Shown one piece after another: positions 1-64,000 of a DNA stretch of 64,000 nt; positions within the stretch are counted from its first letter, which is position 1; each line of letters opens with the position of its first letter. Below the pieces are notes generated by a model. It was not told where the DNA came from. It saw nothing but the letters and a program-made list of their open reading frames with translations, and made no database searches. The position numbers and the translations under genes are program-made. The stretch is from Allacma fusca (taxonomy: Eukaryota; Arthropoda; Collembola; Symphypleona; Sminthuridae): assembly GCA_947179485.1 (NCBI GenBank), contig OX359246.1:44371632-44435631 (forward strand), written 5' to 3'.

Positions 1-76
1 TATTACATTAAGATACTACAAATTAATTTTTGTAGAAATGCCTTTTAATCTTGTGAAATAATTTTAAAAACTTAAG

Positions 77-950
77 GTCTGGGCGAAGCCATTGTCAGAG
101 CATTTTCCAAACTGGGAGCCACTGTTTTTGCTTTGGACAGAGAAGCGGAAGAGCTGTCGAAGTTGAAAGAGTCACTTCCAGAAGTGCAAACAATTGTTGT
201 TGATCTGTTGGACTGGAATTCTACTAAGAGAGCTGTGGAAGGAATAGCGCCAATTCACCATTTAGTAAACAATGCTGGTGTCTTTGGAGGCTCCCACAAA
301 TTAGTGGACGTAGATGAGAAGCGTATTGAGACGTATACATAAACAAATCTGTTGATTCAAATGTATTTCAAGTCAATTTCTGGTGTAAATTTTATCCTGC
401 CCGTAATTATATATAGGATTATGGGCATTAACTTCAAGTCCGTAGTGAATGTGAGTCAGACTGTTGTCCAGGGATTGGTGAGTAGCAACGCTGGAGGCGG
501 CACCATCGTCAACATTTCCAGTGTGGTGAGAATTTTAATGAGCTCCTTCATCTTGGAATATACACTTGTAGATAGGTACTGATATATAACTGTATTTATT
601 TACATTAAATTGTTTTTCAACTGTAGCTCTCCGGACAGCCTTTCCTGAACACTTCGATGTACTGTTGCTCGAAAGCTGCCCTTAGTATGCTCACAAAATG
701 CCAAGCCATTGAATTCGGTCCTAATAACGTTCGAGTTAATTCCATTCGACCCACTGTCATGAAAACGGGCTTGGTGACGAATCCCGTCGAATTTCAGTAC
801 TTGACCGATAATTTACAAAATAACCAAATTATCAGCAAACTCTTGGAAGCTTCTGAAGCTGCAGAGCTCGTCGTGTTCTTGTCTTCCAGTAAATCCGCCA
901 TGATTACTGGTGAGGAGGTGGTCATTGACGGCGGGTATCTTCTGCATTAG
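77..950 (+). CDS. L-xylulose/dicarbonyl reductase-like short-chain dehydrogenase, copy 1 (5' exon outside window)
   Basis: Three exons are visible: 77-332, 417-525 and 627-950, with GT-AG introns. The first exon, holding the start and most of the Gly-rich cofactor motif, lies left of the window; the visible part begins in the second half of that motif (GLGEAIV). The NNAG motif, the NISS serine and the YxxxK catalytic pair (MYCCSK) are all present, so the enzyme looks intact. The family reduces L-xylulose and small dicarbonyls with NADPH in the cytosol. Exon lengths and intron phases match the second copy at 11458-12535 (exons 3 and 4 are 109 and 324 bp in both), which supports the model and a local duplication. 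The substrate is inferred from family resemblance; another SDR activity is possible. Confidence 0.88.
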
Positions 951-1931
951 ATTCCTTGGTTGTACTTCTATGGCAATTAAATGTATCTATAATAATTACT
1001 ATTGAAAGTTCTATGGAACTCATAAAATAGTTAAACAAGTCCTTGGAAAAAGCCTTGCATATAAAATTACATTCTCACAAACGTTGTTGACGTAAAATTT
1101 ATAAATTGCATTATTTAAAAAGACCGTAGCTTCTTAGGTATTTTTTTTAATGAACTTTAGAGTATGTATTTTTCTGACAATGCTTCAGAGGCTTATTCTG
1201 AATCCTGTAAATGGAATTCATTTTGAGGTTTTGATAATTTTACTTTGAACTATTGAAACAGGACTGGGAATAAAATCGCGATTATTTCAGCACATGATAT
1301 AAAGTTAAGTAGACTTGCGTCCCATTTTTAATTATTATTGACACTTAATTGTTAATTAATTAGGATTAGGATTTTCTTTAATTATTATTTTATTTACGTT
1401 CTATTAGCAGCATATCATTCACGACGGCTAAGAATATAGAAGGTTTTAAAACCTTTTAACGGAAACTTTCGCGTGCTGTCTTGAAAGCTTCCACTGCTAT
1501 CTAAAGATGGGCATTTCCATTCTCCAATCCGTTTTTCAAAATTATGCTATTTGATGTAATATTCGTAACGATATTATCTTTTTGAAGCAGCACTGAATAT
1601 AACCCAACAAGCAGTAAAGACTATCACAAGTCAATGCACATGATAGGAGAGATGTTAATTAATTTCAGACGTCTGTTGTTGGCGAAATCTTGGAAGTTGA
1701 CTCGTACTATGGAATATCATAAATATTTTAAATGACGAAATATATGCATATCTGTTCCTATAGAATTAATATGAGTATCAGCAAACATGGCACATTTCTG
1801 CGTGATGGTACTAGAATAAATTCATTATCTCTTGTTGATTACTATCGATGCCAAAGTTGGAGTGAGCGCGTGTGCAAATATATCTGTATAATTACATAGA
1901 TATGAGATAGGTAATAGAAAGTATTCAATAA
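951..1931. other. Intergenic, 3' ends of two convergent genes
   Basis: AT-rich sequence between the stop of the reductase and the 3' end of the chitinase. An AATAAA near 1269 could serve as the reductase poly(A) signal, but it is over 300 bases past the stop. No coding exon or repeat is evident. Confidence 0.5.
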
Positions 1932-1937
1932 TTTATT
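1932..1937 (-). other. Poly(A) signal of the chitinase gene
   Basis: AATAAA on the minus strand, about 16 bases after the chitinase stop codon. The 3' UTR would be very short. Confidence 0.5.
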
Positions 1938-1952
1938 ATTAGTAAAAGTACA

Positions 1953-4004
1953 TTATGGGGTAATAACAATAAAGTCTTTCATGTTATTGTGAACGACGGT
2001 AATGAGAGGGTCCTTGGTTCCACATTGAGCATTGAAATCGTCATGCTGAATTGCCCAGATCATGGTGCCTCCGAAACCTTGATTCTGAATCCAGTCCATT
2101 TTTAACTGTAAAGATCTTGTGTTCTCATATCCCACCCACCTGGTACCCTGGGTCATGTACGGGCACTTCACCACGTCATCAAATGTTAAAGCCCAGCCTC
2201 CATTGTTGATAAGCCTGCAAATCTATTAAAAAAGGACAGGTTGAGAAATAATTTTGTTTGCGATATACATATATATACAGTACATAATAAATTCGGATAA
2301 TAAAAACCAGCAATCAATAATTTATGGGTTCAAATCAAAAATTATTAAAAATGTGTGTACAATGCACTTCCATGCATTGTGCAACTTCTGTTCTTTAGAG
2401 AAAATAAAAAGTCATTACGGCTCCTTTTAGGGGGCTCGTAATACAGAGGGGTCCCTACCTGAGTGTAGCTCAGAGCTCCTCCATCAGGTAAAGCCCTTGT
2501 TGCGGCTTGATTAATTGTATCTCCAGGTTTGTTATTTGCACCATTTACTAGTACGAATTCATATCCGTAAAAGGGAACCCCGACGATGAGCTTAAAGCGG
2601 GGACAGCCTCGGTTGTTCCAAAGCAAAGTTCCTCCTTCAACATTCAGTGTACGGTAGGCGCCCTGGTCTGTGGGTCTTGAGTAGAGGGGGCTGTGAACAT
2701 CTGCGAAAGTGTCCCACGCTCCACGCATGTCATAGTCCATGAGATGAACAGCGTCCACAATGCTACATATATTTTTTACATCAGTCAATTTCCATTTAAC
2801 ATCTTTTACTTCAACTTCCAAGAATGTAATAATTTCCTTCCTTCCATGAGTATATCGGTTGTATGAAGCTATTCAGATCTATATTTTTAAAGTAATGGAT
2901 TAATTTACTTGCACAACGCAGGTACGTCATAGCCAACGTCCACATTGGCTTCCACCACGGACACCGCCATGGTTATTTCCAGGGACCCCACAGCACTCCT
3001 CAATTCTCTCATAAAAGTAACAAAATTTGCTTTGTCGACTGCTCTGCCCCCTGACCAAGTAACTCCAGGGTACTCCCAGTCCATGTCAACTCCATCGAAT
3101 GGAAATTCTCGCAAGAAATCTAGAACGCCAAGATTTAAGTAACCATGTGTCAAAATATAGGGGTTTCGCATGCTAGCCCTGCCCTCTAATAAAATTGTCA
3201 GCTGCTCATTCAAGGAACTTGCTATTAGCATACGTGGGTTAGATATAGTGTTAAAGTGTTTGTGTATGGAGGCGAATAGTAGCAAAATATATAGGATGTG
3301 TAATAATAATTATAGTTATACGTTCCTTATGTACGTATGTACGTGAGTTTTATCTTACCAACAATGCTCCGAATAAAAATGGATCGACTGTTCGAATTTT
3401 CAGCCATGCGAGAATATTTGTCACTGCCCTCTGCACCTCCGCCAACAGCTATTAAAAGCTTTACGGCTGGATTCCGATTTTTTAGGCCCAGAAACTGTCG
3501 GATTTTGGCTTTGGTTCCTTCATCCTAACAAAATATATTTAATTGTTTAATGAGCAATATTCATCGACAGACAACAGACAGAGAAGCCTGAGTATTAAAG
3601 GGATAAAAAAATTGAGCACCAACAAACATTATAAAAAGTGGAAATCATAACGAAATAAAATTAATTATTATAAATGAATGAATCAATATCATTAGATATA
3701 TTACATATGATATTTATTCCAATTTTTATTTATTTTATTTTATTTTCCCATGTATTATTACTTGAAATAAAGCAGCTTACAATTAGTGACTTACATTAAA
3801 CTCAAGGAACTTGTACCGCCAAGTGTTGTCGTCCAGACCGATGAAGCTGTACACAACGTGAGTGCACTTGTCAACGGGAATTTGACCAATAGTGTCACCC
3901 CATTGTCCATAATAGCAGACGACTCTCGCTTTGGTTTGACCAGCATCACAAATTGCTAGAAATGCTACTAGCAAAAGCACTTGTACCAAAGTTTTCCCTG
4001 CCAT
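1953..4004 (-). CDS. Glycoside hydrolase family 18 chitinase, single domain, secreted
   Basis: Five exons on the minus strand: 4004-3795, 3524-3359, 3119-2909, 2762-2459 and 2222-1953, all GT-AG with consistent phases, giving 386 residues. The ATG at 4004 opens a signal peptide (hydrophobic residues about 5-21, ending CDAGQ). The GH18 barrel follows: VVCYYGQW on strand 1, LLIAVGG on strand 3, and the catalytic signature DGVDMDWEYP in exon 3 with its essential glutamate. Later come MDYDMRGAWD and the GGTMIWAIQHDDF strand near the end. No chitin-binding domain follows, so this is a barrel-only enzyme. Such proteins cleave chitin in cuticle or gut lining, or act as chitinase-like growth factors. 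The intact glutamate argues for activity. The gene lies between two reductase copies on the opposite strand. Confidence 0.93.
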
Positions 4005-4827
4005 TTTGCAAACCTGTGTGGCTCGAACTCCAGGATAAACTACGGTGAATTGCTAATATCATTTTCACTTTTATTGGTTCGTGATGCGTTACTTGACAAG
4101 TGTTAAGTACTATATTATTTATTGTCAGCGGGTTATTAGTGACAGCCACTTGTGTGGTGTCTTTTATCTCTGTTTTTGTTTTAATGAAATCATTAATCAT
4201 TTGTGAATTGACATGTTTACTGCTATGAATTGCATCACTTCATAATTATTACACTTTATATTGTACATTATAAAGAAAATGTTAAGTGCTGTTTCAAAAC
4301 TGCATAATTTGAAGCTCTTGATTTATATTAGCGGATGTGGTTGGATGATTTGTGTCAACTCCGTCACTAGTATTTCTCGTTAATTTTGGCTAATAAGTAT
4401 ATTCCTGGAGGGAATAATTGACGGAGTTCCATCATTCCAGTTTAATCCATTGATTTACATACATGCATTTTAATTAAGTACACAGTACATACATACATAT
4501 ACGCGTAATAGTACAAGTTGAATCTCTGGATTTCCAAGAAATCAATGGGAGAGTTACATTTATCAATAATTATTATTAAGTGTACGAATCATGCTTTGAT
4601 GTAGAAAAGAGGGAATGAATAAAATCCAAATAAGAATAAAAACCCGAAGGTTGATTATTTATTCTAAGAAAGGAAAAGGAGAAAATTGATATGAGAACCG
4701 TAACTCAAAACAAATGTACAAAAGTTAGGAATAAGTTGCAAGATTTTACAATCCGTTATTATTTCATTACTTAAAACTACAGTATAGAGAATTACTCATA
4801 CGTTTCTCTGCATGTCTTCCTTAACTG
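4005..4827. other. Upstream region of the chitinase, no gene
   Basis: AT-rich non-coding DNA. It should contain the chitinase promoter on the minus strand, but no TATA box stands out (weak AATAAAAG near 4070). No other gene seen. Confidence 0.4.
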
Positions 4828-4835
4828 TACATGTG

Positions 4836-5234
4836 ACAACTTGATACAGGATAGAAGAAGAAGCATGCAGTGGCTAACGTATACCTACACGGGCCGGGCA
4901 CCACTAAACAAAGACCTTTACACCATGGGTTGCAAGGATGTCCCGGGCTGCAAATGCGGACTGGGGGATGAGACAGTGGAGCACTTCATATGCGAGTGCC
5001 CACTGTACATCGACCAGCGACTTGTATACCTGGGGGAAGGGAAAGCAACATTTGACATAATACAAGAGGCTCAGGCAAAAGACCTAGTGGCTTACATATA
5101 TGCCACTGGGCGCTTTACCAGGAGCCAACAGTAAACATGTCTTTGGGGTAGAGTGCAATAAGTCTTTAGACTTGAGCGCCTCCGGAGGAGGATAAGAAAT
5201 GACCGCCTCCGGACCCTGCCAATACATACATACA
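4836..5234 (+). mobile_element. 5'-truncated non-LTR retrotransposon (LINE) fragment, 3' end
   Basis: A GC-richer patch in AT-rich DNA. It encodes the last ~95 residues of a LINE reverse-transcriptase polyprotein (4841-5134), including the Cys/His cluster CKCG...ETVEHFICECP seen near the C-terminus of Jockey/R1-like elements. A 3' UTR of about 100 bases then ends in a TACA repeat tail. TACATGTG occurs at 4828-4835 and again at 5235-5242, a likely 8-bp target duplication, though the second copy merges with the tail. Everything upstream, including the RT core and endonuclease, is missing, so this is a dead-on-arrival insertion. Confidence 0.72.
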
Positions 5235-6569
5235 TACATGTGCAAGGTCAAAATTCAAGTATTTATGTAAGTAATTACATATAAATTTTTGCCTCGCAGA
5301 TATAGGGAAAAAACCAAACAAATTGGGTAACTATAGTTATATTTGGAGGTAACAAGGGCTAATTGATTCATGCCTTTTAAATTTAAATTTATTTAGTATA
5401 ACAACGTGAGTACAGAGTACAGATCCTCGATTACTTGGGGACGACCAAGTACTACGGTCTAAGTAAAATATTGCTTCTGAACTTTGAACTTGACTGAAGG
5501 TACGAAATCATAGGTGAAGACTATGAAATACCTGAATATGACCAGAAGTGTTAATGGCTTCATAATGATTTACTTGACCAAAACCCAAACGCGAACTTGT
5601 CTTGAAATAGATACTCATTGTCTACTTGTACTTTACAGCTACACCTGGTACACCCGATTTTTCGAAGTATAAACTGACATTGTATAAAAAGGTACTATAA
5701 TGAACTTAATGAAAATTTAGAGGTTAATCATCGTCACGAATTAAAATGAATAGTAATTATTTTGAATTGTTAATATACTTATTGGTTTTTTATTGGTTTT
5801 TCTTCTTACCTCAAGGTAATATATACGACTTTTGTAACTTAAAATATATCGTTTTGGAAGTCTAGTTGTTATGTGGAACCACATGTCGCATTCCATATTT
5901 TGTATTCATAGTATTCATCAGTGATCATCACCCATTCCAATAAAGTATGCCAATAAACTTGTCTGGAATCCCAAGCTGTGTAAACATTGTAGGGAAACCC
6001 ACATACGACAGGAGTTACACTGCGAAACTTAATTCCTGATCGTATTTATTTTTTGCAATGTAAAGTTTCCCTGTACTAACAAGCCTGGTGGAGTCATACG
6101 TATTATTCAAAGTAAATCTAAAAAAGCTTTTACATCCTATTTAATATTTACAGCCCATTAGTTCTCATACGTTAGTCATAGAATATTGCACATTTTTAAC
6201 AAGAACTATCATTCCCCTTTACTGGCTAATAATTAGCATAGCTATACCATTTACAATATATTGAAAATTAATTCGACTATTTGTCCAGAAACATTAAATA
6301 TTTAAAAACTCACATACTAACACATAAATATACGTACAAAAAGTATGAAGCAAAGGTTGCGTTTACCCACCCACTAGCGTTCAATTTCAAAATATTGAAG
6401 ATATTTCACAAATTATTGTAAAAACAGGGGGGGATTAATTTTAGCGAAAATAGACTTTCATTTAAAGCTCAATAATTCATGTAAAGGTCAAGGTTTCTAA
6501 GGATTTTGGTCCTTATTTCAATATAAAATTGTTTCAAACAATCTTTTGACACCACTTGGCAAGAAACTT

Positions 6570-6860
6570 TATGGGTTCTCTTTCAAAATACAGAAAAAAT
6601 TGTATTTTATTTTTGTGTTTTAAGAAACCTTAAAATACAAATACAATTCCGGGTACCTTAAAATAGAATCACAAAATACAAATATAATTCCAGAAACCTT
6701 AAAATACAAACATAAACAAGGGGTAACAGTCAAGATACCAAATAAAATACAATCGTTTTTGCAAAGTAAAGAATAAAATACTTTACTTCCAAGAAAAAAC
6801 TAAAATACGAAATGAAAATACCGTGTATTTGGAATACAAAATACATGTTTAAAATATATA
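6570..6860. repeat. Degenerate AAAATAC short-word cluster
   Basis: The word AAAATAC and its complement GTATTTT recur many times at irregular spacing. One block of about 35 bases containing ACCTTAAAATACAAA occurs in two or three imperfect direct copies between 6628 and 6715. It is not a clean tandem array. Confidence 0.6.
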
Positions 6861-8569
6861 CTCAAAATGAGTAAATACCTATGAATCATTCCCAGATCTT
6901 TAAATGAGTCAGATTTGGCTAAATCATTCAAGTCTCTTGGATGACTTAACCAAATAATTCGATATCCAGAAACCACGAATTATTTTTCAAACGTAAGGTA
7001 GTATGCAAATGAGTAGAATTTTGAGTTGCGCATTTGTGTAGATCAAAGTAGATAAACATGACCCGGGATACAGAAGCATTTCCCTTAAAATCAATAATAA
7101 TACATGGGTAATTTCTGGTGATTATATCCCTCCGAAGATATTCCCTCCGAAGATTATCCCTTGCAAAACGGAGATAATCCCTCCCAATATTTTAACATCA
7201 CTAATTTCTCGTGTCTTGACTATTTCTATGGAAACGTCATGTAACCTATGCATATATTTAGTTCCAGCAAGGCAATCGACTTATGCTTTAGTTATTGCGT
7301 ATGGTATAAGTCACTTAATGCTAATTAACACTGGGTCGAATTGGATCAGCTGTTGATGCATTGAGGAACTCTTTTACACATTCCATATGTACATACGTGC
7401 GTATGTATATCTAGTACTTGATTCACAAAACACAGACTACAAATAAGTTGGTTATTGCAAGTCAAGTTAATTTCCTCGGTGCGATAAAGAAAGAATTTCT
7501 GATGTAGCAATTTTTCATGGTTATCTGGCCTTATTAAAAATAATTCTGAACACTGTAGATGTAATTAATGGGGATTCATTTGATTCCAATATTCAATATT
7601 ATCTTCCAAGTTCAAAAATTGCAATCTAACAATAAGGACCTAAGATTGTGAAAAAAATTGATACAAAGGAAAATTATTCATTTTTATTGATACTCTATGT
7701 AACAATAATAATTCATCAAGTTTCTGGTTCCTTAGACTGCGATTTTCGATTTTCATGAACGCTAGGCGACTGTGAAAGATATAAAGATCGGAATTCCTTC
7801 ATGGGCTCTTGAAACAAAAATTCCCCATTCATGCTCCCTGTTTTTAAAGATCATACTCACAGTCCTCAACAGAGGGACTTCAGAACCTAATAGATAGATC
7901 TCAGGAAAGCCCAAAATTTATCTTGCGAACTGATGCCACAAGATTTACTTTAAACAATTTTATTTCAAAACAAACACTTGTATTACATTAAAACCCCTAA
8001 AAAAATCTCCACCTTAAAGCATGTTTTTGATGAAATCATATTTAAATTAGAGTGTATTTTAGTTAAAATTAATCTCCACCAATTTTATAATAATGTGTAA
8101 AATATCGTTCCATCGTTCCTCGGTTCCTCCATATTGCAATATTTTGAAACTGAACGCTACTTATATACATGACTACGATGGAGTCTAGTAATTTATACGT
8201 AACATTCTTATACCAGCTAGAGGAGGTAAAAAATTATGCTCTGTTAAATGGTTCATCCATTCATATAGCTGTTTTAATTCTGAAACTTTGTATATTTTGA
8301 AACTAACGAACACGGAGGACGGAAATCGGTTTGACGGTTCGATTACACTACAACCGATCGTGCGTGCAATAATAATTATACTAACCGTAAAACCCACCAA
8401 CAAATTTTAACCAAATTTGGCTGAGTTGATGGATGAGCGCTGCGGTGAATATGGTGTCTCCATCAAACCAAATGTTGCACTGACCTTTGCTATACGTCCC
8501 TGTCTGGGGCGTCCCAAGTCATCGCGTATAGCGATGATTTTTAATATGAAATTAATATTGTCGTCAAAG

Positions 8570-9440
8570 ATGCACATCCTTCCTCGAAGGATAGGGCTTA
8601 TAGGCATATAAATAGGATAGGCATTAAAATCAAGCTTCTTATGTAGGTAGGATAGGATAGTAACCGAAGTCCTCAGCGTGAAAAAATAGGAATAGGACAG
8701 GCAGCCTTTTGTACTGCAAGTATAAAGGAATATAGGCAGGACTGGGCTTCATATAAATGTTGCCTAAAATATAGGAAGGAATCCCCGGATTTAGTGTGTA
8801 TGTATGTGGAATAATAAGACATGCACAATTTTTGGGCGATTCTGGAGTATTTTCAGGCTCTTTCAACGTTGTAAATTCAGTGTTGTTTCTGCGCTTTCTG
8901 AATGAGCAATTATTAGTATCGTCCATTCTTTTTAACAGCTTTAAAATATTCAATTTTTTATTGTTGCTTAGTTTTTTCCAATGTTCCAGCAATATTTAAT
9001 TTTCCAGACAGACTATTATGTTGAGTCGGAAGTGATTAAAAGATGAATGAACAAATTAATTAATAAACTTATTCCTTGGTCATGCATTTTAATAATTTTG
9101 CTTAAAATGCTGAAATTATCAATTAATAATCTGTTGCTTACACTTTAATACATTCTAATTACCTTGCTGAGATAGTTGGGGTTTTATACTGGCTTAAGGA
9201 GTATGCATAAGTAATGTGCGGACGCAAAAGGAACGCTAGTCATACACAACATGAAATTTATAGGATAGGAATAGGAATGTATGTTGCTATTGTATCCTTT
9301 ATAGGAAATAGGTAGGCAGCTTGAGTAGGCTTGACTATCCTATATCTACATATAGGGGGATCGAGTTTTCCATTACTATAAATAGGATATGTAGGATGTA
9401 TTCTTAGTTCCCATTTGTAGGAAGGTTATAGGAATGCGGA
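8570..9440. repeat. Degenerate ATAGGATAGGA short-word cluster, in two blocks
   Basis: Blocks at about 8590-8790 and 9255-9440 are dense in TAGGAT/ATAGGA with occasional TATCCTAT, separated by roughly 460 bases of unrelated DNA. Copies are scattered and imperfect rather than tandem. Confidence 0.55.
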
Positions 9441-10129
9441 CACATATGTGCATCTTTGATTGTCTTATTATACATTGTATGGATTTAAGACACATTCTGT
9501 TGTTTGAATATTAGACAATCACGTAGATCGTAGATACGTATATCTTCAGGCGCGTAGCCAGGAATTGGCCAAGGGGGGGCAACATTAATTAGAACGTACA
9601 TATGTAAACTGACACATTCTATGGGAAATCCAATTCACGAATGTAAAACGCATCAAATTTTGCAAACTGAATTTCAGATTTTAAAATTTTCCACGTATTA
9701 CGATTCCATCAAATTTGAATAATTTTGGACCAGATTTTTAATTGGGCTTGATCCGATTTCGGAGAATTTCGAGACCTGGGTTCGTTTCTATCGTTTCAGC
9801 TAGTGCTTAACGTATTGTTCCTGTGACACACGTCTTTGCTTCAAAAAGAAACTGCGGATATCAGGCGTGCTTGACCTTTTCATAATGAAGAATTAAATAC
9901 AATTCACTAATTTAATAATTCTATCCAGCTTAAAAATTCCCTCGAAGCGATGCGTGTAAGTTACAGAAGCTTTTATTATGAAAATATGTAAAGCCGCTGT
10001 TACCATACTTTTGTTGCCGTTGAAGGTTGAAGTCAAATCGACGAGGCAAAGGTCAAAGGGAAATCGGGATTTCGCAATGCATTCAAATCACCCGCTAAGC
10101 AAGGATGAACACAATAAATATATACTCTA

Positions 10130-10400
10130 GAACAGTGCTGCGCTCAAGTCAAGTAAATTCCAGACTTGACCATGAACTTGACTTGACCATGAAAGTCAAG
10201 TATTTTTTTGATACGATCTTGAACCATGGCGACTCATGTTCAGGTAATTACTTGAAATTTCATGGTCAAGTAATCAAGTACTTTTTACGTCACTTGAACA
10301 TGATCATGTACAACCAAAATTGCACTTGACTTAACCATGACTTGACCATGCCTTGACCATGACTTGACCATGGCTTCATCATGGCTTGACCCGAACAATA
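10130..10400. repeat. Degenerate ACTTGACCATG short-word cluster
   Basis: ACTTGACCATG and variants, plus complements such as CATGGTCAAGT, recur about a dozen times in 270 bases. The run of near-tandem copies at 10320-10395 is the densest. Words on both strands could fold into hairpins. Confidence 0.65.
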
Positions 10401-11354
10401 CATATATATGCTCATGTACAGTGAATTTCCTACATAGTGGTTCCCAAGGGATGCCAAAAACCTGGCCATGTATGGGGATGCCATTGTATATTACTACTAC
10501 ATAATGAAAATGTACATAATACAACAATACAAGGGAATATTTAACCATGTTAATCTAAAGGATATGCTGTCCAAGAGGAAGCCACTATATAGAAATTTCA
10601 CTGTATATACATGTATAAGGTTAAACTAATTCAATATATTGTTTTCATATGGTCTCAAAATTGTAAACAGTATGTAAAATAATTATTAACAAAACGAAAT
10701 TTCATCTGAAAAAGATTTATCAAAGAATCTTATTCATTGAAGCAAATTCTGTTAACGCCAGAAGTTAAAACAGTTAACAAATTTAATATATATATAATTT
10801 AAAAATAGAGACCAAGATTGTGGGCATTTAGACCCAGGAGCGAAAGTGAGAAATTTCTGATGTTGTCATTTTATCACAGACAATCGGAAATCTGCCTTCT
10901 GGGTTACATTGGGATGTGCTCGCAAGAATAAAAAATACATACATACATATGGAGCAAGGTTTATTACCTGACGTTCCACCCCCGTTGCAAGGACAAAAAG
11001 TCATTCTGTTTAAAATTTGTAAGGAATATCATGTGACATTAGTTAGAATTCGAAGTTCATTTTTCATTTTAAACCTGAATTTTGTGATAACATAGGAGAG
11101 TTCTACACGCAATGTGATTTAGTCACATAGGAAGAGCAAAGAGCTAAGTACCAAGAGCAATGGCAAGTGCAAACAGATTAAAATGTATGAATTAGATCGA
11201 TAAGACATAAAGGTACAATTATTTCAATATGTTGGGCCGTGTCCTGATAAACCTGGACGAAAATAAGCTTTTAACCTTGCGTCAACTACTAATCATGCGA
11301 GGGGAGGTGTGGTACCTGATAACAATCACATTTGTGGCCTATTGTTTCTCCACT

Positions 11355-11363
11355 TATATAAAA
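11355..11363 (+). promoter_or_regulatory. TATA box of reductase copy 2
   Basis: TATATAAAA lies 95 bases before the start codon at 11458. A start site about 30 bases downstream would give a 5' UTR of roughly 70 bases. Spacing and context are good, but no transcript evidence is available. Confidence 0.5.
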
Positions 11364-11457
11364 CACACCGAAGTTAAGGATCTGTCACACGTAACTGAAA
11401 CATTAATACTTTAATAAATCCCATCCGAAGATTCATAGGCATTTCAGATTTTGAAAC

Positions 11458-12535
11458 ATGGATTCCGAATTTAAAGGCAAACGGGTTTTGGTAACTGGAG
11501 GAGCACGGGGTAAGATTCCATAAAATAAAAGCACTCCAAGTTACATTATTGTCATAAATATTTCGGGTTAAATACATTATTCAATTTAAATTTAAAATCC
11601 TGTTTTTGAAGGTGTTGGCGAAGCAATTGTTCGAGTATTTGTGGACCTAGGGGCTACCGTCTTTGCTTTAGATCGGGAAGTGGAGCTCCTCTCGAAATTG
11701 AAGGAATCATTACCACAAATTCAAACTGTTGCTGTAGATCTCAGGGACTGGGATGCAACTCAAAAGGCTGTGAGGGAAATTGCCCCTATTCATCATTTAG
11801 TAAACAATGCTGGAGTTGCTGGAGTTCATACTTTACTGACTGTAGGCAAAGAACTGGTTGACACGTACGTTCAAAATATACAAAGTTATCGTCAGCATTA
11901 CTGCATTTTTTTCTAATTTCGAAATATTTTTTGCTCAAATTATTTCAATCAATATTTTAAGTAAAATGATGTGCAACTGTTACTCAGGATTTTGGACATC
12001 AACTTCAAGCAAGTCATCAATGTAAGCCAGACTGTTGTCAATGGACTGATTGAGACTAAGGCTGGGGGCGGAACTATTGTGAATATTTCCAGCGTGGTAA
12101 GTTTAAGCAGAAATAATTTTTATTTACTATTTTATGGTTTTTGGAAAAACTTGTTCTTGGAGAAATGCGCACAGATGAATGAACTATAATTTCATGTGAT
12201 GTTTCAAAAAGCTTGCCCTGAAACCATTCCAAGGGAGTTCAATGTACTGCTGCTCCAAGGCAGCTCTGAGCATGCTAACTAAATGCCAAGCGGTTGAATT
12301 TGGCCCTCACGACGTCCGAGTCAACTCAATTCGTCCGACTTTGATGGCAACCGGTTTGGTTAAAAATCCGGAAATTTTCCAAACTCTGTTTGACGCTGTG
12401 CAGAAGAAACAGATTATAAAGAAACCTTTGGAAACTCAAGAGGTGGCCCAGCTGGTTGTTTTCTTGTCGTCCAGTCAAGCTGGTATGATCACAGGAGAGG
12501 AGATTGCTATTGATGCGGGTATACATTTGACATAG
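11458..12535 (+). CDS. L-xylulose/dicarbonyl reductase-like short-chain dehydrogenase, copy 2 (complete)
   Basis: Four exons, 11458-11509, 11612-11864, 11988-12096 and 12212-12535, joined by GT-AG introns, give 245 residues, almost exactly the family length (L-xylulose reductase is about 244). The Rossmann cofactor loop TGGARGVG spans the first intron. NNAG, the NISS serine and the catalytic YxxxK (MYCCSK) follow, and the C-terminal GEEIAIDAG matches the family end. The predicted role is cytosolic NADPH-dependent reduction of L-xylulose or alpha-dicarbonyls. It is a close paralogue of the gene at 77-950, with introns at the same positions and phases. A TATA box (11355) and a poly(A) signal (12623) frame a compact gene. 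Confidence 0.93.
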
Positions 12536-12622
12536 ATATTAATTGGACCAATTGTATGTCTACCGCCTCCAACTAATGATATTCAGTAAATGAGCATACT
12601 TTAGAAGCGAAACTGATTTTAA

Positions 12623-12628
12623 AATAAA
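12623..12628 (+). other. Poly(A) signal of reductase copy 2
   Basis: AATAAA 88 bases after the stop codon at 12535. Confidence 0.55.
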
Positions 12629-14546
12629 TAATATGCATGACATACAGTAGTTACTTTCTTCTCAAGAACTAACTCATTCTATCAATATTTTTGTATCATT
12701 AAAATACGATCTACATATTACGACGATGGGTTCCAATCTTGAACCGCAATGGAAGTACATAATTGAACATACAGATGTTACACATTATACTGTACATACA
12801 ATAGATGTCAGTGCATTACATCTAACAACTGAATATCTGTATTCAAAGAGCGTGTAAGATTGACCAAACGAGAACTATCTTTACCAAAATATTTTGAATT
12901 TCTACTTCTTTTGGGAATTCGACGATACAATGATTTTAAATGGAGCTGAACCTATTTTTTCCTATTACTTTGATTCCACTCCGTTTTATCTCCCCTCGTG
13001 TTGATTATCCTGCGGTTGTTCAGACAAATTCCAGAAATGCGTCAGAATATACGGTTGTTTAATGAAATATGTTTACAATACTACTGACACCTATGTATCT
13101 ACTTATAGGCTATCAAGAAGCTTAAAATCTCCGTGAGTCTCCGATTTTATAGAAATATCGTGAAAGGTGCATGTACTTCGGCATTACACGCAAGGAGTAG
13201 TTGCTTTAGTTAGCACATTGTTTATGAAAATAAGCATGATTCGAGGACATAAATTTAAAACAGACATCCGTCTTCAGGTTACACTTACACCCTTGGATTT
13301 TTTTGACTGATGAATTCAGGTGAATGGAAGATATAATTAGTTAAAGATCACTAACTATTGGAAGAGAAACATAAATTTATTCACCACAAAATACCCACAG
13401 TATGAGTGTGTCAGTGTTGGAAATGCAAATACATGTAACTCCAAAATGATTGTAAAATTTGTTTTGAAACCGAATCACCCAATCGTAATCCTGATTTTTC
13501 AGATCACCAGGGGGTGTTCATTTCCTTACTGTGATTAAATACCACATTAAATCACCCACCACAACTACACTATAATTATTACACATAGTTTAAGATTAAA
13601 TCACTGATAATTAATGAGCTACTACATTTAAGAAATATTTTCATTTTTTCAATAAAAAAACTATACAATAAAAATAAATCGGATCAGATAACTTTTCTTG
13701 GATCCTAACACAACTGTCAGATCCATTGACAAAAACAATCTGATCTTTATAGTTAATAATAGCTGCAAATGGCATGCCCTTGCTGACTTACAAATTCCGA
13801 AAATATTTCCGAGCATGCTGGCAGCTTGAAAAACTACCCAAGAGTGTTGAATAAGAGGCAATTCACAAAACACACTTTGTATTTGCTCTGACAATGACAG
13901 CAAACGTGGACATTTATAATCACTAGACCCTATCGGCTACAAGCGTTACCATTTTTACTATTCACAGGGAAATCACACTGTTACAATCTTATTGTTAGTA
14001 TTGATGTCACGTCACCCGTACGATTCAGACTGTTATTCAATGTATATAATGTTCAATGTTCATAAGTAATTATATGCATGCTACTGTATTCTGTATCAAG
14101 AAGAACAAGCACAAGGTGCTGACAGCATTGATCCTGACGCTAAAAGGAAAGATCCCATGTGGTACTCCCATTCTAAATCCATTTACATTTGATTGTGTCA
14201 CTTGATCACAAACAATTACTACAATCGTATTACATGGGAAATTAACTAGGTAATTAGTGATGAGGAAACTTGGATCTTGAGACTTTTGTCTGGATTCCTT
14301 CGACTATATAGCTTTCTTTGATTGAGAGCGGGCTGGTTCCTATTTCCAATTTGTATTGTCTCAAACTGAACCGATATGCTTAAATAGGGTCAGGGGAGTC
14401 ATTAAATAGCAGAGAAGGCCCAATGTCAAGTGCAGTTGCTCGGAATTCCTCAAGGCAGAAGTTACCATTTAAATTGTGAGATGAAAACCCATGTGTTCTA
14501 ATTAATATCATACGCTGTATATCTATACTTTGAGACTCTTGACATC
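12629..14546. other. Intergenic, no gene seen
   Basis: AT-rich, without recognisable exons or strong repeats. The last ~200 bases should hold the promoter of the gene at 14547; a weak TTAAATAG near 14380 is the only TATA-like word. Confidence 0.45.
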
Positions 14547-16138
14547 ATGTCTGTTCACAAGTTTAAAGTCCGTTTGAGTCAGTTACTAATTTTAATAGGA
14601 CTAATAATTATTGGTGATTATGTAATTGTGGGGATTGAAGGGAGTTCAGTGGGAATCTCAGCGTATCATCAGCCCTCTACTTACATTTTAGCTACAGCCC
14701 CGGTCCAACATCCCAATGGGACAATTAGTAATGAGACAGTTTACTATCAATCACCCGAAAGTCTCGGAAGTTATCCGTCAGGAAGTAATGGTTACCAGCC
14801 CTCAGGACCATACAATGCCTACAACTACTACTCCCCAGAGTCATTGGCATATCAAGGATCCGCATCTGGGGACCAAAGGAATCCTCCGGATCTTGCCACT
14901 ACTTACTCCACATATTCCTACGCGTCTCAACCCGCCCCAACTGACACATGGAGGATCCGGAAGAGGCACCCGATGAGCGGCTATCCCCACCGTGAGTTTG
15001 AGAATAACAAGTACAACAAGTACAAGCTCCTCAACAAACTCTACAGTCAACACCAGACCAAGTCCAAGAAGAGGGGCAAGAAGCGAAATAAAAGTAAATA
15101 CGTTAAAAGGGGTCCGAACGGTCACAAATGGATCAACCACCGGCAGGACACTGACTACGAGGGAGAGTCGGATGATGACCTTGAGAATTTTTTCGACTAC
15201 CCTGATTTCCTCTTCTCGGGGTTAGAGATGTCGGACCTGGTGGACGGGGAGGATAATGAGGAGGATTTAATGTTTGGTGGAGGGGATGAGGAGGATCCGT
15301 TTGCGGAGGAAACATTCCAACGACCGTCCATCGTTGGATTGAATAATGGTGAGAATAATATTATAGCAACGATAATATGTAAATTCAGTGATGACTTTGC
15401 TTGCTGATGTTTGTAATAAGTGACATATTGAACGTGTTCGTTAATTAATTACTTAGGACTGAGCCTGGCAGCATCCGGAATTAACTCTGGTCTTGCAGAA
15501 GCCTTTCCTGGACTTGGGCTTCAAGGAGGATTGAAGAGATTCTTTGGGGTTGGATTACCCTTCGGCATGCCTCGGTTTCTCCTCAAAAAATTAGGATTTG
15601 GATTCAAAATATTCGTGGCCATCATGCTCCTCCCACTGATTCTCCTCTTCCTGCCGATCCCAATCCTCAATTCTAACACTACCACTAATTCGAGGAACAA
15701 GGATGAGGCTGGGGATGGTCAAGGGACACAAGAGAATCCTATTTTGGAGTATGGGAGGCGGGTGTTGAAGTCTGAGAATTGTATCGAAAGGATCTCATGT
15801 GAGATTCATAATTTCGAGCAAGTCACTGGCATAGAGTCGGATAATTATTTATTTTCACAGTAAGTACCTACACATATGTATTTACAAGTATAAATCTCTG
15901 ACAGGGGGATATTTCTGATGCAGAGCTGAAGTTTGTCATAAATTCCAAGCGCTTGTCTATCTGCAATTTTTTCATTCCTTTTTCTGAATGTTTCAGGTTC
16001 ATGACCTTTGTTCACAATTTTGACGGAGTATTTCCCACGATACTGGGCAGAGTGGCTCGCGGGTACAAAACACGGGATGCAGACGCAAGTTGTGTTAAGT
16101 TTGAATGCAAGAGTTTAAAATCTCATTTAGTTAGCTGA
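14547..16138 (+). CDS. Unrecognised secreted or membrane protein, 448 residues
   Basis: Three exons: 14547-15348, 15457-15859 and 15997-16138, with GT-AG introns and matching phases. The start codon opens a hydrophobic segment (LLILIGLIIIGDYVIVG, residues about 13-29) that could be a signal peptide or anchor. Next come a Tyr/Ser/Pro-rich stretch with repeated SPESL (two copies), a strongly basic Lys-rich stretch with many dibasic sites (residues about 140-195), and an acidic Asp/Glu-rich stretch (residues about 200-255). Exon 2 encodes a Gly/Leu-rich part and a clear transmembrane-like helix (IFVAIMLLPLILLFLPIPIL). The C-terminus has spaced cysteines in NCIERISCE and, after the last intron, SCVKFECKS, likely disulfide-bonded. 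The CxxRxxCE pattern recalls small arthropod secreted families, but I cannot name one. Function unknown. Confidence 0.82.
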
Positions 16139-16255
16139 TACAAATTTAATTTAAGCAAATACATTTATAGTGATACAAATTTTAATAATCATTAAAATTC
16201 TGCAAATATTTTGCTGTAGTTATTATTCCGTCAAGTACATTTTGATTGTATTTGA

Positions 16256-16261
16256 AATAAA
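16256..16261 (+). other. Poly(A) signal of the 14547-16138 gene
   Basis: AATAAA 118 bases past the stop codon. Confidence 0.5.
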
Positions 16262-19200
16262 TTCATATGCTGCACTCTGCACGTACATAAGTATATGAGT
16301 CTGCATATTACATAAAGCTACTTTGAGATGAGACAGTGGAGCTTCAATTTTGAAGATTAAAACAAATCACAACTAGGACAGATATAATTACACATTTTTG
16401 TCCCTCTTGTAAAATTGCACAAAACTGTCAACTGTCGTTGTTGAGGGTTCAATTCGTGTTTCTATCTAGAAACCTGGAATTTTTTTGAGTGCAGCAGAAT
16501 AAGGTTCCGATTTTCACATTTAAAATACATTTTAAGGGAACATGGGCTTAGGTACAAATAATATTCCTGTCTAAATTGTAGATATGTGCCAAAGGAATTT
16601 TATCCATGTAAAAGGATTCATATAAATTCCTATAGCAGAATACATTGACGTAAATACATATAACTAAGAACCTACAGTGCACTCTCTTTATAAGAACATC
16701 CCTTCAAGCCCCTTTTTAAATTTCATGAAGAGGTCCGTCTGTTCTTATAAGGAACAAAAATTAAAATTGTGGTAAGCATGTGGAAGGAACTCTCCAAATA
16801 TTTTTGACCCTAAAGAGAAAATGCTCTTATAAGGGATTTCATATAGTGATGAAGTGCACTGCACTTAATGTATTGGTCTCAAATCTCCAGAAACTATAAG
16901 GTACATATACATAGTCAATTCTGGGATTGGTGTGAGCGTACTATGTATGTACATATGTACAGTATAGATACAGATAGTGACCGCCGTGATGGCAGTAATA
17001 GGTTATGTACAAGAATCACTCCCGTCACAACTGGAGCATAAAAAATAGGATAGCCAAAGTTGAACTTGCTCATCCAACTGTGGCCATTGAGCCAACACCC
17101 ACTATCATCGTTTTTGCTACAATTAATAAGACGTAGTGCTCTTATTCCTGAGACTGAACGCGTAAGTTATGGGAACATCTCCGAACAATTACACCCCACC
17201 TACAACACTATATCTATGTATACCTTCTCTGAAGGTACTACTAGTCATCTGTAGGGATAGATACACAAACATAGTACACTCACATGTCCTGGCATCTGCT
17301 CAAGTTGAAGAACCCCGAGACTTTTGTTGTCTTCAGATTACAGAAATTTTGAGAAAATCGACTCACACGGACTTCCTCTAGGAATAAATACTAGGTCCTT
17401 ATGAGAAGCCCAGGGAGGTGTGAGGCTCATTAGGAGGATACCATCAGAGACTTCTGTCAAACAATGATTATTTAATTTGCGTCTTGATTGACATTCTCCT
17501 TGTAAGAACCTCCTTGTCGTTAATTATATATCCCCCACGACCGCCTAGCCTTCCCAGCCCCACCTTTACAAATTGGTCTTCAAAGCCAGCCGAAATACTA
17601 CTTAAAATACTGATTGGGAGTGCGGTCATTTTTTTAAATACTGCCTTACTTTTTTTTAACTCCCCGCAAATATCATTTATATGGTCAAGATACATTGGCC
17701 TCGTCCGGAGGGACTTATCTCACAAAAGCTTCTCATTAATTTATCACTTAGCCCTAATGATGAGCCACTGGCATCTCTGAACTTATAAGTAAATAAATAC
17801 AAGAATTAATAAAATCACCCATTACCAAATCAGATCAGAAATTTAAATTTATAATTAACGAATTGCTAAAAACCTGACAACGAGTAAATAAAAATATTGT
17901 TCTAAATCATAATCATTTAATTTTGGTCCAATAAATCGTATATAGCCGCACAGTAAATAGATATTTGAATGGTGACAAAAGTACATGAAGGCATTCCACA
18001 CAGGACCTGCACCAATAATTTAATTTCACGGTTGAAGTAACTTCCCCTCCCAAACTCCCAACCCAATGTGATGCTTGAATGAAAGTCTTAAAGATGTAGA
18101 TCCAAAAAATTGGAGCATTAAAGTGTGCAAATAAAAATGGACGTGCTTATTTGCCCTGGGTAATTATTATTGTATGTCAATGCTGGTGATCCCCTCTCGA
18201 CGAGAATAAATTGAAGTGACAGTCAAAACTAAAGTTAGGGTTAAAAGCTGGGCAGACTATAATATATGTGTTGGGTGGGAAGGAAGGAGTATAGCTGATT
18301 TGCATTTTTTTATAACTCACATCTCAGCCGCACCAGCCTATGTACATATAATTATGTATGTATGTAGCAGCAATATTTTTCTAAAACCTACACTTGTTAA
18401 ACATGAACTCCCGCACGTCATTGTCTCGGATGGAAAAGTATCTCCTCGAAACGACACTGGAAGGATTGATGAGAACCATAGTATTAATAGCCTTCTATTT
18501 GAATTGGAAGCCTTCACAATTATTTTCCTAGCCCAGAGTAGTTCATCATCATACTAATGGAGATGTGTGGCAAGTCATGCCAAACATATTGAGTAAGTAT
18601 CACAAACATCTCATCATGTTAGTGAATAAGTTTAAAAACCCTCGTGTCAATTGTAATTTATACTTTGACTTCTAAAAGTAGTGAGCCATATACAAATACT
18701 TTTAGTAGTAGTCCCAACCTCCCAACACTCTCCGGAGTGCTGAGCTGACGAAAATTCCCCACACACAGCTGTTTTCCGTCACATCATACCTTCACTTGCC
18801 GTCTCATTTGGAGAGCCCTACTTTAACTACATTACACACTTGATTATAATTTATAATGCATAAAGGCTCCCTCTCTCTCTCTCTCTATGTACATATGTAC
18901 AATTGAGTATCTATCTATCTGTACTGTAGTCCTTACCCAGCCGAGCATCTCCCCAATAGCCCTGGTTGAGTTCGGCTCGAGGAAAAAGCAACCATAGATA
19001 AAAGGACGAAACGAAGAGATTTCCACACTTGAACAATACAACAACATGAAAGCCCATGCTCTTCCCTGGTTTTATGCTTCCTCACGTTCCTCCAACAATC
19101 CTCATTAGGAATTTCTATACTTACTTGTAAAAGTCTTTAGTGGGGAAGAGGCGTCAGAAATGAGTAAAGTGTTTCTTTGTCAAATGTATGGCGAGCCAGA

Positions 19201-21505
19201 TGCATTGTGTGAGGTGAAGGGGGGGGGGTGCGTGGGCAGATTTTCCTTTCTAAAGTCAACTCACTATAAACTCCGTGCTTTTCGCAATTCCCAACAATTA
19301 TTAAATATCATTCTGCTCCAGCCCTTACAAGGTAACTGACAACAAGGTAATTTTTCCCTACTCGTCTCTTCACACTTATTCTGTATCCACACACACACAC
19401 ACAAGCACACACATACATAAGGATCCAAATAGTGTACACACATACGTGGACTGAGAGTGCCCTAAAATTGACAAAATGTCTGAGCCCTAATGTTAGCAAC
19501 AAAGTTGTAACTATAATATTGATAGCGTTTAAAAGATTTTGTGCTAAACTGCTGAAGGATAAATCGTACCAGTATAAATATATTTTTACGTGTACGGAAT
19601 GTAAAACAATGCCGGAAAAAGTCCATGATTGTAGAAGTTCTGGAAGAAATTGTAATCTCATCACGCTCTCAAATTTAAATCATTTTATAGGACATTTACT
19701 TATGAAGGTACAAAGTAGCCCCGCATGTTTTGCCTGTACAAGGCAACATAAGAAATATGAGCTTGGGAGACATAAACTTTCAGAAAGGTCTTAAGTATGA
19801 CTCAATTGTCTCTTTGGTTATAGTTTGTAAAGTGTCATAAATTAATTTATACACGATAAGGTACTCTCTCGAGCTGGCCCGCATCTTTTTATCTTTTTGT
19901 CCAAAAGGAGAGTCTCGTGTGTGTGTGTGTGTGAGTGTGTGTTTATAGGAAGTGGGAGATTTGGCTCGAGAGTGGTGGAAATTACAAAAGAGCCCTTCAT
20001 GGTATTGTTTTTTACTCGACCTTTTAACAGTATCCTTTCTCCCAAATATAATCATGTGAGTAATGTCTTATATACGTAATGTTTATATACAAACTGTCGG
20101 TTAAGAAGCAAAAATATTCCAAAGTTTGTCCCAGGCTTAAATGAATCACATAATTTTTTTTACATGCCCTGGTGAAAGTCTAAAAGTAAACTATTAACGT
20201 AATGCCAAGCATCAGCACGTACTATTAGCATTAAAATTGGTGAATACGTTCATATTGAGAGGATACTGTGGATGCTCAATTTTGCTTCCTTCAAATTCTG
20301 TATAAATTCTAGCTTTAAATTTTACAATCAGTTTTTCTTCTTATAGCGGAAGATGCTCTATGACGTTTTTCTGTAGGATCAATTTTTTTTTACATGAGCA
20401 CAAGTACTCATACACTGACCTGTGATCGCTCATGAGGAGCGTATATATGAATATGCATTGGTATTAAAGAGGTAAACTTTCCCTGTTCAAAAGTGCAAAT
20501 AATAATGTTGGCCGTTAAAAGTAAGGTTTCCGGTTTCATCTGAAAAAGGACAGGGAATGGAGGGTAATTTGTGGTGCGAACAAGGCATGTTTATGACTTG
20601 AGGATTTTGCATGGGTTTCAAGAAGAGGCTCTGTCCTGGGAGTATGTGAGCAGTTGCGCGGTCATAAATTAGATGATTTTTGAACCAGTTTCACACAGGA
20701 CTGACACATCATCACAATAAAACACTCGGTAGGGGTGATCCTATTTAGATTCCCAATTTCCTGACCATAAATGAAGCCAAATTATTATTAATTTATGTAA
20801 AAGCCTTTTTGTCTCTCGCGTGTGTCAAACCCATGTAAGTGGACGTGCCTGTATGTAATGTATTGACTGTTACCTTCTATATGGGCCATAATTTTAGGAA
20901 GTATAACAATAGGTATGTACACGTATGTATGTGTTACGTCACAATACAATAAAAACTACTACGGACCATAAGCTGATGAGACTGACTTTTACACGTTTAA
21001 AGTACATGGTTTTATTTGTATGTATATCTATATACAGCGAGTTTTTTTGTTTGCCTGCCTTGATAACATATCACTTTATTAATCAGCATATACTTACGGA
21101 GCCAGTGATTTAATTAGAAGAAAAGCAATTAAAATTCAAATTCACTTGGTTCATTCTCTTAATGAGGCACGCGGTGTCATAAGAAATACAAAACTCTGGC
21201 ACTTCAACTTCCTTTTGACCATCTTCAGAGAAATGAAGCTCGCTCCCAGGTATTTATGGCTTCTGACTGAGCACTTGACAGGGGAAGCGTGGGGTTATCG
21301 CGGACTACAAAAATCAAGAGTGCACATCCAGCTTTCAGTGTGTCCGTCCACGTACACATACATACATACATATATGTATGTATCTAATTATGTATTTACA
21401 TATGTGCTGGGAAAGAGGGTGAAGTTGAAGAGCTTTTTGGAGAGAAACATGAAGCATATATCCATCTTTGAAGTCCCATCTTTAACATACTGGGCTTATG
21501 TATTG
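16262..21505. other. Intergenic with microsatellites, no supported gene
   Basis: No reading frame here resembles a known protein. It holds (TC)n at about 18869-18886, (CA)n at 19387-19414, (GT)n at 19915-19943, TACA/TATG runs near 21355-21380 and two copies of the palindrome GTACATATGTAC (16949, 18889). An open frame at 17468-17695 (-) is unassigned. Confidence 0.45.
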
Positions 21506-24500
21506 CTATCGAATGCAACAGCAATATGCTAAAATGGAGAGGATAATTAACAAGAGAAGAGCTAGAGCGGCGACCAGAATCCAAAAGAAGTAGGAGTAGG
21601 GCTGAAGTTGATCCATTTCAAGGGCCATTTCTCGGACTTGGGGTAGTGTCTCGTACCAAAATACTGCCTCCTACAATAATTTGTCAATTTAATAAATTAC
21701 CAATAATTATTATAGAATATAATTATTACATTTGGGGATTTTTTAAAAAAGGTATATATGTTTTTGTAAAAAAAATTATAATAATTTTAATTAAGTACGG
21801 CATGGCGGAAAGATGTCTTCATTGACATGGGGTGAAGTGTGAGGTCATAATAGCGGACTTTATTAGGCTCAATGCGGTGCCAACGGGTCCAGTTCTCAAA
21901 TTGGGACACTGCTTGCTTCGGGGTTCTTGTCATATGAAATACATGGTTTTCAATTAATCATTCAATGCTTGAGAAAATTAAGGGATTAAGTCATGGAAAA
22001 AGAGAATGGTTCCAGGTGGAGTGTATGAAGTAAAAAATGTAGCTACAAAAGTTGTTTTATAAGCGGAAGACAAAATTTACATTATAAACCTATTAGTCGG
22101 ATATGAGGATAAAAATTATGGCTGTACAAATTATCGTATTAGATTTTAAAATTTACATGCTAATGACCGAATGAACCTAATAATAATAAGCAATGGGCTT
22201 ACCCGTAGTTGGCAAAGGAGGTCCAGACCTTGACCATGACCTCCTCCATATTGGCCGGCGTTCCCTTAATGCTCCTTTTGGCCTTTGTAATTTCCTCCAC
22301 CACCCCCAAACTCTCATTGCCCCCCACATGACTGAGCACATAGTTCAAATCCCTCCATGGCGGAATGTCGTACAAGGAACTAGTAGTAATATTACCCGCT
22401 TCCATCCTCTCCCTAAAATAACTAGTGAATTCGCTATTCCTATGGGAAAATACATATGCGTACGCAGGTGGCTTCGAATTCCTGGTCAATTTCTTGGTCA
22501 AAGTCCAAAACCCGGCGTGGGATTTTAAGTCACCGAACAGCTAGACAAATAACGAGAGTCAATCATTCCTCACATACAAATACTACAAATATGTGTACAA
22601 ATCCTATTCTATAGTGTTATATCTCCAAGAAATAACAGATACAATACTTGCTTGCTTGCTGTAGAAGCTCAAGTGCAACAGCACACATGTTTGAAAACAT
22701 TCGTGTAATTTCAAATGTGTCAATGCATTGGAACGAGTTTCCGTATTTACCTTTCCGATACAAACATCAAGTACGACCAGAAAAAAAAGGGGAAAAAAAT
22801 GAAAATAAAAAGGAAGCCCCAGAGTTCACTTACCGCCAGGAGCTTTTTGGTGAGAGCTCGATGATACCCATTATTGTCAGTTGGCTCTCCAAAATAAAGT
22901 TTCCAAATGGCTTCAAACATGACATCGTACACAGTGGGAGACTCCTCTTCAAAGACAAACTTCAAGCTCTGCCTGAGCGTCTCCTTGACTTTGTCAACAT
23001 GTCGTAAATTTGAGTATCCACCGATCTTATCCGTGAAGTCCATCAGCATGCCGTAGCCCTCTAATTGATTAACCCCAGCAATGATGGGGACCTTCACGAG
23101 CGTCCCCATCTCCATGAGAGCCTCGGGCTCATCCATCATCACAGGGAATTCCCTCCATTGTGCATCCACAACTGGGAGGAATCTTTTCGGGAAACTATGG
23201 AATTTGAGCTGGTCTTGCTGAATCCTCACGAGGTCATCCACCGGCTTTAATTTTAAACACTCGAGCACTTCCTCAGGTTTCACCTCACTCTCCTGAGTAG
23301 TAGTAGTTGTTGTAGTAGTGCAGCCCGCCGCGGTGGCAATCTCTTGGGTGAACTCTTTAGGGTTTAACATCAAAGATTTATTACCAGGTGGGCTGAACAT
23401 ACTTCCTGAGTTCGTCGTCCAGATTGCACCTTGGAACAAGCCCCCGGATAAAGGGGAGAACAAAAGGTAACCTACATCACCAAAAATAGTGACGCGTGTG
23501 GGGTTCCCACCAAATCTTTGAATGTATTTCTGAACCCATTTGATGGCAAAAATCTGATCCAGCAGTCCATAATTGCCTGGGATATTTTCGTCCCCACTAC
23601 TGAGAAATCCGAATATGCCGAGGCGATAATTGAAGGTGACAAGGACGACGTCCTCATTCATCAGGAGCTTCCTGGCACCGTAAAAGTTACCCGAGCCCTC
23701 CACGAAATCCCCACCATGGATGTAGATGAGGACCGGATACAAATGCCTTTGTTGGTAGAAAGTATCCTGAACTGTGTACGGATTCGGGAGGAACGGTCGT
23801 CTCAGTGGAGCTGACATGTAAAAACAACAACAATTTCCCTCAATTTCAACTCCCTGTAAAAAATACACTCATCATTTCCCACACCCTTAACGATACAGGC
23901 CATGGGTGTAAGCATCGTTGGAAACAGCATGTATCTATGTCCCTACACATGTATAGATACAATTATGTATCCGTAGTGAGATGAAGGAAATCCTCAGCTA
24001 TAATAAGAAGCAAAAGAAAGAGTATCTTTAGTTTCATTTTTGTTGTTAGAATTTAAAAAGGCGATCTGTTAAAACCTAAAGAAACCGGCAAGAAAAAAAA
24101 ACAGTGTCATCCCATACAGCATTCCAGACGTCCACTTTCCCCTCTTAACAATTTCCCAGTTTGCTTTAGTATTCAACAACATCTGCAGATGTTCAAAACG
24201 TCTTCTTAGCAGATGATCTGTCTTCCCTTATTTTTGTATGTATTTTTTGCGTGTGTGAAAGATGGATACCAATATAAGGGTATAATTTCATTGTACACAG
24301 GAGGCATGTGCTTTTTAAAAACAAGGGATGGTGCTGGAGTTGATTTAAATAGATACATAATAGACTCATATCCCTATGTCACTCGGCAGGAATATTTTGA
24401 GGGAATCCCAAGCCATAATAAAAACACATTAGCTCTGTTCAGAGTGACTTCCTTCCTGACACCCGAGAAAAATAGTAAAGGATTAGTCCCCGTCAGGGCC

Positions 24501-25893
24501 GTAAAAGCCGGGAAATAATTGGAGGAATAAATCCCCAAGAGTTAAACATATATAGGCGGAAACATCTCGTTAGAAGGGAAAGGATTAAATCTGATTTACA
24601 AGCTCCGCATATAATTACTATAATTCCAAGCATGGAGCTATGTACATACGTACATACAGCCACTCTCCAATTGGAGACACGTCACAAAAAGTGACCTAAA
24701 CATGTCAAGCCTTAACCATTGTCTCATTACATCAGGAAGTGGTGGCAATTTTTCACATTATTTTCAGAAAAGGAATGAGAAGGTTTTGGAAACATTACTG
24801 GAATGTAAACAAAAACAAATGGGAGTCTGCCGAGTACAAATAGTCTATAAACAGCTCCGGCATTACTAAAAGTGCGCCTTTTATAACTATACTAGCTTAT
24901 TTACTACAAGTGCATAGGAGCTACCCCTATATTTTTACTGAGCAATGCCACTGAACAGCTTTTTACCACGAGACAATGAGGGAAATGGGAAAAAGGCGGG
25001 TAACCCAATCCCATAGCCTATTAACGGATCCGCGACCACTTACAGGGAATATGAGGCGTGAAGATGTTCAAATACAAACAGTCCTGATTCCCCACCACGC
25101 GTCTCTCCACCCGGCTCCACTGACTGCAAATGGACCTGTATTTGGTATTGTCTTGGGCACTGGATTTGATGTCTACAACTTGGGGTTCCTAAATGGGACA
25201 GTTTTGTCAACATTCTTTTAAGTATCATATGACAAAAGGGGTTTTTATATATTATTACATACATATAGTCTCTACTTCCTATTCTTATACAGAGGGAAAT
25301 CCAATACAACCATCAGAGATTCATATTTGATTAGAAAATAAAAGTCTAACCTTCCACCTCAAAGGTCCGAGAGGTGGCTGGGCGTAGGGAATGCCTTTGA
25401 AGACATAGTAAGTTTTCTCTGGACCCTTGACTTTCTCCTTGGGGGTCGCTTCCTCCGTTCCTCCAACTTTCTCATCCTCATTCCTACGCTTATCAACAGT
25501 CTCACTTACATTAGTAATGGTAATAAGGTCGTCCGTTTTGTTTAGAACACTGTTCTCATCCTCATTCTCAGTATTGGAAAGCTCATTGGAGATGTTAAAG
25601 ACACTGGCGAATAATTCATGCTTGATGCTACTACTAGGCTCCGGAGATTTCTCCACCTTTGCCTGGGGCAACTCAAGTTTCTTTTTTAATCCCACAAAAA
25701 TCCCCGCATCACTCGTCCGAACCTTGATCCGATCACCGTAGGTGTCAATCTCAGATGAAGAAGCACAAACTCCTCTCAAAATCTCCTGCTCACAGAGGAA
25801 CGTGAGGAAGGTGAGGAGGAGGACAGTGAGGGTAAAAACTAGAGAGAACTTACGAGCATGAAGCACTGTTACGAAGTTGTCACACGGAGCCAT
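21506..25893 (-). CDS. Catalytically dead cholinesterase-like membrane protein (neuroligin/gliotactin/neurotactin type)
   Basis: Six exons, 25893-25351, 25188-25044, 23810-22834, 22540-22203, 21925-21799 and 21670-21506, have phases that agree throughout and give 764 residues. An N-terminal hydrophobic segment (residues about 15-34) acts as signal peptide or anchor. An acidic linker with N-glycosylation sequons (NIS, NKT, NVS) follows. The esterase fold then runs from GIPYAQPPLGPLRWK through NQDCLYLNIFTP, IYIHGGDF and FNYRLGIFGF. Where enzymes have GESAG this protein reads FGDVGYLLFSPLS: the nucleophile elbow is gone. The catalytic-histidine region reads IPPWRDLNYVL, with no His. The last exon encodes a transmembrane helix (FFWILVAALALLLLIILSIL) and a tail ending YCCCIR, possibly palmitoylated. 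Non-enzymatic adhesion or receptor function is inferred; which named family it belongs to is unresolved. Confidence 0.9.
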
Positions 25894-25970
25894 TGTACGT
25901 AGGAGTTTGAAAATTGGGGGTAGATAATTATTTATATACCTTCAACCTCTGTCTGCTCACAAAGGGTGGA

Positions 25971-25978
25971 TATTTATA
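25971..25978 (-). promoter_or_regulatory. Candidate TATA box of the cholinesterase-like gene
   Basis: TATAAATA on the minus strand, about 78 bases upstream of the ATG at 25893. A second TATATAAA (25931-25938) is closer but would leave almost no 5' UTR. Confidence 0.4.
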
Positions 25979-28900
25979 GATTATAATAATTATAATTAAT
26001 AGTAATGCAATTGTAGAGATAATGTAACTACTTTTTAATTATTCACTGACAAAATCTGTAGATATAAAATTGGGGTATATATCAAATTCCCTTGTTAAAA
26101 TTAGATTGAATCTCTCGGGGCTCACGTCCAACCCAATAATTCTTCACTTTATCAGGGACTCCACTGGGAAAAACATGTGATCTCGGGAATTTACAGGAGA
26201 AACTCATGCTGAGCTGAGTCAAGATTGTTACACGGAGCGAGCACAATACATGGATGAACAGTAGCACGAGCAGGAGTAATAGTAATAGAAGTGCTGTAAT
26301 GAGAGCTGTCTTTTCCCTCCGAGCTCACACTTGAGAAAGGAACGGAGTTACATGGAAGAGATGAGATTGTGTGACTTGATAGGGAAATTTATGATCACTA
26401 GCCGATACCCATACAGGCGTCAGATTTATTACCCAAGCGATGAACTTGAGTATCTCTGGCTAAACCATCAGATATATAATGCGTCCGTCTTGAGTTTCCC
26501 TACACATTTCTCTAAATCCTACTTCCATGTAAATATACATACATATATATCTATAGATACACATATAGAGTATTTATCTATAATAATTATTTATATAGAT
26601 ACGTATAGATATGGTAATATCTACAGAAAGATGCACAAAGTCAAATCACTACCAAAAGTACAAGGACAGGGCTACTGATCTTCCATGAAGCCTGTCGTAC
26701 AATGTGGTTGATTGTATTGGAACGTTTTTATAGAGAGTCAGGGCTAACAGTGAACAGTTGGTTCCTTGTGTTTCCATTAATTCATGGCCTTAATCTAATA
26801 ATGTGCTAAGTACGAGCACTTTGGGCTGAGCAAATGGCATATTGCACCCACGACCATAAACTGTTACTGACGATCAACAGAACTCACTCCAGGGAGTATA
26901 GGAGAGAGGACTGCCAGGTGAAACCCAGTACTAGTATCAATATTGGGAGCTTCACCAGCTCTACTAGCAGTGTCTAGCTTGAAGGTTGTCCCAGGGAATT
27001 GATGGAATGAGGACCGTTGATGAAAAACGTAAATATAGAAAGTAATTTTCCTTTCAGCAACTTCGTCAGTTTTTCCTCAGTCACAGTCACATTCCCTCAC
27101 AAAGAGTTTTCACTTGATTTTTTTTTCTCCCACAGAGGATGAGTGGTTGGAGAAACCTTTTGTAAATTAAATGCACTCTGTAAAAATCTCCCCTAGTGTG
27201 GTGTAATTATTTAGTGGGAAGTGATGGGGCTAAAGATGTCGGGCGATCAGAGGGCAATGTCAGACAATAATGCGGACTGTGCAGTTGTTGGTAGGAAAAA
27301 GGGAAACACGGACTCACAATGAGCCACTACTACTCCTACTATACTGCCAGCTGAAAACTCATGGGATGGAACATTACTACTTGGATTCATAACTGTGTGT
27401 GTGTAGAATTTTGGGAGAGAGTACGTTACATACCAGAGGGACACACTCAATACGACGGGACTAGTCGGAGATACAAGTTATTTCGCAAGAGGATTAAAAA
27501 TAGGCCTTCCGATTCCCCGCAGGATCTATATACACTACTATTTGTAGTATCTAGTCAAATCCACACCGGCACAGTATATCCCTGAAGTCACTTCTCTGTA
27601 CTCACTAATTATACCTACACTTGTTATGATAAGAATAGGGATGATGATAGCCGGAGCTATAAACTATACAGTACGGTAGTAATTTCTATATAGTATAGGA
27701 TAGCTTCGGAGAATGTGTCACGTGTGAGGATATAAACACCACTGCGTGTATACATTTGCAGATACAATTATAGTAATCAGTCCCATAACACAATCAGCCC
27801 TACATCTCCAGGAGTATTTCAACTGTAGGTTATCTTTATATATAATTAGTTACAAATACTCACATACACACACAGGCACAAACACACTCCTTCGGCTTTT
27901 ATAGTTTCAGTTTCAAGTGAACATTCTGCTCCGCAGAGAATTTTTTCTCTGTCTCAAGGAAAATAGGATATGTATAGTGCACATACAATGGGGACGTATG
28001 TAGGTGGGTAGTTATGTGTCTGTATATATGTAGTTGCGAGAAAATATGCACAAAGAAAATTCAAACATTTGCAAACGATGTGGGCAACTGTGCACATAAA
28101 CACATCACAGATGCACTTCTTCCTCTCCTTCACTCTCTCAGCTCAAAGTCTCAACTAAAAGGAGGTATTTTATATCTGTGAGACATATATGTAATTATTA
28201 CAGTACTATAGAGTCACAGTAGCATAACGTTTGTTTCCCTTTTCACGCTGCTGAAAGTAAATACATATGTATGTAATTACATGTAGGATAGTAGATACTC
28301 ATGGACTTACGTGCTCATCCCATACACACACACTCCTCCTCAATGAGTATTGTCTCTGGAAGGGAATGCATAATTACGTATGCAATTCAATGACAAATCT
28401 TTGAGAGAAAGATTCTTTCACAACATTCTCAGCTCCTCCAATGTCTTCACAAAATGTTAGCTTTATTTTAGCAAATGTTATCACTTCCTTGGACCAGTTT
28501 AGTAATTATTCTTGTTCATAAGTTATATACACACAAACACAGTGGACTACACAGCCTTCCTTGAATAGAATGAATGATTTGGAGTTTGATATTGCATATT
28601 GTTTGAATATTGTTGGGGCTTGTATATGTGAATATGGACGTTGATAGTAACTGTTAATTTTTTCCCTGAAGTTTATTTCCGTGTTTGTTTACTCAATGAA
28701 GACTTGGCAGATTTTAGGACACATTTGTATAGTAATGTAGGCTTTTCTCGAGAAAGGCACACGGCTGAACCTGACAAATTTACTAACTCCAGTGAGATGT
28801 GAAACAAGGATGGAAGGCCGTGACTATCTCCCCTGACTTTCCTGAGGCTCAGGAACAGGAATGAATGACATATTTTAGTGAGGGGATTCCTGTCGTGGGA

Positions 28901-31701
28901 AAAAATGACTTTCCAATGGCTCTTCAAGGATCTATAATAAATGGGAAAAGTATATATGGGGAAAGAGGAATTTATGTGGTTATTGTAATGATTATTGTGA
29001 AAGGGAGTGAGGGGGGGGGGAATGCACGCGTGCAGGAATCTTATATAGGAGATTTTGGGTGGGATAATTTCCTATGGATATATGTAATTATTGCTGTTTA
29101 TTTGTTGTGTGTATTTTGGAGACGGTATTATTGTATAAGTGGGAATGGCTCAGGCCTGTCGTGCACCCTCCGCTCCTCAGCTCTTTTAAGTGAATCCAAT
29201 GTGAAAAGTTGTCAAATGTGTAACACTTGAGGGTTGGTTGGGAACAGGCAAGGAGGAAGAGGAGGACTGACGGTGTTACTCACTTAAAACTTGACAAGAT
29301 GGAAAAGAAGATGATGAGACGTTTGAGCTCCGTAAAGTTGTTGGGATATAAGCTTACTTAGAATTGTGTAAACTTTAAAAAGACTTGTCCTCTCAAGACT
29401 TCAGTAGTGTTCATGCATCTTATAGGGAGATACATAATTATATCTATACCCAAGTGTATCGAAAGGATTGGAGGAAACGAGTGATCCCTACATTTTATAC
29501 GAGTGTGTGTGCGTCTCTATGGAGGATTTTGACTACGCACGGAGAAATCTAAATATATATGTACATAGATATCTACCTATGTATACATGTATATGTAAAT
29601 ACATGCCCATGTTAAAAGCATATGCCAACAAAATGTAAATCCAGGGAAGCATAGGCACTCTTTCCGTATCCCTTTTTTAATATTTATTCTTATGGCGGAA
29701 AATCGTGTGGGTGTTCTTTTTTTTTCCTACCTTTAAAACTCGTATGGGGATTTATAAAAGTGCGTATAAAGAGGAGGCCAGAGAGTGAGAGAGCTCCGAG
29801 CATGTCTGTATACTTATGTAACTTTTTGAGAAATGTTTATTTTCGACTGTTCATGCAAAAGCATTTGTTTGTGAAACTGAGGGCGAATTTTACTACCACT
29901 ATATACCACAGGGCTGAGGATTGTGAGAGCTCATTTCCAATTTTTAATTCCTCCTCAATACACAATCATATCATATGCTAATTTATGGAAATGAGCTCCA
30001 ATGCTCAATCCTTCCTACAAGAACAACACACAGACTCCCTCAAAATATTAGTATCTTCGGATGAGAGAGTAGCGAGGGTCTCTTTCCCATAGCACTACTA
30101 TATAAGAGCCAGAAATTGTTGGATTATAATATTCTCCTTTAGATGGTCATGTTTGCTTTGCGTAGGCTTTTTACTGTATACCGTCTCAATCGTGAAAGGA
30201 TCCTCTTAAACTTTCCTATTATTTATGGTGTAAAATCAAGGGCTGAGATTGTTCCTATTGTTTTCCTACACATAAGCAAATAGATCCGTATATTGTATGT
30301 ACCTGTAAATATCTATATACTACACATTTCTTCCACTATGATCTCCAAACCTCCACACTCCAATAGATATAGACACACGAACGTACAGATATGTACACTC
30401 AGAGTTTGAGTAATTTCAACCCCACTCATTGTTCCCCTATCCTCAAGTGTCTATACTTGTCTGCGTAGGACTGTCGTAACAAGAGATATTTACACATGTT
30501 TTAGCTCATGTGAGAATTATATTGGAATAATAAAATAGAAATAATGACCATGCAGTAAGTTGGATATGTCAGGGCTGTTTATCCCCCTCTGTCTCTGATG
30601 TATAAACGAGAGCAAAAATAAATGTCTGACTTTTTTATCATTCCTTTAAGTCATCCCGTTTTTTCCTCACATCATATCGGCTTCGTCTCTTCTTTTGTAA
30701 AGAACTAATTTTTCCCGTCTGATAATGTAAAACATTTTGGGGGGTATAGTGCTTCTTCTTGTGCATAGCCTTTTCCTATATCTACATTTCTATATAACAA
30801 TTAAATTTTTTTTAGGAAGAAATGTTAGAAAGATATTACAGGAAGGATGGTAATTGTATCTATACCATTGAGTCCGAATGGTATCTGTAATCTTCGAGCT
30901 TCAAGTGTCCATACGACATTTAGGAAGAGTACAACAAGGAGCTAAGTGGTTTCAAATTGAGTTTAGAAGGTGTGACAATCCCTGTATGAGTCTGGAGGCC
31001 TCACCTGACTCTGTGTACACCCAAAGTGAGCCCAGAGCTGGGGAATTGGCTCATTTAAGAGCGTGTAAACCGGAGCAATTGATGCTGAGGAACCAGTTTT
31101 AGTATTAATCAAAGAAAAACTTGTCAGAGTTTGTCATCAGGGAAAGTCATATATGGACTTGGAATGTTTCTCATTGAGTGCATATGTAATTATATGTATC
31201 TATCTATGTGTTATGTAGATATATTTAAGTTATAATGGAGATTTGACCATATGGACAGAGACTGTGTAGTAATTGCTACAACCAAAAAATGCTGAAGGTA
31301 TTAAGATAGGATAATATCCTTTAAGTACCAGGTACATACGAATGTAGGGACAGGGCCAATATTTTAGGCTCCTGCAACTGAATTTCTCTTTTAGAGCCGT
31401 ATGTCGTGGGTGACCCTCATTAAGTATCTACGTACATATCTAGTTATAGGCACTTCCACTTGTGACATTTCAATTCCCAAGGGGAGATGCATATCTATCT
31501 GGAATGAATCAACTTAAATTATTTACTGACTAACCTCAAAACAACAATGAGGAAATTGTACAGTTTAGCATTACAGTCACAGGGGAACAGCATTATGTGA
31601 GCAAAGCTTGAGAATTACGATACAAATAAATACACATGTGTGTATTTACTGTAGGTACGTATGTGGGCTGTTTATATTTTTATTTGGTCGTACATTTCAG
31701 T

Positions 31702-31724
31702 GAGAGAGAGAGAGAGAGAGAGAG
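31702..31724. repeat. (GA)n microsatellite
   Basis: Uninterrupted GA dinucleotide run of about 11 units. Confidence 0.9.
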
Positions 31725-33874
31725 CAGGTCCCTCATATAAGGGTAAATCAATGGAAATAACAGTACTTTTGTATGATTCATCCAGGGATATGAGGTTGGG
31801 GGAGAATGACTAGTGGAATGAAATCTGCAAAAATTTTTTGACGACTTTAATGATTTAAATGCCCCTCAATATTTTTTTTCTTTAAATTGGAAAAACTGTA
31901 AGAATATATTCCCTCTTTCCATCCCACAAACTCTGCAAAATCTCATTCTCTCACGACCCAAAAAGATTTACATCCTGAGAATGGATTTAGGGATTTCGTC
32001 ACCAACCTAGTTCCCTGTCTGTTTTCATCCATTATATTGTATAACTGGCCCATTGGGTAAAAGCTCAGAGCCGGGTTGGATTAAAGGGGAAAAGCGACAA
32101 GCTTCAAGAATTAAGTAGCTCTGATGAAAAAAACATCATTTCCAAATGAGTTTTCTAACCCTACCCCTGCCAACAAGTTATTTATGACCTGATGACTATT
32201 TACTACATCTTCCCAGTTGGGTGCTCATGGGATGCATATGGGGAAATTTTGATGAAATCCACCGGTATGTCTTGTGGAATGTGAGCTTTTATTTATCGTC
32301 CGTTTTCTCCGGGAGGAATTCAAAGGATACAAAAAAACTGACCATAAAATTTTCGATACAGACACATTTTTTATATTTACACATGCAATAATTATAATAC
32401 GTATAGATAGATACTCCCCTTCTGGAAATTGTACTAACATCCAAAAACTTGTTCTGGGCTCGAAAGTACACCCAATATTTTACAACTGCTTAAATTTACA
32501 GAGTCAAAAATCATATAGATATATCTATAGTTTGTTGGTTAAGTCTTCAAGCATTTAAAATATTTGCAAATTTCCGGAGTGGTGTACATTGATTTAGTTT
32601 TAGTATCTTACATACTATTTATATATTTTTTTTTATTCTTTCTTTACGTTTCACAGGTTGAGCACTTAACTTCCAAAGGTATTGATTTACTCTTGTGTCT
32701 TCCTTTGGGTTCATATAGTACTACAGAGAGGTGTCACATTTGATAAGAACCAGTTCTGACAGTGTGTGCGGGCATTCTCATAAATGTATCTACTATATGT
32801 ACATATGTACGTGTGTATAGTAATTAGAGTACATGATGTGTATATTGTCAAAGTACATATGTACGTCTTGAGATTAGAGGAAAGCGAAACAAATATTCCG
32901 TGTGACGATTCAAGAACTTGTGGAATTTTTGAGGAAAATAAAATCCCACGTGGTATATATATGTCACTCTGTAGTATGTACATATGTACATGTGGAAGGA
33001 GCAAGCTGGGAATTAACTGTAAGGAGCTGTATGGTTTGTAGTGAAAAGAAATTTAATTTAAATAAAAAAATTAGCTACGAGTTATCTCAATTTGAAAATC
33101 TTTCAACCCCAATGACTGCTAACAGACCGCGGAGATAATTATTATACTTTGGGGGATAAATGAGCTGAATTTGGCAGCTGGTCTTGTTTTAAGTATCCAC
33201 CCAGATGCAGTGAAACGTTGGAACAAGGTACATTTAAATTATATTTTGTAGACATAGCATCATATACATATGTAAATACATACATACATAGGTAAGGACA
33301 ACTTGATACAAACCTTTTTCTCAGCTGATTACAAATTACCCATTTGTACAAGTGAGTATGCACATTTTTGTGAACATAAGATATTGTACCAATACCATTG
33401 CATAATTATACAAGTATATAGTAAGTACTCTGACCCGTTACAAGGTAATTCGATGACGAATATGTGTAAGAATGTATGAGAGTTATTTATAGGAGTGTGA
33501 TAAAATTCGCAATAAAAATATCCCTTCAAATTTTACAACCCTGAAAATTTTATTTACGTAATAACTCCACTTTATGCATAATTATTTTTGTATGCGTAAT
33601 AATTCACAAGAATTTCGGACTTGTTTTTTAGGACACTGTATGGAATGATCCCTCTCTTGAGTATGTACTCTCCTTTTGTGTGTACATTACATAAGCAGCG
33701 AGGTTTTTTTTTTTGGTTCAACGGAATTAGATCTATTTTCAAGCCTTTGCCTTCCTTAGCTTCCGTGTAACGTTTATTTATTTTTTTGTGAGCGTGCAAT
33801 TTTTTTCAGATATTCTTACTGCAGTGTATTGGCTCGAGGATAACAAGCTTGAAGAAGTGGGAAATGTATCCGGA

Positions 33875-33877
<3 letters not shown>

Positions 33878-33906
<29 letters not shown>
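33878..33906. repeat. (CT)n microsatellite
   Basis: Uninterrupted CT run of about 14 units, continuing imperfectly to 33914. Confidence 0.9.
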
Positions 33907-33912
<6 letters not shown>

Positions 33913-36900
33913 TCAATGAGAGCGCATACTGAACGCAGATAGGGCATCCAGAAGCTACATTGATTTATTAACTCTAAACCCCATCATTATTTTAGTGTTA
34001 GTGGGATTCCTATAGGTAGAGTTTTACTTCATGCATATTTTTTTGTCTACCGAACGTCGGGTTCACCCTCAAGTTCACTGCATTTTTTATGCATGTTAGA
34101 CAATTTTACGGACTTGTATATGATACTTTTGGCTGCGGAGTAGTCACTGTAGTAGGAAAGCAAGTGCTCCATTATGTATGTGTATTATTGTGTGGAAAGA
34201 CGTAATATATGTAGGCTCTTTCCAGGTTATGATCTGCCTACTTGAAATGGGTTGTGGAGATGGTGCGGGGGAGTTATATCTTTCAGCACGGATCTACCCG
34301 AGCAAGACGATGAGGAAGAGAATAAAAAATTAGGAACGGAATAAAAAAGACAAACGAATTGAAAACCTTCTCCCCACGACAACAACAACTGTCTCAGAAG
34401 AAAAATTACCTTCGAATTAGAAACTTTTCCAAAGTTTTTTTTTCTCGCAGTTTATTAAAAACTTGATAATGGCGGGTTTTTTAAAAATTAAATCATAATA
34501 TTTAATATTCAATTTTTTTTTAAATACACACTTTTCAAACTAGAAAGATTTTTGTTAGACCTTGACATAACCTTACGTAAAAATAAAACTTGCACATAAT
34601 ATATGAATTTGCCAATGGGTTTTTTTCTCAACAAAAACTTAAAAATATACATACTATACAGGACGTGCAAAAGTACAGAGACCTTCTGGATTGAGACTTT
34701 TTGATGTGACGAGTGATGATTGGAAACGATCGGAAGTCAACATTGAGGCTCTGCTTTTTTGTACGGAGTTCAGTGTGTTCCCGTTCCAAGTATCCTGTAA
34801 TTACATCATCTCTCTGGCAATCTTCCTGAAATTCAAAGGAGAAGTGCGAAAGAAAAACCTATGGAGAGATCAACTTAATTATAGGTATAATACAAAAACA
34901 GTGTTATAGTTAATTACTTGAATTGTCAGTTATTTGCAAAAAGAATAAAATAAGGCTTACGAGAAGTAATTATGCATTTTTTGGTAATTTTTAAATTAAT
35001 TAATAAATGGATATACATTAACACGTATATATTTACCTTTACCTTCCGTTAATTATTTAGTGCAGAGTAATTTGTAGGACTGTCCAAAAATTAAAGCAGT
35101 AATGATCTAAGAATAAAATGATGTATAATTTATCCAATGATCATTCTAGTCGATCCAATTGTTTACAGTTTGTAGTCCATTCTGTCATTTTGGCAGAGAC
35201 AATTAAGTAGTAATTGTATTGTAAAAGCCAACAAGAATCAAGCCATCAAATGACATATGCAAAATATACAGGCACTCGTGTTTATGAGACTCTTCTTGAG
35301 GTGACAGTGACCAAAGGGAAAAGTAGTTTCTGCACTTTTAACTTGATCCGCTTGTGGATGTAACATAAAATTTGAAGTAAATAGGAAATAATGCTAACTG
35401 AAACCAATTGAAGTCTAACATGGAGTTTCATGTAAAACAGATGGACAGGTAGTATTTACAAAGTGGTCTGGCTTAGTCTCTTCTTACTCTTTTACATGAT
35501 GTGGGTCTTTCTCCTGAGCTACTTGTACCATTATACTCTTGACAGGGGCAGCAGGGGTAACGTGATAAAGCAAACACGTTTTTGCACACTAATTAATTCC
35601 CTGCAGTGTCAGTGTGTACTTCAAAACTCTGCGTGTGCATTTGTATATATTATCTATGTATGTATATTACATATATTTTATGTGCGCAGGAGTATACCTT
35701 GCAATGGCTAACACATGATGGATAGTTGATTGAGGAACGTATATTTTACATGTATGTTATGCATCTGTGATAGAATTTTGGAAAGAGTCTGTCGGCGCTA
35801 TGTTTCCACGAACCCTTTATCATACATTTTGGGACTTTACGCTGACATTGTGATGGATGGGTAATTAAGGGTTATAACCCATAAGAGAGGGATGGAAAGT
35901 GTCACTAAAAGAAAGGACCTTTGATGAAGTTTGCTACGCTGATGATGGTGTGGGTGGTGGGGCAAGTTTCCAATGATACCTTGACCGGATGGGGTTGGGT
36001 TTTGCAGTGATAACCTCCGTCAAAGGTACGGTGAGTAATGAAGGTGATCTTGGAATGACTTAATCCTTTTTGAATTCCTTGTATTTACTGTAGATCCAAA
36101 TTGTCATAAAAGGCTATGCTTTTTGCAGAGTGACAAATCCCGACTAATTCGGAGGACAATCAAGCGTTATGTTAACCTTGCCTTCGTCATGACCAAGCAG
36201 CTTTGAATGTAGTCCACCCGCTTCCTACTTGGGATCATTTCGTAGGAGCAGGCAAATATTTTATTTCCTTTAAAAATGTCCTTTACAAAAAAGCAGATTC
36301 ATTGTCGCCATGTTCAAAATTGTACTGCAATAATAATAAATTATTTTTTAATGATTATTGCTTATTTTAAAAGTGTATTACTTGAGCACGAGAAGGAAAT
36401 CATTGAGAACTGAAGACGAGCACAAAGAATAGTCAAAATAATTACTTCCACTTGTGTTTTAGCTTTTGGGGCATTATTAATTTTAAGCTCGTTATAATTA
36501 ATTATGCAAATATCATTTCGATATAACAAAAACGCTGAGTGGGAAATCTTCCACAAAAAAGAAATGTAAAATTTTAATTTTGAACTGAATGATGGTGCTT
36601 TAATGATGGATATAATTAATGAGTGAATAAAATCAATATTAGGTAAATAAACAGAAGGCTAGTTATTTATTCAGGAAATTGAAAGATAATAAATTTGATT
36701 TGTAGATCAATAATAATTACAATTACATATTGTTTGGATATCAACAACTAAAAATAAACTCTACTGGAAGGAATAAATCTCAGCACAAGACTTAGAGTCT
36801 CATAATTAAAACTCTAAGATTCTTACATCTAACATTATGTAATACACATCAAATGATACGGAATTACTTTACACGTAATAGGTAGAATTACTCAAGTCTC

Positions 36901-36993
36901 GATGATGGGCTTCAACTCAAACTGAATTAAAAGATTAAACGAGACTTACCTTGAAGTTTAATCTTAATTATATGAACAGACTCGTCCGAATAT

Positions 36994-37095
36994 ATTACAT
37001 ATATGTAGTAGCTCCATCTATGCAACTGTCCACAACTTTTAAAGCTTTCTTGCTCACACCACCATGCACTCCCTGGTCCATGAACCAACTCATTC
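36994..37095 (-). repeat. Inverted terminal repeat at the DIRS 3' end
   Basis: 102 bp, identical by eye to the reverse complement of 41665-41766. The outer extension of this end, 36925-36996, is a perfect 72-bp inverted match to 37170-37241. Confidence 0.92.
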
Positions 37096-37169
37096 GTTTT
37101 TAAAGTACTTAAACGGTTTGCAATCTTGAGCCAAAAACAATTTTTTGTTTTGTTGGGTAGGGTGGGTGC

Positions 37170-37280
37170 AATATATTCGGACGAGTCTGTTCATATAATT
37201 AAGATTAAACTTCAAGGTAAGTCTCGTTTAATCTTTTAATTATATTTCACGACTCGTCCTCTATATTACATATATGTAGT
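37170..37280 (-). repeat. DIRS internal complementary region
   Basis: 37170-37241 is the exact reverse complement of the 3' outer extension (36925-36996). 37238-37280 is the reverse complement of the 5' outer extension (41751-41793) with one mismatch. The two parts overlap by AATT (37238-37241), modelling the joined circle junction. Confidence 0.92.
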
Positions 37281-37412
37281 TGTTTGTAGTTTGCAAACCG
37301 GATATTTTTCACCCGCAAGTAACACTTGTCTAATTTTGTATTTTATTTTTATTTTATTTATTTATTATTTTTTTTTGTTTTTTTTTATTTAGTGACCCCA
37401 ATATTACTTAAG

Positions 37413-38405
37413 CTACATGCAAGAATTTAACAATGTTTCTGCAAATAGTGATGGGTTTGTTAATGGCCTTTGATAAAATTTGGCGAAAATAGACGATGCT
37501 TCCGTCCATCCAGCAGTCTTTCTGATAATTTCAATATTAATACCCTTTCTAGCAGCAGCGGATGTTGACGCATGTCTTGTGCTGTGTGCAGAAAAAACGG
37601 AAGTATCAATCCCACTATTTTTAAGAACTGTATTTATCCATCGTCCCACAGTCTGGGATGTCACACCTCTAAATGGCTTTTTTAGAGAAATCAACAAGCT
37701 ATCACAGTTACCTCTCAAGGGACCTGTACGCTTTATGTACTCGGCAAGTACTGTACTAATACATATATCCGGGTCCTGAACAAACCGTGGCAGACGCAGG
37801 CAAGGTTGAGGGCGATAGATTCGAGACGTTTTTATCCGTGCAGAGATAAAAATATTGGTACCAGCAGTGTCTGTCTTAATGTCTCCGATTTTAATGCTGG
37901 CAAATGTCTGGACCCTATGGGCAGTGGTTATTGCCAGTAAACCAACCACTTTTAAGGTTAAAGTCTCAACACTTAACGTTGAAGAAGGGGAGAGAGATTT
38001 TAAATAATTTAAGACCTCCTGAGGGTCCCAAGTATAATTATATTTAGGTCGCGGTGGGCGAAGGTTGCTAACTCCTTTAAGAAAACGCGATATGTTCTGG
38101 TTATCACCAATCAAACCTCCCGATAGTAGAGAAACTGCTGATCTGGCTGAGTTTAAAGTTGAATATGAGGCCCCACTCTGATACTGAATCTGTAGGAACT
38201 CTAAGACGTTATGACTGGTCGGCTCTAGAGGATTTTTGCGATTTTTCTGACAATATGTATGCCAATTTTTTAAAGCAGAAGCATATTGTCTTAAGGTAGA
38301 TTCTGACAGTGAAGACAACAAGGTTTGTACACAGTTTTCAGGGACTCCCTGATTCAAAAAGGCTTGCTTGATAGTTTCCCTGCCAGAAGGGAAAACCGCT
38401 TCCAC
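37413..38405 (-). CDS. DIRS tyrosine recombinase (integrase)
   Basis: About 330 residues. The frame's earliest codon here is GTG and the frame overlaps the end of the RT gene, so the true start is uncertain; in DIRS elements it is usually reached by overlap or frameshift. The tyrosine-recombinase residues are visible in order: Arg in TTAHRVQTF (about residue 165), the HxxR box in SAHSTRHAS (about 275) and the nucleophile Tyr in IFAKFYQRP (about 310). It inserts the circular cDNA by strand exchange. No internal stop, so this frame appears intact. Confidence 0.9.
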   Translation of the reverse strand: MEAVFPSGRETIKQAFLNQGVPENCVQTLLSSLSESTLRQYASALKNWHTYCQKNRKNPLEPTSHNVLEFLQIQYQSGASYSTLNSARSAVSLLSGGLIGDNQNISRFLKGVSNLRPPRPKYNYTWDPQEVLNYLKSLSPSSTLSVETLTLKVVGLLAITTAHRVQTFASIKIGDIKTDTAGTNIFISARIKTSRIYRPQPCLRLPRFVQDPDICISTVLAEYIKRTGPLRGNCDSLLISLKKPFRGVTSQTVGRWINTVLKNSGIDTSVFSAHSTRHASTSAAARKGINIEIIRKTAGWTEASSIFAKFYQRPLTNPSLFAETLLNSCM

Positions 38406-40236
38406 AACGGATGGACTTGCCTAGATTCAGAAAATAATAATGTTCTTGCCGGTTTAATTTCAAAGGCTGGTTCAACTAATAATTTCATAAACATCGGAAA
38501 CCAAGGCTGAGCAGGCCAATTTGGAACTATTAAAATGCTGCACCGTGGTCTGCCTGGACCTTTTGCAAAACTCTCGGAATCAATGCAGTAGGTGGAAATG
38601 CGTAAAAGAAACTTCCAGCCCAATCAAGCGTAAACGCATCCACGTAAGTGGATTCTGGATCTGGAAGCCAACTTGCAAAGATACGACATTTTGCATTTAT
38701 GTGACTAGCAAATAAGTCAATTTTCGGTTTTCCGAATTTCGAACATATATTCAGGAAGACTTTGTGGTTCAGACTCCATTCGTAGTCATCATTTACAGCC
38801 CTAGATTCTTGATCAGCAATAACGTTATCTACCGAGGCTATGTAAGATGCAAATAGGAAGATATTTCTTAATTCGCACCATTGCCATATTTTCCTGGAAA
38901 GAGCATTTAGCTTGCTATACTGAATGCTTCCCATTTTGTTTATATAGGCAATAGCAGTGGTGTTGTCCACCCTGAGAAGGATATTACAATCTCCAGCATC
39001 TCTTATTAATGATTTTAGACTATAATATATAGCCAACAGTTCGAGATAGTTGATATGGTGTTTTTTCTCCTCCCGACTCCAGAACCCGTGTGTTCTAGTT
39101 TCATTCATGCATGCTCCCCATCCGTTGAGAGATGCATCCGTAAAAATAGTATATCTATACTTCACACATTCTATTGATTGTGAGCTAGTTGGAATATTTT
39201 TCAACCACCACCTCAAGTCCTGCTGTACGGATGTGGTGATTTCAATAGAGTCTTCATAGCATCCGTGTGATTTAAGCAATGCTTTATACTTAAGTCGTTC
39301 CAATGCTTTTGTGTACAGTAATCCATATTTTACTGCCCGGCAAATTGAATTTAGGTGCCCGATTAGTTTTGCAAATGCCCTTATCTTACATCTTCTCTTC
39401 TCAATGAAATACTTAATTCGTTGTATTAAATCCTTGCGCTTTTGCAAAGGTATCTCAATTGTCATACTAACCGAATTTATTAAAAAACCTAAATATTGAC
39501 ACCGCTTTGTCGGAGTTAGTTCAGATTTCTCAAGATTTATGAGAAAACCGAGAAATTTCAACAAGGCTACAACCACTGCTGTTTGCTGTTGGCAAGATGA
39601 AAAGGACTCAGAGATGATAATTCTGTCATCAATATAAATCACTAGAAGGAATTCTCGAGCTCTTAACATGGCAACAATAGGTTTCAATAACTTTGTGAAA
39701 AGCCACGGCGCTACCGATAATCCAAACGGGAGGCAACTGAATTCATATAAATCCTTTCCCCAGATAAATCTTAGGTAATTGCGGTGATCTGAATTTATTG
39801 GAATAAGAAAATAAGCGTCCTTTAAATCGAGCTTGCACATAAAACAATTTTTGAATACAAGTCGAGAAACAACGCGTATATCTTCCATCTTGAAGTGCTT
39901 CTTCTCCAGAAAGACATTTAGACGCTTCAAATTTAGTATAAACCGCTTTGAGCCATTTGATTTTGGCACTAAAAAGATTTTGGAAAGAAATTGCCCTTCT
40001 TGTTCTGAACAGTTTTGGATTGCTCCAATTTTAATAAGTTTCCCGATTTCAGCTTGCATTTGAACTTGCTCAGCTTTTGACAAGTGCATACTACGTGGAG
40101 CATGGTCTTGGGAGGGTATTTTTACAAATGGTAATTTAAACCCCTCAACCCATTGTAGTATGCACTTATCGTTAGTTATCGTCTTCCAATTTTTTATAAA
40201 TGATCGCAAACGCCCTGCATATCTACTTACTGTCAA
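38354..40236 (-). pseudogene. DIRS reverse transcriptase/RNase H/methyltransferase-like ORF, one frame break
   Basis: The main frame (40236-38530, 568 codons) overlaps the gag stop. It contains RT motifs (KLDLKDAYFLIPI, then LPFGLSVAPWLFTKLL, then the catalytic YIDD box) and the RNase H start IFTDASLNGWGACM. It ends soon after FPPTALIPRVLQK. The family's next motif (ILIVPNWPAQPWFP) is in another frame (open 38623-38354). This fits a single missing base near 38535, where the main frame runs into a T-run and stops. The region past the break resembles the methyltransferase-like C-terminus of DIRS RT proteins. The protein is therefore truncated in this copy, unless the break is an assembly error or is bypassed. 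Confidence 0.85.
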
Positions 40237-41472
40237 CGGTGATAATGACGGCGGGGACTCCGTTTCGGGCTCTGTTTGGGACTCTTGCGATCCTCCCGGT
40301 AATTTCGCCCGCCCTTCCCCTGATATTTCTTGTAGGAGTAGCGCGGGCCCCGGTAGTTTAAAGGAGCCGAATTTTGTTTTGGCGGATTTTGCTGATTTTT
40401 GTTCTGTGGAACAATTTTGGGTGCTTGAGGTTTCTCTCGCCGAAGCTCATTACCCACTTTTGTAATTGACATTGCAGCCTCTATTTTTTCTTTAAAATCT
40501 TTACCATAAAGGTATGTGTCGGTGGGAGTCTCGTCTGCAATAGTCTTCATAAGAAAGTTTAATGTAGGCGTGATGTGTGCTCTACGGGCTGCTGAAAGTT
40601 TGTACTGCAAGTCCGAGAGTAGCCTCCCCGCATCATTTAGAGACCTTACCGCGTCCCGTTTTGCCTCGAGGCTTCGTTGGTCAGCCGTATTTATCCGAAG
40701 CATGTGAGTTATGGCTGAACCTACAGCTGCCAGGCTGGAACCCACCTGCTTTTGCTGAGCAATCATGTACCCCTCTTTCTTAATTAGTTTACTATTCTTG
40801 CCAATGCTTGCCTGAACCTCAGGGTTAAGAATTGGTGCCGAAATTCCGGGGCAGTTCCGAGGGATCAAATTTAATTCAGTGAGCTTTTCATGACTTTGTG
40901 CCTGAAGGCCGAACTTTACAATATCCGTCCAAACTTGCACAAGAGGCTCATGAATTTCCATGCCCACAGTTTCTTTGGGAACATCGCGGGCCCCAAGTAT
41001 TTCATTAATTTCTGGGTCAGCCGGGGCATGTATGGATATCTCATCCACGGATGGAGATCTCGGAGCGTCTTTTGAAACCGACGCTCTTGCATCGGAACCC
41101 GGTGTGTTATTCTTACCAATGCTCCTCACAGAAGGTGGAGGACTCGTAGAAATTGATCTAGTAGGGCTCTTCCGGCCCGAAGTGGTAAGACGCTTTGAAT
41201 AGACACTTGAAATAATTGACTTTTTTTCCCTCGAAAGAACTCGCGGAGTCATCTCGCCGTGGTCTATGTTTACCACGGCTTTTATGCCACTTTTGACCTT
41301 TTGACCTACCGGTCTTTGTCGAGCCTCGCGGGCTACGATCACAATGGCCAGAAGACGTTGATCGCTTCTTGTGTCTTTTAACCTTTTTTGCCAAAAACTC
41401 GATTTGCCTCTTTAAACTCCTAATGGAGACTTCACTGGATGAGCTGGACGACGAACGCGATCTCTTTACCAT
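40233..41472 (-). pseudogene. DIRS gag-like ORF, split by a one-base frame change
   Basis: The ATG at 41472 opens a Ser/Arg/Lys-rich frame that closes at 41158. A second frame, open from at least 41342 to 40233, carries the rest, including the conserved-looking NFLMKTIADETPTDTYLYG and a basic C-terminus rich in KSPKQSPKRSPRR. The frames overlap by 185 bases, and within the overlap is a run of seven A (41221-41227, written as T on the + strand). One A fewer would connect the frames exactly. Either the run has slipped, or translation skips a base there. The product would be the nucleocapsid-like RNA-binding protein. Confidence 0.78.
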
Positions 41473-41664
41473 TGCTAAAAGGCAAGGATAAAAATTGCAA
41501 TAAAAAACAATAAATAACCTCCAACACCTGGTATCATAATATACAGATTTGGTAAGTTTAATACTCTAATCTTACCACCCTTGGGTGTTTAATTTGGAGA
41601 AAAGTTAATAAACACTTGAGGAGACCAAAATGGTTACGTGTGGACACGACGCACAAAATGAAGA

Positions 41665-41793
41665 GAATGAGTTGGTTCATGGACCAGGGAGTGCATGGTG
41701 GTGTGAGCAAGAAAGCTTTAAAAGTTGTGGACAGTTGCATAGATGGAGCTACTACATATATGTAATGTAGAGGACGAGTCGTGAAATATAATT
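41665..41793 (-). repeat. Inverted terminal repeat and outer extension at the DIRS 5' end
   Basis: 41665-41766 pairs with 36994-37095. The outer extension 41751-41793 pairs with 37238-37280 in the internal complementary region. AATT marks the end, and GTGTG flanking DNA follows. Confidence 0.9.
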
Positions 41794-44700
41794 GTGTGAA
41801 AGCACTGAGTCAGGATTTCTCTCTCTTCATTTCAACTGTGGACTGATGAGTCGATGAGTCATTTAGAATAAAGTTCAGAATTCTATTAACAGAACAGATC
41901 CGCCGTATCTTAATAAACTATAGTTACTTTAAAATTATTACAGATTAGAAACTCTGAGAATCATACAATGTAACTAGAGCAATAGGTATAGATAGATATT
42001 CTTTGGTAGATTCGGCCTTAGCCCTTACAACCTGTAAGTATCCAACGCAATAGTTGTTACTGCGTGTATATTTCTGAGTTGCCGTTGGTCAGGAAGGTGA
42101 AGAATTGAAATTGAACTTCCCGATCTTTTTATGTGTTAAAGTTATAGCGAGAGAGCTAAGACGGATTATTTGTACATGCAAAATCATTTAGACACATCTC
42201 GTTGACCGAATAACGCTAATACTTTGTCTTGCAAGAATAATAAGAATCTTTTCTTCTGCAAACTTCGCTTGTAAACAGCAGAGAGTACACGCATACAATG
42301 TTATCTGCCGTCCTACTTCTTCAATTGATTTTTTAACAAATTTTTTCTACTTTGGTTGGCTAAACGTTGCTGCAACACAAGTCCATCCGGCCGGAAATGA
42401 ACTACATCGACAGATACCTGAAAGTGTCTGATGCTAATTATTAAGGTGGAAAAAATTACATTACTCATGTCAGAGTTGGCCCAAGATGTGCACGGGAAAT
42501 AGTACTGAAATGAAAAAGGTGGTGTTGAACTTCCATTTGTCCGAGATGAAGTGAAACTAAAGAATCGTACTGAAACATTCCTAGGGTCTGCACATGCTGA
42601 ATTAGTGAGAGGAATTTTGTGGTTGATAATATTCCTGACCTAATCACAAAGAGTATTGTCTTGGCTCAGGAAGTTTGACTAATCAAAATGGGTTAACTGA
42701 GGGGAAGTCTAAATTTACAGGTACTGTGTACAAGGCCGCATGCTAATTTAGATGGATACAAGAGTTGGTGAATGGACCCTAAAACTTTCTAACATCATCA
42801 TCAACACTACCACATTACTGGACACACTACGGCTAGCGGTTGCAAATAATATTGTTTGCTGTCAGTAGTCAACTCTTCAACAAGTGAAACAATTCAGTTA
42901 TCATGTGTCATTTTTGAGATCATCAACACATGAAGGTAAAAACTGTATGTGTCCTTGAAGAGCAACACAATTTATTACACTTATTACATATTACGCTAAT
43001 TCCACTGTAACTGTCTTCATTGAATAGGGTCTGATCTCAGAATTCCAGAGTAATTTAAGTATTTAAAGACTCAGATACCCCGAGTCAGATTCAGGATATA
43101 AATCTAGCTGAAATACTCCTACCGACCTCTCTTGTAGAAAATCATCAACTAGACACTCAGAAAAGTTCCTTTGAAAGCATCTACATACTCCATTGAAAAT
43201 CCAGTTTCGCAAAGTGTACCTCAATAACAAATTATTACAGAAATTATTAAACAGAAGACTACTTGTACTAGATATATTCACATTATTACCATTTTCCTGA
43301 AACAGTTACCAACTGTTCCCGTAGCTTCTAGAAAAGTATGTGCACCAAATCAGCCTCAGGTTGTTACGACAGATGCAGCGGCAAATATCATACCTGAGCA
43401 ACCAGCGGAGTCTGTTGATGTGGAATTTCTACAACCCAGTACAACTTTACTTTGAACGAAGCTTTATCCTTTAAACTGTCAGATCTGTTCAAGAGGAGTA
43501 AATGAAGAGTGTCTTTTTTGCAACCTTTACATTCTGAAGTAACATTATTACAAAAGGACGGAGAAGGGAAATGTTTCGTGAAAGCTGGTTTAAAAGTTGA
43601 CCCTAAAAATACCCCCACTTAGAAATGTGAAAGCTGCATTTGTAAACGCCTCTAGCCATGTGCGTGCCCAACTTTAAGGCACATACCCGATTTCGGAAAT
43701 TGTTTTTGCTGTTTTGACCAAAGGTCTCTGCCCATATACGAGGTCCAATTTGCAGGTTCGTGCCCGATATCTGAAATTGTTGCAATTTGGCAATTTGGCA
43801 AAGCCAGCGTCTTGTGTTTTATATACATGCGTGCCCAACTGGAAGGCACATGCCCGATTTCCGACACTGGTTTTACCAATTTGGTCAGAAACCTCGGCCT
43901 ATATCTATGCATATGTGCCCAGCCAGAAGGTACATGCCCGACTTCGGAAAATTACAGATCTTTGTACACAATGAAAATCTAAACAATCCATCTCAATGAT
44001 TACTTCAATTAAATTTGTTGTAAAATATAGAACAACAATTTGTTTTCACAGACATGCTTTACCATTTTAATTTTTCCGTCCGTATACTTACTCTCACAAA
44101 CGTAATCTCAACAATTAAAATTCCTGGTATTTCGTCCCCTCGCGCTTTGATATATACTCGCGGATAATATTATATGTAGATATGTGACCATTTTATCACT
44201 TGTCAGTTTATTCGGTGGGAACGGTCGTTACCATAATGAACAATTTTTTTTTCATTTCAGTTTTATACATTTTTTTGTTATATTTTCATCACAACTGCCA
44301 TATCTTCATTTACTTCTGAATTCAAACTGTTGCTTACGACCTTCGTCAACAGAGCAGCTTCCTTAATCTCGAAGATGAGATGGATGAATCAAGTTGAGGT
44401 TGGAAAATACATAATTACTTTCCAGGCGTCAGCGGAAAATTTTATAAGGAAAGTCATAAAGTTGTAAAAAAACAAAGTATTAAAATGTGCTTCCAAAGTA
44501 ATGAGACGTGTACGTATACTTATACCTTGGAGTACATTGTTAAATAGAATTATATTAAAGTAAATCTACACATATAGAAATGCATAATTTGGGATTAAAT
44601 TATATTTACAAATGTTTGTTAAAAGAAGATTATTAAATATTCTGCTACATTTTCCTATAGTATGTTCTGGTAGTGCTAGGAATTTAATTGCTCCGTGCTG

Positions 44701-46352
44701 AACATATTTCACATTGGACGATCATAGGCCAACAAAGAATTAGGGCTTGATTCTTGTTAAGAGCTGAATATAATTGGATATATCTGTAGTATGTACGCTT
44801 TTTTGTCCATGAGGTGACTTGTAGACACTGGTCTTCCAAAATGTAAACAGCTAAATAAATTTAATAAATTGTCAAAACCTATGCACAATAATAATGAACA
44901 TAAGAAACCTATGTATGTATAAGAAGAAATAATGGGTCTACTAATAAATACTGAAGTGAAAATGAGAAAAAATTCTTCAGCATCAATGCAATCATATATA
45001 CCTTGTAATGAAAGAGGCTGATGAGTACGTAAACAATAACTAAGCGTCGATTGATATAGCTTTCAGTTCCATCTTATCCCTCCAGAGGTCAAATCTTTTG
45101 TTTGAAGAAACTCGAAATTTCACTCCCAATGTTAATACGTAAAAGAATTGAGAAAGCAAATGACCACAACTTCTCCAGCACTCCAAAACATTCATACTTT
45201 ACACTGACATAAAACCTTTTTCGAAAAATTAATTAAGGAAATAAGTCATTAAATATGTAATAATGTTGTATGACGGTAAAAGGTTGTTATAATTAAAACA
45301 AAAAAATGCAAAAATTAATTGCAAGTACGTAAATGATGTGCTTAGGTAAAATGAAAAAAAGAGATAATTTAGACTTTAGTTCTGGAATCACAATGTTGTT
45401 GTTAAATTTCAGTAACTTGTCACAATATAAACAGTTCCTTTGGCCTCCTTGTGGTACAATCCTTCAGGGAAGACCGAAAGAGGTTCGTCATCCCCATACA
45501 CGGTTGATACAGAGTAGAACATGATTATGGAGAGTTTCAATAAAATAATTGCCTCGAAAAGCATATTTCTTGTTATTGATTTGGTTCTGGATATTTTCAA
45601 AATTTTTTGTTTAAAAAATTTATTATTTTACAGTAACTCTGTTAAAACTCAAAATTTTACTCAATTAAAGAACACAATTGATAAAATAATAAATGTCACT
45701 TGAGGAATTCAAGATTGTGAGGTCTGTGCAAAGGAATGAATCAAATCCAGTGTGTGTTTTGGTTCACCCATGTTCTGTCTACAATCTTTGATATGGTACA
45801 TGTGCGCAACTTGCAATTCTGAGGATTAAAAGACAGTACGGATATTTAGATTGAATTTTGTGAGAGGATTATTGATGTGTGTTGTTTTTTTATCTAAATA
45901 TAGAATCTGTGGCTGCATATTTGTATGCAGGTATGTTTGCAGTTGGCTGGTCAACTTTGGTTTATCGCTCAGCCAGCTGTCAGTATTCTTTTTGCTTTTG
46001 TACATGCTGATTAAATTTCTTCAATAAATGTTTCTAAATCCTCTTTTGCTGGGAGTCCTTTGGACTGGACTACTTCTGCTGAACTTTGTCGGACTAGTGT
46101 TCATGGCCAGGCAATGAGTGGTGATCATAAACTACAATACCGGAAGGAGGGGATTTGTTCATGGGGAAGTATTGCAACTTATTCGGGACTACTTTATTTT
46201 CGATACAGAAGTGGAGCAACATGTAATGTTGACCCTGTTTAAATACTCTTATGGAAGTATGCGCTAGGTAATAAATCGATTGCCTAATCATAATACTGTA
46301 TACTACGCGAGAGGAAAATCATTCAAAAAATTGTTGTCTTTGAAAGCAAACA
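41794..46352. other. Non-coding region with a degenerate tandem repeat
   Basis: No intact gene. A repeat of about 83 bp occupies 43660-43955. A coding-like patch with spaced cysteines (43310-43640, +) is broken by stops. The rest is AT-rich and unassigned, and part may be decayed upstream sequence of the BEL/Pao relic. Confidence 0.4.
43660..43955. repeat. Degenerate tandem repeat, period about 83 bp, about 3.5 copies
   Basis: Units begin near 43662, 43746, 43829 and 43914. Each contains a GTGCCCAACT-like word, AAGGCACATGCCCGA and a TTTCGGAAATTG-like word. Copies diverge by substitutions and small indels. Confidence 0.7.
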
Positions 46353-46859
46353 TTGTTGGAGGAAAACGTGCATCCCAAAGTCGTCAATCGTCTATGTCGG
46401 AAAATCCTACTGAAATGTATGCATCGGTGGCGAAGTATTTCAGAAATTGCTGAACTGTCACGTAAAAGGTTACATTGGAAAACCAGAAATGTGAAATGCA
46501 AAGAAACTCATTCTAAGGCTGAAGATGGAAAATACGTTGTACGATTACGGTTTCGAAAGAAATTTTGAAAGAACTTGTTACTTCGATGAATCTAGGCAAG
46601 AAACGATTGAGAATGATGGAGAGAAGATTAGGGTAGAAACCGATTTCAAAGCTCAATATCTCCAATTAAAAAATATTTGGAAAATATGAAACAAATTTCC
46701 GATGCAAAAGTTCCGATGTTAAAGTTTCACATCAAGTACATTATTTGCGCATCACTGTCATAAAGATTGAGACTCCGACGACCAAACTAAAAATAAGAGT
46801 TGTATTCGATGCAACGACTTAAACGTCCAACAATATTTCGCTAAATGATTGCCTCATAT
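46353..46859 (+). pseudogene. BEL/Pao-type pol relic (protease-RT junction and RT start)
   Basis: Pieces in shifting frames match the order expected in BEL/Pao pol. First is THSKAEDGKYVVRLRF (about 46508-46558), the motif between protease and RT. Next is LVTSMNLGKKRLRMMERRL (about 46572-46632). Last is HYLRITVIKIETPTTKLKIR followed by VVFDATT, a stop, and TSNNISLNDCL (about 46738-46853). Several frame changes and stops separate them, so it is dead. The match ends abruptly at 46859, where the LTR of the large element begins, so the remainder probably lies beyond that element, outside the window. Confidence 0.75.
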
Positions 46860-47439
46860 TGTTACGTTGCTATCACCCGGGTATTGATGTTGTGTGGGTA
46901 ATAGACAATGTAGCCTAGGTTCGGGTGTTCCATCCCCTGAATTCCTGGAATCCGATGTTGTTGGAAACGCATGAATAAATGGAACTTATTGAATTCTGTG
47001 TGTAGTTCGTTTATTTAACTTTGGGCCAATTTATTGTTCCTAGAACTGATACAATTTGCACTGAACAATTAACATTTAACACAAAATAGACTTGAATTCT
47101 GAATCTCTTCTTCTCATGAAATCTCCCGATTTCATGTCGCCCCGCTTGCTACCTTTTGAGCTCCATCCCGGAGGGAATGGACTCTAGGTGCGGCTCCTCT
47201 TGATGTTGCTTGCTTGAAATCGAGATTAGAACTTGTACTTAATCTACGTTTCTTAATCTAATCCTAAATCTTATTCCTATTCTTATTGTTTATTAAATAA
47301 TCTGCATCATTTCCTTTCCTTTACTTATAATTATGTTTGGTCAGCGTTTGGCGTCACGTAGCCTTTGCTTACGACCTTCCAAACTATTTGCTGACTTAGA
47401 TTATGCTTATTTTACTCTATTTATAATATATCCGTAACA
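46860..47439 (-). repeat. 3' LTR of the giant element, 580 bp
   Basis: In element sense it starts TGTTACGGATAT and ends GCAACGTAACA, so the termini are TG...CA with a 7-base inverted TGTTACG/CGTAACA. TATAAATA lies close to the start and AATAAA occurs twice in the second half. It abuts a polypurine tract on its inner side and the BEL/Pao relic on its outer side. Immediate flanks do not match each other, so it is not a solo LTR. The 5' partner is beyond the window. Confidence 0.82.
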
Positions 47440-47449
47440 TTCCTCTTCT
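47440..47449 (-). promoter_or_regulatory. Polypurine tract
   Basis: AGAAGAGGAA in element sense, directly before the LTR's TGTTACG. This is the primer site for plus-strand DNA synthesis in LTR retroelements, and it fixes the orientation of the element as minus. Confidence 0.75.
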
Positions 47450-49972
47450 GGGTAATTGTCGACCTCGACAATGTCATCTGTCGAAGTTCAAGTTCATATT
47501 ATTTATAATTATACTAATTTTGTTACCGAACTTTGTAGCTTAATCTTGGTCGTAATGGTAATGGCTGGTCTTTGTAGCAAGGTCGTAATGGTATTCATGG
47601 GCATGTTATTGTTTACGGCATTTCATACAATTTATCATACATGTTCATCATCATATGTGTATGTGCTTGTGTAATGCTGTACAATATTTGTTGGTATTAT
47701 TGTGTGTATACTTTTTAATGGGGTTAAATAACAATCTTTGCAACAATTTATAGGTGTTACCTTTATAATTTGCATATACAGTATTTACATGGAATACATC
47801 ATTATTTACATCATGATTTAGCTGGATTTCTAATGTTATCTGTCATATCTAAGATTAGAAACATCGTAGCAGAATTGAAAATTTTGTGTACACATGTTTT
47901 GAAAAGAATTTGTTTGTAGAAAAAACTGGCAAGAATACTTGAAGGCAGATATGAAACATTTTCTGTTGTTCCTATTCGCATTTGATTTCTAATTTTTCTG
48001 ATACCCAATTCTAGTTGTTGCAACATTGTGACTGCTGTCAAGTTCTGTTGTTACTAGAGTAGTGGCCTAATGTATTGTTAAAGGTGTATTTAATTATTAA
48101 GCTTGTAAAATCCCGTGAGTTTCCTTGTAAAACAATTTAATATTTTACAGACGAATTGTTGTGGGAAAATTTTGTCAGAAAAATGTTTGATTATCTGATA
48201 TCTCCACCAGAAGTGACGGCTCTGAGCGCAAAAGCGTCACTCACTAATACAAAATTTTTGTGGAAATAATTGTTCTTGGGTGGTTAGATTAGGAATTATG
48301 TCCATCTCATGCACAACTGTTGGCAGTTTCACCAAATGTGAAAACATCGTGCTCTATGAAGTTCAGTAAGTAGTTCTTACTACTCCATAAGACATAAAAT
48401 CATATTGTACCGTGAATTATTTCCTCAACTGAGATGGGAATGTATTTTGGCGATAATCAGAAATATATATATATACCTTGATCTGTAAAAAAATCCTATT
48501 TGATGAAATGTGTCAGATTTGTAGGCCAAATTTTCTGTTTAATTTCTCTTTACAAATTATATTAAGAAAACACAATGTGTCTTGCGAAATTATGGAATGT
48601 AACAAGGCTAATAAGACGTTTGATCTTTTAAGATTTAATATTTTTGTTCTTAAATGTTGAATTTAATCCTTGTGTATAATGAACGAAGTGAATTTAATGA
48701 TTCCGTAAACCGTTGGAATCCATCACCGAAACTGTAAGAGATAATTTTTCTAGTGATAACTATTGTCATCTCTGATGTGTACTAAAATTGTAAAAAGATA
48801 TCAACACTGTTTGCAATGTAGATCCTAGCTGCCTTTAACCTCGCGATTTAAAATACGAAACTGCTCTAGCATATGTGGATGACATATTAATCATGTCATG
48901 TAACTGTTTCCATTACTGTAATTTTCTTACTTTTTATATTTTTATTTAAAGTTCCTCCTACCTATTCGTAGTGTGTATTTTTGTTTATTTTTCTGGTCCC
49001 TATAGGATATCTAGTGCTCCTAGGATCCTTCAGATCTGGGCACATTCATGTCAACTTTCGTTTGAAATGCGAAACATTTTGTAAGTAAATAATTTAGTAA
49101 AATGAACTGTATTACAGAAATTCTTTTGAAAGAATCTATCCTTTGGACTTCTGTTTTACTTAATCTGTCTTTCTAGGTACCTAAAATATTTTTATTAGCA
49201 CATCTAGCTAAGTAGACTTTGTTGAACTGAAGCTAAAAGGTAAACTGATCCTGATCGTAGAGAACTCGCTTATACAGGGTTCTGATTTTTGCTGGAAATT
49301 TGTTATCCCGCTCATCCCAAGCGATGAGTAGGTTAGAAATATAAATTTATCCTTCTCATATGGAGTTGAATAACCTAATAAAGTCGCAAGGCATTACAAT
49401 CATCACTCATTGGCTGTTGAGTGAACAAGCCTCAAGGAATTATGATATTGCCTAAAATTTTTGGTTAGAACTGAACCTTATCTTGAAACATTTCTCGTCT
49501 CGTTAACAATTCAGACTTTGTTTTGAAAACATAGCCTGACTTGATAGTGTTGAAGTCCAATAAAAATCTAATCACTGGAATCAATGGGGTGGAAAGAAAA
49601 TTGGAAAGAAAATGGATAATAAATCCATCGAGACACGAAAGATATGTTGATTTGAATCACATAATCTTTAAACTATTTTTCCTTTTACTCCTATTGGGAA
49701 TCTGCCTCTTTAACTAACTTGAACTTTTCGTTCGTTATTTGAACTTTGTTATTTTCATTGCATTTTTTATATTTTTGTGTTATATGAACTTGGTTTTCTA
49801 TCTTTTTCTCTCCTAACCTTATCCTACTTATAACTACTTATTCTATTGTTTCTCTTATCCTATCTTATAACTAATAAATATTTTTAAATATTTTTCCATA
49901 CAATTTTATGGTTTTGCATATTTTTCTTCGTTGTTTTCTTTCTTGCGTTGCTCCTTCCCGGTTGGGTCGGTG
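47450..49972. other. 3' untranslated part of the giant element
   Basis: About 2.5 kb between the last ORF and the polypurine tract, with no long reading frame on either strand. A short plus-strand patch near 48870-48905 reads as an RT-like YVDDILIMS box but has a stop just upstream. The region may be a long 3' UTR or contain an older insertion. Confidence 0.45.
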
Positions 49973-50719
49973 TTATAGTTGTACGGTTGCTCTGGTTGTG
50001 TGTCTGCTGGCCTGTGGTTGTACGTTGGGCCTCACAATTCTGCATCCGACTAACTGCTCTACAGAATTTTGGACTAATGCTGCCGTGTCTGCAACATTGT
50101 CTAATTCTCTCTCGTTCGTTTTTTGTTGATCTGATTTTCTTTTCTGCGTTCGAATTCGGTACAGTATTACTGTGAATATAAATATCACTACTGTGGTAAT
50201 ACAACCGAATGAACTAATAATGACTACGGTGTAATCCGTGTCTGATGTTGGAACCTCATTGGATTTCCAATCAATTTCGTTGAATTGTTCCATCCAAGGT
50301 GGTCTGCTATCCCTCATCATGGTGGGCTGTTGGTTTTGTATGAATTGTTGTTGGGGTTGTATAAATTGTTGTTGGGGTTGTAGTAAAGCCATTTGTTGGT
50401 TCCTCTCCATGATTCTCTGGGCTTCTACGTTTGGATCGTTCGGGTCGTACTGCACTACGGCTAGTTTCCCGTCATCTTTGTGGTGTAGTATATGTACTAC
50501 TGGGTCCTTTTGTGATAACACTGATGCTGTAATGGCTCCGCTTCCGACTGTTAAGGCTGGTACCATGTAATTTGCGAACCATTTTCCGACCTGGGTTCCT
50601 AAGGCTGCCATCAGTGGTCCTCCCCATGGTTCTGGACTTGGTTGTGCTATCGGTCTGGTTTCGGAAACGTCCATTGCAATTAGAGTTATTGCAAGGCTCA
50701 AAAGATTTTGGCACTTCAT
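49973..50719 (-). CDS. Unrecognised membrane protein of the giant element, 248 residues
   Basis: The ATG at 50719 is chosen because it opens a signal-peptide-like sequence (MKCQNLLSLAITLIAMDVS) and lies six bases after a strong splice acceptor (pyrimidine-rich stretch ending CACAG at 50725). Next is a hydrophobic stretch near residues 45-66, a Gln-rich part with QPQQQFI repeated twice, and one clear transmembrane helix (VVIISSFGCITTVVIFIFTV, residues about 157-180). The cytoplasmic tail is basic (RIRTQKRK). The layout of signal, ectodomain, single anchor and tail resembles a small type I envelope-like or accessory glycoprotein. No family is recognised and no fusion peptide is obvious. Expression from a spliced transcript is inferred from the acceptor. 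Confidence 0.72.
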   Translation of the reverse strand: MKCQNLLSLAITLIAMDVSETRPIAQPSPEPWGGPLMAALGTQVGKWFANYMVPALTVGSGAITASVLSQKDPVVHILHHKDDGKLAVVQYDPNDPNVEAQRIMERNQQMALLQPQQQFIQPQQQFIQNQQPTMMRDSRPPWMEQFNEIDWKSNEVPTSDTDYTVVIISSFGCITTVVIFIFTVILYRIRTQKRKSDQQKTNERELDNVADTAALVQNSVEQLVGCRIVRPNVQPQASRHTTRATVQL

Positions 50720-51292
50720 TTTCACTGTGTGAAAAAAACTTTTTGTGTAACTGTTCTTTATCCTTGAGTAGTCTCAAGTATTTGAGCTCTCTGTGGGTGT
50801 TGAGGTTATAATGAGTACTCTGTTTCAAGAGTCTCGTATTTATAACAATTAATTGTTTGTGTTTTCATCTTCCGATTGCGAAAGAGAATTCTTTTCTTAA
50901 TTCCGATGTTGTAATCCGTATGTCCCACTTCCGGTGACATAATCTTTTGTTAGTATTTCTATCCTATGAACTCTATAAAATGTGTTAGTAAGTAAAATAT
51001 TTTTGTTTTGTTTTCTATTTTGTATTTATTTTTATTTGTTTTTCTTTTCTAACTATTCTGTTATGGTGATCATTATGTAACATCCGCCGTAATCCCGATG
51101 GTTGATGCTGCATAAGATCTTAAAAATGTTTTATCGTAGATCCTCTCTTGCGAAATAATCTACACTTTACATTCCCTTCGGGAATTTCTTCCGTCATCAG
51201 GTAATTTGGCTTCTGCTTTTCCCCGCTAGTTCTCTTTCTCTTTATACCATGACCTGGATGGAATGGTCAGGTTATTATCCTCTGTGATGTTT
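50720..51292. other. Spacer between the last two ORFs of the giant element
   Basis: About 570 bases of element DNA. It contains the pyrimidine tract and AG acceptor (minus strand, 50725-50740) used to place the start of the membrane protein. Open frames here (for example 50472-50828, -) look like shadows. Confidence 0.5.
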
Positions 51293-54200
51293 TTAATCGT
51301 CTTCCTCGGACGGCCCTCTGAGGGTGCCTGTCTCCTCCTCTCCTTCCGCTAGTGTTCGGAATGATATGACTGCGAATCTATTCTCGGATAAAATCTCCGG
51401 GTCCCATCTTGCACGTGATGATCTTTCCCATAACTGATCCATTAGCCTTCTGTGCTCTACAGGGTTTGTTATGGAAAGATAGCTGGTTCTTTGTTGTGTC
51501 ACTGGGTCTCTCCTGAGTTCTTCCTGCAAAAAATCATGTTCGAGGTCTCGAAAAACTATTTCGATTCCTGTTCGACCTCTGAGGGTTCGTATGAGATTTA
51601 TTATGTCAGGTTCATCTGGTCTTCCATCAATGACAACTGATCGCCATTGTGCTGCTTGGAATCGGTCTATTGCACTTGGTATCATGTGTATTGGTGTTAT
51701 TCCTGGTCGTCTCTCATTTCTTGGAGATAGTTGGTATGGTTTGTAACTTGGTCCGTCTCCACGGTTGCTAATTTGCTCCCGAATCCTATGAAAATGTTCT
51801 CTTTGCCAGATTCGTATCGTGACAAGTTCGTTTAGGTCTCTGAAAGAACCTGTTTTCCGGGGTTGTCTTAGAGTGGCTACTCCTCCTTTTAGTTTTCTAG
51901 CGTATAGGGTAGTTGGCTTTTGGCCTTCTCCCGCTAGTTTCATTGCGAATATCCAGTCTTCCCATTGTCCTAGTTCTTCCTCTATGTCGTCGATTGGATT
52001 GGGTTGACTTCCGCTACTCTGGTTTATTGCTCCGAATTGTCGCCACTCCTGAATTGCCGCGTCCTGATGATAAAGAGTTATGATCCTTTCGGTCATACTC
52101 GCAAATTCTTGAAAACTTAGCATGTGTATTGGTATACTTGCTAGTTGCTGTAAAGCTTTCTCTCCACGTCCGGTGATGGCGTCTCCTCTGAGTAGGAAAC
52201 TATTTATCCATATTTCTTGCTCTCGCCAGGTTGGCTGAGTTCCTATGTCAAACCACATCTGAGTAATCAATCGGCGTAGCTCGGTTCCCGTGAGCCCTTG
52301 CATTACTCCCTGATGTTCCCGACATGTTAGATATGTTGGTACTTGGTGATTATCAATACCTCTCTGACCATTGAACAATGTTGTCCAAAGTCTCGGTATC
52401 ATTTCCCCTGGTGAGATGTTCATGTCTCCTGCCATTGTTTCCAAACGGGTGTTTTCCATTGGTACGTTTCTTCGACTTTGCCCGTATAGGATGAGCAGGT
52501 CTCGCTCCCTTGGGTCTAGTCTGCGATAATCTGTGGGATGGTCCATTGCATCATACAGCAATGCCCTTCTTTCCCGGATTAATTCTCCGTGGTTGTTGTA
52601 ATCTATTCCTGCTTGGTGTTCTGCGTATTCTATATTTGATTCATGAGCATCTGTTCTGGGTTCGCTTAAGGTGCTAAGCGCCCTTTGTAACTGCTCGAGT
52701 CGTAGTTGAGGTGGTTGAGTAGGTTGTTGGTGGATGTCAAGTCTCTCGATAAATGTCTCCCTGTACATTCTGTTGAGCCATCTCACTAGATTTTGCTCTG
52801 GACTGTTGGTTGAACGATGTGAGATATTATATGTTGGAAATCTCTCTGGGTCGATGGTAGATTTCTGGTAACAATGAGGACACATTGTGGCTCTTTCCCT
52901 GGTGTCCATGTTGTTACTGAAGTAGTTGGTTCTCCTGGAGTACTGCTCTTCTATCCGGCCATGGCGTTCGTCTCCAGATATATCTTCCATTACTTGGTCC
53001 GGAAATCTTGGCGGTGGTGAGTGGTCCAATGGGTCATTGGCCCTTTCCATCATCTTTCTCACTTGAAGTCGCACCGGATCCAGTTGGCTGTATAGCTGTG
53101 TCTTGTTTGGGTTGGTAAAGATGACTATTTCCGCATCCTCATCTTCCCAACTTGGTGCTACCATCCATCCACGGATTCCTATGTAAAATGATACGTGAGC
53201 TAAATCAACGAATCTTACATCAGGTGAGTCGGGTTGTGCCAGTGGATCTTCCGGTGCTGGAGCTGGTGGGTCTTCCTGGCGTTCTTCCTTAAACTCCACC
53301 TTTCGTTGACGTTGTCTAGCTCGTCTGGACTTCAGGTTGTCTTCAATGGGTGGTATGGATTGTCCTGCTATCGCGGATGGTCCGGGTGATGGTGACCTTG
53401 ATCCTCGTCTGTCCCTCGTATCGTTGAAGATTACAGTCCTAATGGGTGAGTATACTCTAACCCTGGGTCGTCCAATTTCTGGCTCTGGACCTCGTCGTCG
53501 TCCTCTATACTGGAATGTACAGTTTGGAGCATTGTTTCTTCCGTACAGTCTATCCAACTCTGGTCTACTCCTTCGGATGTATTGTACAGGTATATCCTTT
53601 TGTCTTTGCCAAGCTTCATGTGCTGCTAACTTGGTCTTTGGTCTTACGGGTGGCTTATGGCCGTGTTTGAGTGGGCAGTATTCACATCTGGTCTTCACCC
53701 ACTTGCTGTTTGTATCGTTGTCTGACGAACTATCTATCTGATGTTCTGATGGTGGCTTCTCCTCGTCGTCTAAGACTTCCTCCTTGATTATATTCAATGA
53801 TGTCCCGGCTCCTTCTTCTTGAGCCTCCACAGCTTGTTCCGTTGGCACAGCCGGTTCCTCTTCTGAGGCCAAAACCGGTCCTTCTGCTCCCTCTGTCCTT
53901 CGTGGGTGGCTTCTTCCGGGGTCGCCTTTCCGTATTGGGTCCTGGTTCCCTCCGAAGTCCATTCCAACGGACGTGCCAATATAGATTACCATTCTGAGGG
54001 TAAATCGCACAAGCTGTTGAATAATCCCTGTAGGTCTTCCTGACGATGAGTGAGCCTCCTCTTCCTCAATCCGTGCCAGCATAAGCTGTAGCTGTTGTTT
54101 CAAGAATTGTCTGCTATAACTGACGGGTGACCATGCGTTGGTCGGTCCTACGAATGCCTCTCGCCTCTGTCGTTCTCTGGCTGCCCGGTCCGACGTTCGC

Positions 54201-57200
54201 TGGAAGAGTGGGTGGGTTTGTGAGACGTTGGCGTGTGCCTTTGTCTCCCATCCCTTGAGTTCTTCTTCTTCGAGATGGTCAACTCCGTTGTATATGTGTG
54301 GTATGAGCAAAACTATCGTCCAGTTTGCTTCCGTGATTGTTGTTGCTAGTGCGAAGTGTACAACTTCACCTATTGCAACTTCCTCGGTGGGGTGAACATA
54401 GTCTTCCCCTTTTGTTATACTGTGAGGGTTGTTTTGTATCTGGCGTTGTAGATTATTTATCTGGTCTTTTGCCAAGATACTTCGCCTGGTACGTGTATGT
54501 GTGTTCTTAAGTCCCAAAATTTTGATGACTTTGCTGATGAATGTTCCGTATTGTAACTCGTACTCCTTCCAAATTTCGTATTCGGTATGTAGTGGTAACG
54601 GGATTGTCTTTGTGATTAAGTCCATTGCGACTGATTGTAAAGTTCTTGTTGTTAGATGGTAACCGTCACGTATTGCTTGTGACATTAACCAAATAGCTTG
54701 CGGTAATTTCCGTTGGTCTCGAATCTTTTGTCGTCGTTCCTCTTCCTCCGAAGTGGGTTCAGGAGCATGTCGTCGCTCTCTCCCGTTTTCGGATTCTTCC
54801 GCGTCCACTTCTTTGCCTAAAGCTTGATTCCATACTTTGGCTACAGAAGTTTCGTTGAGGTAATGAGCATTCCTTTGGATATCACCTGGTAATGCTATTA
54901 AGTTCGGAGCTATTTCTGTTGCTGTTGGATCTTCCTTAAGAAAATCTTCTAACTCTTTTTCCTCACTGGCGTTGACGGGCATTATCATCCAGATGGGTCG
55001 TTGGTCTGGTAGTTGGGACTCGATGAGTACCCAATCCTGCGGTATTTTGACTGTTTTTAGTGGTTTATTCCACCTTCTGACTGCGTCTAGGATTGAGCTG
55101 GTGTAGACTCCTACTATGACCATTCCCGTGGTACACATGCCTACGGCTCCTGCTACTCCTCGTACTACTCCATTCTGCCAGAGTCGGTGCGCTGTGGCTG
55201 AACCGAAGCCTTGGTACCGTACGGCTGAATTTCCGACCGGTGGGCATTCCCGTTGGCCGTAAGGGTCATAGTGTCCGATTTCCTCCGAGTCTTCCTTATT
55301 TTCAAAGTCTGGGCTGACATAGTCAAAGCCTCTTGGACTGGTTAGATTCTCGGTTTCCAATCGGGTCCACCACTGGTAATGTGATGCCCGGGTTGTTGGA
55401 TATGGTCCGTAGTGTCCCGTCAATTCCTTTCTCAAGTTGGATTGTCCTACAGCAGATGTAATTAAACCGAACATTAATAAAAATGATAACCAACTGTTAC
55501 CGAGGTAAGGTATGGGTCCTCCTCGTCTTCCTCCTCCTCCACGTCCCATCTCCGGCGTGTGAGGTGGCGTTTGAATTGATGAGGTTGACTGTCTTGGTTC
55601 CTCGTCGTCACTGAGGATGACGGTTCCGTCCTGGGGTGAGTTGGCAAAATCAGCCAATGAAAGCTGGTGGTGATTAACAATTTCCGTTGTATCCGAAGTT
55701 ATTGATGATTCTCGATCTTTAGGTCTTCTCTTTGATCTGATCACCTCAAAATCCTCTGAGCTACTGCTCTGGTCGTTGTGTTGTTCGGCTATAGATAGCT
55801 CAGATGTTGCAACTTCGACGTTTTGTGCTGGTGAGGGTGGCATTTCCGTTGCCATTCCTGTTGGGCTTGCAGTTTCTGGACCATTTCGTTTTTCCTGAGC
55901 GAGCAAACGCTCTAGCTCTCCGGATGTGGCTGTTGACGTTGGAATGTTCGTTGGTTCAAAGTGTGCTGGAGGTAATTCTCTGGTTTGAAGGTCTATCTTT
56001 GACTCAGCACATACCAAGTGAAAATCGTTATCATTTCTCCACTTTATCCATTCCTGGCGGTGGCGTGCTAATTCCTTCATTAATCCTTCCTTTTGCTTTT
56101 TCGCACTGTCTGCGTTGACATTTTGTCTGGCAAGGTTGCGGATGATTTCCCCGAGATCTTTTATTCGGTTTACCATCTCCTCGTGCTTCCCTGCTTTCCT
56201 GGAGTCTTCTCCGATTTTTAGGATGTTCGACTGCCATTTCGCCGGTGGTTGGGTTGGTGCTGTGTTCTGTCCGAATAGCTCTAAGATGGTCATCTGAGCC
56301 TCCTTCTTGACCTTCTTCTCCTTCTTTGCACGTTTCTTTGCATGATGTTCACATTCCTGTTGTACCACTGGTCCACTGTCGGTTGCAATTACTTGTCGTA
56401 CCCTTTTACATCCTTTCCTACTACAGGTTTGGATGGGTACTGTCTCTTCCTCTTCTGAGTCTGAAGAAGATTCATTGGCGGTATCTCTGTCCGCTGTTGT
56501 AGCTGTGTCCGTGGCAGTTTCCTCGCTCCATAATGTCACAGCTACTGATGGTGGAGTCACTACAGGTACTTCCACTGGTCTCTCTCTTTGAGCGATGCAA
56601 ACTGCACGCTGTGGTTTAGGTGGTTCACTATTAACCGGTATTGTTGGCGGTGGCATCTTTGTGACCGCTGTGTAACTTAAAGCTGGAGCTGCTATGGGTG
56701 CTGTCAGTATTGACTCCCTCTCCATTCGATCCTTATAATCTTTCGCTGCTGGTGATAGAAATGGTGAAGGCGGTGGGGTTGACTCTCTCCTGCTCCTTGA
56801 CCGCGCTGGACTGTCATAGCGGCTCCTTGACCTGTCGTCCTCCCGTCGCTTCTTCCTCTCCGATGACGACTCTGTCTCCCGCTTCCTGGTCCTGCTGTCC
56901 TTAGAGCTGTGTCTTTCCCTCGAACTTTCTCTTGAGCTTCTAGGATGCCTGCTCGAACTTTCTCCATTGGTGATGGCCCGCCCGCGGCCTCTCCCGGCTG
57001 GTACCATATGTGCTGAGTAGGCTGCGAATCTCGGAGGCTCCCTTCGTCGGTCCGCCAAGTTCCCTCGTCTCAGATCGGGTCCGTAGTTGTCGTCAATGCG
57101 TCTATTGATTCTATGGGCTACGTCCTCGACCTGTTCTTCATGTTGCGGTAACCATTCACTAATCTCGGGGATGTTGACCCGGGTAACTCCACAAATAGGG

Positions 57201-57862
57201 TCGGCTCCCATCACTTTCCGAGATGAGCTTCGACTTGTCTTGCCTCGTTCATACTGAAGGCCTGGAGTAAATGCCCATGGATCATGGTCATAATCTCCCC
57301 TTGGATTCTTTTGTCCGGGCACGTCCTTTTCTTGCCTGTAATTTTGGACTAGCCATGGATCATCTGGCTGTCTATTACGTGTTCTACAGATAGGAATCTG
57401 TCGTCGTATGGGAGTGGGATTAAATTCTTGCCCTTTAAAAAGGTAAACAAGATCATCTGGCGCTCGCTCGCCTCTGTCAACTTCCACCTGCTGCTCCGGA
57501 AAATTTATTGACCCGCAAAAGTGCGGTTCTCGTCGTAATATACGATAATCTAGTGTTAACTCTCTAGGCTTTCTGAGAGCTCCGATGAGTACTGAATGAG
57601 TTACGATTTCTCGTCCATCTCGTCCTTGGATGATAATCCTGTGGGGTAACTTCCCGTCTACTCTGAGAACAACTTCCAGTCGTCCCGTATCTGAGTTTGG
57701 TAAAATTTTTGCTTGTGGTATTTCCACTTCAGTTTGACTCACGTATTGGGTCCAATAACGTGGTCGATCGTCGTCGTCCCTGTCGACGGCGGGTAGGGCG
57801 TCTTGGCGTGGAGTCTCGTTGGTTCGAGACCCGGATGCACGTGACCCTCTGTTCTCTGACAT
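51293..57862 (-). CDS. 2189-codon ORF of the giant element, unknown product
   Basis: One uninterrupted frame of 6.57 kb. Its ATG (57862) directly follows a splice-acceptor AG (TTTTATCTTCAACCAG). Residues 1-780 are charged and disordered, with an Arg/Ser-rich tract near 290-380, SPAR/SPF motifs and a Cys/Lys patch (CSRKGCKRV...CEHHAKKRAKK, about 485-520). A signal-peptide-like helix (SWLSFLLMFGLITSAVGQS) lies near 785-805. Further hydrophobic segments lie near 896-925, 1180 and 1283-1300, with a basic RTRRS site near 1122 that could be a furin-type site. The C-terminal ~890 residues hold CEYC and CPHC cysteine pairs and a Trp-rich helical region. One reading is an envelope-like segment embedded in a larger polyprotein. 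I cannot assign a family; the absence of stops is the main evidence that it is expressed. Confidence 0.7.
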   Translation of the reverse strand: MSENRGSRASGSRTNETPRQDALPAVDRDDDDRPRYWTQYVSQTEVEIPQAKILPNSDTGRLEVVLRVDGKLPHRIIIQGRDGREIVTHSVLIGALRKPRELTLDYRILRREPHFCGSINFPEQQVEVDRGERAPDDLVYLFKGQEFNPTPIRRQIPICRTRNRQPDDPWLVQNYRQEKDVPGQKNPRGDYDHDPWAFTPGLQYERGKTSRSSSRKVMGADPICGVTRVNIPEISEWLPQHEEQVEDVAHRINRRIDDNYGPDLRRGNLADRRREPPRFAAYSAHMVPAGRGRGRAITNGESSSRHPRSSRESSRERHSSKDSRTRKRETESSSERKKRREDDRSRSRYDSPARSRSRRESTPPPSPFLSPAAKDYKDRMERESILTAPIAAPALSYTAVTKMPPPTIPVNSEPPKPQRAVCIAQRERPVEVPVVTPPSVAVTLWSEETATDTATTADRDTANESSSDSEEEETVPIQTCSRKGCKRVRQVIATDSGPVVQQECEHHAKKRAKKEKKVKKEAQMTILELFGQNTAPTQPPAKWQSNILKIGEDSRKAGKHEEMVNRIKDLGEIIRNLARQNVNADSAKKQKEGLMKELARHRQEWIKWRNDNDFHLVCAESKIDLQTRELPPAHFEPTNIPTSTATSGELERLLAQEKRNGPETASPTGMATEMPPSPAQNVEVATSELSIAEQHNDQSSSSEDFEVIRSKRRPKDRESSITSDTTEIVNHHQLSLADFANSPQDGTVILSDDEEPRQSTSSIQTPPHTPEMGRGGGGRRGGPIPYLGNSWLSFLLMFGLITSAVGQSNLRKELTGHYGPYPTTRASHYQWWTRLETENLTSPRGFDYVSPDFENKEDSEEIGHYDPYGQRECPPVGNSAVRYQGFGSATAHRLWQNGVVRGVAGAVGMCTTGMVIVGVYTSSILDAVRRWNKPLKTVKIPQDWVLIESQLPDQRPIWMIMPVNASEEKELEDFLKEDPTATEIAPNLIALPGDIQRNAHYLNETSVAKVWNQALGKEVDAEESENGRERRHAPEPTSEEEERRQKIRDQRKLPQAIWLMSQAIRDGYHLTTRTLQSVAMDLITKTIPLPLHTEYEIWKEYELQYGTFISKVIKILGLKNTHTRTRRSILAKDQINNLQRQIQNNPHSITKGEDYVHPTEEVAIGEVVHFALATTITEANWTIVLLIPHIYNGVDHLEEEELKGWETKAHANVSQTHPLFQRTSDRAARERQRREAFVGPTNAWSPVSYSRQFLKQQLQLMLARIEEEEAHSSSGRPTGIIQQLVRFTLRMVIYIGTSVGMDFGGNQDPIRKGDPGRSHPRRTEGAEGPVLASEEEPAVPTEQAVEAQEEGAGTSLNIIKEEVLDDEEKPPSEHQIDSSSDNDTNSKWVKTRCEYCPLKHGHKPPVRPKTKLAAHEAWQRQKDIPVQYIRRSRPELDRLYGRNNAPNCTFQYRGRRRGPEPEIGRPRVRVYSPIRTVIFNDTRDRRGSRSPSPGPSAIAGQSIPPIEDNLKSRRARQRQRKVEFKEERQEDPPAPAPEDPLAQPDSPDVRFVDLAHVSFYIGIRGWMVAPSWEDEDAEIVIFTNPNKTQLYSQLDPVRLQVRKMMERANDPLDHSPPPRFPDQVMEDISGDERHGRIEEQYSRRTNYFSNNMDTRERATMCPHCYQKSTIDPERFPTYNISHRSTNSPEQNLVRWLNRMYRETFIERLDIHQQPTQPPQLRLEQLQRALSTLSEPRTDAHESNIEYAEHQAGIDYNNHGELIRERRALLYDAMDHPTDYRRLDPRERDLLILYGQSRRNVPMENTRLETMAGDMNISPGEMIPRLWTTLFNGQRGIDNHQVPTYLTCREHQGVMQGLTGTELRRLITQMWFDIGTQPTWREQEIWINSFLLRGDAITGRGEKALQQLASIPIHMLSFQEFASMTERIITLYHQDAAIQEWRQFGAINQSSGSQPNPIDDIEEELGQWEDWIFAMKLAGEGQKPTTLYARKLKGGVATLRQPRKTGSFRDLNELVTIRIWQREHFHRIREQISNRGDGPSYKPYQLSPRNERRPGITPIHMIPSAIDRFQAAQWRSVVIDGRPDEPDIINLIRTLRGRTGIEIVFRDLEHDFLQEELRRDPVTQQRTSYLSITNPVEHRRLMDQLWERSSRARWDPEILSENRFAVISFRTLAEGEEETGTLRGPSEEDD

Positions 57863-58055
57863 CTGGTTGAAGATAAAATACTTTGCAGTAATCTGATTTA
57901 ATGATTGTGTACGTACCTACGTATCGGATTCTCCTTCGACCTTGTCGTATGAGGTAACTAATGAGATTTATACGGTCTCCAATCTTGAGATCAATCTCGC
58001 TTTGACCAAAACTAACACAGTTTGGTATTGTTGTTAAGTATCTGGTGGTGCTCAT
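57729..58055 (-). CDS. Small ORF between pol and the 2189-codon ORF
   Basis: 108 codons unspliced, from ATG 58055, just after the pol stop (58062) and in the same frame as pol. Its ATG overlaps the stop of the preceding micro-ORF as ATGA. The first ~45 residues are compact and mixed (IDLKIGDRINLISYLIRQG); the part beyond 57920 looks like intron or overlap. It may be only the first coding exon of the 2189-codon protein. No homologue recognised. Confidence 0.45.
   Translation of the reverse strand: MSTTRYLTTIPNCVSFGQSEIDLKIGDRINLISYLIRQGRRRIRYVGTYTIIKSDYCKVFYLQPDVREQRVTCIRVSNQRDSTPRRPTRRRQGRRRSTTLLDPIRESN
57863..57920 (-). other. Candidate 58-bp intron in the giant element
   Basis: Minus-strand GTAGGT at 57920 and TTCAACCAG ending at 57863. 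Removing it would leave codon phase 0 on both sides, placing the small ORF that starts at 58055 in frame with the 2189-codon ORF. Without removal the two overlap in different frames by 134 bases. The splice is inferred only. Confidence 0.45.
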
Positions 58056-58315
58056 TCGCTTTCAGACTGATCCAAATCTTCTCGTCCTTTTTCGGGTACG
58101 AGTTGGGTATCGTCTACTTTCTCCGGTTTCTTCAGCGCTTCCTTCTTGAGGTGTTTCCCCTGCTTCTTTAACTCCCGAATTTCCTCCTGAACTTGTTGAA
58201 GTTCCTGTTGGATTTGTACTCGTCGGGTTCTGAGGATCGCTGACTGTCTCTCGGTGATCTGACGTATTCGTTCTAATTCTCTCAGGCCTTCTGGGACTGT
58301 CTTTCGTGATGACAT
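58052..58315 (-). CDS. Coiled-coil micro-ORF 5 (87 residues), overprints pol tail
   Basis: ATG at 58315, +1 frame relative to pol. A long amphipathic helix with Leu/Ile at heptad spacing (about residues 11-58, for example VQIQQELQQVQEEIRELKKQ) is followed by an acidic/basic tail ending SESE. Its TGA overlaps the next ORF's ATG in an ATGA, an arrangement used for coupled termination and reinitiation. Function unknown; a dimeric or trimeric helical protein is the simplest guess. Confidence 0.5.
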   Translation of the reverse strand: MSSRKTVPEGLRELERIRQITERQSAILRTRRVQIQQELQQVQEEIRELKKQGKHLKKEALKKPEKVDDTQLVPEKGREDLDQSESE

Positions 58316-61300
58316 CCAATGACCTGTCCTCTTCTGTAGAAAATTCTACAGGTGTATTGATGACTTCTGTATGCGTATCTACAGAGTCTTGTCCGTTTTC
58401 GTCTGTTAGAACTTCCTGGAACTCTTCGTCCTCTTCTGTAGAATTTTCTACAAGGACTTTTCGTTCCTTGGGTTGGTTGAATTGTTGGCTAGCCTGTTGA
58501 CTGCTCGAATTTGATTTTTCAGAGTATCCTTGACTCTCTCGGTTTGTTCTATCTCTCTCTCCACTCGTGCTATTGCCTCTCTGATCCGACTGCCTTGCGC
58601 TTGTAGGCTTTGCAGTGTCTGTCTCTGAGCTTCGCTGGGTGGGCTTGGTGTTGAGTTCCACAAAGGGGGGCTCTTCCAAGGCCTTTTGCTCATCTGAGTG
58701 AAGCAATTGTGTCGAAATATCCGCCTCTACTGAGGGCCAAGGCACCTCAACTCGTGAAGTCGCTTCTGAAGGTCCTTGATTTCCTGTTTCAATTTGTCCA
58801 GGTCTCCCTCTCTCTGTCGTAGGCGGTTGATTAATTCTCGGTTCTGATCCCGAATAGTGAGAATCTGTCTCTCTACACTCACTGCTGTCGTCCACATCAA
58901 GTTCTGTTGGACTTATCCCTGAACTACTTAATTCTTTAAGTGTTTTAAAGTCACTCTCGTCAATAAGTGGTTGAGTTTCTTCCTCACCTTCGGATATTAC
59001 ACCTGAGCTGTTTTCAGCTGGTTTATTAAATCCGAAATATCTTCTTTGGCTTTCTGGGTTTCCTGGAGGGTTGCTCTGTGATCTTTCTCCAGTTGTTTTA
59101 GTTTGCTCAGCACTTCCTGCTGTTCTGAAATCTGATGTAAAATTCTTTGTTTGAGACGAATTTCGTTCTCCTTTGCCTTGATTAATTGGGCTTGTAATCC
59201 CTGGATGATTAAGATTAATTCTCTCTTTGTATGTGTCATCAGTTATTCTGGTTGCACCTCGTCTTGTGATTTCTCCACTTGTGGGCAGAAACTTGACGTT
59301 TGAGGTTTTGTTTCTTGAATTAGCAGTTCTAAAGCTGCGATTCTCTGTTTGATGTACTCTTCCTGAGCTGCGTACTTCCAAATTTTTATTTGGACTAAAT
59401 TCCTCTGTTGTTTCAATCCCCTTATCTCGTCCCTGATTTCCTCTAGGGTGTTCATTTACTTTCGAGCGAGTGAAATATGGGTAATTTTTATCTAAAAATT
59501 CCCTATTATCTGAATAATTTCTTGACGAAAGTTTTCTTACTTGTGTACTTGACTGCTTAGTAGTACCTTTTCCTCCTTGAGTGTTATCTTTGTGTTGATG
59601 TAGTCCCTGGTTTGATTTCCCTCCTTCACTTGGGGTGATTTGAGAGTGTGAGTAATTTTTGTCACAAAATTCTCCTCTCTGTTGTACTGGCTGAGCTTGG
59701 TCACTTGAACTGTCTGAGCAATTTTCGGATGAAAATTCTCTAGTTATTTCCTTGGTTTGAGCAGGTTGAACTTTAAAAGTCACCTTCTTGCTCGTGGTTG
59801 AACTGTTATCTGAAGTGGTCGAACTCTTAAGAATTGACCGTGGCTGACTCACTGTAACTTTTCCACACTTGTTCCAATTTCGTTTTGTCACCAATTCCAC
59901 TATATCGGAATCTAAATCGTAACTATACTCGTCCTCAATGTGTTCTCGCTGCAGGCACTTCTTAAGCCTTTCCACATGGACTTTCTGTCTCTTTTTAGAA
60001 TTCCTAAGGTCTTGAATGATATAATTGTCTTTGGCTAAAACTTCTATGACTACAAAGGGTCCTTTGTAAGGGTGAAGAAAGCGTTCGCTCTTTCCAACTA
60101 TCCTGGTCGGTGTAAAGACTCGCACTGTGTCTCCGATGTTGAACTTAACGAACCTTCTTTTCCTATCATACCAATCCTTACTGTAGTCCTGACGTTCCCT
60201 TATCTTAGCAATAGCTTTTTCTATTCTAGTAGTGGCTTCCTCAGCACTCATAAAATTTGTGTCGACGCTGCTTAAACACAGTTGTAAGTTAAAATCATAT
60301 ATGGGTTGTCGCCTAAACATCATAAAATAAGGAGTTTCTTTGGTCACGTCATGGTGACTGCAATTGTAAGCATTTATTAGAAACGGTAAACAACTGCACC
60401 ATAATGCTTGCTCTTTTTGAGTATAATGACTCAGCATAGTGCTTATAGTCTGGACCATTCTTTCTATTTGTCCAACACTATTATGTCTTAATGCTGTAGA
60501 TGTAGAATGGTTCATGCCTAATCTTCGAAGTAATGCTTGAGTGATTTCCGCTCTGAATTCGGATCCTCCGTCACTCAGCAAGTTTTTAAACAGTCCGTAT
60601 TTTAAAACTACCTTGTGAAGCAAAAACTCTGCTATCCTGTCAGCAGTTTTATCTGGAATTGCTTCTGCGATCACGAACTTTGAAACATAATCTTGTGCGA
60701 TTATAATGTACTTATTCCCTTTTATGCTAATTTGCATGGGTCCAATGAGATCAATACATAATGCATCTCCTACATTTTCTATCCTGATTGGATGAAGTAA
60801 TCCTGCTGGTTTCGTTCTCATGGATTTAGCTGCTTGGCAACTTTCACATGACATGACATATTTTGCTACTGAGACGTTCATTTTTTTCCAAAAATAATTT
60901 CTGTTGAGTCTATGAAGCGTTTTCTGGAATCCTAAATGTCCTCCGCATAGGATCCCATCATGAGCTTTTGATAGTAGGAAATTTCTAAGTACTCGGGGTA
61001 CGTATAGCTTACGTCCATCTCTATGTACTATAGTAAGAATCCCTTCTCCATCAATTTCATATCGGCTATACTTCTCTTTGTCCTTCCAATTTAACGTATG
61101 CCGCATCTTTATTTTGTCCATGATGAATAAACAATCTGGATCGTCCCTTTGCATCTCCTGCATGTTATGTTCCTCTAACATAGTAACTTGCTCTTCATCT
61201 TCAAGTATCCTACACACAGGCTTGTGTGTGGAAAAAGTATCTTTGCTCCCTTCGCACCCCTGTAGTGCGTGAGCTCCTGGAACAAATTTTATTGCTCTAT

Positions 61301-64000
61301 TTAATGACATGTCCTCAGTTTTCTGAGCGTCTTTATTCCTTTGGTCTTCATCCTGTGAAAGACATAGTGAATGTGACGTCTTTTTACTTGTCACAACACC
61401 CTGCCCTTTCAGAGGTTGAATCTTCCATGATCTTCCATCGGTGAATCTAATTTCACCTTCCTGGATATCTTTCCTCAGCTCTTCTACTGTGGTCGCCAGT
61501 AGAGAGAAATTATTTTCATCATCTGGATTCTCTGTGGATATGTACGTATGCGACGGCGGAGGGTTTTTGTTTTCCTCCGACTCGCATGCTGCAGATCTTC
61601 GTTGGATATTTTTCATCCATTCATCCACATCTCTGGAAATCTTCATCGCCTTGATCCGCTGTGGGGTATCAAGATCCGGATTGTTAACATATCCTGGACT
61701 TTCTGCATCAGGAACTTGATCTGTCTTCCTGGCAGATTGTGCAGTGTATGTCTTCAATTGCGAAATAACTTCCTGTTTGAGCTTCCATTCATCTCCTTTT
61801 GCTGACGTTGGATTCCTCCAAGTCTCTTCAAATGCAAACCATTTCTCCTCATCTGTGGGATCGTGTCCGGATGGAATGTGATTTTCCACACTGAACTTTT
61901 CCTGTTTCAGTGTCGGTCGGTCGCATTCCTTTTGGACGTTCCTATCCTCATCTGTGAGTACCAATTTGTTGGCCTCTTTAGGACTGGCGGGATGGGTGGG
62001 CGGGAAAGTTGAGGACTTCTTTTGTGTAGTCTCAGCTGCCTGGCTCACCAGATCCGCTGTTTCCTGATTCTTCAAAGTTTGGTCATGGACTTCCGTCTCG
62101 GAGTCTACAATTATGGCTGGTGGTAGATGTACAGCTTTTGTTTCGGCCTCACCTGCCCCATCCATTGTTGTGAATTCCATTATACTCCGTGTCATCTGCC
62201 CTAGGGATTTTGGTGAATCAGTGTCAACCTTCCCATTGGCTGGACTTTGTGACGTTGTTGCTGTCGTTGACTTTGGAGTAGGAGACCAATCAGTCCCCAT
62301 TCCAATGTCAGTGATAGTATTTCTGTCAAAATCTTCATACTCATTTTGAACTTGAGCTTTCTTTGGCGATAGAAATTCTTTCATATCTAATTCATTTATT
62401 GTTGCATTGTGACGCTCTATATCTTGTATTAGTTTGAGATTTTTCTCGTAGATATACTCATTGGTATATTTCCAGGTATTTTCATCCTCCTGTGGATCAT
62501 CCTCCCGAAATTCGTGGATTGTGATGATGTCATCTACGGATAATTTCCATTCTTTGAGCGCTGAGTAGCTGTGTGTAACTTCATTAACACAGCTCTTTAC
62601 GCTCATTGTATGGTTCTCCCAATCCGTTTCCTCCAAATTCGGTTGAGGTGCTAAAATTTCCACTTGTGATTTGACTTTACGCCTGGGTTGACCTTTCAAT
62701 CTTCCTGACCATGGATTTTGTCGCTGTGGGATTATGGCTTCCTCTTCGTCTGAGGATTGACTTTCGTCATCCGTCCAATATTTTCCCTTATAGCTTTCCT
62801 TGGTCGTAAGGCTGGCTGCACACGCTGGTGGTGGCATTATTATGTTCCCCTGAGGGATTTGTTTTTGCTCTTCCAAAGCAATCTTGTGCTCTTTGACCGG
62901 ATCTGGGTCAAATTCGATCACTCGGTCCTCTGTATCTTCCAAATCTTCCTTTGTATAGGGTAATGGAGCTCTGGATAGAAAGTCTGCATCCAAGTGTAAT
63001 GCTCCTTTCTTGTATGTGACTTGAAAGTCAAATTCTTGTAGTTTATTTACAAACTTACTTATTCGGTGGTTTGGATCTTTTTGTAATTTTAAGTAGCACA
63101 ATGCTAAATGATCTGATCTGATTAAAAATTTTCTCAAATAAAGATATTGTCTGAATTTGCGAACTGCATATACGACTGCTGCTAGTTCTAATTCTGTGAC
63201 TGAGTAATTCTTTTCTGACTGAATTAGTGTCCTTGACGCATAAGCTATTGGATGTTCTCCTCCATCATCTTGAAGTACACAGCATCCTAGTCCTGAGATT
63301 GATGCATCTGTATGCAGTATGCAATCCAACTCTGGGTTGAAATGAGCTAGAACCGGCTGTGTCATTAATTTGGTTTTGAGAATGTTGAAGGCATTTGTTG
63401 CATCTGCACTCCATTGGAAGCATCTTATGCGTTTTTGACCTTCAGATTTCCCTTTACTTCCAATCCATGATTGTGAGATGGGACTAGCAATTTTTGCGAA
63501 GTCCTTGATGTACTTTCTGTAGAAACTGCATATTCCGAAAAATCTTCTTGCTTCTGTTTCAGATTTTGGTACTGGCACATGTCTAATAGCGTCCACCTTT
63601 GCAGGATCTGGACGGGTGCCTTCCCTGGATACCTTAAATCCTAAAACAATTACTTCAAAATATCCGAATTTGCATTTCTTTGGCTTGAACTTAAAGTTCT
63701 TGTTGCTGGCTCTTAACATCAATTCTTCGAGTGATGCTAATTTGTCCAAAAGATGAATTCCATAAGAGATTACATCATCTAAATATACCATGGCTCCCCT
63801 AAATTTGAGTGAGCCCAGCATTTGATCTGCTGCTCGCTGAAAAGCTGACGGTGCAATCTTGACTCCCATAGGTAGTCGTTTGAATGCGTATAATCCATCC
63901 TGTGTGATGAAAGAGGTTATAATTTGATCATCCTCGTGTATTAATAGTTGAAAGAAGCCTGACTCCATGTCAAGCGTGTCGAACATTGCAGATTTTCCAA
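58062..64000 (-). CDS. Pol of the giant Ty3/gypsy-type element (RT-RNase H-integrase), 5' partial
   Basis: The frame is open to the window edge, so the true start is outside; residues here count from the Met at 63986. RT motif A (FDTLDMESGFFQ), FKRLPMGVKIAPSAFQR and the catalytic YLDD (residues 68-71) are present. RNase H runs about 215-335 (LHTDAS, TELELAAV, IRSDHLAL). Then come about 640 residues of low-complexity, acidic spacer. Integrase starts near 985 with the HHCC finger (KAHDG...GGHLGF...CESC), then the DDE core (CIDLIGP, LLSDGGSEF, GQIERMV) and a GPF/Y module (HPYKGPFVV, about 1310). All catalytic residues are intact. The last ~600 residues are disordered, with EF..NYS-type repeats and two VE(N/F)STEED repeats, overprinted by five micro-ORFs. 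Spacer and tail are far longer than usual for the family. Confidence 0.9.
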   Translation of the reverse strand, partial: GKSAMFDTLDMESGFFQLLIHEDDQIITSFITQDGLYAFKRLPMGVKIAPSAFQRAADQMLGSLKFRGAMVYLDDVISYGIHLLDKLASLEELMLRASNKNFKFKPKKCKFGYFEVIVLGFKVSREGTRPDPAKVDAIRHVPVPKSETEARRFFGICSFYRKYIKDFAKIASPISQSWIGSKGKSEGQKRIRCFQWSADATNAFNILKTKLMTQPVLAHFNPELDCILHTDASISGLGCCVLQDDGGEHPIAYASRTLIQSEKNYSVTELELAAVVYAVRKFRQYLYLRKFLIRSDHLALCYLKLQKDPNHRISKFVNKLQEFDFQVTYKKGALHLDADFLSRAPLPYTKEDLEDTEDRVIEFDPDPVKEHKIALEEQKQIPQGNIIMPPPACAASLTTKESYKGKYWTDDESQSSDEEEAIIPQRQNPWSGRLKGQPRRKVKSQVEILAPQPNLEETDWENHTMSVKSCVNEVTHSYSALKEWKLSVDDIITIHEFREDDPQEDENTWKYTNEYIYEKNLKLIQDIERHNATINELDMKEFLSPKKAQVQNEYEDFDRNTITDIGMGTDWSPTPKSTTATTSQSPANGKVDTDSPKSLGQMTRSIMEFTTMDGAGEAETKAVHLPPAIIVDSETEVHDQTLKNQETADLVSQAAETTQKKSSTFPPTHPASPKEANKLVLTDEDRNVQKECDRPTLKQEKFSVENHIPSGHDPTDEEKWFAFEETWRNPTSAKGDEWKLKQEVISQLKTYTAQSARKTDQVPDAESPGYVNNPDLDTPQRIKAMKISRDVDEWMKNIQRRSAACESEENKNPPPSHTYISTENPDDENNFSLLATTVEELRKDIQEGEIRFTDGRSWKIQPLKGQGVVTSKKTSHSLCLSQDEDQRNKDAQKTEDMSLNRAIKFVPGAHALQGCEGSKDTFSTHKPVCRILEDEEQVTMLEEHNMQEMQRDDPDCLFIMDKIKMRHTLNWKDKEKYSRYEIDGEGILTIVHRDGRKLYVPRVLRNFLLSKAHDGILCGGHLGFQKTLHRLNRNYFWKKMNVSVAKYVMSCESCQAAKSMRTKPAGLLHPIRIENVGDALCIDLIGPMQISIKGNKYIIIAQDYVSKFVIAEAIPDKTADRIAEFLLHKVVLKYGLFKNLLSDGGSEFRAEITQALLRRLGMNHSTSTALRHNSVGQIERMVQTISTMLSHYTQKEQALWCSCLPFLINAYNCSHHDVTKETPYFMMFRRQPIYDFNLQLCLSSVDTNFMSAEEATTRIEKAIAKIRERQDYSKDWYDRKRRFVKFNIGDTVRVFTPTRIVGKSERFLHPYKGPFVVIEVLAKDNYIIQDLRNSKKRQKVHVERLKKCLQREHIEDEYSYDLDSDIVELVTKRNWNKCGKVTVSQPRSILKSSTTSDNSSTTSKKVTFKVQPAQTKEITREFSSENCSDSSSDQAQPVQQRGEFCDKNYSHSQITPSEGGKSNQGLHQHKDNTQGGKGTTKQSSTQVRKLSSRNYSDNREFLDKNYPYFTRSKVNEHPRGNQGRDKGIETTEEFSPNKNLEVRSSGRVHQTENRSFRTANSRNKTSNVKFLPTSGEITRRGATRITDDTYKERINLNHPGITSPINQGKGERNSSQTKNFTSDFRTAGSAEQTKTTGERSQSNPPGNPESQRRYFGFNKPAENSSGVISEGEEETQPLIDESDFKTLKELSSSGISPTELDVDDSSECRETDSHYSGSEPRINQPPTTERGRPGQIETGNQGPSEATSRVEVPWPSVEADISTQLLHSDEQKALEEPPFVELNTKPTQRSSETDTAKPTSARQSDQRGNSTSGERDRTNRESQGYSEKSNSSSQQASQQFNQPKERKVLVENSTEEDEEFQEVLTDENGQDSVDTHTEVINTPVEFSTEEDRSLDVITKDSPRRPERIRTNTSDHRETVSDPQNPTSTNPTGTSTSSGGNSGVKEAGETPQEGSAEETGESRRYPTRTRKRTRRFGSV
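58448..58693 (-). CDS. Coiled-coil micro-ORF 4 (81 residues), overprints pol tail
   Basis: ATG at 58693, same +1 frame. A Pro/Ser-rich start (KSPPLWNSTPSPPSE) is followed by a helix of about 50 residues with a heptad pattern (LQSLQAQGSRIREAIARVER). It ends at a TAG that lies in a short inverted repeat (TGTAGAATTTTCTACA). Confidence 0.48.
   Translation of the reverse strand: MSKRPWKSPPLWNSTPSPPSEAQRQTLQSLQAQGSRIREAIARVEREIEQTERVKDTLKNQIRAVNRLANNSTNPRNEKSL
58727..58897 (-). CDS. Coiled-coil micro-ORF 3 (56 residues), overprints pol tail
   Basis: A short ATG-started frame at 58897, in the same +1 frame as its neighbours, with stop TAG at 58729-58727. Residues 9-51 form a heptad helix (RELINRLRQREGDLDKLKQE, then IKDLQKRLHEL). 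At 56 residues it is easily missed by length cut-offs, yet it fills the gap in the series exactly. Confidence 0.45.
   Translation of the reverse strand: MWTTAVSVERQILTIRDQNRELINRLRQREGDLDKLKQEIKDLQKRLHELRCLGPQ
58997..59239 (-). CDS. Coiled-coil micro-ORF 2 (80 residues), overprints pol tail
   Basis: ATG at 59239, three bases after the TAA of the preceding micro-ORF and in the same frame. Nearly the whole product is one amphipathic helix (IQGLQAQLIKAKENEIRLKQ, then ISDLINQLKTAQ). The corresponding pol frame is disordered and Ser/Thr/Asn-rich, so helical periodicity belongs to this frame only. Confidence 0.5.
   Translation of the reverse strand: MTHTKRELILIIQGLQAQLIKAKENEIRLKQRILHQISEQQEVLSKLKQLEKDHRATLQETQKAKEDISDLINQLKTAQV
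59243..59455 (-). CDS. Coiled-coil micro-ORF 1 (70 residues), overprints pol tail
   Basis: ATG at 59455, directly preceded in frame by TAA, so the start is unambiguous. Residues 4-48 show a heptad pattern (LEEIRDEIRGLKQQRNLVQI, then IKQRIAALELLIQE). It is first in the series; upstream in this frame there are stops and no coiled coil. Confidence 0.5.
   Translation of the reverse strand: MNTLEEIRDEIRGLKQQRNLVQIKIWKYAAQEEYIKQRIAALELLIQETKPQTSSFCPQVEKSQDEVQPE

What the first reader, a model, noticed from the sequence alone, without database searches (positions are those of the whole stretch)
46860..64000. Giant gypsy-type retroelement with an unfamiliar set of downstream genes
At least 17.1 kb of one element is visible and it is still incomplete at the RT core. 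Downstream of integrase it carries about 10 kb of coding DNA: a long disordered tail, a micro-ORF series, a 2189-codon ORF and a membrane protein, none recognised. Long frames without stops indicate recent activity. Known giants (Ogre, Burro) give precedent for size, not for this gene content.
Basis: partly seen in the sequence, partly recalled or inferred. Interest (0 to 1): 0.88.

Follow-up and report, generated by a model that had tools for sequence, protein, structure and literature searches.

The report
Young giant 28.7-kb gypsy retroelement
This is a very recent copy of a giant jumping genetic element that spreads through an RNA copy of itself; it carries extra genes and a row of repeated RNA hairpins that natural selection keeps intact but whose jobs are unknown.

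Summary
In the window's own 392.7-Mb assembly the element spans C8:44418491-44447191, 28,701 bp: identical 580-bp LTRs, ATAT duplications, tRNA-Val primer site, 2188-aa Gag, a -1 frameshift signal, protease-RT-RNaseH-integrase, then ORFs D (108 aa), B (2189 aa) and C (248 aa, one membrane segment). It is one element, not a nest: 116 PPT-LTR junctions exist in the genome, 22 of 22 scored B copies (629 candidates) are full length without stops, and dN/dS is 0.12 for B, 0.20 for C, 0.71 for the integrase tail. One locus of a second family encodes stretches of B and C (44-47% identical) at the matching places. New here: the 3.1-kb leader holds nine copies of one RNA hairpin with covarying outer stems; the second family's leader gives 11 matches in 1.44 kb. 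Ty3/gypsy membership is secure. B, C and D found no recognised relatives, so their roles are inferred. Eukaryotic repeat libraries could not be searched, so prior naming is not excluded.

The parts
46856..46859 (.). Target-site duplication ATAT at the 3' end of the element (partner ATAT beyond the 5' LTR)
   Evidence: 9 of 9 fetched pairs have a matching 4-bp duplication (8 ATAT, 1 ATAC)
46860..47439 (-). 3' LTR, 580 bp, TGTTACG...CGTAACA
   Evidence: 100% identical to the 5' LTR at C8:44446612-44447191
47440..47450 (-). Polypurine tract CAGAAGAGGAA
   Evidence: with the LTR edge it occurs at 116 places in the genome at up to 2 mismatches, reversed-pattern control 0
47451..49972 (-). Long 3' region without a long ORF (about 2.5 kb)
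49973..50719 (-). ORF C, 248 aa: hydrophobic N-terminus, one transmembrane segment, then Tyr and a basic stretch (LYRIRTQKRKS)
   Evidence: dN/dS 0.20 over 20 copies; homolog 47% identical over 176 aa in a second family
50725..50739 (-). Acceptor-like sequence GTTTTTTTCACACAG just before ORF C (consensus recalled)
   Evidence: pyrimidine run plus YAG in 16 of 19 copies listed; absent or different in L030, L034, L035
51293..57862 (-). ORF B, 2189 aa: RS-rich stretch, Cys/His motifs, hydrophobic segments at 784-805 and 898-928
   Evidence: 22 of 22 scored copies intact; dN/dS 0.117; homologous stretches 44-46% identical in a second family
57729..58055 (-). ORF D, 108 aa, pI 11.4, Arg-rich tail PRRPTRRRQGRRR; overlaps the start of B by 134 nt
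   Evidence: dN/dS 0.151, non-overlapping codons 1-64 ratio 0.13
58062..64000 (-). pol ORF as far as the window reaches (RT from just before its first catalytic Asp, to the stop TGA)
63030..63413 (-). RNase H region
   Evidence: Pfam RT_RNaseH_2 4.3e-32, RT_RNaseH 4.4e-31
61179..62951 (-). About 590 aa between RNase H and integrase without a recognised domain
60492..61001 (-). Integrase zinc-binding domain and catalytic core
   Evidence: Integrase_H2C2 6.2e-18, rve 1.1e-7; Ty3 integrase in PDB 7q5b E 9.8e-21
59958..60062 (-). Integrase C-terminal (GPY/F-like, p58_C) domain
   Evidence: Integrase_p58_C 3e-7; the name GPY/F is recalled
58065..59921 (-). About 620-aa polar, low-complexity tail of pol, weakly constrained
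   Evidence: dN/dS 0.71 over its last 432 codons

Best explanation
A complete, recently inserted, autonomous giant Ty3/gypsy LTR retroelement of an animal, built like an endogenous retrovirus: LTR - 3.1-kb leader with a hairpin array - gag - (-1 frameshift) - pro-RT-RH-IN - D - B - C - 2.5-kb 3' region - LTR. Shown: structure, copy number, youth, purifying selection on B, C and D, and inheritance of B, C and the hairpin array by two families. Inferred: genomic RNA starts in the LTR and is primed by tRNA-Val; the frameshift gives Gag-Pro-Pol; a leader donor and acceptors before B and C give spliced messages; unspliced RNA is recognised through the nine leader hairpins by Gag (packaging, my odds 0.5) or by the Arg-rich protein D (nuclear export, 0.3). 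C is a membrane protein for exit or cell-to-cell passage (0.5). B is a multidomain structural or host-handling protein (no single role above 0.35). The confidence below is for the element and its inherited gene set, not for the roles of B, C and D.
For: LTR pair 580/580 identical and ATAT on both sides; 16-nt primer site on the genome's own tRNA-Val(AAC); zf-CCHC, RVP, RVT_1, RNase H, integrase; GGGAAAC in frameshift phase plus a GGGGG/CCCCC hairpin in 7 of 7 copies; 116 3' junctions, control 0; 16 of 19 listed LTR pairs 28.6-28.8 kb apart; B intact in 22 of 22 scored copies; dN/dS B 0.117, D 0.151, C 0.204, against 0.713 for the pol tail and 1.40 and 2.08 for B read in its two wrong frames; second family with B, C and hairpins; donor GGTAAGG in 9 of 9 leaders; acceptor-like CCAG before the B start in 19 of 19.
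Against: No transcript, protein or particle was seen; splice sites rest on recalled consensus, and 3 of 19 copies lack the clear acceptor before C. In 7 of 9 leaders the primer site reads TGA rather than TGG, one mismatch to tRNA-Val. Retrotrans_gag is below its cut-off. The second-family locus carries in-frame stops and only pieces of it were read. The 20 copies behind dN/dS are those most like the query and share ancestry.
Confidence: 0.9

Rival explanations
1. Several nested or adjacent insertions were merged: a normal gypsy pol next to unrelated ORFs.
For: The gene set is unfamiliar and the window shows other elements nearby, e.g. a DIRS-like element at 37-41.8 kb.
Against: Identical LTRs with matching duplications bracket everything; 16 of 19 listed pairs have the same length; 22 of 22 scored B copies are intact; a second family repeats the order leader-B-C.
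Confidence: 0.02
2. B is a giant envelope polyprotein, so the element is an enveloped retrovirus in the style of errantiviruses, with C as a helper.
For: B sits in the env position; it has a signal-like segment (784-808), further hydrophobic stretches, RTRRS in 20 of 20 copies and RERRH in 19 of 20, and several kept NXS/T sites; Burro has an env-like region inside a polyprotein (PMC6431247, section 7).
Against: No Pfam envelope or fusion model matches B whole or in the pieces tested. Only two cysteines lie between residues 806 and 1300. More than 700 residues, including an RS-rich stretch and Cys/His motifs of nuclear type, precede the first hydrophobic segment.
Confidence: 0.2
3. The extra genes are captured host-handling genes, as proposed for Burro: B acts on host pathways rather than on particles, and the element spreads only inside germline cells.
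For: RS-rich stretch under strong constraint (ratio 0.05) and conserved CxxxxC...CxHH, CEYCPLKHGH and MCPHC motifs; Burro precedent (PMC6431247, section 7).
Against: No recognised host domain in B, C or D; capture, if any, predates the split of two families about 45% identical.
Confidence: 0.25
4. The leader motif is an array of DNA sites for a host zinc-finger protein, like the insulator in the Drosophila gypsy leader (recalled), and not RNA.
For: Nine repeats of a short motif in a gypsy-type leader, none on the antisense strand.
Against: The flanks are complementary with different letters each time at fixed 4-nt and 1-nt spacers, compensatory changes occur between copies, and the core spacer varies from 3 to 9 nt.
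Confidence: 0.07

Closest known systems
Ty3 (Metaviridae)
   Same: Best solved relatives by sequence: RT-RNase H 4ol8 E 1.3e-49, integrase in 7q5b E 9.8e-21; same pol order.
   Different: About five times longer by recalled Ty3 size; 2188-aa Gag, about 600-aa RNase H-integrase spacer, three extra ORFs, 3.1-kb leader.
Burro giant gypsy-like elements of planarians (PMC6431247, section 7 read)
   Same: Giant gypsy-like element with much extra coding DNA; review gives internal regions up to 25 kb (here 27.5 kb).
   Different: Burro is described with a 4,873-aa ORF1 holding TRAF, BIR, BCL2, Ubi/SUMO-like, ankyrin and dUTPase motifs and an env-like region between gag and pol. Here gag and pol are separate frames, the extras lie after pol, and Pfam finds none of those domains.
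Ogre elements of dicots (PMC6431247, section 7 read)
   Different: Review: LTRs 1.9-6.5 kb, internal 11-13 kb. Here LTR 0.58 kb, internal 27.5 kb.
sORF2/FAST-like proteins of insect LTR elements (PMC11952523: abstract and passages read)
   Same: C has one membrane segment, a Tyr directly after it and a basic stretch next to it; some sORF2 genes lie after pol (7 of 22 lepidopteran consensus sequences in that paper).
   Different: C is 248 aa with a signal-like N-terminus, about 160 residues before the membrane segment and no MGxxxS/T start; sORF2-like proteins are 63-107 aa with ectodomains of about 30.
Cer1 CERV of C. elegans (PMC10309623: passages read)
   Same: A gypsy-type element that encodes its own factor, made from spliced RNA, for nuclear export of genomic RNA; a working analogy for D.
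   Different: CERV is 517 aa from five exons; D is a 108-aa basic single ORF and no sequence link was tested.

Membership tests
Ty3/gypsy LTR elements (Metaviridae) | LTRs with TG...CA ends, short target duplication, PBS and PPT | tested here: met
Ty3/gypsy LTR elements (Metaviridae) | Order protease-RT-RNase H-integrase, with Ty3 as nearest solved relative | tested here: met
Ty3/gypsy LTR elements (Metaviridae) | Gag with capsid region and CCHC knuckle upstream of pol | tested here: met
   zf-CCHC above cut-off; Retrotrans_gag E 0.087, below cut-off, so the capsid part is weak
Ty3/gypsy LTR elements (Metaviridae) | Position in an RT tree (clade) | not testable with these tools
   No reference set of gypsy RTs could be fetched
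Errantivirus (env-bearing gypsy) | env gene for a fusion glycoprotein after pol | tested here: inconclusive
   Position fits B; no Pfam envelope match for B whole or in pieces, but sequence profiles can miss it and structure prediction was off
Burro | Extra TRAF/BIR/BCL2/ankyrin-type domains and env-like region in a single ORF with gag | tested here: not met
Ogre | LTRs of 1.9-6.5 kb | tested here: not met
   580 bp
sORF2/FAST-like protein (for ORF C) | Single membrane segment with adjacent basic stretch and Tyr | tested here: met
   (the six commonest variants shown, 14 of 20 copies)
sORF2/FAST-like protein (for ORF C) | Small size (63-107 aa, FAST up to 200), about 30-residue ectodomain, N-myristoylation motif | tested here: not met
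   248 aa, about 160 residues before the segment, starts MKCQ; the motif is missing in some Drosophila members too
Rev-like RNA export factor (for ORF D) | Basic RNA-binding protein that exports unspliced RNA | not testable with these tools
   Only pI 11.4 and the Arg-rich tail were seen

The most novel reading that the evidence does not exclude
This is one of a lineage of giant, possibly infectious retroviruses now spreading in an animal host. It marks its 28-kb genome with an array of nine or more copies of one precisely built RNA hairpin (variable outer stem, 4-nt purine loop, bulged GCCG/UGWGC stem, 1-nt return) that Gag or its own basic protein D counts as a genome tag, and it moves between cells with a new kind of membrane module (B plus C) instead of a known envelope.
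Probability: 0.3. Interest if true: 0.88.

Novelty: new variant of a known kind. Interest (0 to 1): 0.74.

Why it matters
By internal length (27.5 kb) it exceeds the 25 kb that a 2019 review gives for Burro (PMC6431247, section 7), and in the copies examined it looks young and intact, so the size limit of reverse-transcribing elements can be studied on working-length copies. The hairpin array has a fixed geometry, covarying stems and a second family that shares it, so a packaging or export code could be tested directly. B is a 2189-residue protein under purifying selection along its length with no recognised relative in the libraries that answered.

Tried and rejected
Nested-insertion reading: rejected by the LTR bracket, the other copies and the second family.

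D as a duplicated integrase C-terminal domain: looked plausible by eye, but 481 of 2000 shuffles scored as high; dropped. Self-similarity among gag, pol, B, C and D: BLASTP at E up to 0.1 gave only the gag-gag overlap and a weak gag-pol pair at E 0.015-0.039.

Relatives elsewhere: viral contigs with B, pol, RT-RH and integrase, prokaryote genomes with B and phages with integrase confirmed none; PDB sequences with B, two pieces of B and D gave nothing below E 1. PHROGs and NCBIfam gave only weak matches. Rfam: none in the window at gathering scores; in the leader locus one sub-threshold IS009 match on the other strand, 25 bits against 117, taken as chance.

Simple local folding of each motif with 30-nt flanks did not give one shared fold; the hairpin was recognised from complementary flanks. 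On the alignment of nine hairpins two of five covariation measures did not clearly beat the shuffles (102/500 and 27/500 reached), three did (0/500), and the inner GCCG/UGWGC helix never varies there, so covariation supports the outer stem only.

Host identity: no named eukaryotic collection was available; animal is inferred from a chitinase-type (GH18) and a neuroligin/carboxylesterase-type gene; arthropod is a guess.

Full report
What was checked. On the minus strand the window holds an LTR (46860-47439) with a purine tract inside it, a pol frame running off the window in RT, and ORFs of 108, 2189 and 248 codons between them. Frames of this length are far beyond chance: at most 228 codons in 200 Markov-1 sequences of the B region.

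Extent. The window lies at C8:44371632-44435631 of a 392.7-Mb assembly in 91 contigs. An identical LTR lies at C8:44446612-44447191, so the element spans 44418491-44447191, 28,701 bp, of which 27.5 kb is internal. Both outer flanks read ATAT; 9 of 9 fetched pairs have a matching 4-bp duplication, 8 ATAT and 1 ATAC. Right of the window (window-style numbers continue past 64000) lie the start of pol, gag at 65279-71845, a leader at 71846-74980 and the 5' LTR at 74981-75560.

Core machinery. The leader starts TGGTGTTTCTGCCAGG, complementary over 16 nt to the 3' end plus CCA of this genome's own tRNA-Val(AAC): 14 pattern matches, and 5 of 5 fetched are tRNA-Val(AAC) genes. In 7 of 9 leaders the third base is A, one mismatch. 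Gag is 2188 aa by coordinates and ends in a CCHC knuckle (E 2.6e-4, above cut-off); the capsid model Retrotrans_gag is weak (E 0.087, below cut-off). Protease RVP E 2.9e-8. The gag end carries GGGAAAC in frameshift phase, then 7 nt and a GGGGG-ACGCA-CCCCC hairpin, in 7 of 7 copies read; that GGGAAAC is a standard -1 frameshift heptamer is recalled. RT-RNase H matches Ty3 (4ol8, E 1.3e-49) and integrase matches Ty3 (7q5b, E 9.8e-21).

Copies and age. The LTR search scored 40 of 284 candidates; 38 of the 40 rows form 19 pairs, 16 of them 28,607-28,808 bp long and the others 30,071, 23,886 and 4,122. In 9 of 9 fetched pairs the two LTRs of a copy have 0 differences (5,188 bp in all), while different copies are only 92-96% alike in the LTR. 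So several distinct lineages have inserted very recently. These copies are the top of a ranked list, not a random sample.

The extra genes are real and inherited. Of 629 first-look candidates 22 were scored for B: 22 of 22 are full length with no stop, 97-100% identical. Over the 20 fetched, pooled dN/dS is 0.117 for B (pairwise 0.068-0.211), 0.204 for C, 0.151 for D and 0.713 for the last 432 codons of pol. B read in its two wrong frames gives 1.40 and 2.08 (16 copies of equal length). B is constrained in all 22 windows of 100 codons (ratio 0.02-0.26), most at residues 1701-1900. D's codons 1-64, outside the overlap, give 0.13, and synonymous change drops in the overlap. In C the stretch 94-124 is nearly frozen (0.01) while the signal-like N-terminus is loose (0.64).

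Anatomy of B, C and D. B: RS-rich stretch (13 RS/SR in residues 296-365, 22 in the rest), CSRKGC, CEYCPLKHGH, MCPHC, CREH and RTRRS each in 20 of 20 copies, hydrophobic segments near 784-805, 898-928 and 1170-1188. C: signal-like start, one membrane segment, Tyr and basic residues after it; no NXS/T site was found. D: pI 11.4 with an Arg-rich tail. A donor-like GGTAAGG lies near the leader start in 9 of 9 leaders; CCAG stands directly before the B start in 19 of 19 and a clear acceptor before C in 16 of 19 copies listed. Splice consensus is recalled; no RNA was seen.

The leader hairpin array. The leader has nine copies of GCCG-N-TGAGC/TGTGC (GCCG followed within 2-14 nt by TGAGC or TGTGCGC: 9 found, Markov mean 0.014, maximum 1 in 1000; none in the 3' region, the coding part or the rest of the window). 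Each sits in complementary flanks whose letters differ from copy to copy: mean 5.0 bp for true flanks against 1.85 for 72 mispaired ones, and 0 of 20,000 permutations reach it. Alignment gives the form: outer stem, 4 purine-rich nt, GCCG/UGWGC with a bulged W, 1 nt, stem. Named-structure counts: 83.3% of cells paired against 65.0% shuffled and covariation 0.532 against 0.161 (0/500 each), but two other measures were reached by 102 and 27 of 500 shuffles, and the inner helix does not vary. A covariance model finds the nine training copies and nothing else at E up to 1 in 76.1 kb, and 54 matches in the first 1.5 kb of nine leaders, own copy included, six each. Within one hairpin ACATTTG/CAAATGT is ACATCTG/CAGATGT in another copy, a compensatory change.

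A second family. The core pattern AAGGGCCG-N3-8-TGAGCG occurs 634 times in the genome, reversed control 0; only the first 100 places, all on C1, were listed, and they show clusters of a different spacing. One such leader (C1:2273560-2275000, 70-73% identical to ours over 622 and 781 nt) gives 11 model matches (E 5e-10 to 3e-5), all on one strand. With core alone and fixed spacers, 9 of 10 have at least 3 bp of stem against 6 of 90 mispaired, 0 of 20,000 permutations; one has 1 bp. The two leaders are related, so these hairpins are not all independent inventions. At the offsets predicted from our element the same contig encodes B-like stretches (residues 404-891 at 44.3%, 1537-1793 at 45.6%) and C (47.2% over 176 aa). 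That copy has in-frame stops; it was read in pieces, and that the pieces form one element is inferred from order and spacing. A third repeat carries a single hairpin.

How it probably works. Shown: a complete, young LTR element with a selected, inherited extra gene set. Inferred: tRNA-primed reverse transcription, frameshift-made Gag-Pro-Pol, spliced messages for B and C, hairpins as a genome tag for Gag (0.5) or D (0.3), C as a membrane protein of exit or passage (0.5). The sORF2 study (PMC11952523, abstract and passages) makes envelope-free transmission by a membrane ORF a live precedent, and Cer1 (PMC10309623, passages) makes a self-encoded RNA export factor one.

Place among known kinds. 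It is a Ty3/gypsy element. It is not Ogre (LTR far too short) nor Burro by gene content. C resembles sORF2/FAST-like proteins in topology but fails their size, ectodomain and myristoylation criteria. Nine literature searches listed no arthropod gypsy element of this design; the library holds open-licence papers only, so this is weak evidence.

Noticed in passing
window 36925-41769: A DIRS-like element on the minus strand: tyrosine recombinase (Phage_integrase E 4.6e-11), RT (E 4.9e-21), a gag-like ORF without Pfam match, and inverted arms of 105 nt and 75 nt.
   Followed up: partly
L022 2502-2725 (leader, minus strand): Next to the hairpin array lies a second array, TTAAGTTT-type units about 15-16 nt apart (16 TAAGTTT in the leader). 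Function unknown.
   Followed up: no
G000:C1:2273560-2298900 (L054, L056, L057, L058): A second giant family with the same hairpins, B and C; the copy read carries stops in the B-like stretch.
   Followed up: partly
L055 106-139 (G000:C1:13579500-13579760): A third repeat with a single copy of the hairpin (E 4e-11); the same core spelling recurs as single places along C1.
   Followed up: no
G000:C12:12604939-12609060 and C12:55188626-55212511: LTR pairs only 4.1 and 23.9 kb apart: probably internally deleted derivatives.
   Followed up: no
window 61179-62951: About 590 residues without a recognised domain between RNase H and integrase, unusual for gypsy pol (recalled).
   Followed up: no
L030 and L035, start of ORF C: A second version of the C start (MEYKWYILLSL...) with a different upstream sequence in 2 of 20 copies.
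   Followed up: no
window 46500-46859: By eye the flank at the 3' end looks like remains of another retroelement pol (BEL/Pao-like, recalled); not tested.
   Followed up: no
window 2345-3285 and 22747-23868: Host exons: GH18 chitinase-type (E 1.2e-17) and carboxylesterase/neuroligin-type (E 3.6e-63).
   Followed up: partly
G000:C10:38297623-38890306: A cluster of tRNA-Val-type genes: 11 of the 14 pattern matches lie here.
   Followed up: no
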